The position numbers and the translations under genes are program-made. From assembly GCA_018985225.1 (NCBI GenBank), contig JADGIF010000013.1:1-42432 (forward strand): a DNA stretch of 42,432 nucleotides. Direction: 5' to 3'. Shown one piece after another: positions 1 through 42,432 of the stretch. The notes beneath the pieces are model-generated. The model was not told the DNA's origin. It ran no database searches and worked only from the letters and a program-made list of their open reading frames with translations. The stretch comes from Amoeboradix gromovi. Taxonomy: Eukaryota; Sanchytriomycota; Sanchytriomycetes; Sanchytriales; Sanchytriaceae. Position 1 is the first letter of the stretch, and the number at the start of each line of letters is the position of its first letter.

Positions 1-70
1 AAGTAATAAAGCTGAAATAATGTTCCAAGTTGTTACAGAAAGTTAGTCCAGTTTTTATATTTGATGTCCC
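1..70 (-). repeat. Terminal part of an inverted-repeat (MITE-like) element, cut by the window start
   Basis: The stretch ends with a terminal repeat reading ATATTTGATGTCCC and is nearly identical to 9252-9319 and, in inverse orientation, to 42276-42345. Only the distal end of the element is visible; its body lies left of the window. The sequence after it (71-266) contains no gene that I can support. The same family forms complete elements at 8941-9319 and 37391-37672. Confidence 0.8.
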
Positions 71-266
71 ATATGTAATTCGTTCATCCATGCCATCAGA
101 TGATTGGACCTTCTGTCATGATCGTATGTTCTAGATATTTATTCTCAAATTCATACGAGATAAAGCATTCTCAACGTTTTCTGTTAATACGCTACAGGCT
201 ATGAAGATTGAGCACACATTTAGACTAAAATTGAAAAGTTTTCAACTCACAAAATTAGATTTACTC

Positions 267-1736
267 TCATAACTTTCTCTTATCACCAATCTTGTAGCTC
301 TTATTATGATAAGCCTCCTTCATTCTATTTTTGCACGCATCACTTGCAATTTTATGGTCTACAATTGGCTTAGGATAATCTACACCAATAACGCATCCCC
401 ATTTCTTTTGCTGCTCCTTTGTAGCCTCCCATGGTTGATATACGTATCTTGCAGGATAGTTCTTCAATTGCGGAACATATTTTTTTATATACTCTCCACT
501 TTTATCATATTTCTTTCCAAATGCAATCGGACTATATACTTTGAAGTACGAAGAGAAATAGGCAGAAGCAGATAGCCAGAGCCAGTTACCAGCATTAAGA
601 TTCCAATCATGATCAAGTAGTAGTTCTTGAAAAACCAACAGACCTTGTTCCCAGCTTATATAAAGATCACCCCTAGTCAAAAAGCAAGCAACAGCATGTC
701 TAGCGAGATGATGAATCCATCCTTCTGTTCGTAACTGTGTCATTATGGCATCAATGAATGGATATCCAGTTTTAGCATTTGTCCATGAACTCAGAAACGA
801 TTCGTTGTCATCCCATTGTACTTGCAAGCAAACTGGATTGCCATTCATTTTACTGAAGTTTGGAATGGCATAACCTTGAGAATGAAAAAAGTCTCTCCAC
901 AACAGTTGACCAACTAGACTAACTGGAGGTTGAGAGGACATCCTGTCATTCTGAACCAAATCCATAACTCTCCAATAAAAATCACGGGCACTTAAACATC
1001 CCCAAGTAGTATGTGGGGATAAAGTTGTAGTAGAAGCGGGTTCAAAAGAAGTTGGAGACGTTTTTGGTTTCTCAAATCTAGTGGTTTGGCGTTTGTCTTT
1101 ACAGTAAAGATCCAATAGCCTTAATGCCTCTATTTCTCCACCCTTTATTGCTGTTGTTGGTACTGCAGAACAAAACTCGTCTAGTTTAAAAATAGAGTAA
1201 TCACCAGAAAACGAAATATTTGGGAGTGGTGGTATGTTGCATATATCCAACGGCCTAGGCGGCGCGGGAAGTCGACTGCACACCTGTATAAATGAGCTAT
1301 AAGTCTTTGGCAACTTACCATCATTTTTAGCTATAACTGACGGTGGATGGTAAAGCAGCTTACCTTGAGTAGTTATAACTTTAACGTTTAGCGATTCTGA
1401 TAAACTTATGATATTTGAGTCTCTTTCAACTGCATGTGGCTCTGTTAACTCGTCAAATGCAAGGTGTGTAATTTCCCATTCAGACAATATGGACTTCAGA
1501 ACATCATAAGCATTTCCACGAGCAACAAAAAGCTTTGAATCTCTTTTTTGCAATTGTGCATCCAAATCTTCTAAACATTGCTGTAAAAACAGCCATCTGT
1601 TTGGACCTACTTTTGTATGCTGAGGATTCTCAACAATGTACAATGGAATTAATTCATGGGCATCTTTAACCATATTTAGTGCCAAATTATCTTTTAATCT
1701 TAAGTCTCTTCTTAACCATAAAAGAGCTCGTTTCAT
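267..1736 (-). CDS. PHR: (6-4) photolyase / animal-type cryptochrome family flavoprotein
   Basis: A 489-residue protein of the photolyase/cryptochrome family, light-driven DNA repair enzymes or photoreceptors that bind FAD. The N-terminal Rossmann-like domain opens with ALLWLRRDLRLKDN. The FAD-binding half carries GQLLWRDFF, the double histidine GWIHHLARHAV that is characteristic and catalytic in (6-4) photolyases, and LNAGNWLWLSASAYF. The tail contains GVDYPKPIVDH, close to (6-4)/animal cryptochrome sequences and unlike DASH or class II CPD enzymes. Length and both ends are normal. It is divergent from the next gene with only 48 bp between start codons. Retention of the two histidines favours repair activity over a pure cryptochrome; this is inference. 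Confidence 0.92.
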   Translation of the reverse strand: MKRALLWLRRDLRLKDNLALNMVKDAHELIPLYIVENPQHTKVGPNRWLFLQQCLEDLDAQLQKRDSKLFVARGNAYDVLKSILSEWEITHLAFDELTEPHAVERDSNIISLSESLNVKVITTQGKLLYHPPSVIAKNDGKLPKTYSSFIQVCSRLPAPPRPLDICNIPPLPNISFSGDYSIFKLDEFCSAVPTTAIKGGEIEALRLLDLYCKDKRQTTRFEKPKTSPTSFEPASTTTLSPHTTWGCLSARDFYWRVMDLVQNDRMSSQPPVSLVGQLLWRDFFHSQGYAIPNFSKMNGNPVCLQVQWDDNESFLSSWTNAKTGYPFIDAIMTQLRTEGWIHHLARHAVACFLTRGDLYISWEQGLLVFQELLLDHDWNLNAGNWLWLSASAYFSSYFKVYSPIAFGKKYDKSGEYIKKYVPQLKNYPARYVYQPWEATKEQQKKWGCVIGVDYPKPIVDHKIASDACKNRMKEAYHNKSYKIGDKRKL

Positions 1737-1784
1737 AGGAATTAGATGATAAACTCTTGAAATCGATCAAATTTTAAATTCTCC
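1737..1784. promoter_or_regulatory. 48-bp bidirectional promoter region
   Basis: This is the entire spacer between the divergent start codons of the photolyase and the 1013-residue protein. Both ATGs are well supported by long open frames, so both promoters must share this stretch or reach into the neighbouring coding sequence. No clear TATA element is visible. Confidence 0.5.
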
Positions 1785-4700
1785 ATGTTTACAGCATTCA
1801 ATGCGGAACCCACAAATGTTGTGATATCCCAAGACATCAATAATAAATTTTGCAAGGCTGTGAAGTCTAAGAACGTTGAGTTGTTAGAAGAGCTGCTATT
1901 AGACAACCTTGACAATACTGATTTATGTTTTAGTATATATAAACTACTTGCAGAATTGACCAGTGATAAGATTGCAATCTCTTACGGCTTAAAAGCACTG
2001 GAAATCAAAGAGCTACCCAGTATTTATGCTAACATGATGATAAAAGCTATAGAATTCAATTATCCTAGTATAGCTAAATATTGCTTGTCTAGGCTTGCAA
2101 TTGACAATTCTACTTACCTGGGTATCATAAACAACATGCATTCAAAATCTGCGCATATTTCCTCCAGTAGTTCTCCAATTTCAGTTGAAATAATCATGGA
2201 TTCCTCCATATCAAAGTCTTTTAAAAAGTTATACGATTTACTAAAACACAATCCTCTATCGCTTAGTGTTTCTATAGAGTTTAAACCTTCTGATTTTAGT
2301 ACTAAGCCTCTGGTTACTGTTGACAATTCTAATAAATCCACTCGCACCTCATCTAGACTAAAACAATCTCAACCTGTTCCAAACTCTCCTATTTTGGACA
2401 AGTTAACTCTTATTTATCCACCCGTAATCAATGAAAACGACCTCCATGAGCATTTAGCATGTCTAATTTCAAATTACAAACAATATCATTCTCGCAAACT
2501 GAATCTTAAGTCCGATTTTTACAACTGGTGTATTTTATTTGACACAGACCCAAATGCTGTGTTACGCAACGAGGATCAGTTGCTGATCTCTTCTGCTACC
2601 ACTCTGGATCAAGTGTTTACTATTTTCATAAAGATAGCTATGAATAATAATTATTACGCTCATTTGTTGGGCCTGTATCCATATATTGATAACCCTCGAG
2701 ATCCACATTTGCTGCTCTTTATTGTCAAATCTATATATAACGTCCATGTATTCATACAGCACGAGCGTATATCCACTGTTCATCCTAGTTTTACATCCAT
2801 CTACTATTCTACTTGTGACATAATTTATAATTTAGTTCAATCGGATCCCCATAACTCCGTGTTAGTAGAATGCTATTCGAATACGATATACAATCACTTT
2901 ACCAACTCTATAAACTCTAATTATCTACTAGACTACCCAACTACAATTAGAATACCCCTGGTTATAAACCCTATAAATCAGAACGAAATTAGACATTTGA
3001 ATGAAATTAAAGGTCTTGATGCCCGTCCGTCTCTTGTTGATTATTGCAGATCTCTCCTAAAGCTAACAGAGGGATATTACTTTAATTTACAATTTAGTCA
3101 TGTTATGTATTATCTGTTTCATTTTGATAAATCCACTGCATGGCTAAACCACTACATGATCTTTATATTATTCAATTACCCTGATATTATAAGCGATTTC
3201 AAATTGAACAACTGCTTTAAGATGTTTATTCTACAATTAGTTAGACACGACATATCCTTGTTAATGTTGTTACATGAATACCTGGAATCCATAAACTACT
3301 GCGAACTATTAGATCATGTATACATCGGTATCAATGGATTGTTACAACTGCCATTTGAAACCAGTGAAAAGCAGTTGTTACTGACTTGCTACTATCAAAT
3401 GAACTTGTTCAATATCAATCACTCTTTTAAAAGACAGCTATATAAAACTACCAACGTAGAACCTTTTTTAGTGTTTTTGAGAGGCATAAAAATTGATCTT
3501 AATCAGCCATGCAGCATCAAACTACAAACCGACGTCCACACAATGTTTAGTAAGCTGATTAAGAATACTCGAGAAATTGGAATATTGAATTGTTTAGAAT
3601 ACTACAACAAGCTATCTTTCATATTTAGTAAATCTATTGGTATAACCAGTATAGTACCTCAAAACTTGAGTATCGAGTGCAAGGTAATGAATCCAATAAT
3701 CACAGGTATATTACAAGTGATGCCACATGATCAGATTAAACACTGTTACAATACTTGCTTGATAGTAGAAATACTAGAAATTCTCTCCGAATCCCCAAAT
3801 ACCTTGTTGAAGAGGATAAACAAAGTATTAGATCTAAAACAAAAGTTGGTGGGGAATAAATATTTAAACTCAAATGTACATGATTGCTTGCTGCTGTTGC
3901 AACTGGCTCCATTTAAGCACTTAAATATTCCGAAACAGACACCCATTTTAATTGATCATATGATACAATACGCTCCATATGAAGCAAAGTTAAAATTTCA
4001 TTCCAGCAAAAATCCAGTGATTCGATTTGTACAAGCCAGCACTATGATGAAAATGGAATACAAACCGGAATATTTGAAATATCTATTTACCTTGCAAGTA
4101 CCATTGGAATACCAAATAAAGAGAATTTATTATTATGGCAAATTTGCTGCAAGTAGCTCAGATTTTGACATGATTGAGTTAATGAATGATCTCACAATAG
4201 ATAATATATACAAGACTTGTATTATAATGATCGATAGGCTTTTGGAGACGGACTTGGACAATTGGCAATACAGAGGTCTTTATTATAAATCCAAGTTAAT
4301 GGTGATGAACAAGGATTACGCTGGAGCATTTCAGACTATGAGTATTTTTAAAAGAAACAAGGGTGTACTGGTAACACATATATCAATGGATGAGATTGTC
4401 GGCAAGTACTACTACTACAATTACACGTTGAACGACTATTACAACTACCTGATGTACAAGAATGATGAGACAAATAACGAACTAAATACTGATGCCATAA
4501 TTAACACTAGCAGACTGGTTTATATAATGGTCGCAAGAATTAACAAACTTCAAAGTGGAAACAAGCGAGCTATATTGGAAATAGTTAAACTCCAAGAAAA
4601 CGGATTAAAACAGAACGATTTACAAGCTTACCACGGTAGCATTATAAAAGATGATAGACTATGGTACTATTTGAAGTACAGTAGGGACTTGCTAGAAGAT

Positions 4701-4826
4701 ATGGAATTGGTGGCAAGTTGCAAAACGCTGGAATTTATGATTTTAGTAGTCAATAAACTGTTAAAGATAGTAACGAGAGACGAGATGATTATGATATGCA
4801 AGGGACATTTCAAACAGTTTTTATAA
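1785..4826 (+). CDS. Large helical protein of unknown function (1013 aa)
   Basis: I do not recognise the family. The protein is almost entirely predicted helical, rich in Leu, Ile, Tyr and Asn, with amphipathic helix pairs in the first 120 residues and again from about 850 to the end, suggestive of TPR- or HEAT-like repeats. A Ser/Thr-rich, probably disordered linker lies at about residues 115-210. There is no signal peptide or membrane segment and no catalytic signature that I can see. A scaffold or complex subunit is plausible (separase and APC/C-type TPR proteins were considered but no diagnostic motif was found). The start is the first ATG, 48 bp from the photolyase start; the stop is 62 bp from the convergent secreted-protein gene. 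Confidence 0.8.
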   Translation: MFTAFNAEPTNVVISQDINNKFCKAVKSKNVELLEELLLDNLDNTDLCFSIYKLLAELTSDKIAISYGLKALEIKELPSIYANMMIKAIEFNYPSIAKYCLSRLAIDNSTYLGIINNMHSKSAHISSSSSPISVEIIMDSSISKSFKKLYDLLKHNPLSLSVSIEFKPSDFSTKPLVTVDNSNKSTRTSSRLKQSQPVPNSPILDKLTLIYPPVINENDLHEHLACLISNYKQYHSRKLNLKSDFYNWCILFDTDPNAVLRNEDQLLISSATTLDQVFTIFIKIAMNNNYYAHLLGLYPYIDNPRDPHLLLFIVKSIYNVHVFIQHERISTVHPSFTSIYYSTCDIIYNLVQSDPHNSVLVECYSNTIYNHFTNSINSNYLLDYPTTIRIPLVINPINQNEIRHLNEIKGLDARPSLVDYCRSLLKLTEGYYFNLQFSHVMYYLFHFDKSTAWLNHYMIFILFNYPDIISDFKLNNCFKMFILQLVRHDISLLMLLHEYLESINYCELLDHVYIGINGLLQLPFETSEKQLLLTCYYQMNLFNINHSFKRQLYKTTNVEPFLVFLRGIKIDLNQPCSIKLQTDVHTMFSKLIKNTREIGILNCLEYYNKLSFIFSKSIGITSIVPQNLSIECKVMNPIITGILQVMPHDQIKHCYNTCLIVEILEILSESPNTLLKRINKVLDLKQKLVGNKYLNSNVHDCLLLLQLAPFKHLNIPKQTPILIDHMIQYAPYEAKLKFHSSKNPVIRFVQASTMMKMEYKPEYLKYLFTLQVPLEYQIKRIYYYGKFAASSSDFDMIELMNDLTIDNIYKTCIIMIDRLLETDLDNWQYRGLYYKSKLMVMNKDYAGAFQTMSIFKRNKGVLVTHISMDEIVGKYYYYNYTLNDYYNYLMYKNDETNNELNTDAIINTSRLVYIMVARINKLQSGNKRAILEIVKLQENGLKQNDLQAYHGSIIKDDRLWYYLKYSRDLLEDMELVASCKTLEFMILVVNKLLKIVTRDEMIMICKGHFKQFL

Positions 4827-4888
4827 AAAATAAATCAAATTGTTAATTAGAATGCAAATTGTTTTGAAATTTATTCGTTTTAGGGATT

Positions 4889-5206
4889 TTATGCAGGAGG
4901 ATCATCAGCAGGATCATCAACAGGAGGATCAGCAGGATCATCAGCAGGATCATCAACAGGAGGATCAGCAGGATCATCAGCAGGATCATCAACAGGAGGA
5001 TCAACAGGAGGATCAACAGGAAGATCACCAGCAGGAGGCGGTTGAACACTTTTTAAATCTCCAACTGGAGTGGTAATAAGAATAGCATCTATTTTTGAAT
5101 TGTCCACATCACTTCTTTTAATTATTTCTCTCTTTTGCAAACTAATGTCTGCTCGGTTTGAAATGTAAATAGCCGAAATCACGCTAATGAGAAACATACA
5201 ATACAT
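4889..5206 (-). CDS. Small secreted or membrane-anchored protein with Asp/Pro repeats
   Basis: A 105-residue protein that starts with a short hydrophobic segment (MYCMFLISVISAIY), usable as a signal peptide or anchor. A mixed region with two Lys/Arg clusters follows, and the last 45 residues are almost only Asp, Pro, Ala and Val in units such as DPADDPADPPV. A TATA-like sequence (AGTATAAAAA on the coding strand) lies 15-25 bases before the ATG. Because the repeat unit is a multiple of three, frames on both strands are open through it; this frame was chosen for its hydrophobic leader and TATA-like element. It is convergent with the preceding gene. No homologue recognised. Confidence 0.5.
   Translation of the reverse strand: MYCMFLISVISAIYISNRADISLQKREIIKRSDVDNSKIDAILITTPVGDLKSVQPPPAGDLPVDPPVDPPVDDPADDPADPPVDDPADDPADPPVDDPADDPPA
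4893..5037. repeat. Tandem repeat of GATCATCAGCAG/GATCATCAACAGGAG units
   Basis: About 140 bp of short units, mostly 12-15 bp and always a multiple of three, with purine/pyrimidine asymmetry. It encodes the Asp/Pro tail of the minus-strand protein at 4889-5206. Unit order varies, indicating slippage or unequal exchange. Confidence 0.9.
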
Positions 5207-5436
5207 CGATATTGTCGTCTTTTTATACTTGGTAACTCTTTACATCGCCCAATCAGTGTCTCTGATTTTCCTATTCTTAGACGTCTAATACATTAATAGC
5301 TATTCTAGGCCTATATTTTAGGTTTGCTTTTTCAAGAATCATTTTGATGTTATGTAAAGCAATAGTGTCAGCAAGATGAAAGTCTCTGAAAAGCAAAGAA
5401 GTAACTTACTTTGAAAACTCATATAATGCTCATTAA

Positions 5437-7469
5437 TTAAACCGAATTTACTATAGCTTCTGCTTTACGCAATGCATTCAAAGTTGTTTTGACTTCTTCT
5501 CGTCTTTGTGCAACAATTTCGCTTTCTTCCAACAAGTTGATATTAGTTGTATCTCTGTATATCTGTGACAGCAATTCCTTTTGCATATTATCCTTACTAT
5601 ACTGCACTAGATGGTACATGATTGCTTTTGGTACCATATCACTCAATGTCCTTTTCACAATCGCAAAGTAAGAAGTTAACAACAGCTCTAAGTTAGTTAA
5701 AAATTACTTATAACCTCGGTTTCCAATATCTCTCGTTCATTCAATTGCCCTTGTGCTCTAATAACACTTGGTGGGGGAGGGGTATCGTCAAAGTTCGTTT
5801 TCTTTTTACTTCCAAAAAGCCCTCCAAACCACCCAGAATTTTCGGGTGTTCCTCCTTTTAGTACCTCTTCTTGTCTAATTGTAGTTGCATCTTTTACTTT
5901 CTCTTGTCTCCCTATAGCAGATTTAGCAGCGTAAGTGGCATCATTTACAATACTCTGTTTACCCAACAACATTCTCTCTTGCACCATTGCAGTTGCTTTA
6001 TGTCCGTTTATAAAGTCAGGATGGGCTGTATTTATATAACATGCCTCGCTGCTAATTAAATCTTCAACCAATTTATTTGTTGGTTTTAACGCAGAATTAA
6101 GAAAAGAAAGTATTGTGTTGTAGATACGGTCCTTTAATGCTGGGAAGCGCTTAAACGCAGGATGATTATTTAATAAATGAGTTAAAATTCTCAAGATTTC
6201 ATCATAAACTAATCCTACGCACTTAAGACTCGGACTTCTTAACCGCTCAATCTGCTGCTTCACAAGAACTTCAAATGCTTGTGTTCCTACAAACAAGCTA
6301 GGTTGCGATCCGCTAGAGTTATATAAAATAGTGCGAATATCTCCATCTTTAATTTTATCGAATGGGTCTAAATCACGAACACCAGCAGCAAACCATTCGT
6401 GAAACACATAAGCAATTCTTGCACCTCCACTTAGTTGATCACTCTGCACTTCACTGGTTCCATCCAAAACATTCTTAAAATCACGAGCCAGATCTGTCAA
6501 TATCTGTAGCAAAATATTAGCTTCATCATCTTTTATTGGATCACCCAGCTGCTGTAATTCTGTGGTGCACTTGATAATTTGCTGTTGGATCTTGGCTTTA
6601 GTATCTGGAAGAGTAGCTTTGATATGATGCATAAGGATTAAGTTAAGTTTCTTGGCCAAATAGCCGGTGCCGCAATATTGTGACTTATTTCCGTAAGAAG
6701 GATGGTTCTCAAAATACTTTCTCTCATCCTCGAGGGCTAATTTAATGGATTTCTTTTGATTTATATCTTTTTGACCTCGGTTTATAACTGGAACGTAACC
6801 CAATCGGAGAGGAATTACTCTACCAGCTAGCACATCAATAACATCTGTATCCTTGTCCATTAAATCAATCTTGGTTAAAACCCCAATTGTTCTTAAACCC
6901 TCAGGGTCCACCTCACGGGCCAGTTTTAACCCATCTGAATTTGCAAGATCTGTATTTGCAGCCGTAACAGCTAATATAATCGCGTTAGGGCGAGAGATGA
7001 ATTTTACAAGCATGTTGCGGATTTGGGACTCAATATCAATTGGTTGATCACCAACAGGTACTTTAGTGATTCCTGGTAAATCTACTAAAGTTAAATTCAG
7101 AACATTTGGGGAGAAAACACGCAAATTTATGGGAATAGGGGAGATCCCGGTATTGCTACCACACGCACGGTCAGTTTCCGCTATGATTTCCTTTCTAATC
7201 TCATCAAAATCAGTGAACTTCTTATCGGTGTGTAAGAACATACCATACTCCTCTTTGCTGTGAATTAACTGTAAAACAAGCGGACGTCGAGTAACAATTC
7301 CACTTCCACGAGGTAAAAAATCACGACCAACTATGTTTTCTAATACACTGGACTTGCCACTACTTTGGCTACCAATAACTGTTATTTGTGGTAAATCGAT
7401 AGGATTATTTGTAATAACACCAAGGGCATCTTGCAGCTGATTTACAAGAGTTATTAGCTGAGCATCCAT
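5437..7469 (-). CDS. VPS1: Vps1/Drp1-type dynamin GTPase, two exons split by a 20-nt intron
   Basis: Coding sequence is complement(5437..5687, 5708..7469), 670 residues. The GTPase domain shows the P-loop GSQSSGKS (33-40), the DLPG switch (130-133) and TKID (199-202). The middle domain follows, then a short variable insert ending in a Pro run (about 560-575) and the GTPase effector domain. The unspliced frame stops just after ETEVI. Removing 5688-5707 gives [18 protein letters not shown], the classic start of the effector domain, which continues to the stop at 5437. There is no PH or Pro-rich C-terminal domain, as expected for Vps1/Dnm1-type proteins acting in vacuolar, peroxisomal or mitochondrial fission. 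Vps1 versus Dnm1 is not settled by eye. Confidence 0.95.
5688..5707 (-). other. 20-nt spliceosomal intron in the dynamin gene
   Basis: Coding-strand sequence gtaatttttaactaacttag. It has a GTAA donor, a TAACTAAC branch-like motif and a TTAG acceptor. It is in phase 1. Retention gives an in-frame TAA inside the intron. Removal fuses two halves of the conserved effector domain without loss of residues. Confidence 0.93.
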
Positions 7470-7668
7470 TTTAAAAGTTTTGAAAACACCCCTATTTAAT
7501 AAAACTTAAAGCAAGGATGACATCAATATCTTTTAATGATTCAAATTAACCCATTAGAAGTTTTGCAGCACTTTCAGCTATCCGAAATTCAGAATTCTAA
7601 ATTTTGAGTTCCAAGATATTTTCAGACAACTTGATATGATGCTAGGTCTAGTACTAGGTACTTTTGGC

Positions 7669-7677
7669 ATAAATAGA
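7669..7677 (+). promoter_or_regulatory. TATA-like element (CATAAATAG) upstream of the secreted Tyr/Lys-rich protein
   Basis: It lies 24-32 bases before the ATG at 7701, so a conventional spacing to the transcription start would leave almost no 5' leader. Similar AT elements sit just upstream of the other two small secreted genes (about 5221-5229 and 17396-17403). Confidence 0.4.
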
Positions 7678-7700
7678 GACACGTGTACACCAGATAACAA

Positions 7701-8081
7701 ATGCTATTTACTTTAATTTTCGCAAGTGACTATTCAAAGCCAGATTATGGAAAAGAAGTCAATCCAGCATATAGCAAACCTGATTACAAGAAGCCGGAAT
7801 ACCATGATGACCATCATGACAATGATTATAAGGAGACTGAAGATTCGCCAGATTATAAGGACCACGATTATAAACCCTACACTAAGCCTGATATTCCAGA
7901 TTACAAAGAACAGTACGTAAAAGATGAGAAATATTCCACAGAGCCGTCGAAGACATCTTACAGCCCACCCGTTGAGTCTCAAGGCTACAGTGAACCTCCA
8001 TCTTCTCAATATGATGAATATAGCAGCGCTTCAACATTTACCCACGTAGCAATGGTCTTGGGTGCTCTTTCCTTCCAATAA
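7701..8081 (+). CDS. Small secreted, probably GPI-anchored Tyr/Lys/Asp-rich protein
   Basis: A 126-residue protein with a very short hydrophobic leader (MLFTLIFA), a body made of YKxPDY- and PDYK-type repeats rich in Tyr, Lys, Asp and Pro, and a C-terminus of small residues (YSSAS) followed by a short hydrophobic tail, FTHVAMVLGALSFQ. This is the layout of a GPI-attachment signal. The protein at 16744-17367 has the same architecture and a similar YSSAS junction, so the two may belong to one surface-protein class. A TATA-like element precedes it. No known family recognised. The body contains DYKDHD, by chance the core of a common epitope tag. Confidence 0.7.
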   Translation: MLFTLIFASDYSKPDYGKEVNPAYSKPDYKKPEYHDDHHDNDYKETEDSPDYKDHDYKPYTKPDIPDYKEQYVKDEKYSTEPSKTSYSPPVESQGYSEPPSSQYDEYSSASTFTHVAMVLGALSFQ

Positions 8082-8511
8082 ACTTTTATTACCAAATTTA
8101 TGATTTCTACTTACAATTGGGATACTCGCTTTAAAAAAATTACACTGCTTTCACACCAGTGTCCATACTTTAAGCATCAACTATGTAAGGTAGTTTTAGT
8201 ACCACTTTTTATCTACTACACGTTATTTTTATATTTGCGAAGACATTCATTGACTTGATAACTTGCTAATTGCGGTTGTGAACATTTTGGAACTAGGTGG
8301 GAAAGTGACTGCCTTGGTGTAATGGACATAGTATGTTACGATTTGTGTACCACTGCCTTTGCTTTTTTTTCTCACTAAACATTTAAAAGATGACGGCCAA
8401 AAGATTTACTGTTCTGCTTGAGTTTGTATTAACTTTGCTAAATAATATAAGCATTGATGTTTATCAATAAATATCAGCAAGAATTGAAGAGGTAAATAGA
8501 ATCATGGAATC
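8082..8511. other. Intergenic, no feature recognised
   Basis: AT-rich sequence with stops in all frames, no tRNA-like fold and no repeat shared with the rest of the window that I could find. Confidence 0.6.
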
Positions 8512-8940
8512 ATGAATATTGAAGATCTAATATCACAGAAAAGAACCTTTTCGGAGTACTTGGATGAATTGGCACCTTTTTGGAAACAAATAATTCGGTT
8601 TTTTATAGCCGGAAATGCTTCAAACAATGGCGATTTAGACGATTTGATTAAAGCAAATGATCCAATACATTATATAATAGTTGATAATTGGTGATAAGAC
8701 GATGAGTAACTCTAGATTAACAGAAAAGGATAGAAAGAAACAGAAAATCAAGAAAGGGAAATTAAATAGATTTATTTATTGGTGAATTGATGGTGAATCG
8801 CACTTTAAAGGGCAAGATCCAGTCCCGAATAGATTGTTAAGCCATAAATTCTCAAGTGTGGACAAGCAATCATTGTACCTGAAGAACACACGTCCAAGAA
8901 GTGTAGTATATGTAAGAAGGATGTGAATAGTAATGCTTAT
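8512..8940 (+). pseudogene. Decayed TnpB/Fanzor-like gene fragment, truncated by a MITE-like insertion
   Basis: A 60-codon open stretch (8512-8694) is followed by frames broken by stops. Further on, in shifting frames, there is GQDPVPNRLLSHKF and then EEHTSKKCSICKKD, which resemble the short Pro-Asn stretch and the first CxxC half of the zinc finger just before the last RuvC motif of Fanzor proteins. Two frame changes would be needed to read these together. The sequence stops matching at 8940, where the inverted-repeat element begins, so the second half of the finger is missing. Assignment rests on short motifs and is tentative. Confidence 0.4.
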
Positions 8941-9319
8941 GGGACACCAAATATAAAAACTAGACTAACTCGTTTTTAAATGTGCACCATACGGAGGAAA
9001 TGCTATCGTTAATAAAAGAACTTCTATTATAACAATTCTCTTTCATTGATTGTATTCCTCTTTTTAAGATAAAAGTAGAAGACCCTGCATCTCGTTCAAA
9101 TATATGAGGTCTTTGAGCATCTCAGAGGTTTATTTGAAATAAAGATTGGATGAAAGAGTAAGAGAATAGCTGTACAGAATATCTATTTTCCTTTCATACT
9201 CGTCAACTCCGCAACTAGCTGAATGTCCACTCGCCTCTTAAATCCATAAAATTAATAAAGCTGAAATAATGTTCCAAGTTGTTACAGAAAGTTAGTCCAG
9301 TTTTTATATTTGGTGTCCC
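8941..9319. mobile_element. MITE-like element with ~29-bp terminal inverted repeats and TTAT target duplication
   Basis: It starts GGGACACCAAATATAAAAAC and ends with the inverse complement of nearly the same sequence (GTTAGTCCAGTTTTTATATT then TGGTGTCCC). The element is bracketed by TTAT on both sides, a plausible 4-bp target-site duplication. The 379-bp interior has no substantial open frame. The right ~170 bp are nearly identical, inverted, to 42276-42432, and the end matches 1-70. The left half is homologous to the element at 37391-37672. No transposase is in the window, so it would be non-autonomous. Confidence 0.82.
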
Positions 9320-9476
9320 TTATGGAAACGAAAGAGGTTGCGAATATGTGAATCCTGATCAGAATGCTACTTTGAATATTAGAAATGTATTTATTAGTTT
9401 TACAAAAACACTAAAACTTTAATTACTTTATCCACGTGCGTTATGAATCTTTTTTAAATCATTTTAAGCAAGGAGA

Positions 9477-10508
9477 ATGCGAGGTTTACTTTTCAAAGAG
9501 TTTGGCAACCCTAAAAGCGTTTTAACTTTTTCTGAGTCCTTAGTTAAACCGCAGGTTAAAAGCAATGAAGTGCTTGTTAAAATTTTGGCATCGCCTATTA
9601 ACCCATCAGATGTGAATCAAATCGAAGGCGTGTACCCGGTTTTGCCATTCAAAGACTCGGATACTTATACTCCTGGGAATGAAGGATCTGGTAGAGTGGT
9701 AGAAGTTGGAAATGATGTAAGTGGGATAAAATCAGGTGATCATGTCATTTTTGCAGCGTATGCAAAAGGCACTTGGCGTGAGTATGTCTGTGCTACTGCT
9801 CAGGAATTGATTAAAGTCGATGCTAGATTAGACCCCAAGAATGCAGCTATCTTATCTGTAAATCCCTGTTCTGCTTACAGAATGCTTCGTGACTTTGGCG
9901 ACAACAAAGTTCTTATCCAAAATGCTGCAAACTCAGGCGTTGGGCAGATGGTAATACAAATGGCTAAATTAAAGGGGTTCAAGACTATAAACATTATAAG
10001 AGATAGACCAAACGTTTCTGAATTGAAACAAGAACTGACTGCATTGGGTGCTGATTTTGTTTATACTGACGAAGAATTGGAAACTAAGGAAACGACTGAC
10101 TTCATCAAAAATTTAAAACCTACGCTGGCGTTAAATGCAGTAGGTGGAAAGAGTGCCACAAACATTAGCAGAGTATTGGATCAAAATGGCCAGATGGTCA
10201 CTTATGGTGCGATGTCTAAACAACCTGTAAGTCTACCTGTTGGTTTGTTGATATTCAAAAACATTTCGTTTAAAGGGTTTTGGATGACTCAGTGGAGTAG
10301 TAATCATTCCTATGATGAGAAACGAGCGATGATCGAAGAAATTCAAAATTTGGCAATTACCGGGGCACTGAAGTTTCCAAAAGTTAGGGAGTTTCATATA
10401 AGGAACTTCCATGATGCGTTTGAAAAAGGCGACAAGGCCTTGTTTACATGGGAGGACGAGAACGATAAGATTCATTCATCTAAAATCTTTAATAAACAAA
10501 TCTTATGA
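9477..10508 (+). CDS. ETR1: Mitochondrial trans-2-enoyl-thioester reductase (MECR/Etr1 family)
   Basis: A 343-residue zinc-free medium-chain dehydrogenase/reductase. It matches the family of NADPH-dependent 2-enoyl reductases that complete the last step of mitochondrial type II fatty-acid synthesis, which supplies octanoate for lipoate. Visible features are SPINPSDVNQIEGVYP, NEGSGRVVEVG, NPCSAYRML, and QNAANSGVGQMVIQMA, the family's NADPH-binding signature. The C-terminal ISFKGFWMTQW also fits. Length agrees with the family. An obvious presequence is missing: the first residues MRGLLFKEFG already belong to the fold, so import may use a cryptic signal or an upstream start that I cannot see. 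It lies between a MITE-like element and a Fanzor relic. Confidence 0.9.
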   Translation: MRGLLFKEFGNPKSVLTFSESLVKPQVKSNEVLVKILASPINPSDVNQIEGVYPVLPFKDSDTYTPGNEGSGRVVEVGNDVSGIKSGDHVIFAAYAKGTWREYVCATAQELIKVDARLDPKNAAILSVNPCSAYRMLRDFGDNKVLIQNAANSGVGQMVIQMAKLKGFKTINIIRDRPNVSELKQELTALGADFVYTDEELETKETTDFIKNLKPTLALNAVGGKSATNISRVLDQNGQMVTYGAMSKQPVSLPVGLLIFKNISFKGFWMTQWSSNHSYDEKRAMIEEIQNLAITGALKFPKVREFHIRNFHDAFEKGDKALFTWEDENDKIHSSKIFNKQIL

Positions 10509-10552
10509 TTGTACCATCCATTTATTTGTGGTTCTATAATAATGAGCCCATT

Positions 10553-10855
10553 CTCCTCGTTAAAAGACCTGATTTCCGAGAAAATCGAGAATTTCCATAG
10601 AGAAACTAGAAGTGCTAGATGCTCCGTTACAGTGATTGCTCACGCTTTCACTACCCCGGGGCGGGATTGAATAAGGATGCAGATACTTGATGTATTTGTT
10701 CCTTGCTGCCATATGATTTCTACTGTTGCACACGTGGTAAGAGTAACCACAAGAATTAATAAATAAATGGTTTGCAGCCTTATTTATCGTTGATCTCTTT
10801 CCAGGCATTGAAAGACATTTAATTGTTCCATGTTTGGACCAGTTCCTCAACGTTG
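10553..10855 (-). pseudogene. Fanzor2/TnpB (IS607-like) 3'-end relic
   Basis: The fragment encodes NHMAARNKYIKYLHPYSIPP and ends ...EILDFLGNQVF-stop, matching the tail of the better copy at 36961-37381. The acidic residue of the final RuvC motif (DRD in the better copy) is replaced by RN, and the CxxC finger is deleted. The conserved nucleotides run past the stop to CGAGGAG and then end abruptly, as at the other copies. It faces away from the fragment at 10856-11065. Confidence 0.75.
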
Positions 10856-11065
10856 ATCAATTTATGCTCTACCTATTACTTATTTCTTTAGATTTGATTT
10901 ATCGTTAGTGAAAAGGAAGAATATCTAGTATTTAAGCTGTTGCAAAATCTGGAAAAGTCTTGAAATTATACAAAAATGCATACTAATTGGTGATAAATGA
11001 TTTATTCAAGACAGCAATCGAGCTGCATGTGTTTGTGCAATAGACTGATGTGCTTTTCTTGTAAT
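10856..11065 (+). pseudogene. Second TnpB-like fragment, head-to-head with the preceding one
   Basis: This stretch is homologous to 36960-36715 (minus strand), whose frame reads EEYRVFKLLEKSGKV and KLYKNAYKFAINDLF. Here the frame is interrupted by stops. It begins within a few bases of the 5' limit of the 10553-10855 relic, pointing the other way. The same divergent pairing occurs at 24343-25030 and 36340-37381. Confidence 0.5.
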
Positions 11066-11500
11066 AAGAATGTTAGTAGAAGAGAATTAAACCATGTATT
11101 GAAATCGCTGTAAAAAATCAGCGTAACTAATAATTTTTGTTATACACACCAAGGGTTTGTTAGTTGCAAAGCCCAGTGCTGTAATTCTACATACTAGGCA
11201 GGCATTGAACTTTGCAAAATAAATCATTAATCGAGAATCTGTATGTATTTCTATACAATCGCATGACTTTTCTAGATTTTTCAAATACCTAATGCTCGAT
11301 ATTCTCCATTCAGACTCAAGGTACATGCAATCAATAGGTGCAGTCCTGAACATGTCAAATCTAAAGAAACAGCTAATAGCTGTAGTATACATACATAAAC
11401 GTTGAGGAACTGGCCCAAACATGGAAGAATTAAATGTCTTTCAATGCTGGAAAGAGATCAACGATAAATAAGGCTGCAAACCATTTATTTAATAAATTAA
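11066..11500. repeat. Inverted copy of 24600-25030 (Fanzor-relic derived)
   Basis: The reverse complement matches the 24.6-25.0 kb region with only scattered differences (roughly 96% by eye over ~330 bp). It contains the same divergent junction, with a short piece of the Fanzor frame (about 11400-11500) truncated at an AT-rich run. A 100-codon frame is open in both copies (minus strand here), but a different frame aligns with the better TnpB-like fragment, so I treat it as non-coding. 11501-11652 shows no gene. Confidence 0.8.
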
Positions 11501-11652
11501 TTAACTGCTAAATTCTGGGAAGCGAGCGTATTGGAGCGATAAGATTCATGTATCGTGGCAAATTTTGTATTCTACTGAAACTGAGAGCTGCATATGATCG
11601 GCAGTTGTTAGCGAACTAGACGTAAATTTAATTCAATCTATTTATTGCCGAG

Positions 11653-14600
11653 CTAACTATTGTTAAACACATCTACATATTTAGTTCTTCTCTTACTTTT
11701 TCCTCTGCTTAGTCCTTCGCCTGCTAGTAAGTTCAGTCCTGGTATTTCTACACTTCCTTCTAGTGTACTGTTGTTACTCCTGGTTGGCGCTATACTATTG
11801 TTGCTACTTTGGTTTGATTTGCTTGCTTTTGGTGGCATAATTACTTTTGGTTGCTCTATGCTTTGTTCAATCTACATTAGTTAGTGTTACATTTGGATTT
11901 ACCCATTTCTGCAGTTTCTCATCGTAATAAAAACTTGATTTCTCCCCCAAATCTGCATTTACAGGTTTAACCTTTGTTGCAGTGTCCTTATTTCCTGCAC
12001 CAAAACTAAAAATACCTTTTAATGTGCTAAAGTAGCCTGCCTTTTCATCCTTTTCATTTTTCTCATCATCCACGTCTACATCCTGCTCGGTATTTTCAAC
12101 AATCTGTTGTGCCTGTTCTATTATTGGTGAAGGAGGTACTTCAGCTGAAGTCTGCGCACCAGAAAGAAATTGTTGTGGCAGCTGAGCCTGATTTGGCATC
12201 TGAGGCATTTTGTTCTGATACACGTTTACTGGTTGTGCTTGAGTCACTGGTTGTACTTGAGCCACTGGTTGTGCTTGAGTCACTGGTTGTACTTGAGCCA
12301 CTGGTTGTGCTTGTGATAAATGATATACTGGCTTTTGGTTTCCCTTGGTCTGCTGTGCTTGGTGTCCCTGTATTCCACGCTCAACTTGCACAACCTCGTA
12401 ATAACCCATCCTCTCTTCGTCACTTCCGCTTATCAACACTTCCAATTTGTTATATATACTCTCCTTTATCCCGTTGTTCTTGTATTTTAGAATTCCCATT
12501 AATCTGTTCATTCTACTGCTTGCGACTGCGCCAATAACTAGCCTATTCTGATTTCTATTCAAGTATTCAATCATAATTGTACATTCCTTAACATACCCAC
12601 ATTCTAGCAAGTGGTATGCTGCATATATCAACCAGGGTCCAATATTGCTAACCGCAGGTATCGGTGCTGTTGCCGATGTTGCCGATGTAGGAGTAGGAGG
12701 TGTGTTTGTTAGCGAATCTACGATCATCCCCACGACTATTCCCTCGTCGTCCATTCGTATGCTCATCTTATTGCTCAGTATTCCCATTAAAAAGTAGTAT
12801 TCTTCATTTAAGTCTTTAATAAACTCGCTGACTGCATCTGTGCTGTTGTATAATAAACTGATCTTTATTACACTGGCTGCTAATAGTTTGATATCGCTTG
12901 CAGCACTAGTGTTTCTGGCATCCGCTAAAAGCAGCTTAACAGCATCTGTAGGGTAGTTGTTCATCAATAAGAGCAAAAAGTGGAATACTGTGACAGACGA
13001 GTCATTTGCATCCAATTGGGCTGGCATTTTCATTCCACTCGCTAATATCTTTGGCAGCATGTCCCGGTCTACCATTAATCCATAAACATAGTAGCTGTTT
13101 TTAATTAGCAGTTGAGATGCAGCCAGCTTATTGTTGTTTAATATCAACATGGTACACTGATTAAATAACGGGTTGGTAATAGAAATAGTGGCAGACTTGA
13201 AATAATCAGTTATAGTGGCATATAGTGATTTATTAGATGCGATAGAAGATGATATGAGAGTATACAAAAGATTATAAGGACTGTTCGTGTTATTGCTAGC
13301 GGATTTGCTTTTTATGTAGTCGCTGATGCTCTTGTTATTTACACCTTTTTGTAGCAGCAATACCGTGTTGCGTGCATTGGCATGCAACAATGAATCAACA
13401 CTGAGAGCTTTTATCTTCTTAGAAATGGATATACAGTTACCAAGAGGATTGAAGATGGATAACAGACCAGACAAAGGAGCGTATAATTTAGATTCAGGGG
13501 CAGGTTCTTTGGATTCAAGAACACTTGCTTTGGATATACGGGATGTAGGTACTTTCGTGATAGGAGGAATAGCTGGAGTGCTAGCCGTAATTACAGCTAC
13601 TAGCCGTGTACCGCATTCACAACAAAACTTGGCATTCTTTATGTTGTTGAATTTACAGTTACTGCACGTGTTATGGTCAGTGTTGTTATTGTTCTCGTGG
13701 GCAATCCAGCTACTTTGGTATTCCTGATGTTCGTGCTCGTTTTCAGTAGCATTATTACCAGTATAATCAGTTGTATCATTAGAATAATCAACATCATCTA
13801 TCCAATTACTCTGGAATTGAGAGGGGTTTTGATACTCTGGGTACTCTTGTTGATCTTTAGGATACTCTGGATACTCTTGCTGATCTGCGGTATACTCTGG
13901 GTACTCTAGCTGATCTGGTTCTGCAGGATAGTCTTGTTGATCTGCCGGGTATTCTGTATAATCCTGATGTTCTGGTTCTGCAGGATAGTCTTGTTGATCT
14001 GCAGTATACTCTGGGTACTCTAGCTGATCTGCAGTATAAGCTGGGTACTCTTGTTGATCTGCAGTATATTCTGGGTACTCTTGCTGATCTTTAGGATACT
14101 CTGGGTACTCTTGCTGATCTGCGATATATTCTGGGTACTCTTGCTGATCTTTAGGATGCTCTGGGTACTCTTGTTGATCTGCAGAATACTCTGGATACTC
14201 TTGCTGATCTGCAGAATACTCTGGATACTCTTGCTGATCTGCGGTATACGCTGGGTACTCTTGTTGATCTGGTTCTGTAGGATATTCTGGATGTTCGTTA
14301 TGGTCTGTAGGATACTCTGCGTGCACTTTCTGGTCCGTCGATCCGTTGAATTCTTGCTGGTCCAGTAATCCATTAAACCCCTGGTGCTCAAGTCCTTCAG
14401 GAGCATTATTGCCATCATATTCGTAGTATGCCTGATCATATTGTTCTGCAATTTTGTTCTCGCCATTTTGCTGCTGCGTGTTGCTAGAATCACCAAGAAC
14501 CGTGTCACTATCTATCATAGTTTCATCTTGATATATGTTAAGGTAGTCATCAAATTTCGGTTGCTCTTCAAAAACATGATTTATCTGATTCTGCTCCTCC

Positions 14601-16690
14601 AAAACCTGCTCTTCAAAGACTTTGTTTTCCTCCTCTAATTGCTCTTGTTCATCATAGTTTTGCTCAGTTTCTTCTTCCGACTTTGTGGCTTTTTCCTGAT
14701 CTGTTTGCTCATCTTCTTGATCCAGCCGATCCTCGTCCACATACTGATCAATGTGATCTGCAATTGTATCTCTCTTGGTAACATTATTTAAACTGTCTAT
14801 TGTATCACCTCCATCAATATTCCAAATGCTCTGATGCAAAACCTTGCCGGATTCTGATTCAATCGAATTAAACGGGTTATCGTTGTTTAGCTGTGTATTA
14901 CTGTATTCATCATACTGAGTGTCAAATGCAACATCTAGTGGATCAGAGACAACATTTATAGGTTTAGGAAGAGCAGCGTTTGGATTGATAATGGTGTTGT
15001 ATTTGTCGTTATCTTCCATATCAGTCACATCATGGCTAAACAGCTCTTTGGAACTGTTAGTTACCTTGGCGTGAATATCCTGATCTAAGTCAGGCGAGTT
15101 ATCAATAACATATTCATGAAATGCTTCAAGGCTATTCATTCTGCTCGCAGATGTGTGATGTGGTGGTGATATAGTAGAATGCGTGCTACGGACGCTGGAG
15201 TTGGATTTGACACTAGTACGATGGTTACTAGTATGAGGTACGAAAGATGAATCATTGTTGAATATGTCAGGGCCATCTGTAATAGTGTCCAACGTATTAT
15301 CCCATAAGTCAGGAATGACAGGATTGCTATTGCTATCATGATTGGGAACTGTCCAGTTGGTATCCCATAGATCTGGTTTCTTAACCTCTGCCTTTGGTTG
15401 CATGACAACAGACTCTCTTTTAGAAAAACCAATAGTTGGAGTGATGTCTACTGGTAATTTCTTAGAACTCTCAGTTTCATTAGCAGAATAGTTGGGTTTC
15501 GCAGGAAGAGGTTTGGAGTGTTCTGCTTTCAATGGTGAATACTGAACGTTGTGTTCTATTTGATCCACAACTGTTTTACTAGAATTATCCGCGGGAGAAT
15601 TAAACGTGTTAGCATGGCGCTCATTAGCGGCCCTAACAGGAAGAGTTTTGATAAGTTCGGCAGTGCGTGGTGATTTCAGCTCATTTGGGGACTTGGGTAG
15701 CACAAGTTGATTAGGTCTGGTAGTAGTTGTGCTAGACTTGTGGGAATCACTCACAGAGAAGTGCTTGGAATTAGTGGAGGTGGTAATAAAAGTCGAATCT
15801 GCTGATTTAACTGGTTCATTAACTAATTTAGACTTCGCTGGTTCACCCTCTGGTTTAACCGATGCCTTCTCGGTTGATGCAGCTCTCTTAGCCTTGCTCT
15901 CCATTTTTATAGAATACTTTTCTATTGTTGAATCATTTTTAGTAAGCTTATTATCATCTTTTGTATAATCAATACTATCCCAATTAGAGGCGTTCTCCCA
16001 GAGATTGGAAGGTGGAGAGTGTCGAGGAATTTTGTCAACTGTTTTGAATGGATTTGGAGACTCAGGAGACTTAACAGTAACGCTTTTATTCCAAGAATTA
16101 TTCGTGTCCCAGAGATCAGAAGAAGTAGGAATAGGTATGCTTGAAGTGTTGCTAATTTTGTTACTTGTTTGCGGATTACTGATATCTTCATTGGAAGAGG
16201 ACGGATTGTTAGCCATTCGCTGTTTCTTTAACTTAATTCTGTCACTCAAAGATAACTTCTGTTCCGCTAGTTTATTACGCGAAGAAGGAATTGGTTTAAA
16301 TGGTATATCGGGGACCAAGTGACTTGCGTGTTCATTTATGGGGTTGTTGTTGATATTAGCAGCAGGATTAGATGAAGGGAGGTTGGATGGCTTGTTAACA
16401 GGATAATGAAGTGGAATTTGAGCTTTACTAGGTTCATTGGGCTTAGCAGTGCTGGAAATTGCACCACTGCTAGTGTTGCTAGTAGGTAGAGGATTAGATT
16501 TGGGAAGGGATTTGTTATGTTGAATGGCTAGATTTGCAACAGGGTTTACGACTTTGGATTTACGAATATTCAATGTTGATTTGTCTAGCTCGATAGGATT
16601 CGTAATATTTTGCTGTTTAATTGGAGACTTTATATTTAAACTAGAATCAAAGTGCTTATCAAATTGGTTAAGCCAGTCGTCGTTATCCAT
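11653..16690 (-). CDS. SEC16: Sec16, COPII coat scaffold of ER exit sites; 19-nt intron near the 3' end
   Basis: Coding sequence is complement(11653..11871, 11891..16690), 1672 residues. The start MDNDDWLNQFDKHFD was preferred over an upstream frame lacking family features. The order is: disordered N-terminus with repeated WDTN/LWDN-type Trp motifs; an acidic Gln-rich region; a ~150-residue run of DQQEYPEY repeats (about 800-950); a zinc ribbon CSNC...CCEC (about 1015-1035); the helical central conserved domain (about 1100-1500); and a QPVAQVQPVTQ repeat. The C-terminus has LGEKSSFYYDEKLQKWVNPN and, after splicing, ends in IPGLNLLAG...RTKYVDVF, both typical of fungal Sec16 tails. It organises Sec23/Sec31 at ER exit sites. 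The 3' exon is recognisable only when the mini-intron is removed. Confidence 0.93.
11872..11890 (-). other. 19-nt spliceosomal intron in SEC16
   Basis: Coding-strand sequence gtaacactaactaatgtag, phase 0, with a CTAACTAAT branch-like motif. Without splicing the protein stops 4-5 codons later. With it the frame continues NPN-IEQSIEQPKVIMPPKAS into the conserved C-terminal IPGLNLL and YVDV motifs. An alternative 20-nt GT-AG choice nearby leads at once to a stop. Confidence 0.93.
12229..12311 (-). repeat. Short tandem repeat in SEC16 encoding QPVAQVQPVTQA
   Basis: Three to four near-identical units of about 36 bp (alternating GTTGTGCTTGAGTCACTG and GTTGTACTTGAGCCACTG) encode a Gln/Pro/Val linker between the central domain and the C-terminal motif. 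Confidence 0.85.
13831..14290 (-). repeat. ~30-bp tandem repeat in SEC16 encoding DQQEYPEY units
   Basis: Around fifteen units of 30 bp (some 27 or 33) share the core CTCTGGGTACTCTTGTTGAT. They code for DQQEYPEY followed by two variable residues (SA, TA, PK). The regular Tyr/Glu spacing in a disordered region upstream of the zinc ribbon suggests a low-complexity, possibly condensate-promoting segment; this is inference. Confidence 0.92.
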
Positions 16691-16743
16691 TGAAACTGTG
16701 TGTAGAAAAATATAATTTAAGCTAAATTTGTAGAAGATAAGAT

Positions 16744-17367
16744 TTATTGAAGCATGTGAATCGAAACATAAGATATAATGATCGAAGCCGATGAAGCACT
16801 GCTGTAGTAGGTGTCTGCAGTTTCCTGAGGATATGGGGAACTTTGGTATTCCGTTTGAACTGGAGCATCTTGTGCACAAGGTTCAGATTCGGCAGACTCT
16901 GGAGAGAGGTTTGAAGGCTTATGAGGCTCAGGATTAGGGATATCTATATGTGTGTCCTCTACTTCAGCTATTGGAGTAGGTGGTTTGTAATCATAACCAT
17001 TTGTCGGTTGAACTTCTGGAAGTTGTTCCGGTTCTGCATGTGTCTCTGGAATAGCTTCTGGGAGTATCTCTGGAATAGGTACCGGAGAAGAGTGAATTGG
17101 CTCTACTTCTGGTGCGGATTCCGGTTCTGTTTCCGGTGAGTGTTCTGGCTCTAGTTCAGGTGCAGCAGTATGCTCCGGCTGTGGTTCATATACCTGGCTT
17201 GGCTCTGGCTCATATACTTGAGATGGTTTTGGATAATCTTCCTGGGCATCTTGGACTTCAGGGATATATTGATGCGGTACCGGATATCGTCTGGTTGGAT
17301 ATGTGTGACTTGGATAGTCATTGTGAGCGTAGTCATTACTATAAGCTGCTACTAAGGTGTAAAGCAT
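16744..17367 (-). CDS. Secreted, probably GPI-anchored Glu/Pro-rich protein
   Basis: A 207-residue protein with a very short hydrophobic leader (MLYTLVAA), a His/Asp/Tyr-rich start, and a long Pro/Glu repeat region (EPSQVYEPxP, PEVEPxHSS, PEAIPETHAEPEQ). The C-terminal YYSSASSA is followed by the hydrophobic IIISYVSIHMLQ, the expected form of a GPI signal. It resembles the 7701-8081 product in layout and in the YSSAS junction. A TATA-like element (CTTAAATA on the coding strand) lies about 30 bases before the ATG. It is upstream of SEC16 on the same strand; the two start codons are far enough apart that a shared transcript is not required. No homologue recognised. Confidence 0.68.
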   Translation of the reverse strand: MLYTLVAAYSNDYAHNDYPSHTYPTRRYPVPHQYIPEVQDAQEDYPKPSQVYEPEPSQVYEPQPEHTAAPELEPEHSPETEPESAPEVEPIHSSPVPIPEILPEAIPETHAEPEQLPEVQPTNGYDYKPPTPIAEVEDTHIDIPNPEPHKPSNLSPESAESEPCAQDAPVQTEYQSSPYPQETADTYYSSASSASIIISYVSIHMLQ

Positions 17368-17983
17368 ATCAGTTTGTTGAGTACGCTTTGATTTCTATTT
17401 AAGTATTTCCAGTTCTGCGACTGTCTGAGAAACCTGTTACTATTCCTGTTTTTAAGATTTGACACCTATTATTGGAAACCAATTTGCCTCGTGCCTTCGA
17501 CCAGACGGTATCAGGACTTTGTACCCTCAATAGGAATCTCGTATTAAGTTTGAAATATTTTGTTCTCAGTTTCAAACACGCTCCGCAGCTTTTGCTGTTC
17601 AGACTCACTACAGACAATTCTTTTTTGTATGGTATGGTTTCACCTTTGCGCTAAGACTTTGATTTCTTAGCTTTTCAAGCGCTTTATGGACGCTAAGAAT
17701 AGGTATAATGCCGGCTTTTAATCTCCCAGCGCTCAGTTATTGAAAAGTTACAATTACGCAATCTTGAGTATGTATGATCAAGCATTTTTTATACGTACTC
17801 GATGTAAAATTTTTTACCCAATGTTAACTAAATCATTTAGAATCTTCATTTTAGCATAATGTAGCTGTTTTACCCTAATTTGCGCGAAAGTGATAAGATA
17901 GATTAATTTTATTGATACTCTATTGAGAATTGAGATTTTAATTCAATTTGTGGTGGTTGTTTCTCTGTGAAACTGATCCTTAT
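17368..17983. other. 616-bp intergenic region, no gene recognised
   Basis: Open frames of 60-72 codons exist on both strands, but the longest minus-strand one begins with TTG and has no recognisable sequence. About 17440-17650 is less AT-rich than its surroundings, so a non-coding RNA is possible, but I see no snRNA, RNase P, SRP or tRNA signature. It must hold the divergent promoters of the flanking genes. Confidence 0.5.
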
Positions 17984-19903
17984 ATGTTTCGCAATATTGC
18001 AGTTGCTGAATATACTCGTAAAATCATAATAATTCCATATAACATAGCTGTTCATAATCAGCTCAGTAAATTGTATGTTCCAAGAGATGTTGTGCTTGTA
18101 TTGGTATATGATTTTAGATGTAAAAGTCCTTGGCCTGTAATTCAGAAGTTAGTTTGGAATGCCAATCCACTTTTAGATCACTTCAATTTTGATAGGATTC
18201 AGATATTGTATAAAAATGTTATAGTTTGTAATGCTGATACCAATAATTCTGATGTTTATGGATTGCTTCTTGGCTATTTTAGTTCCTTCAAAGTACCAAT
18301 TTATTGCAGGTTTCCGACTACGATTAAAAGCGAGCTATATAATGAAATTTTTAATTTATTTCATTTTCTGTCTATAAAATCTAACTTATACCATTTAATA
18401 TTTGATATGCCATTAGATTCGCAGTATTTGACTTTTAGAGAATTCTTATATGAGCCCAAATTAGCTTGCGATTTTAAAAGTTTTTCAGTAAAGAACGTGT
18501 CTCACTTCCTCAGTAGATTGCTTCAATCGCATAGTCTGATCTGTAATTTTGATTCGTTTCAATTAAAAGCTAACAATTATTATGAGTTTATTCAAAGTGC
18601 TTCGCACTCTTCATCGTCCTTGCTTCGAGATGATGATTATCCTAGATCACTCATTAATTTGAAAGAATTCAACGACATTAATTTCAAAGCAAACAAATTT
18701 CAGGCAATTATTTATAATTCATCTGATAACAAGATTCTGGGAAATTCCATAAGCATAGGTGAATATACTTTCCAGTCTTGCTTGTTCTCTTGTGATAATA
18801 TTGCAAAAACTGCTTCGTTAGCAAATCTATTCATTTCTCAACTGCTTATTAACTGTTTTCTAAAATTCAAATATTTCCAAGGCTTTAAATTTTACCTTGA
18901 TGGTGTATTTGGTCTTAACCATGATCCAGCTCTTTATATTAAGTGTTTCAAACTTGCGGCTTCGAACGATTTCTTTTTCAGTCCCTCTAAATATGTACAA
19001 CTCGCAAGTCAGTATCTTGCAAAACACAATGCTGGCAACTTGGAATTTACATTTACCAAAAATGATCAGCGATTTGGATACTTCTCGTGCACTCTAACTA
19101 TAAGTTCATTGAAATATTCCAACCATTGCAATTATTTTATTAGTAAAAGTAAGTGCCGTCAGAATTTGGCTAAACAATTTTGCACTCAGTATGCTGTTCT
19201 TAAATTTATGTATGACAGCAACTCAAATATCATTCAGGCTAGAGAGCTTAACATTCCACAGGAAGATTTAAGAGAGAGAATAAATGCTTTACCATGTGCT
19301 CAGCTTTCAATCCCAAACAGCAAAAAGAGGAAGCAGAGCAATAACGAGAGTGATATTATATTAAAAAGGTTGAAGAAAAGTATCGTGGTCCCAGCAGGCC
19401 TAACAAACCATTGGAAAAACGAAGAATCTCAGAGCAAAATTCAAGGATTAAATCAAATTCAGTTAAATAATTGGCATGCAAAACCAGATAGAAAAATTAT
19501 TCAGCCTGCAGTTACAAATTCTATGGTTAATAGCACAGAAAGGATGCTCATGTGCAACAAAGACACTCGGCTTGACAATTTGAAAACGTTCCAAGACCAA
19601 GAAAAAACTCTAAAAAACCCAAAAATTCAAAACGCTACAAGGCTTGAGTTTCAAAAGACCCTTAATTTTGTAAAACAAGACAGTTTTAACATGAACCTCT
19701 TAAGTAAAATTGAGGTAGGGCTGCTATACAGATTGTACATAATTAAATATCCAATGGAATATACAAATAACTTTGAGTATTTGAAGAAGTTTGTAAATGT
19801 AGAATGGGAAACTGTTTGCGAGAAAGAGAAATTGGAATATTGGAGATACACTCTTGCAATAAAAATGGCAGAAATTTATAAAAAAATTATCAATAGTAAA
19901 TAA
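17984..19903 (+). CDS. Possible dsRNA-binding / HMG-box-like protein (639 aa)
   Basis: The start used is the first ATG in the frame (MFRNIAVAEY); upstream codons lack one. Residues around 330-410 resemble a double-stranded RNA-binding fold: a hydrophobic first helix, strands, then SKSKCRQNLAKQFCTQYAVLKFM, comparable with the SKK-AK-AA-AL helix. An earlier stretch (about 235-290) may be a second, weaker copy. A basic, Gln/Asn-rich linker includes a KKRK nuclear-localisation-like patch near residue 455. The last ~65 residues (LYIIKYPMEYTNNFEYLKKF through WETVCEKEKLEYW and KMAEIYKK) have the spacing of an HMG box. Neither assignment is strong. There is no signal peptide. Confidence 0.72.
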   Translation: MFRNIAVAEYTRKIIIIPYNIAVHNQLSKLYVPRDVVLVLVYDFRCKSPWPVIQKLVWNANPLLDHFNFDRIQILYKNVIVCNADTNNSDVYGLLLGYFSSFKVPIYCRFPTTIKSELYNEIFNLFHFLSIKSNLYHLIFDMPLDSQYLTFREFLYEPKLACDFKSFSVKNVSHFLSRLLQSHSLICNFDSFQLKANNYYEFIQSASHSSSSLLRDDDYPRSLINLKEFNDINFKANKFQAIIYNSSDNKILGNSISIGEYTFQSCLFSCDNIAKTASLANLFISQLLINCFLKFKYFQGFKFYLDGVFGLNHDPALYIKCFKLAASNDFFFSPSKYVQLASQYLAKHNAGNLEFTFTKNDQRFGYFSCTLTISSLKYSNHCNYFISKSKCRQNLAKQFCTQYAVLKFMYDSNSNIIQARELNIPQEDLRERINALPCAQLSIPNSKKRKQSNNESDIILKRLKKSIVVPAGLTNHWKNEESQSKIQGLNQIQLNNWHAKPDRKIIQPAVTNSMVNSTERMLMCNKDTRLDNLKTFQDQEKTLKNPKIQNATRLEFQKTLNFVKQDSFNMNLLSKIEVGLLYRLYIIKYPMEYTNNFEYLKKFVNVEWETVCEKEKLEYWRYTLAIKMAEIYKKIINSK

Positions 19904-19968
19904 CATGATCAAATGACACAAATATCGCAACTCTTTCGTCATTTCGCGCAAGGAGCTTAAGAGCCGAT

Positions 19969-20988
19969 ATGAGGTTGATCTTATTGATTCTACAAGCAAT
20001 TGTTGCGCTGCTATTGCCAGATGGAAAGTCAGAGCTAGTTAATGAGATATTGGTGCTTTTGAGAGAATCAAAATTACTTTCTTTGAAAGAATCAAACCCG
20101 ATGAAGTTAGAAGCATCGAATTTTGCATTTTGGGAAGTATCAAAAACTCTAAATTTGGCGCCATCAAAAGTGGTTGAAAAAGTTAAGTCAAGTGACGTTC
20201 TAGGCCGAGTGCAATTGCACTTGAGGTCTCAAAATGAGTTACAGGCTATAAAGTCTAGCTTATTATACGAGCTAGTATCAGGCAAGTTATTGAACATTTA
20301 CAGTTGGGATCGATTGGAAAATGAAAAACTGAAAAACGAACTTTTACATTCATCAGTTGTAGTAGCTCATTTGTTAGATAATATCATAAAAGTGCGAAAA
20401 GCTTTAAATCGAGAAACAGCTCTGGGAACTATTCTAGCTGATGCTGGTAGTATAGATAATCTCAGACTGCTAGAAAAGAAAACAAGTTATGAATTGGTTG
20501 AATTTGCAGCTAAATACGCGTTTCAAGATGAAGTAATAACACTGGTGGATAACGATATATATGATTCTCTTAAAGGCGAATGGGGAGAGATTTGTAGTAC
20601 TTTAGGTAGCATATTCTTATTGCACAAAGTACTGCAAATGAGCAAGCCTGAAAGTATTTTGCCTCTCGATATTCCAGATTTCAAAAACACAGACAGGCTG
20701 GATGATATTTTTAATAATCTCTTTGCAAAAGTACAAAAATTTGCGAATGAAAACCCCAAACATTTCGTAGCATTGGCTGGAGTTTTAAGATCGGAAGAAC
20801 TTAAAGAACTGGAGCTAATTTTGCACACACCTACAGAAGAACAAGAGGTACCAGATATATCTAATGCAATTGCGATCATTGATGCTCGAAAGGAAGCAAA
20901 AGCAATTAAAGAGAGAGCTATAAACACCAAGGAAATTTACAATTCCGCCAAGAGGTATTTCGATCGTCTAAACTCATTAAGAACCTAA
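19969..20988 (+). CDS. Secreted or ER-lumenal helical protein, unknown
   Basis: A 339-residue protein with a clear hydrophobic leader (MRLILLILQAIVALLLP) and an all-helical body of leucine-rich amphipathic segments. No second membrane segment follows and there is no HDEL-like retention signal; the C-terminus is KRYFDRLNSLRT. The all-helical ER-type layout and length are compatible with an armadillo-like nucleotide-exchange factor of the SIL1 type, but I see no diagnostic residues, so this is only a suggestion. It follows the previous gene by 65 bp on the same strand. Confidence 0.72.
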   Translation: MRLILLILQAIVALLLPDGKSELVNEILVLLRESKLLSLKESNPMKLEASNFAFWEVSKTLNLAPSKVVEKVKSSDVLGRVQLHLRSQNELQAIKSSLLYELVSGKLLNIYSWDRLENEKLKNELLHSSVVVAHLLDNIIKVRKALNRETALGTILADAGSIDNLRLLEKKTSYELVEFAAKYAFQDEVITLVDNDIYDSLKGEWGEICSTLGSIFLLHKVLQMSKPESILPLDIPDFKNTDRLDDIFNNLFAKVQKFANENPKHFVALAGVLRSEELKELELILHTPTEEQEVPDISNAIAIIDARKEAKAIKERAINTKEIYNSAKRYFDRLNSLRT

Positions 20989-21049
20989 ATTGAAGTAAAT
21001 GTATTATAGAATTTAAACCTAGAGCTCTCAGACATTTCAATCAAAAACG

Positions 21050-21184
21050 ATGCCCTTTGAGTTTTCGCCATTAAGACTTCTCAGGAGCACAACGGCAATA
21101 GCTAAAAATTTCTTTATTCTTACAAGGCTAGTCAAGCAGCAGAATTTTCCTTTAAGTGTTAGACTTACAAATCATTCTGCATAA
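21050..21184 (+). CDS. Possible 44-aa basic protein (low confidence)
   Basis: A short ATG-started frame begins MPFEFSPLRLLRSTTAIAKN and is rich in Arg, Lys, Leu, Ser and Thr with almost no acidic residues, which could be a mitochondrial targeting-type sequence. It sits alone in the 299-bp gap between the convergent neighbours. No family recognised; it may be chance. Confidence 0.2.
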   Translation: MPFEFSPLRLLRSTTAIAKNFFILTRLVKQQNFPLSVRLTNHSA

Positions 21185-21287
21185 CTATAGAATTTGTCTC
21201 GTTTGTAAAAACAGTGGTTTCCCATGTGATACTGTTGTGCTAAAGAACTTAAAATCAATTTGGGACTGTATGTAGTATTTATTGTTA

Positions 21288-22787
21288 TTATTTATCTCCA
21301 GGACATTCAAAGCAAACATCACTTCCATTTGATGATTTAGGGAAGGCAATAACGCTCTGTATGCTCTCCTCATTGCACAGAATTGCCATCAGTCGATCAA
21401 ACCCAATAGCAATTCCGCCATGCGGGGGACAACCACTGTTTAAACCACTTATTAAATGGGAAAATTGGGCTTTTTGTGCATCAGTGAACTTCAAAATGTC
21501 AAATATTTTATTTTGAGTAGCAGAATCATGAATACGTAGCGAGCCACTTGCTAGCTCGCTTCCATTTAGCACCAAATCATAGCAACTGCCAATGTTGGAT
21601 AACAAATCATTATTTAGAGCTAAGTTTGGTTTAGTAAAAGGATGATGGCAGCATTTGACGCCATTTTTAGTCATCTTAAATAATGGAAAGTCTGTGATCC
21701 AAACTGGTTTGTAACCACACAAGGGTTTAACCAGGTATTTTGGCACAACAGTGCGTAAAGCTCGACCAAGTGGAGTATCTGAAGGGTTATCAGATAAAAT
21801 CGATATTTCCTGCTCTAATAATAGATCTGAGCCATCTTCAGCACAAGGATGATCGATATTTGCTAGAAAGGATTCAACAAATAAATCTGATTTCGGTATA
21901 CGCAGCACCTGGCGATTCCCGATTTGCTGAAGTGAATATTTTAGCCTCAAGTCAGGTTTATCGCATCCATACAACAACATGGCCTTTTTATATGAAATCT
22001 CAGTCAGGGAATCCAGGTGCAACTCAGCAGTCTTGAAAGCATTGGACAACAATCTCATAACCAGTGATTTTATTTCATCTTCAGTTGTAAAAGATAATTC
22101 CAGATCAATTTGAGTAAATTCGGGCTGCCTATCTTTACGGTGATCTTCGTTGCGGTAGCATTTGGCCATTTGAAAATATTTTGAAAATCCTCCTACCATA
22201 AGCATTTGTTTAAATTGCTGCGGACTCTGAGTCAGAGCATAATATTTATTCCCCACAGGAACATGAAATTCATTTGCACCTTCACTCGTTGGCTTGAACA
22301 ATGTTGGAGTTTCAATCTCAACGAAACCATTATCAATCAACAATTTTCTCACTTCAAAATTTACTTTCGATCTAAGTCTAATATTCTGTTGAAGCTTGTA
22401 ATTTCTCAAGTTAACGTATCGCAGTTTTTGCCGATCTAACATTTCGTGGGGCTTTGCTTTACCTCTAGGATCAAAGGGCAGAGACTTGCAAGAATTCAGT
22501 ACTTCTATTCTGTTAACAAGCATCTCTTGATTGTGTTTAATGGATTTGGATGGCTTATATTCCCCATATATTTGTACAACTGACTCGACTGGGATATTCT
22601 CCAACTCTTTTATAATATTTACATCGCGAACAACGCACAAATGGCTTTTGTTGTTTAAAACATCGAAAAATGCAATATTTTTTAGTATTCTTGGAGGGCG
22701 AAGCCAACCAGCAATTGTTTGCATCACCCCTTTTGCATAAGACGCGGAATATGCTCTAAGAACTCTCTTTCTAGATTTTAATTGCAT
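21288..22787 (-). CDS. MSD1: Mitochondrial aspartyl-tRNA synthetase, bacterial type, shortened
   Basis: A 499-residue class II synthetase charging mitochondrial tRNA-Asp. The start chosen is MQLKSRKRVLRAYSASYAKG, basic and Ser-rich like a presequence; the frame further upstream has only a TTG. An N-terminal OB-fold anticodon-binding domain (about 20-110) is followed by the catalytic core with TPTLFKPTSEGANEFHVP, YALTQSPQQFKQMLMVGG, FQMAKCYRNEDHRKDRQPEFTQ (motif 2), and GGIAIGFDRLMAIL (motif 3). The insertion domain between motifs 2 and 3 is much shorter than in bacterial enzymes, which explains the length. A Fanzor relic begins 130 bp upstream. Confidence 0.92.
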   Translation of the reverse strand: MQLKSRKRVLRAYSASYAKGVMQTIAGWLRPPRILKNIAFFDVLNNKSHLCVVRDVNIIKELENIPVESVVQIYGEYKPSKSIKHNQEMLVNRIEVLNSCKSLPFDPRGKAKPHEMLDRQKLRYVNLRNYKLQQNIRLRSKVNFEVRKLLIDNGFVEIETPTLFKPTSEGANEFHVPVGNKYYALTQSPQQFKQMLMVGGFSKYFQMAKCYRNEDHRKDRQPEFTQIDLELSFTTEDEIKSLVMRLLSNAFKTAELHLDSLTEISYKKAMLLYGCDKPDLRLKYSLQQIGNRQVLRIPKSDLFVESFLANIDHPCAEDGSDLLLEQEISILSDNPSDTPLGRALRTVVPKYLVKPLCGYKPVWITDFPLFKMTKNGVKCCHHPFTKPNLALNNDLLSNIGSCYDLVLNGSELASGSLRIHDSATQNKIFDILKFTDAQKAQFSHLISGLNSGCPPHGGIAIGFDRLMAILCNEESIQSVIAFPKSSNGSDVCFECPGDK

Positions 22788-22918
22788 AAAACCCAATAAT
22801 CTTTGTTTTTCAGCATCCGAAAATGTCTTTAAATTGCTGCGCAATATATGGCGCTCTAAAGAAAGTTGAATTTGAGACAGATACAGACACAAACCTCATT
22901 TGGAAGCGGTTAGTGACT

Positions 22919-23068
22919 ATATGGCAGCAAGAACCATACACTATGTCGATCCTTATTTAATACTGCCTGAGAGTAGTGATAGTGTGAGAAACCACAATAA
23001 CGGAGTGACTGGCTCTATCGGTTTCCTTTAAATTCATGATTTTTAAAACCAAGGCATTTTATGAGGAG
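22919..23068 (+). pseudogene. Fanzor2/TnpB 3'-end relic, strongly decayed
   Basis: The sequence ATATGGCAGCAAGAACCATA, CCTTATTTAATACTGCCT and AACGGAGTGACTGGCT aligns base by base with the tail of the better copy (36961-37381) with many substitutions and stops, and ends at ATGAGGAG like the other copies. Nothing upstream of the last RuvC motif region is left. It lies in the spacer between the divergent AspRS gene and the gene at 23167. Confidence 0.65.
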
Positions 23069-23166
23069 AAAATGAGATGATGAACTATTAGATGCCCAAA
23101 TCTTTTTGTTTTCTGATTTTTTGTCATTTATTTTAGGCCACTTCTGAATTTTTCACCCACTAAAAC

Positions 23167-24189
23167 ATGATCTTGTGGGAGTTCAATTACTTTTTGCGAA
23201 GCAATCTCACACTAGTTGTGGATCATCCAAACTTCAAGAAAGTTATACCACTAAGGCTTTTTTATTCTTATGCGGTTTGCCATCAAGATGAATTTAACAT
23301 TGAAGATATGGTAGTTCTGAAATTAGTAAAATATACAGATATAAGAGAAGAGCATTTACCATTCAAGTCTTTACTTACTAAAAAAGTTCTAAGGCCAGAT
23401 TTGACAGAGTTCCAACCACAATATTTGTTAGAAGCAATAATTGGCATGGTAGAGGTGGATCTGACAGGATTATTCGACAGTATGATTATGGGGAAGTTGT
23501 CTATTGACAAGGATAACTATTTAGAATATGTAGCGCGTGTTGACGAGCCATTAAAAATTCCGGATGATAAGATATTAATTAAATGTTTATTCAAATCTCT
23601 TAATCTTGACTATTTGATCCACTTGAAGGTCTTGCTAAATATGCAATCTAGATTGTTGTCGTTGAAATCATTTAATAGGGCTGCTTGTTTTCTTGTACCA
23701 ATCGCAGAACCATTAACTGCCTTTATTTGTGAATTGTATTACAAAGTGGCAGTCGTGGGTAAAGCTGAGTTGAAGTTCCGTATAGGTGAGCAATCGAAGC
23801 ATCTAATGCCCGAACCATCAAGGTTCTCTTTAGATATTCTTAAAAAAGATGTAGTTTTGGATGTTTACATAACTTCATCTGCTGATGTACAGCCTAGTAA
23901 TTCAGTGGAAAGGGAAATAGAAACTGGAGATGAATTTCTAAATTCCAATCAAAATAAATTAAAGTCATTGCTGCACAAAGATTTTATTCAACTATCCACT
24001 CGTAGAAAGACTGCAAAATCAAGACCACCTCTGCCTTTCCAAAAAGCCGAGGAATCTGAAGTAACTTCAATTTTGAGTGAACAAACAAAACAAAAATCTA
24101 TCAGAACAGATAGAGCTCTAGCAGCGATAAGCAATAAGAGTAAAACAACAAAAACAAGCAAAACAGTTGCAATTAACAGATGGAAGTAA
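23167..24189 (+). CDS. Protein of unknown function (340 aa)
   Basis: The first ~220 residues form a mixed alpha/beta or helical globular region (LPFKSLLTKKVLRPDLTEFQ, LLEAIIGMVEVDLTGLFD). A hydrophilic Ser/Lys/Thr-rich tail (about 240-340) ends with the basic TAKSRPPLPFQ and a run of KTTKTSKT. There is no signal peptide or membrane segment. No family recognised. The start is the first ATG; 5' sequence is occupied by a Fanzor relic. Confidence 0.75.
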   Translation: MILWEFNYFLRSNLTLVVDHPNFKKVIPLRLFYSYAVCHQDEFNIEDMVVLKLVKYTDIREEHLPFKSLLTKKVLRPDLTEFQPQYLLEAIIGMVEVDLTGLFDSMIMGKLSIDKDNYLEYVARVDEPLKIPDDKILIKCLFKSLNLDYLIHLKVLLNMQSRLLSLKSFNRAACFLVPIAEPLTAFICELYYKVAVVGKAELKFRIGEQSKHLMPEPSRFSLDILKKDVVLDVYITSSADVQPSNSVEREIETGDEFLNSNQNKLKSLLHKDFIQLSTRRKTAKSRPPLPFQKAEESEVTSILSEQTKQKSIRTDRALAAISNKSKTTKTSKTVAINRWK

Positions 24190-24342
24190 GTAAATATAGT
24201 CGGTTTACATTTATTTCTATGAACTTGTACTTTTGATCAATTATTGGATGCCAAACTACAAGAGGCTGACAAAAAAATACGACTGAATGTTTTCAACAAT
24301 GCTTTTCTAAGAGTAGAAGTGGCAAATACACATTATACTTGT

Positions 24343-24690
24343 TATAAGTCCTGATTTCCGAGAAAATCTAGAATTTCCACAGAGAACTAGCGGTGCTAGA
24401 TGCTCCGTTACATTGATTGCTCACGCTTCCACTACCCTGAGGCGGGATTGAACAAGGATACAGATACTTGATGTATATCCCTTTCTGCCATGTCGCCTCT
24501 ACCTATCTCCAAATGACAGTTGATACAAGTGTAGCTCTCCAAATTGGTTTCTTTAGAGTATCCGCGTTGTTGCACACGCAAGACATACGAACCATTAAAT
24601 AAATGGTTTGCAGCCTTATTTATCGTTGATCTCTTTCCAGGCATTGAAAGACATCTAATTCTTCCATGTTTGGACCAGTTCCTCAACGTT
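24343..24690 (-). pseudogene. Fanzor2/TnpB 3'-end relic
   Basis: The minus-strand frame contains ETNLESYTCINCHLEIG, the second CxxC half of the zinc finger found intact at 36961-37381, followed by a damaged DRDHMAARN motif (GRGDMAERD) and then stops. At nucleotide level the match continues through GGAAATCAGGACTT; the terminal CGAGGAG is degraded to AACAAG. Upstream it meets a divergent segment, as in the 10.5-11.1 kb relic. Confidence 0.72.
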
Positions 24691-25030
24691 GATGTATGTA
24701 TACTACAACTATTAGCTGTTTCTTTAGATTTGACATGTTCAGGACTGCACCTATTGATTGCATTTACCTTGAGTCTGAATGGAGAATATCGAGCATAAGG
24801 TATTTGAAAAATCTAGAAAAGTCATGCGATTGTATAGAAATACATACGGATTCTCGATTAATGATTTATTTTGCAAAGTTCAATGCCTGCCTAGAATGTA
24901 GAATTACAGCACTGGGCTTTGCAACTAACAAACCCTTGGTGTGTATTACAAAAATTATTAGTTACGTTGATTTTGTGCAGCGATTTCAATACATGCTTTA
25001 ATTCTCTTCTACTAACATTCTTATTTAGTA
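24691..25030 (+). repeat. Copy of the 11.07-11.4 kb segment, carrying a short TnpB-like fragment
   Basis: Nearly identical (reverse complement) to 11066-11405. In the frame shared with the 36.7-36.9 kb fragment it reads MENIEHKVFEKSRKVMRLYRNTYGFSINDLF and then stops (written here only to show the shared YKN/RNTY-INDLF pattern). Truncated and not expected to be functional. Confidence 0.7.
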
Positions 25031-25137
25031 CTTCTAATAGGAAAGTATATGGCAAACTTTTTATGAAGATAATTAAATCTTAATGAAAATACCACGTATA
25101 ATTGATTTACTATGTACTTCTTCATATCGCATAACAT

Positions 25138-25770
25138 TTATCTGTTCCAATATTTATCCAGCTCCTCTTTGACTAGTAACTGAGCAGATTTTATAGATTT
25201 TATAGTAGTGGTATCAAACCCAAAGTTATACAAATCGAACTGAATACATCTAGATTGAACGATTACATCGGGAAAAGAAAGCAATAGCAGATGCGGAAGT
25301 GTAGAAGTGAAATAAGAGCCGTCTAATTGACTATTTACATGATAAACATCTTGACAATGGCCACAGTATCCTTTAACATAAGACACATAGGGCTTATCTG
25401 ACATACCAATGGGTATTAGTGGGGTTTTGGGACAATTATATCTTTTACAGTAGCCATAAATGCCTGATTTGACTTTCATCGCAATTTTCCGCATACCAGG
25501 TGCAGTAAGGACATATCTAGCATGAATCATTCCGTAAAGATGCCTCGTCGATTTATCTAGAATTAAATGTGCATCTTGGCTGTACTCTTGAATATCTGAG
25601 TTATCAGTCAGGATATCATAACAAATTGGAAAATGAACTATATTTTGAAGACCCGTAAGATTGAATTTGTCCAAATAAAAATCCTCTTCTACGTCTATCA
25701 AAAGTTGGCTTTCTGTTTGCCTAACATACCAACCTACCCAACCTTCTAAACTCTCACTAGAACTATTCAT
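25138..25770 (-). CDS. CKB1: Casein kinase II regulatory (beta) subunit
   Basis: A 210-residue protein, the normal length for CK2 beta, which tetramerises the kinase through a zinc finger and modulates substrate choice. Visible family features are DKFNLTGL near residues 34-41, LYGMIHARYVLT at 78-89, the zinc ligands C108, C113, C136 and C139 with the canonical C-x4-C-x22-C-x2-C spacing, LIPIGMSDKPY, and GSYFTSTLPHLLLLSFPD. The usual acidic loop after the first helix is short. The start codon is the first ATG and the tail extends normally. It is flanked by Fanzor relics on one side and decayed coding sequence on the other. Confidence 0.95.
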   Translation of the reverse strand: MNSSSESLEGWVGWYVRQTESQLLIDVEEDFYLDKFNLTGLQNIVHFPICYDILTDNSDIQEYSQDAHLILDKSTRHLYGMIHARYVLTAPGMRKIAMKVKSGIYGYCKRYNCPKTPLIPIGMSDKPYVSYVKGYCGHCQDVYHVNSQLDGSYFTSTLPHLLLLSFPDVIVQSRCIQFDLYNFGFDTTTIKSIKSAQLLVKEELDKYWNR

Positions 25771-25775
25771 TTTCT

Positions 25776-26160
25776 ATGCCTAGTTTAAAGGAGGTGAGTT
25801 TTCATATGACGAAATGGGACATGCTAACTAGAAGTAGACTTGGAGTAAAAGGAGACAAAAAATATATTTTGTTTCATATAAGCAAATCACCTCAGAGGTT
25901 GGCCAACAAAACAGTTACGCTCACAATTGAATTATCATCGACACCAGTAAGGATGGTAAAGATGGATTGGTGTATAGAGATCTTGTGCTTCCAAAAACAT
26001 TTACTATGAATATGAAAAATGATGTTAAGGAAAGGATACGATTATAAAGTGGTTTACTTCGGCAGAGACAGATATAAACATGACGGGAGGGTTCCCGAAC
26101 ATCCTGCACAATGGATTATCGGATTCAGTTGTTGCAGTCACATTGTTTTTGCTTATTCTT
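25776..26160 (+). pseudogene. Decayed coding sequence of unknown origin
   Basis: Three successive frames show protein-like composition: YILFHISKSPQRLANKTVTL, then DGKDGLVYRDLVLPKTFTMN, then DYKVVYFGRDRYKHDG followed by VPEHPAQWIIGF. They follow each other without gaps but in different frames, and no mini-intron of the type seen elsewhere connects them, so frameshift decay is the simplest reading. A transposon origin (TnpB-like middle region) is possible but unproven. The first ATG lies only 5 bp from the CK2 beta start, which argues against an active gene. Confidence 0.35.
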
Positions 26161-26387
26161 GAGCTCAAAATGAAAGAAGAGGGATTAGCGACGAGTTATC
26201 ACGTGAAGCATGGGCGATAAAAAGAGGGCGCTCTACATTAAAAGTTCCAAGTGAAAAATGGTTTGTTAAGTTGTTTAATTTCTTATAGTTTTTGTACATG
26301 GAATTCCGCATTGCTCTTTGCAAAATATCTTGGCGATTATTACTCCGATGAAGCAAAAAAATAGTTGTTTGAATTTTATTTACATAT
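26161..26387. other. Intergenic, no gene recognised
   Basis: Short open frames only, none with recognisable sequence. It separates the decayed coding region from the solo terminal repeat. Confidence 0.5.
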
Positions 26388-26425
26388 GAGACATCAAATA
26401 TAAAAACTGGACTAACTTTCTGTAA
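26388..26425 (+). repeat. Solo terminal repeat of the MITE-like family
   Basis: GAGACATCAAATATAAAAAC followed by TGGACTAACTTTCTGTAA matches the ends at 1-70, 9272-9319 and 42276 onward. No matching second end is seen nearby, so the rest of the element is lost. Confidence 0.75.
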
Positions 26426-26482
26426 TATTGATGCACCACACTTGGTGGTTGTATTTCTGAATAAAGAAGAGTTCGGATACAA

Positions 26483-26967
26483 TTGGACTTGGTGAAGAGG
26501 TATTTAACTGAGATTATTGAACGCAGAAGAGAAGAACTAGTGGTAGACGAGGAATCTGGGCTAGCAAGTAAACCCGTGTCATTGCAATCACAAGACGCAT
26601 CAAATACATCACCGAAGTTGACCATTCATCATGGTACCATAGTTGCCAAACCAAGTGAAATCGTACGTGATAAAGAAGCATTCAGTAAATTAAGATGAAG
26701 TAAATTCAATGCCTACAAAGAGATCAAGGATAGACAAACCTGTAAACTATTTGTTTAATAATACTTATGTGATTGCTCTTACCACATGTGTAACAATAGA
26801 GAGATCGTATGGCGGCAAGGAATGTATACATCAAATATATGTATCCTTATTCAATCCCGCCTCAGGGTAGTGCAAGAGCGACCAGTCACTGTAACGGAGA
26901 TCTAGTACCGATTGTTTCTCTGTGGGAATTCTCGATTTTCTCGGAAATCAGGACTTTTAACGAGGGG
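26483..26967 (+). pseudogene. Fanzor2/TnpB relic ending 25 bp before the thioredoxin-like gene
   Basis: A 72-codon frame without ATG (26483-26698) is followed by sequence matching the 10.5 kb and 24.5 kb relics (TTCAATGCCTACAAAGAGAT onward). In one frame 26800-26870 reads RDRMAARNVYIKYMYPYSIPP-like sequence, so the final RuvC acidic residue is kept, but stops and the missing finger make it non-functional. The 3' limit is CGAGGGG at 26961-26967, equivalent to the CGAGGAG end of the other copies. Whether the 26483-26698 frame belongs to the element is uncertain. Confidence 0.6.
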
Positions 26968-26992
26968 ACGTTACAATTCTAAAACCTTAAAC

Positions 26993-28279
26993 ATGTTTCC
27001 CTATTTCTCTCTTTACTTTGCTAAAACCATTGAAGAGTCGTTTCCAGAAATCAGAGTCGACAATGGCGTATTGCAACTAACAAAAGATAACTTTTACGTG
27101 CTGGAGGAACTAAACTCACCTATGATGGTGAGATTTTACACCCAGTGGTGTCGCTCTTGTAAAAAGCACCAAAGCACATATGAATCTGCTGCTAAACTAT
27201 TATGGAAGGATGCTCAACTGCCATTATTTCAAGCGGATTGTGGTGAGCTGACTGATATCTGTGGAAAGGTTAAAGTCAATAAAATGCCATCTTTTAAAGT
27301 ATTTTATAACGGCGTTCTTAAATCAGAATACAAGGGATCCAGAAGAATGGAGGATATTGTAGATTTCATGACACGGCATAGAATCCCATCTATTTTATCT
27401 ATTGGGCCGTCAACACCAGAAACCGCTTATTATTTCACGTTGGTTACAAACTATAAAAGTTTGCTGGAAAGACCACAGTACAAGCCATTAGTGGTGTACT
27501 TAAAAGGAATCGACGTAACATTTTTAGCTATGACAGAAGAGAAAGACTTTGTTGAAAATATTCCCTTTGAATTTCGGTTATTGGCAAAGCAGTTCTATTA
27601 CTTGTTATTTGACATATCTGTGCCAAGTTCACATTCTACTGATGAGCTGGGAAAGAGCTATGTAGATCTTAGTGGATTAGTGAGTGTGGGATACTACTTA
27701 ACAACACATGAAAATCTTAGAAACTATTTGCGTGAAAACAGACTGTTGGGTTCAGTTACGATTCTTAATCTATCAAATAATCCACTAAACTCTGAGATCT
27801 TTCTCCATATTTTAGAAACTGTTAAAGAATGTTCAAAGCTACAAGTGCTGGGCTTGACTTCAGCTGCTGGAGATCCCCACAGAAACTCATTTTTACATGT
27901 TCCAGATAAAACGCATGTAAGTCATAAACGCCAATGCCGAGGATACCCAGATTTATTTTCAATTTTTAAGATTCTTGAAAATATAAAGTATCTTGATATA
28001 CGCGGGAAGCCGGTTGAACCGCAGTTTCTGACCATGTTGTTTGAAAGAGCACATGTTTGCATGGAAGGCGAGATCAATAAAGATATCGAATACTTGGAAA
28101 AAGTTATTTGGATTCCAAAGGAGTATGTTGGAAATGCAAATGAATTGCAGTACACCTATTACAGCAAAATATTACAGGTTGCTGTGGGTGATGAAATGTA
28201 TCTGACAGTCTTGAGGGACGTTTTTGAAGCTCATAAGCGGTATTACAAGGACTTTGTATTTACTAATGACGTCAATTAA
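26993..28279 (+). CDS. Thioredoxin/PDI-domain protein with leucine-rich-repeat-like C-terminal half
   Basis: A 428-residue protein. The start MFPYFSLYFAKT was chosen because the frame upstream lies in a transposon relic and lacks ATG; the leader is short but hydrophobic, suggesting ER entry. Residues 22-130 form a thioredoxin domain with the redox motif WCRSC (C53, C56) and the cis-proline MPSF at about 91-94, as in PDI-family oxidoreductases. After a linker, residues ~250-360 contain SVTILNLSNNPLNSEIF and NIKYLDIRGKPV, the LxxLxLxxNxL pattern of leucine-rich repeats. No second thioredoxin active site and no C-terminal retention signal are visible. A thioredoxin-LRR combination is unusual; the LRR call is moderate. 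Confidence 0.82.
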   Translation: MFPYFSLYFAKTIEESFPEIRVDNGVLQLTKDNFYVLEELNSPMMVRFYTQWCRSCKKHQSTYESAAKLLWKDAQLPLFQADCGELTDICGKVKVNKMPSFKVFYNGVLKSEYKGSRRMEDIVDFMTRHRIPSILSIGPSTPETAYYFTLVTNYKSLLERPQYKPLVVYLKGIDVTFLAMTEEKDFVENIPFEFRLLAKQFYYLLFDISVPSSHSTDELGKSYVDLSGLVSVGYYLTTHENLRNYLRENRLLGSVTILNLSNNPLNSEIFLHILETVKECSKLQVLGLTSAAGDPHRNSFLHVPDKTHVSHKRQCRGYPDLFSIFKILENIKYLDIRGKPVEPQFLTMLFERAHVCMEGEINKDIEYLEKVIWIPKEYVGNANELQYTYYSKILQVAVGDEMYLTVLRDVFEAHKRYYKDFVFTNDVN

Positions 28280-28449
28280 ATTTACTTTTCGCTGTTTTTG
28301 CAGAGTATAATTGAATTCAATAACCATTTTACAATAAATCGACTGATGTAAAATTTTATAAGATCATAAGGCCATCAAGGTAATCGAATTTTGGATGGCT
28401 GTGTTGGATACGTTGAGAACAACGAACAAGGGTTAATATAGGGTATTTA

Positions 28450-30624
28450 CTAATAAGTTGCCAATAAAGAAGCACCGACTAATCCAACAATTTTAAATAG
28501 ATTAGGGCTTCCATTGTTTTGGGATGCAATAACTTTAGTTCCATTTGAGATGGAGGTAATTCCATAAATATAGAGTGTCTCGTCCCCACGATAGGAAGTT
28601 ATTGGCCCTTCATCTTTGTCATTCAAAGTTGATGATGGTCTGGTCACTGATGATGGGTTGTTTACTACAGACTGCTCCATAGGGACAACATCGACAAGGT
28701 TTTGTAACTGAGCAGCATTATCGTATTCAGCATTCACGTCAACTTGGATATTTGTTGGGCCGAATATATCATCCTTCAAGTTTAAGCTGGGATCCCACAC
28801 TACATTCATACCATGGCCGAGATCAAATGCCATTAGTTGTGGGGCTCCGCCCATGTCCTTATCAAAATCTTCTGCCAGGTCTTCATCCTCCATTCTTAAG
28901 TTGGCACTCTGCTTTAACGGAATTGAGGATATGTTCTTTGCTTCACTGTCAACCAATACAGTTCCTGACCACATGAATTTACCACCGTTTGTAACAATAG
29001 AGCCACTTTCATGATCAAGAGCATTTATGGTTTCAACAGACTTGACGATGACCAACTCAGAGTCATCCGAGGTGAATGGGAAATTGTTGATCTCAACGTT
29101 GTACTTTAACCTAAAAGGTGTTAATACAGAAGTCTGGTTGTACTCCGTGGATAGTAAGACTTTGTTAGAAATCATAGCGGATATCGTTATGTTTGTACCG
29201 TTGCTATCTAAAGTACTTCTGAAATTTTGAATTGTGACATCGTCATTTTTTAATTCTGTAAACTCGATTGGGGACCATCTACGGTATCCACCTGTTAAAT
29301 CGATCACATTTTTAGAATCTTCAACTTTAGTGCCGTTGACTACTTCAACCACACGTAAAAAAGACACACGGAATGAATCGCGGTGAAAACCGTCACTGGT
29401 TTGATCAAAGTGAGCTGCTCTGATAAATGGCACACCGTTCAAGTTGAACACGAACCCTGAAGTACCGTTCTCGCTGTGTGCATTAACTAAAACTTTGCGT
29501 TGCGTTATATGCATTCTTGCCTTTAAGTTATGAGGGTAAAACAATTTCTCGGCCTTTTCAACTAAAGATTTTAGTTCTCTCTGTTTATCAGATTCATCGG
29601 ATGGTATTTTAGTCATTGATAATTGCATTAGTTTCTGGCTAATGATCTTTTCAATTTCCCGATTATTGTCACCGCTAAATTGAGTGTAGTTGCCGCGGAT
29701 GTTTTCAAATCCATGTTCTCCATCGGAGTGGTCACTCATCGTTCTATTTTTGACCTCAAAAGTAACTGGATTATATCCGGTTATTGGAATAAACTCAGTT
29801 TTTAATATTTGTTGTTTCTGAGCTCTAGTACCAAAAACAAACACCAAGGCACGTTGATCTGCCGTGATCCTGGTTCTTATACGAGTGTCACCTTCACTTT
29901 GAGATCCAGATTCCAATGTTTTCATTATTTCATCCAATTTTTGCTGAATTGCTAAGGGAACTTCATTTCTTGGCACTTCGTAAAAAAGATCACCAGCGAC
30001 TGTTTTGCTGTAAATTTCTGGTTGAGATTCAGCTTGGTCAGAACCTTGTCTTTTGAATACTTGTCCAGAAGGGACGTTGTCCCCACCTTGGGTCATTGGT
30101 GGAATGCCTGTCTTGGATGAGTCACCACGTCTGGATTTAGACTCGAATGGCTGAGTCATAGATTTATCATCCCTCTTGGACGATTTGCTTACTGGCATCC
30201 GCGACGATGTCTTTGCTGGCATATTTGCAAAAATCGAAGCAGCATTATCCCTGTAAAAACGAGACTTTTTAATAAATTCTTGGAAGTACATATCAATAAG
30301 CTGCTGTTTATCCAAGTCCAAACTAAAGGACCCGCTTCTAGGGAACAATGGTTCCTCAGTTTGTCTGCTTTGAAATTCAAGTTTTTCTGTTTTAGAAGAT
30401 CTCATATTGGCTTTGATGCTGCTGAGGTACTGTTGTTCCCTTGCTTTCCAGCTTGATATCATTTCCTGCTCGTGAGCTCTGTAACTGGATAGTTTTTGCT
30501 GTTCGGCATTTATGAAACTAGTCAGCTTCTCTTGATTGATAGTTTTGCTAGGTGGTGGTACAATCTCACCATTTACAAGTGACATGCTAGTGACAAGTGC
30601 GAGAACTAGCTTGTTGTCAATCAT
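28450..30624 (-). CDS. Large secreted, probably GPI-anchored surface protein
   Basis: A 724-residue protein with a clear signal peptide (MIDNKLVLALVTSMSLVNG), a coiled-coil-like, Gln/Ser/Lys-rich N-terminal part (20-80), a Ser/Arg-rich segment (~145-200), and a long beta-rich region (about 255-600) with at least eight N-glycosylation sequons (e.g. NRT, NYT, NGT, NIT, NQT). The C-terminus is a short hydrophobic tail, FKIVGLVGASLLATY, after small residues, the form of a GPI signal. Conserved-looking motifs such as GYRRWSPIEF and MWSGTVLVDSEAKN suggest two related beta-domains, but I do not recognise the family. A surface coat or adhesion role is inferred from layout only. Confidence 0.82.
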   Translation of the reverse strand: MIDNKLVLALVTSMSLVNGEIVPPPSKTINQEKLTSFINAEQQKLSSYRAHEQEMISSWKAREQQYLSSIKANMRSSKTEKLEFQSRQTEEPLFPRSGSFSLDLDKQQLIDMYFQEFIKKSRFYRDNAASIFANMPAKTSSRMPVSKSSKRDDKSMTQPFESKSRRGDSSKTGIPPMTQGGDNVPSGQVFKRQGSDQAESQPEIYSKTVAGDLFYEVPRNEVPLAIQQKLDEIMKTLESGSQSEGDTRIRTRITADQRALVFVFGTRAQKQQILKTEFIPITGYNPVTFEVKNRTMSDHSDGEHGFENIRGNYTQFSGDNNREIEKIISQKLMQLSMTKIPSDESDKQRELKSLVEKAEKLFYPHNLKARMHITQRKVLVNAHSENGTSGFVFNLNGVPFIRAAHFDQTSDGFHRDSFRVSFLRVVEVVNGTKVEDSKNVIDLTGGYRRWSPIEFTELKNDDVTIQNFRSTLDSNGTNITISAMISNKVLLSTEYNQTSVLTPFRLKYNVEINNFPFTSDDSELVIVKSVETINALDHESGSIVTNGGKFMWSGTVLVDSEAKNISSIPLKQSANLRMEDEDLAEDFDKDMGGAPQLMAFDLGHGMNVVWDPSLNLKDDIFGPTNIQVDVNAEYDNAAQLQNLVDVVPMEQSVVNNPSSVTRPSSTLNDKDEGPITSYRGDETLYIYGITSISNGTKVIASQNNGSPNLFKIVGLVGASLLATY

Positions 30625-30827
30625 AATTTACACGGAGGCAACTTATTTCTCTTAAAGCTTTGCGAATATTCTTGTGGAAGTTTCCCAGCCAATTGCTGCA
30701 TAAGAACTTTCCGACTCGAATCCATACCCAATCATTCGATAAAGCCACTATATCAAGAATCAGCGCATTTTAAGGTAGAAATAAAAACTTGAGCGCTTGT
30801 TAATAAACTGCTTTTACTTTATGAATA

Positions 30828-32098
30828 CTATTTTTCATCGATATCTACGTTGAACATAAAATCGAATTCCTGGTCCTTTGGCAAAGGACTTTCAAAACTA
30901 TGTTTTTCATTCTCATCCTTGATCTCATGAATAGCTTGCTCCATTTGCTTCATAAAGTCTAAGTTAATCAAGAAATACATGAATGATACGGTGAGGTTGC
31001 AAAAGGTGAATTTGGCATTGGTGACCATGGTGATTCAGGTGGAGACGTACCGCCAATTTGGTTGCCTGCGACTTTCAAAGTCTGGGTTTGAATTGGAGGC
31101 GGCGCAGTTTTCTTTGAAAAAGACGGCAACGAGTTTGGTTGCTGCGTATAACTGTTCGGCATGTTAGAGCCCTGTACACTATTACTAATACCAGTCGTAG
31201 TAAACGTAGGAGTCGCTTGAACCGGCGAAATAGCTTTGCTTAGCCAGCTAGAAGGAGTTACACTTAAATAGTCTTCCGCAGTATCTTCAGCGTTGAAGCC
31301 GTTTGAGCTGTGCCTAAAGAAGCACGATTCGCCATAATGGCAGGTGCCTTTCAAGTCAAAGTGGCAGAGAGGTGGCAAGTACTTTTTTGATACCATGGAA
31401 GCATGAATAAGCCTACACTCATTTGGAGGTAGGGAACATAATCCATAGGTCCACTCCTGGCAAACAAACTGAGGCGGCACTTCTTTAACGCGAATACTAG
31501 GTACAAGGGAGGAATCTCTGATCATAAATGCCAAGTATGGCTGATTTGAATGTTGAGACTGCTGCAGCTGACCTATAGATTTCAACACTTGGACAATCGC
31601 ACCATTTGGTGCGTTTAGTTTAGTACAATAAGTCTTGTTATACAAATGTTCAAGATCTGTGATTGATATTGCGGTATTTGCAGCGAGTAAATGAGTAACA
31701 CGTTTAGCAAATGCATCAATATTGGATTGAGGCTGATCCGGCTTTACTCTCTTATGCCTTTCGACCAGTGTAATGTAGCATTGACTAAGGTGTTCAATAC
31801 GAAACACCCAGCTGAATTCCTCAAGCCATTCTATGAGACTCGTCAAATGACCAAAATGCTGCATCAATTCTAAATCTCCAAACACTTGCTGATACAATTT
31901 GAATAAATCTTGACAGTTAACAAACATTCCTTCTAAATCAGCGAATAATTCCATAACTCGCATTAAAAATTGATAGCGTCTTCCTTTGATTAGATGATTA
32001 AATCTGTCGATGTTAATAGGCAAATCAGAAAGTTTATCTTTTAACAATCGGCGCTTCTTTGTAGGTTGTCCTTTTTTCAACATTGAGGTTTGAGTCAT
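30828..32098 (-). CDS. CCCH zinc-finger protein with LOTUS/winged-helix-like region; 20-nt intron
   Basis: Coding sequence is complement(30828..30958, 30979..32098), 416 residues, starting MTQTSMLKKG; the frame upstream has no ATG. Residues about 30-100 and 127-177 look like winged-helix or OST-HTH/LOTUS modules. Two CCCH fingers follow: CQEWTYGLC...CRLIH (~213-232, C-x7-C-x6-C-x3-H) and CHFDLKGTC...CFFRH (~245-263, C-x7-C-x5-C-x3-H). A Ser/Pro/Gln-rich tail is continued by exon 2, which adds a 43-residue acidic end (MKQMEQAIHEIKDENEKHSF). CCCH fingers of this kind normally bind RNA. It is divergent from ArgRS. Family not identified. Confidence 0.85.
30959..30978 (-). other. 20-nt spliceosomal intron in the CCCH zinc-finger gene
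   Basis: Coding-strand sequence gtatttcttgattaacttag, phase 1, with TTAAC as the likely branch motif and a TTAG end as in the dynamin intron. Retention gives TGA within four codons. Splicing yields PYHS-YFMKQMEQ and an open frame to TAG at 30828. Support is the shared intron form and the open frame, not family homology, so slightly weaker than for the dynamin and SEC16 introns. Confidence 0.85.
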
Positions 32099-32185
32099 CT
32101 GTACGCTATTTGAACAAAATCGTAACGCGGGAGACGAATCAAACCTCGTCACACCAGAAAATATTTTCTGGCAATTGGAACGACG

Positions 32186-34009
32186 ATGTTCTACGCAATC
32201 CGTGATCTAACACGTAGTTTGGTTGACTATCCTCATATTGTCACTATTTCTTTTCAACTATTTTTTACTTGTTGCAGTACTATTTTTGTAACCTCCACAA
32301 TGAGTCCACTAGATTTGATCAAAACTCGCATTGCACAACATTTAATCAAGCTGTACCCATCTACATCAGAATCTGCTATTATAGAACTACTCGAGGAACC
32401 GAAGCATGCCCTTCATGGTGATTTATCTTTACCGTGTCCACGTCTAAAGTTGGGCAAACCGATGGATGTAGCTGCCAATATTGCAAAGTATTGTCTTGAA
32501 AACCCTATCCCGCACATCTCTAATGTGGGTACTAGTGGTCCTTTTATCAATTTTAAAATTGACTCGAAGTGGTACACTTACCAAATCTTCAACCACATTT
32601 TATCGAATGCCCAGTTTGGAAGTAACAGCTCTGGCAACAATAAAACTCGCATTGTCGAGTTTTCTAGTCCTAACATCGCCAAACCCTTTCACGCCGGACA
32701 CATGCGTGGTACCATAATTGGCAATATCCTCGGTAATATTTTAAAGCTGAATGGATATAAAGTGATTAAAATGAACTACCTTGGTGACTGGGGTAAGCAG
32801 TATGGTTTATTGGCTGTTGGCTACAACCTACTGGGGAATGAGCAGGATCTGTTAGCTGATCCAATAAAACACCTTTTTGACGTTTATGTGGAAATCAACA
32901 AAAAAGCAAAAGACGATGAAGTCATCCATGAACAAGCACGTCAATACTTTCGTAAAATGGAAGATGGTGATGTGGATGCACTGGCATTATGGTCCAGATT
33001 CAGAGATTTGAGCATCAATATGTACAAAACTGTTTATAAGCGACTAAATGTTGAGTTTGATGTGTTTAGTGGAGAATCCTTTTACAAAGAAACATCGCTA
33101 CAGCAGGTACATGATCTAATCAACGACCATCAATTGTTGCAGCACGACGATGGAGCGGATGTAATTGATATGACTGACAAGAAATTGGGAGTAGTTGTGT
33201 TTAAGAAACGGGATGGTACCACTACTTATATATCAAGAGATGTTGCAGCCGCTATAGATAGATATAAAACATTCAAATTTGATAAAATGTATTACGTCAT
33301 TGGCAGTCAACAAGAACTTCACATGCGCCAGTTATTCCAGATATTAAAAGATCTGAAGCTGCCGTTTGCTGGTGATTGTGAGCATATCCAATTTGGACTA
33401 ATACAGGGCATGAGCACAAGAAATGGTGATGTTGTCTTTCTCAAGGACATATTGGATGCGGTTCAACAAGAGACGCTGCAGGTGATGCGCAACAACGAGA
33501 GCAAGTTTAAAGATATTGATGACCCGACTGCAGTTGCTGACTTTGTAGGACTGAGTGCTATATTGATCCAGGATTTGCAGGCTAGACGCATATTGGGATA
33601 TACGTTTAACTGGGACAGAATGTTGAGTTTTGAGGGTAGCACAGGCCCTTATTTACAGTTCACACATGCAAGGCTGTGCTCATTAATGCGGCACTTTAAC
33701 TACACCGTCGCAGGTGAAGTCAAGGAAATGGATTTTACCACGTTGGATGCGGGTGTAATAGACTTGGCTAAGCATTTAATCAAGTATCCAGATGTAATTA
33801 AAAGGCTGGCTACTAACTTTGAACCTGTCGGACTAGTCAGATATGTGATGGAATTGGCACAACTAGTAGCATCATTGTTGAGTAAACTGATAGTTAGAAA
33901 TGCAACTGAAGAAGAACAGGAAAAGATGCTGGTTGCGTTTGGGTGCGCAAAGATTGTGTTAAATAAAGGAATGACAGTCATCGGATTAACACCTGTCGAG
34001 AGAATGTGA
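32186..34009 (+). CDS. RARS: Arginyl-tRNA synthetase, two possible starts
   Basis: A 607-residue class I synthetase from the first ATG, or 569 residues from an internal ATG at 32300 (MSPLDLIKTRI). Motifs are FSSPNIAKPFHAGHMRG (HIGH region, HAGH at 169-172), GDWGKQYGLL, ISRDVAAAIDR, a GMSTRNGDV loop in place of KMSKS, LQFTHARL, and the typical C-terminus GLTPVERM. The closest family type is the yeast/mitochondrial ArgRS lineage. The 38-residue extension has Arg/Ser-rich and hydrophobic segments with almost no acid residues, so the long form could be mitochondrial and the short form cytosolic. This dual use is inferred. Confidence 0.94.
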   Translation: MFYAIRDLTRSLVDYPHIVTISFQLFFTCCSTIFVTSTMSPLDLIKTRIAQHLIKLYPSTSESAIIELLEEPKHALHGDLSLPCPRLKLGKPMDVAANIAKYCLENPIPHISNVGTSGPFINFKIDSKWYTYQIFNHILSNAQFGSNSSGNNKTRIVEFSSPNIAKPFHAGHMRGTIIGNILGNILKLNGYKVIKMNYLGDWGKQYGLLAVGYNLLGNEQDLLADPIKHLFDVYVEINKKAKDDEVIHEQARQYFRKMEDGDVDALALWSRFRDLSINMYKTVYKRLNVEFDVFSGESFYKETSLQQVHDLINDHQLLQHDDGADVIDMTDKKLGVVVFKKRDGTTTYISRDVAAAIDRYKTFKFDKMYYVIGSQQELHMRQLFQILKDLKLPFAGDCEHIQFGLIQGMSTRNGDVVFLKDILDAVQQETLQVMRNNESKFKDIDDPTAVADFVGLSAILIQDLQARRILGYTFNWDRMLSFEGSTGPYLQFTHARLCSLMRHFNYTVAGEVKEMDFTTLDAGVIDLAKHLIKYPDVIKRLATNFEPVGLVRYVMELAQLVASLLSKLIVRNATEEEQEKMLVAFGCAKIVLNKGMTVIGLTPVERM

Positions 34010-35306
34010 AATAAATAAACGCAAATGTGCCATTAAATCTTTTCCAGCTTATTGAGATCTACTCCTTCTTTGTTAGTCTAATTTATTATACTTGTGCTAA
34101 ATCTAAGCGATACACTTAAATACTTACGATTCTATTTGAGTAAATCGTCTATTGTGATCACACGATTTTTGTCTTTAATTGTTCTTGCTAGAGTTTTGTT
34201 TGTTAAAAAATGTGACATTTTTGCTTCTTGTCCACGAGAAATGCCCCAAATGATCTTAGGCAGTATACTAGATCTACCACATCACCAAGCGACATAGGAT
34301 ACATTCTTGTACAATCAGAAAATGATCTAAAACGAAATTTAAGTTTCAAAGAAATAGGAAGACACCTTTCCAATGTAGTGAAGCATTTGCTAGTTAGACG
34401 TGTACAAGGAGTAAACTCTAAAGAAAAACAATTTGGAGATATACCGACGCCGAATGAAATAACTAGATCAAAGATTTGAGAAAAAAGGTTACTTAATACC
34501 ATTTGCTATACATACGATTTTACTTTAAACAACTGTTGACGAAACATTTTCACCAGACGATGAATAACTTAGAAGGTTCAAAAGAAACCGCTACAATAGA
34601 TATTTCAAGAACTAGTGTTGTCATAAGTGAGATTAAATTTAGTTTTCCATCCCAATTGATAAAATGAATTGAATTTGCAGAGAGTACAGGTTTAGTTTTA
34701 ACTGCTGTGCCCTAGATTCAAGTCGCAAGCATATACTTTGGCATTGATATTCGTGGTCAATGTTTGTACTTTGTAGATGGCATTTGAATCCTTAGCTGGT
34801 CACCTGAGATCAACACAATTCTCCAAGCTGATTTCGACATTCGCTACTTTTATTCCATTATCAGAAAACTTATTCATCGACGTACCTTGACTTTTAGGAT
34901 TACAGCTTCTATGAAACTGGTTCGCAGTTGCAGAAACATAGCGGGGAAGATTTCGATCGCGACTTCATTGCAATCTTGTAAGTCATGCGTGTTTCGGATT
35001 ATATTTATAGCGATCACAATCTATAATTAAATTGAACAAATAAAAAATAAAAAATAAAAACCCACAAGCATGTTGGAGCATTGAGATGTGGAAGCATCGC
35101 CATCATTCGATTCAGACGAAAAATAAATTCCGTTACTGGCGTAATAAAGATCCCGAAGTATATCGGGTAACATGCGACTTTGATCTGGAGTGGTTATATC
35201 AAAGTTGTAGTGTTAGTTTTTGAATTATCGAATTACCGATTTATCGAATCGCAGTTAATTTGTAAGGCCGTAGTTCGGATGTAATCCGCATTACGAAACT
35301 TGGAGG
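34010..35306. other. 1.3-kb gene-poor region, possible decayed coding sequence
   Basis: Frames at 34094-34297 and 34228-34479 (plus) read protein-like sequence such as ENDLKRNLSFKEIGRHLSNV but begin with GTG or TTG, and a 99-codon ATG frame (34203-34502, minus) opposes them, so none can be called. From 34510 to 35290 I see only AT-rich sequence, a TAAAAAATAAAAAATAAAAA run near 35040 and short direct repeats (TTATCGAATTACCGA/TTATCGAATCGCA) near 35225. Confidence 0.4.
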
Positions 35307-35724
35307 ATGGAAATAGACTCACTACTAAACAAAGAAGTAAATCTGGAAAAGACACAGAGAAAGGTAAGAGGATACGGTAACAAATTTGACAAAGAGTACA
35401 ACGATATGTTTATAAAGCATAAAGCTCAAGTACCATCAAGCGTGGTAACCAATCTAGCCAAGTCACGAAGACTGGATAGGGAACTTGTAAGGATATGGTT
35501 CCATAACCGTAGAACTGTACATTAAACTAATTTAGAAAGAACGACAGACATTATTGAAGAAATACAAGTCCTCAGTGTTGAAGCTAAAAAGTGCAATGAG
35601 TTCACCATATGAGCTGAATACATTCGAAGAGCTATCAGCTTATCACATTCATTTGCAGGATGAGTGTAAGAGTTTACTAGATACCCTTGCTTCATTCCAA
35701 GAGGGAAACTTTGCATCAATTTAA
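35307..35724 (+). CDS. Homeodomain protein, 19-nt intron inside the homeobox
   Basis: Coding sequence join(35307..35516, 35536..35724), 132 residues. The homeodomain spans about 16-75. Its recognition helix LDRELVRIWFHNRRT holds the invariant W48, F49, N51 and R53 of the family. The unspliced frame stops two codons later; splicing continues with KERQTLLKKY, completing helix 3 and giving a 60-residue C-terminal helical region (SAYHIHLQDECKSLLDTLASF). Such small homeodomain proteins are DNA-binding regulators, in fungi often of mating type or development. The 3' part is duplicated at 38188-38375. The start is the first ATG. Confidence 0.87.
35517..35535 (+). other. 19-nt spliceosomal intron in the homeodomain gene
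   Basis: Sequence gtacattaaactaatttag, phase 0, with an ACTAAT branch-like motif and TTAG end. It follows the codon for the Thr after WFHNRR. Retention gives TAA after two codons; removal restores the basic end of helix 3. Confidence 0.92.
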
Positions 35725-36339
35725 AATAATAAATATCACATCATCTTCCTTCATGTTTACTTGCATTTTGTTGCGACGCGTTCCTGTCCCCTTTGCACAT
35801 GGTACTGAACGAACAATGTTATGTTGAAATTCCAAACACATGGGACTCGCTTTGAGATGAGACATGCAATTAGTACTGACCTCATTAAATTGAAATGAGG
35901 GGTTTGATTGCACATAATGGGCGTCCCTAAGGAATAATTGCATCGAATTTCATATTTTGCCCTTCAGGTTTCTTGTAGCTGCTACAATTACTTTTTACAT
36001 CTTGTTCTGTTTTGGGTAGTTCACAAAGAATAGGAACATCAAGATTGTTACCATATTTTAATGGCATTCGATCGTAAACTGATTCGTTTGACTATCTCAC
36101 TCTCAAGAAATGATGCATATTAAATAGCCTGTTTCTAATTTTATATAACAAAAAGTATTTATTGAGATATGAACAAATTGTCTGAATATCAATGAGGCCC
36201 AAATGTCATTGGATGTCTCATATCGATTCGCAATAGAATCAAATTTGGTATACTAAAAATAGTCACTGATACGTTTCATTAAGTTTGATCGAATCGCCTA
36301 GGTTAATGGGAAGATCTGAAACAATCAGAGTTCACATTT
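35725..36339. other. Gene-poor region; two short minus-strand frames of uncertain status
   Basis: A 75-codon ATG frame lies at 35716-35943 (minus) and partly overlaps the homeodomain stop; another of about 42 codons runs from about 36063 to 35938 (minus), reading KYGNNLDVPILCELPKTEQD. Part of the first is contained in the segment duplicated at 38188-38375, where its frame is broken. I cannot connect the two by a mini-intron and do not call a gene. 36070-36339 shows nothing. Confidence 0.4.
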
Positions 36340-36960
36340 ATCAAGTGCAGATAATTTGAGTAGATACCATTTAAGCATATTTTTGCATGAGTTCATATCT
36401 CTATGGTGTTCGCAACCACGATTACAGCATTTGAATTGTCTCGAATGTATGCTTTCTCTCAATTAGTGATGTATATAACACCCAATGGTCGAATTCTCTA
36501 ATGACTGTAGCAATTCTAATGAATTTCGACTTCCCTTCATTTTGCAAAATGTCATTGAGTTATGTTTCTTTGACTCCAAATTAATTTTTTGTAAGACACG
36601 TGATAAGAAATTTTGGAAAGAATTATTAGAATGGATAGCGACACTGGTATTTTTCAAAGTTACATGGACTAATTGAAATGAAGCTGAGGCATAAGATACT
36701 TTATATGAAAAAGACTATGAAAAGGTTATTGCGCTAGAACAAAGTCGCGAAGAATTTGAGTCCTCCATGGGAACAAAGAGTCTTGCAGCAAACGATGTTT
36801 TCTTGAATAAATCATTTATCGCGAATTTGTATGCATTTTTGTATAATTTCGTGACTTTTCCAGATTTTTCTAATAGCTTAAATACTCGATATTCTTCCTT
36901 TTCGCAAGTGTAAATCAATTTTAAAAAAAACAACTAACAGGTACAGCATACAAAGACACA
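36340..36960 (-). pseudogene. Second TnpB/Fanzor-type relic with zinc-finger second half
   Basis: Read on the minus strand, 36933-36715 encodes EEYRVFKLLEKSGKV and KLYKNAYKFAINDLF, then frames break. Near the 3' end (36460-36350) a different frame reads RQFKCCNRGCEHHRDMNSCKNML, which has the CxxC-then-HRDxNxxKN arrangement of the last zinc-finger half and RuvC motif in TnpB/Fanzor proteins. Most of the middle is missing. It is head-to-head with the 36961-37381 relic and belongs to a different subgroup, since the finger sequences differ (HRDMNSCKN versus DRDHMAARN). Confidence 0.6.
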
Positions 36961-37381
36961 TGATCTTATATACTTGCCATCGTTAAATACTAGTCAAATG
37001 ATAAGTAGCTTGTCGAGTAAGTCGCAAGAAATATGGCTACAATGTCCCATTACGCATTCAAGGAACGCTTGAAGTTCAAGTGCAAACAAAGAGGAAAGAC
37101 GATAATCGAATGTAATGAATCATTTACTAGTCAGACATGTACAAGGTGTGGTACTCTGAACAAAACCAGCTTAGAAACCTACACCTGTACCAATTGTCAT
37201 TTGAAGATAGACAGAGATCACATGGCAGCAAGGAACAAATACATCAAATATATCCATCCTTATTCAATCCCGCCTCGGTATACTGAAAGCATGAGCAATT
37301 ACTGTAACGGAGTATCTAGCATTGCTAGTTTCTCTGTGGAAATTCTCGATTTTCTCGGAAATCAGGACTTTTAACGAGGAG
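36961..37381 (+). pseudogene. Best-preserved Fanzor2/TnpB (IS607-like) C-terminal fragment
   Basis: A 113-codon open stretch (37033-37374) holds SHYAFKERLKFKCKQRG, the glutamate-bearing ECNESFTSQTC, zinc-finger pairs CTRC and CTNC, and IDRDHMAARN with the last RuvC aspartate, the order seen in TnpB/Fanzor nucleases. Sequence further upstream (LPSLNTSQMISSLSSKSQ) is in another frame, consistent with a one-base deletion near 37028, and everything before 36961 is missing, so it cannot encode a full nuclease. After the stop only seven bases (CGAGGAG) are shared with the other copies. A MITE-like element starts 10 bp downstream. Confidence 0.8.
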
Positions 37382-37390
37382 TCAACATCT

Positions 37391-37672
37391 GGGACATCAA
37401 ATATAGAAACTAGACTAACTTTCTGAGATAGTTTGAATCATTATATCAAGTGCGTGTTAACCGATAATAAATTAAATTAAATTAATCTGACTGGTTGCAC
37501 CTTTTGCTTAGACACTCAAAGACCTTACTTGAAAGAGCGTGGGTCATCTTGTTTTATTTTAAAGAGAGGAATGATGTTGATGAAAGAAGGCCTTTTATTA
37601 ATAATAGTATTTGCTCCTTATGGAGCACCTCCTTTAAAAACGACTTGGTCTAGTTTTTATATTTGGTGCTCC
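37391..37672. mobile_element. MITE-like element, 282 bp
   Basis: It begins GGGACATCAAATATAGAAAC and ends with the inverted equivalent GTTTTTATATTTGGTGCTCC (reading into 37672). Its interior, reverse-complemented, is homologous to the left half of 8941-9319 (AATACTATTATTAATAAAAG and similar). Flanking bases do not form a clear target duplication. No coding capacity seen. Confidence 0.72.
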
Positions 37673-38187
37673 AAATAGTATAATACCCAACAAATTCCTC
37701 CACAATAACTTTACACTGGGATTATCTTTGAACGATACTGACAGGATGATGTCAACCTGATTTGTTAAGATGCTGTTGCATCCCAAACGGTGGCATAGGG
37801 GCCATATGTTTTTGTTTCATCAAAGCATGTTGAATTGGTTTTCGTATTTCTGGACTGAATTAAAAGCCCTTTCCAGAATCAGTCATTGATCTACTTTTAA
37901 TTGTCTGGATACCATTTGTCATAGTATTGACACAGGATCCAAAGGAGGCATGACAGATAAGCATTAATCAAGACTGTTAATCAGCTAGGCCATTTTGAAA
38001 CAGATGTTGCCAGTTCACTTTTCATATTGAGAAAAGGCTTAATGGCATATTATGCGACTGACACATGTTTCCAGGTGCTCCTCCGACTTGAAGTTGGGAC
38101 CCATTCAAAACTTTTAAGATAATCTGGTGATCATAGAGCGAGTACCACTTTCCGATTTGGTTGCCTTCGCGATAGCAAATTGGGCTC
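37673..38187. other. Gene-poor region with one protein-like stretch
   Basis: On the minus strand around 37855-37755 a stretch reads SPEIRKPIQHALMKQKHMA then PMPPFGMQQHLNKSG before a stop. Upstream frames are broken, so it is probably a decayed gene. Nothing else was recognised. Confidence 0.3.
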
Positions 38188-38375
38188 CGAAACTTTACTT
38201 AGTACCCTTGCTTCGTTGCATGAGGGAAATAATTTAACATTTGCAACAACAAATACCGTGTAATCAGCAGTCATTCTTCTATGCTTTGTTTCCTTTATGA
38301 AATAACACGTTTTTATCTCCTATGGTTATCGTACTGAACGAAGGATGATATGGCGATATGTTAATCACATGGGCA
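38188..38375 (+). repeat. Degenerate copy of the homeodomain gene 3' end and downstream sequence
   Basis: TTTACTTAGTACCCTTGCTT and the following ~180 bp match 35672-35850 (TTTACTAGATACCCTTGCTT and onward, including GTACTGAACGAA and CACATGGG) with many changes. The coding part is out of frame and no homeobox is left upstream, so this is a truncated, decayed duplicate. Confidence 0.65.
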
Positions 38376-38446
38376 AAACAAGTCGATATGATTGGTTAGC
38401 TCTCGTGAAAATAAATCGGGTTCCATTATAATTGAAACAATCGCAC

Positions 38447-39077
38447 ATGATGAAAAAAGTGTATGTTATCTACTATTCAACCCATGGACATATGGCCAAA
38501 ATGGCAAAAGCAGTGAAGGCAGGATTGGAGAAAAACGGTGTAAATGTCGTTCTAGGGCAAATCGCAGAGACATTACCTGAAGAAGTCTTGGTCAAGATGC
38601 ATGCAGTACCAAAAGACACCTCAGTGCCTGTCTTGGAACCAAGTGACATCAAAGATGCGGATGGTATCCTATTTGGCGTACCTACCCGATATGGAAATTC
38701 TCCTGCTCAAGTCCGAGCATGGTTTGATAAGTCTGGTGGTATCTGGGCTACCCAAGGATGGAAGCACATTCCAGCCGGGGTATTTGTAGGTACTGCCACA
38801 GCGCATGGTGGTCAAGAAACCACTGTTATGACTTTTATCACCCAATTGATACACCATGGTATGCCTTTTGTACCTTTGGGATATGGGCATGAATTATTAG
38901 GACAGGTAACTGAAGTAATGGGAGGAGGGTAATTAATAATAATTTAGTCCGTATGGAGCTGGAACCATTACAGGAAATGGTGCGAAAGATGTAACGCCAA
39001 ATGAACTCAAACTTGCAGAGTATCAAGGTGAACAATTTGCAAACTTTGTAAAGACTATTAATAAGGAAAATAAATGA
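38447..39077 (+). CDS. WRBA: WrbA/Pst2-type NAD(P)H:quinone oxidoreductase, 19-nt intron
   Basis: Coding sequence join(38447..38928, 38948..39077), 203 residues (the next Met, one codon on, is equally possible). This is a flavodoxin-like FMN enzyme that reduces quinones by two electrons, usually in oxidative-stress defence. Visible are the FMN-phosphate loop YYSTHGHMAKMA, PTRYGNSPAQVRAWFDKSGG, GVFVGTATAHGGQETT, HHGMPFVPLGYG and, only after splicing, MGGGPYGAGTITGNGAKDVTPNE. Exon 2 ends EQFANFVKTINK, the normal family terminus. Total length agrees with family members (about 200 residues). Sequence upstream of the ATG is a decayed duplicate region. Confidence 0.95.
38929..38947 (+). other. 19-nt spliceosomal intron in the WrbA gene
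   Basis: Sequence gtaattaataataatttag, phase 2. The branch region is TAATAAT rather than CTAAC. It lies exactly between GGG and PYGAG of the highly conserved GGxPYGAGT motif. Retention gives TAA at once after the third Gly. Confidence 0.95.
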
Positions 39078-39188
39078 ATCTGTCTCTAAAATATGAGATT
39101 TTTGGTAATTTAGCTACTTGAGGTCGTGTAATGTGACCGGGACGTGCTTGGCTTGAGGTCAAAAACAAATAAAAAGAGACGCCATTAA

Positions 39189-39968
39189 ATGTCCACTCCG
39201 GAGGAAATCATTGAATGGCACGAAGATGGTTGGTTTAAGGGTAACATTTGCGCGCTGGCTGTCCTTACTTTCTTTTTATCGAGTCCAGGTTATTTTGACA
39301 AGATTGGAGGAGGAAGGTTTAATGCAGCACTTGGAATACTAGCATTAGTGGCATTCTTTATTAGACCTGTACGATTTATATACGGAGGAGCCTGTAATGA
39401 GATCTCGATTTTATATTGGTTAGTTGTGTCAGCACTCTTGGGTGTGTATGTAATTTACATGGGACAGAGAATTAATAAGAACAAAAAAGCATTTATTGCT
39501 GCTGGAGTCACTGTAACAATAACCCAAGCTTCAAAATTAGGAGGACATAGTGCAACGTGCACAAATGGCAGTCTGGTTGCAGAAGGATTTGAAACATGGA
39601 CTATGTACGCAGGAGCCGTTTTAGTAATAGTAGCTGTATGGATTATAGCTATGGCATGCAAGTTTTTTAAAGACGGCAAAATGACAGGAGACGACGTTCG
39701 ATTAAAGAAACTGGATTTAGTAAGCAGAATTGCACTTGTTGCCTCTCCGTTACCGTTGATAGGGGCGGGCCTCGCTTCTTTTGCTGGCCCAATGAAGAAT
39801 GTGATTTCTGGGCAATTGGTGCTGCTTTTTGCAACTGTCTATTTAGCTTCGGTCAGCCATATTACCATGTTTCTCTATGACTCTTTAAGTAAGTACATGA
39901 AAGCAGCTCAAGACGGATCCACTGTCACCAATGTAAATGCACAGAATATCAGCATGCAAAATAAATAA
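39189..39968 (+). CDS. Multi-pass membrane protein, unknown
   Basis: A 259-residue protein with about six to seven hydrophobic segments (near residues 20-32, 45-60, 72-92, 101-115, 136-156, 180-200 and 210-232), a hydrophilic N-terminus with acidic residues (STPEEIIEWHEDGW) and a polar C-tail. No transporter signature was recognised. Small residues (Gly, Ala, Ser) are frequent in the membrane segments. The start is the first ATG, 111 bp after the WrbA stop. Confidence 0.8.
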   Translation: MSTPEEIIEWHEDGWFKGNICALAVLTFFLSSPGYFDKIGGGRFNAALGILALVAFFIRPVRFIYGGACNEISILYWLVVSALLGVYVIYMGQRINKNKKAFIAAGVTVTITQASKLGGHSATCTNGSLVAEGFETWTMYAGAVLVIVAVWIIAMACKFFKDGKMTGDDVRLKKLDLVSRIALVASPLPLIGAGLASFAGPMKNVISGQLVLLFATVYLASVSHITMFLYDSLSKYMKAAQDGSTVTNVNAQNISMQNK

Positions 39969-40210
39969 TATTAACTAAAACAACAAATCCTCAGTAGCTG
40001 GTTTTTCAGTTTAGTTGTCAGCGTCAGTAACTGGTTTTGTTGCAAAAATGGATCTTGCGGTTAATTTGTTCTAGAATAACAGCCAATTCCTCGTTAGAAG
40101 CTGAATATTTGTTTTTGTAACTAGTAATTTCATAGATGATATTATTGTGTTCCATAAAGTCTGTCGAGATATTTGTTGTGTTACAGAATTTTTCCATAGT
40201 TTCTGTTCAA

Positions 40211-40546
40211 ATGATGCATCTATTAGTTCTCGCTCTTCCACTATCTGAACCAAAAAGTTCATTGCTTGATGAATTTCTGGAATGGAAAACTAATCTTAAT
40301 GTTTGGCTTGCTACAATCGCTTTTCGATTGAAAGACTTTGAGTCTGGGTTTCAAGAAAAAGCTAGTGAAGAGATTCCTCATATAGCGCACCTTACAGTCG
40401 AAAAATTTGAAAATAGAAACGAAACACATACCGCAGAAACACTGGCATTACCTGGTACAAGTAATACTGGCGGTAAGTCTGTTGTTGACACCGGTAGCAT
40501 GGTACCAATGAACATTACCATTATTAAACACCCTACCAAGGGTTGA
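40211..40546 (+). CDS. Small secreted protein, unknown
   Basis: A 111-residue frame from MMHLLVLALPLSEPKS, a short hydrophobic leader. An upstream ATG in the same frame would add a 25-residue stretch that is less leader-like. The body is an amphipathic helical part (LLDEFLEWKTNLNVWLATIAF) followed by a Thr/Ser/Gly-rich end with two sequons (NET, NIT). No GPI-like tail. Not recognised. Confidence 0.5.
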   Translation: MMHLLVLALPLSEPKSSLLDEFLEWKTNLNVWLATIAFRLKDFESGFQEKASEEIPHIAHLTVEKFENRNETHTAETLALPGTSNTGGKSVVDTGSMVPMNITIIKHPTKG

Positions 40547-40680
40547 TTATAAACACTGATCTGGTTACTAGCACCAACTCTTACCATCGTGCATGGTGAC
40601 ATTATGAGATAGTGAACAGCAGTCAAAAATTTATATCCGAGACATTGGGCGTTGAAATAAATTCTTTGAGTGTAATTAGT

Positions 40681-41769
40681 TTATTCGCTTTCAAACTCAA
40701 GATAATCAAAAACGTCTTCTTCAAATATTTTTATCCATATGTTATTTTTATAGTACCACTGATTTTCAACCTTTTTGATCACTTTCCCATCAAATGTCAG
40801 GCTGATGTAATCACATTTGGGCAGAAATTTGAATGTATATTCCAGATGGCTACATGTAATTGTTATGTTCTTCATCTCCAAAAGCTCAAAATTGCTAGTC
40901 AATTTTATAGATCGTGCCCTCAAGTAGAGTGTCTCAATATTTGAAGAGACGGGAAAAGATTCAAAATAATTTATTTCTAGGCAAGAAAATCCCAAGTACT
41001 TTAAATGCTTAAAATCGCTCAGGTAACTGAAGTTGGTATTAGTCTCTGCTGCATCTATTGTGTCCATGACAACTATATTTGGAATCCACAAGGGCGCGTT
41101 ATTTGCCAGTGCTACGTTGAGTCTCAGCGTTTCCTGTTGCACTATCGCATTGTGACTTATTAGATGTGTTAAATGTGGCATTATCCTATTTACAGCAACA
41201 TCTTCAGGATCCGGTGCTTCTCCACCACCAAATATGTAATCAGAGAGCTGACTATGAGGCACAAATATGCAATCTTTAAAAATAAGTTTTTTGATCTTTG
41301 GGTTGTCTTTCACTCTCAAATGCACATCATGATTATCATGGGATACAATCACGAGAGTGTCTACATTTACAAACTTGTCCAAATCTATGAACTCTAAACT
41401 GCCATTGTGCGCTTCTAAACACTTCAATTTGCTAAAAAATAGAGAGCATTTGTAAAATGTTGGAAAGTCTGCTACTGAAGAATCTAGAATAAGCTTTCTC
41501 GGAGTAAGTGCCCCCCATATTGTCTGCAAATCAGATCTCTGCTGTTTGCTGAAATCGCCTGTCACTGTCAATGTGTGTATTCTGTCATTTTCGAATTTAT
41601 GATAATTATTTAAAACATATTCCAGGTTGGAATTGGAGATACAAAGCACGTTTGATAATATATTAGTAATGCTCTTTCTCAGCTTATTACAGGTCAGTGA
41701 AATGGAGTGTAAATCATTGATATCGAGATATTGAGTGAGTAGTGCAATCGAATCATCACCAATATTCAT
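40681..41769 (-). CDS. F-box protein with leucine-rich repeats
   Basis: A 362-residue protein. Residues 5-40 (DDSIALLTQYLDINDLHSIS through CNKLRKSI) fit an F-box, the Skp1-binding motif of SCF ubiquitin ligases. The rest alternates short strands and helices with LKCLEAHNGSLEFIDL, IKKLIFKDCIF, LKYLGFSCLEI and IETLYLRARSI, i.e. irregular leucine-rich repeats for substrate binding. The start is the first ATG. Substrate unknown. Confidence 0.78.
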   Translation of the reverse strand: MNIGDDSIALLTQYLDINDLHSISLTCNKLRKSITNILSNVLCISNSNLEYVLNNYHKFENDRIHTLTVTGDFSKQQRSDLQTIWGALTPRKLILDSSVADFPTFYKCSLFFSKLKCLEAHNGSLEFIDLDKFVNVDTLVIVSHDNHDVHLRVKDNPKIKKLIFKDCIFVPHSQLSDYIFGGGEAPDPEDVAVNRIMPHLTHLISHNAIVQQETLRLNVALANNAPLWIPNIVVMDTIDAAETNTNFSYLSDFKHLKYLGFSCLEINYFESFPVSSNIETLYLRARSIKLTSNFELLEMKNITITCSHLEYTFKFLPKCDYISLTFDGKVIKKVENQWYYKNNIWIKIFEEDVFDYLEFESE

Positions 41770-42275
41770 GGAGGGAGGATATGTTTTACTACAAACGAAA
41801 ACAATTAAAAGTATAGAAAAATATGGAATCTAATCTATTGATAACGTGATATCAGCACTAAAGTTGAGGTGATAGTCTGTTGTGAGGACATATGCAAATC
41901 TGGTTTAACACATGGAACACTAATTACAAAACCTAGACAAACGGTTTCCAAGGGATTGCGAATATGCGTTTACTTGAGGTTAATCTCTTTTAGAATAGCT
42001 TTGATGAGTTCTATAATTAATAACTTTAGGCAGGACAATGGAAAGGCCGCCTTGTGCTACGCCGTGGTATCTGCAAGAGACCGCAATCATCTGTGAAAAG
42101 AGACGTTTGTCCGATGCACTAATTCGCTAAACTTCAGAATTAGCAGCAGAATAAAGACACACGAATCTTACCAGATTATTTCAATGAGGCATAAGCAATC
42201 TTTGAACGCAACCGATTCAAAAGTTATAAAAAGAAAAAAACAAACTTTCAAGTCACTAAATGTCTGTTTACAGAT
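41770..42275. other. Intergenic, no gene recognised
   Basis: A 75-codon plus-strand frame (41869-42096) lacks an ATG start and recognisable sequence. The rest is AT-rich without evident structure. Confidence 0.5.
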
Positions 42276-42432
42276 GGGACATCAAATATAAAAACTGGAC
42301 TAACTTTCTATAACAACTTGGAGCATTATTTCAGCTTTATTAATTTTATGGATTTAAGAGGCGAGTGGGCATTCAGCTAGTTGCGGAGTTGACGAGTATA
42401 AAAGGAAAATAAATATTTTGTACAGCTTTTCT
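42276..42432 (+). mobile_element. MITE-like element, cut by the window end
   Basis: It starts GGGACATCAAATATAAAAAC. The whole 157 bp match, inverted, 9160-9319 with few differences, including GCGGAGTTGACGAGTAT. The opposite terminal repeat lies beyond the window. Confidence 0.85.

Follow-up and report, generated by a model that had tools for sequence, protein, structure and literature searches.

The window, a 42,432-nucleotide stretch of Amoeboradix gromovi DNA (contig JADGIF010000013.1, positions 1 to 42,432), contains five genes that are predicted to carry an intron of 19 or 20 nt. On the minus strand, a Vps1/dynamin-like gene has its first exon at 5708 to 7469 (Dynamin_N and Dynamin_M, identified by family match and open frame) and its second exon, including the stop codon and encoding the C-terminal GED, at 5437 to 5687 (identified by frame and Drp1 alignment). 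The putative intron between them (GTAATTTTTAACTAACTTAG, 5688 to 5707) is 20 nt long and in phase 1. A gene for a 1672-aa product on the same strand is composed of two open frames, exon 1 at 11891 to 16690 and exon 2 with the stop at 11653 to 11871, separated by a 19-nt phase 0 segment (GTAACACTAACTAATGTAG, 11872 to 11890). The third minus-strand gene, for a CCCH-finger-like protein with only a subthreshold Pfam match, has open frames at 30979 to 32098 (exon 1) and 30828 to 30958 (exon 2 with the stop) and a 20-nt phase 1 segment (GTATTTCTTGATTAACTTAG) at 30959 to 30978. On the plus strand, a homeodomain gene (exon 1, 35307 to 35516; exon 2 with the stop, 35536 to 35724; both open frames) is interrupted within the homeodomain itself, between WFHNRRT and KERQ, by a 19-nt phase 0 segment (GTACATTAAACTAATTTAG, 35517 to 35535). 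A gene for a WrbA-like NAD(P)H:quinone oxidoreductase, also on the plus strand, has exon 1 at 38447 to 38928 (family match and open frame), a 19-nt phase 2 segment (GTAATTAATAATAATTTAG) at 38929 to 38947, and exon 2 with the stop at 38948 to 39077 (frame and WrbA-family alignment). In the window, Rfam models gave no match at gathering scores, and ARAGORN, run with the bacterial code, detected no tRNA.

The initial annotation had listed these five segments with lengths of 20, 19, 20, 19, and 19 nt, and all positions and lengths are correct in the sense of the gene, as are the GTA start and the TAG end (5/5). It had also noted a branch motif in four of them, a few bases before the end; the motif is indeed present, but in the form NTAAY it occurs in all five and is always exactly one base before TAG, and four of the five have the form YTAAY. 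Removal of the segment joins the upstream open frame to a downstream frame of 43 to 83 codons in each of the five genes, whereas the unspliced frame meets a stop within 1 to 7 codons, and each of the five spliced reading frames runs uninterrupted from ATG to stop. The pattern GTA-N8/9-TAAY-N-TAG is found five times in the window, against 0.33 expected and a maximum of two among 60 simulated windows, and its matches are exactly the five introns listed initially. The raw count of GTA-N13/14-TAG was rejected as evidence, since such segments are not rare (51 in the window versus 36 expected).

Removal of the segments had been said to restore conserved family sequence in Vps1, Sec16, WrbA, and the homeodomain gene. 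This holds for Vps1, WrbA, and the homeodomain gene, so that a solved homologue aligns across the junction for three of the five window introns; it was not confirmed for Sec16, where there is no family match. The Vps1 junction lies in a gap-free alignment to the C-terminal region of human Drp1, and the WrbA junction, between GG and GPYGAGT, is gap free against solved WrbA-family chains. The spliced homeodomain protein matches PF00046 (2.5e-06), and solved POU homeodomains span its junction without gaps (best E value, 1.5e-4). The product of the 1672-aa gene, named Sec16 initially, had no Pfam match at 1e-3 and no NCBIfam match, and its best match among PDB sequences was at chance level (E value, 0.64). 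We take ORF 16747-17394 to be a separate gene, because the three GT..AG segments that could link it to the 1672-aa gene as an extra 5' intron (17, 20, and 29 nt) lack both GTA and the branch motif. Elsewhere in the assembly, gap-free alignments cross the junctions in the CCT7 and eIF3i genes, and in the isovaleryl-CoA dehydrogenase gene the homologue aligns across the junction with a 10-residue insertion adjoining it.

The assembly that was searched comprises 6.78 Mb in 366 contigs (G+C content, 36.4%); the published A. gromovi assembly has 10.5 Mb, 1167 contigs, and a G+C content of 36.27% (PMC8371127). Both published sanchytrid assemblies are larger, and the contigs searched may be a subset. 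It contains 58 GTA...CTAACTTAG segments of 15 to 45 nt, of which 24 are 19 nt and 8 are 20 nt long, with none at 17 to 18 nt and at most four at any other length. Compared by total only, the 58 are no excess over the backward control (67); the signal resides in the lengths and not in the total. Flanking sequences were read for 30 of the 58 places. At 19 to 20 nt, all 20 of the places read connect an upstream open frame of at least 158 codons to a downstream one of 21 to 385 codons, and the unspliced frame is closed within 29 codons. Among the 10 places of other lengths, only one joins open frames, namely an extended form of a 19-nt site.

A looser motif gave 351 segments at 19 nt versus 90 in the backward control and 174 versus 70 at 20 nt, but genome totals are rough, since the backward controls of the loose motif range from 70 to 181. 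An 18-nt class was considered and rejected (strict motif, 0 versus 9 in the control; loose motif, 32 versus 181). For longer introns ending in CTAACTTAG, no peak was detected at 21 to 45 nt, and 23 places versus 75 in the control were counted at 46 to 76 nt, several of the 23 being reuses of 19-nt sites already counted. In 144 kb unselected by motif, frame-restoring GTA..TAG segments numbered nine at 19 nt and three at 20 nt, and the remaining lengths between 12 and 90 nt had two or fewer each. With bare GT..AG ends, the same scan gave 19 at 19 nt and 13 at 20 nt, and other lengths reached similar counts (15 at 54 nt and 13 each at 22 and 52 nt); therefore, the 20-nt peak is not distinct without the motif. 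The spacer between TAAY and AG is two bases in 39 of 46 frame-restoring candidates of 19 or 20 nt, a set drawn from 24 loci, many of them picked by the CTAACTTAG motif, and six unselected regions, so that this peak is partly due to selection. Most introns thus fall in a length band of 2 nt. The initial description of the introns as uniformly 19 to 20 nt is right in that they are short and narrowly distributed, but "uniformly" is slightly too strong: single candidates of 21 and 22 nt are present and are likely introns.

The donor and the position of the introns within genes were analyzed in a set of 44 places starting with GTA, 19 or 20 nt long, and with TAAY two bases before AG. We kept 35 of these, having dropped seven with a spliced ORF shorter than 120 aa and two with an unspliced frame of more than 30 codons (C55:23887-23905 and L019:85-104); one of the seven, L022:2763-2781, probably represents a genuine intron in a gene truncated where the locus ends. 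Two of those kept are doubtful: at L027:1039-1058 the second exon has only nine codons, and at C3:4377-4395 the unspliced frame exceeds the spliced one. G at intron position +5 was found in none of the 28 frame-restoring 19-nt introns and in one of the seven 20-nt introns, and that one is doubtful. In U2-type introns, a donor consensus reaching G at +5 is usual but not obligatory. The intron is located in the 3' half of the gene in 27 of 29 complete genes; a 5' bias is usual in intron-poor genomes.

Related sequences are disrupted at the same codons. The Vps1 proteins predicted for two relatives in ENA (P0003 and P0004) stop matching at the intron codon, a CCT7 relative (P0123) is out of frame at the intron codon, and so are three ENA relatives of the CCCH-like protein (P0242, P0243, and P0244; 75 to 83% identical). 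In the tails of P0004 and P0242, GTA..TAAY-N-TAG is possible only at 20 nt if the intron is shorter than 25 nt; in P0243, 19 nt is compatible with the frame but not with the strict motif; and the tails of P0003 and P0123 are compatible with many intron lengths. P0007, from the second EukProt genome, was dropped as evidence for the Vps1 intron, its frame departing upstream of the intron, and no Vps1 relative was confirmed in the viral and prokaryote contig collections.

The assembly also contains genes for spliceosomal RNAs. A U6 gene (65 bits) has an intact ACAGAGA, and a U2 gene (102 bits) was identified by score alone. The Rfam model of U1 gave no match in the assembly and none in the control genomes either, so that its negative result carries no information.

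We consider it very probable, judging from the DNA sequence, that the segments are U2-type spliceosomal introns of a fungal (sanchytrid) nuclear genome, close to minimum size, and that they are removed by splicing. The initial reading as spliceosomal introns of 19 to 20 nt is the best supported, and the assembly-wide length spectrum agrees with it. A typical segment consists of GTA, eight (19 nt) or nine (20 nt) loosely T-rich bases, TAAY, one base, and TAG, the base before TAAY being mostly C (CTAAC or CTAAT). Position 14 or 15, five bases ahead of the last G, is probably the branch A. NTAAY would pair with U2 and the short GUA donor with U6, and the fixed spacing (13 to 14 nt between donor and branch A, then 5 nt to the end of the intron) may itself be a recognition signal, such that the 19- to 20-nt ruler would compensate for the donor information absent at position 5. 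Removal restores the frame, and by the strict motif the 6.78 Mb contain several hundred introns of this kind at a rough count.

Alternatively, the segments could be retained in the mRNA and passed over by ribosomes, by translational bypassing or a shift of frame. The sites, viewed as DNA only, would be compatible with this, but the shared GT..AG ends, the constant position of the branch motif, and the U2 and U6 genes are a signature of splicing, and the relatives retain the site though the sequence of the tail and the implied length vary, which makes bypassing very improbable. Errors of assembly or amplification, or pseudogenes, might be suspected in a single-cell assembly, and SPAdes was used in its single-cell mode for the published sanchytrid assemblies (PMC8371127). 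Against this, GTA..NTAAY-N-TAG at 19 or 20 nt is common to many places, other assemblies are hit at the same codon, and the genes that were compared are conserved and show no other damage; the probability of such an origin is close to negligible. It is also conceivable, though unlikely, that the segments are spliceosomal introns that are spliced inefficiently or conditionally, retention giving C-terminally shortened proteins. This would account for the 3' bias, but the part that would be lost from Vps1, CCT7, and isovaleryl-CoA dehydrogenase is conserved protein and presumably necessary.

Introns of 15 to 21 nt have been described in ciliates, nucleomorphs, and mikrocytids (PMC10245619 and PMC9505925); the list of minimal-intron systems given initially lacked the mikrocytids (16 to 17 nt; PMC10245619). 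The introns of the chlorarachniophyte (Bigelowiella) nucleomorph, at 18 to 21 nt, are similar in size and narrow spread (PMC10245619), and their donor is largely GT(A), like the sanchytrid GTA (PMC2483917). However, the nucleomorph is a remnant algal nucleus with more than 800 introns in ~300 genes (PMC10245619) and no branch-point signature reported in the relevant passages of PMC2483917, whereas the sanchytrid introns are sparser, reside in a fungal nucleus, and have a strong motif at a fixed place. The mikrocytids (Mikrocytos and Paramikrocytos) are, as here, parasites with few introns (224 in M. mackini) of uniform length and conserved sequence (PMC10245619), but they belong to Rhizaria and their introns are 16 to 17 nt instead of 19 to 20 nt; taxonomy suggests that the short introns of the two groups arose independently. 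The 15- to 16-nt introns of the heterotrich ciliate Stentor share the uniform length and the fixed branch A (10th of 15 positions in most) but have no strong branch consensus according to the passages concerned (PMC9505925), whereas the sanchytrid introns have CTAAC/CTAAT, 19 to 20 nt, and the branch A at 14 or 15. Among branching factors (Yju2, Cwc25, and Isy1), altered plugs have been reported for Stentor (PMC9505925). Microsporidia such as Encephalitozoon cuniculi are likewise intron-poor parasitic relatives of fungi with a branch motif, CTAAYTT, but the introns of E. cuniculi average 35.8 nt and have a conserved donor (PMC2483917), in contrast to the 19 to 20 nt, the donor of GTA only, and the 3' placement seen here.

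We found no report of 19- to 20-nt introns in sanchytrids or other fungi in the open-access literature searched, and neither "intron" nor "splic" occurs in the text of PMC5701793. These introns appear to have escaped earlier gene predictions. The published A. gromovi proteins were called by TransDecoder, no intron step being described in the corresponding part of PMC8371127. It is rather likely that the whole phylum (the two known sanchytrids together with uncultured relatives) has a spliceosome working with a 19- to 20-nt ruler and a strong, position-locked branch point, with donor information beyond GTA lost and introns crowded in the 3' half. Many C termini in the published proteomes, for which no intron step is described, would then be missing, and artifacts may account for some of the gene losses reported. 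For sanchytrids and related organisms, it may be necessary to revise gene models, completeness scores, and claims of gene loss with introns of 15 to 25 nt permitted. The fungal case would be an independent instance of minimal introns in a kingdom where splicing is well understood, in yeast, and it has a clear CTAAC branch site; therefore, comparison could be used to test how small a lariat can be and what branching factors contribute. If the full intron count is low, sanchytrids may also depart from the rule that strong donors go with intron-poor genomes (PMC2483917).

The initial guess that the DNA comes from a fungus or a relative is right: in the protein comparisons, the closest relatives with a name are fungi, and for CCT7 the Blastocladiomycota rank first. 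Two EukProt genomes of the SPAdes/TransDecoder type are among the matches listed and are 86% alike in CCT7. The organism is probably a parasite of algae. In the trees, constructed from 25 of at least 120 CCT7 proteins and 20 of at least 120 Vps1 proteins listed and picked for taxon spread, the CCT7 sequence sits on a long branch within the Blastocladiomycota part.

The five segments in the window, at 5688-5707, 11872-11890, 30959-30978, 35517-35535, and 38929-38947, have the positions and lengths (20, 19, 20, 19, and 19 nt, respectively) given in the initial annotation, and all of them start with GTA and end with TAG in the sense of their genes. A branch motif had been noted for four of the segments; NTAAY is in fact located precisely one base before the TAG in all five. 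When the segments are removed, the open frames continue for 83, 72, 43, 62, and 43 codons, respectively, and when they are retained, for 3, 7, 3, 2, and 1 codons. The spliced versions of all five genes translate cleanly from an ATG to a single stop. The strict motif GTA-N8/9-TAAY-N-TAG, with TAAY as the putative branch motif, has five matches in the window compared to 0.33 expected on the basis of 60 second-order Markov simulations of the window (simulated maximum, 2), and the window matches in the genome-wide listings are exactly the same five. The frames, the motif, the junctions, and the length spectrum all support the reading of the five segments as spliceosomal introns, which they very probably are.

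Conserved family sequence had been proposed to be restored at the junction in four genes, and this holds for Vps1, WrbA, and the homeodomain gene. The spliced Vps1 C terminus aligns with Drp1 with no gap at the junction, solved chains of the WrbA family align across the WrbA junction GG|GPYGAGT, and POU homeodomains align across the homeodomain junction WFHNRRT|KERQ (best E value, 1.5e-4), the spliced homeodomain protein scoring above the Pfam cutoff. The fourth gene, labelled Sec16 in the initial annotation, had no family match in any search run here, which leaves the frame and the motif as the support for its junction. For the gene at 30959, the CCCH Pfam match is weak and below the cutoff, and there are three relatives in ENA sources (75% to 83% identical). 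Elsewhere in the assembly, the spliced eIF3i and CCT7 proteins are both gap-free at the junction against solved structures. For spliced isovaleryl-CoA dehydrogenase, the alignment covers both flanks of the junction, directly beside which 10 residues are inserted compared to the human protein.

The assembly (6,779,989 bases; 366 contigs) was searched for segments starting with GTA and ending with CTAACTTAG at each length from 15 to 45 nt, and the same pattern read backwards served as a control. The total was not raised (58 places versus 67 in the control, the latter as a total over all lengths). The 58 places comprised 24 of 19 nt, 8 of 20 nt, none of 17 to 18 nt, and at most 4 of any other length; a further search at 46 to 76 nt gave 23 places versus 75 backward. 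Flanks were read for 30 of the 58 places. All 20 of these 30 with a length of 19 to 20 nt, one of them the Vps1 site of the window, join open frames (at least 158 codons upstream and 21 to 385 downstream), whereas without splicing the frame ends within 29 codons. Of the 10 places of other lengths, only 1, itself an extended 19-nt site, joins frames. A looser motif gave 351 places versus 90 in the backward control at 19 nt, 174 versus 70 at 20 nt, and 32 versus 181 at 18 nt. Because the backward controls differ so much, the genome total of such putative introns can be put only roughly, at a few hundred.

In 144 kb taken regardless of motif (contigs C1 to C5 and the window), frame-restoring GTA..TAG segments numbered nine at 19 nt, three at 20 nt, and two or fewer at each of the remaining lengths between 12 and 90 nt. 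Bare GT..AG ends gave 19 segments of 19 nt and 13 of 20 nt versus about 7 per length, and the two other dinucleotide end pairs scanned gave 3 to 8 at 19 to 20 nt. Other single lengths reached 15 (54 nt) and 13 (22 and 52 nt), and the peak at 19 nt is therefore the only one that is distinct when the motif is ignored. When TAAY was required near the end, a 216-kb sample that includes motif-chosen loci gave 38 segments of 19 nt and 8 of 20 nt (controls, 2 to 4; other lengths, up to 11), with a spacer of two bases between Y and AG in 39 of the 46. The introns had been described as uniformly short; the 19/20-nt rule is tight, yet neither it nor the TAG acceptor is absolute, since there are credible introns of 21 nt (L024:411-431, in a locus cut from the assembly with its flanks) and 22 nt (C1:16944-16965), as well as likely introns ending in AAG (C2:7260-7278, in a putative Rab-like gene) and CAG (C3:889-907). 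The identical 19-mer GTACTTCAAAATAATGTAG accounts for 7 of the ~100 19-nt motif places listed (C5:13350-13368, C29:3610-3628, two in C68, one each in C93 and C97, and C99:36-54). It restores no long frame in C5 and probably belongs to a repeat resembling the intron motif.

In a set of 28 frame-restoring introns of 19 nt, T occurs at position 5 in 18, A in 7, C in 3, and G in none, position 6 is T in 19, and TAAY is preceded by C in 21, by T in 4, by G in 2, and by A in 1; the set was chosen for GTA and TAAY, and many of its loci for CTAACTTAG, which biases positions 3 and 11 to 17 but not position 5. One study reports strong donors in intron-poor genomes and, in lineages with short introns (Paramecium and the Bigelowiella nucleomorph among them), a GT(A) donor and no branch signal (PMC2483917). 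The introns described here share the weak donor with the latter and have a strong, fixed branch site, which resembles that of some intron-poor genomes. The genome contains a U6 gene (65 bits; ACAGAGA intact) and, by score alone, a U2 gene (102 bits); the genome search gave no match for U1, nor did its control genomes.

Intron position was counted in spliced ORFs of at least 120 amino acids, with no lower bound on exon size, from loci among L020 to L046, C1 to C5, and the window. The 3' half of the gene holds 33 of 35 introns and the first 40% none. The figures were 27 of 29 for complete genes (median position, 0.79; binomial P of 1.6e-6 versus an even spread) and 16 of 16 for unselected regions. 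Intron-poor genomes usually show a bias in the opposite direction, toward the 5' end. For microsporidia and yeast, such a 5' bias is reported in PMC10245619.

In relatives, predicted proteins end or leave frame at the codons where the intron sites of Vps1, CCT7, and the CCCH gene lie. For Vps1, the window reads through to ETEVISNF and the relatives end in ETEVISNL and ETEVISNSQLT; for CCT7, the tails are GGGAIDVINY in the genome's own EukProt record (100% identical over exon 1) and GGGAIDVI in the second EukProt genome; for the CCCH gene, they are SPYHSCIS in the window and SPYHSCIFKLI and SPYHSCTFHY in relatives, with a further protein continuing into exon 2 in a different frame. Given an intron of <25 nt, ETEVISNSQLT and SPYHSCIFKLI can be encoded as GTA..TAAY-N-TAG at 20 nt only. 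SPYHSCTFHY needs at least 22 nt, and ETEVISNL and GGGAIDVI are compatible with many lengths. The frame of the fourth CCCH protein, read from its tail, implies 19 nt, but the tail does not fit the strict motif. The putative intron sites are thus kept among relatives, with changes in length and filler, which is the pattern of introns. The Vps1 protein of the second EukProt genome (P0007) changes frame, with no stop, well upstream of the shared site, perhaps owing to another intron or an assembly slip. The CCT7 protein of that genome is 86% identical. In trees built from selected rows, the two CCT7 proteins fall together on the Blastocladiomycota side (support, 97/94), on a long branch of 0.77, and a 100/100 clade unites the Vps1 of the window with those of the ENA relatives and with the other EukProt protein; the wider placement of this clade is provisional under midpoint rooting. 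The G+C contents of the sampled genome bases were 36.4% and 36.2%, compared to published values of 36.27% for A. gromovi and 34.64% for S. tribonematis (PMC8371127).

The paper on the two sanchytrid genomes describes SPAdes contigs and TransDecoder proteins called on them and no intron step (PMC8371127); "intron" occurs there only in a reference title, and "splic" is absent. In another study, no sanchytrid protein matched the p25alpha domain, and the gene was translated manually from the contig sequence (PMC10459994). As the initial annotation had supposed, the open-access literature searched yielded no fungus with introns this short. The putative introns add a new, apparently independent example to the minimal-intron class, and the combination of their features is particular to them.

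The window also contains two adjacent long ORFs a few bases apart (17942-20985, plus strand; 653 and 359 codons), with no Pfam match, and two coding tandem repeats, one of 12/36-nt units (4894-5036) and one of ~15 copies of 30 nt of the EYPEYTADQQ type (13831-14271, in the 1672-amino-acid gene). Related and apparently decayed repeat copies are located at 37021-37371 (plus strand), 26785-26965, 24385-25025, and 10553-11447, and two of these stretches (11063-11447 and 24641-25025) match at 97% in inverted order. One ORF of these copies has a Cas12f1-like/TnpB TNB domain (PF07282; 5.5e-19), as in Fanzor-type elements. A 78- to 167-nt repeat (93% to 95% alike) occurs at both contig ends (1-78 and 42266-42432) and once inside (9163-9329), and it may be the reason why the assembly breaks here.
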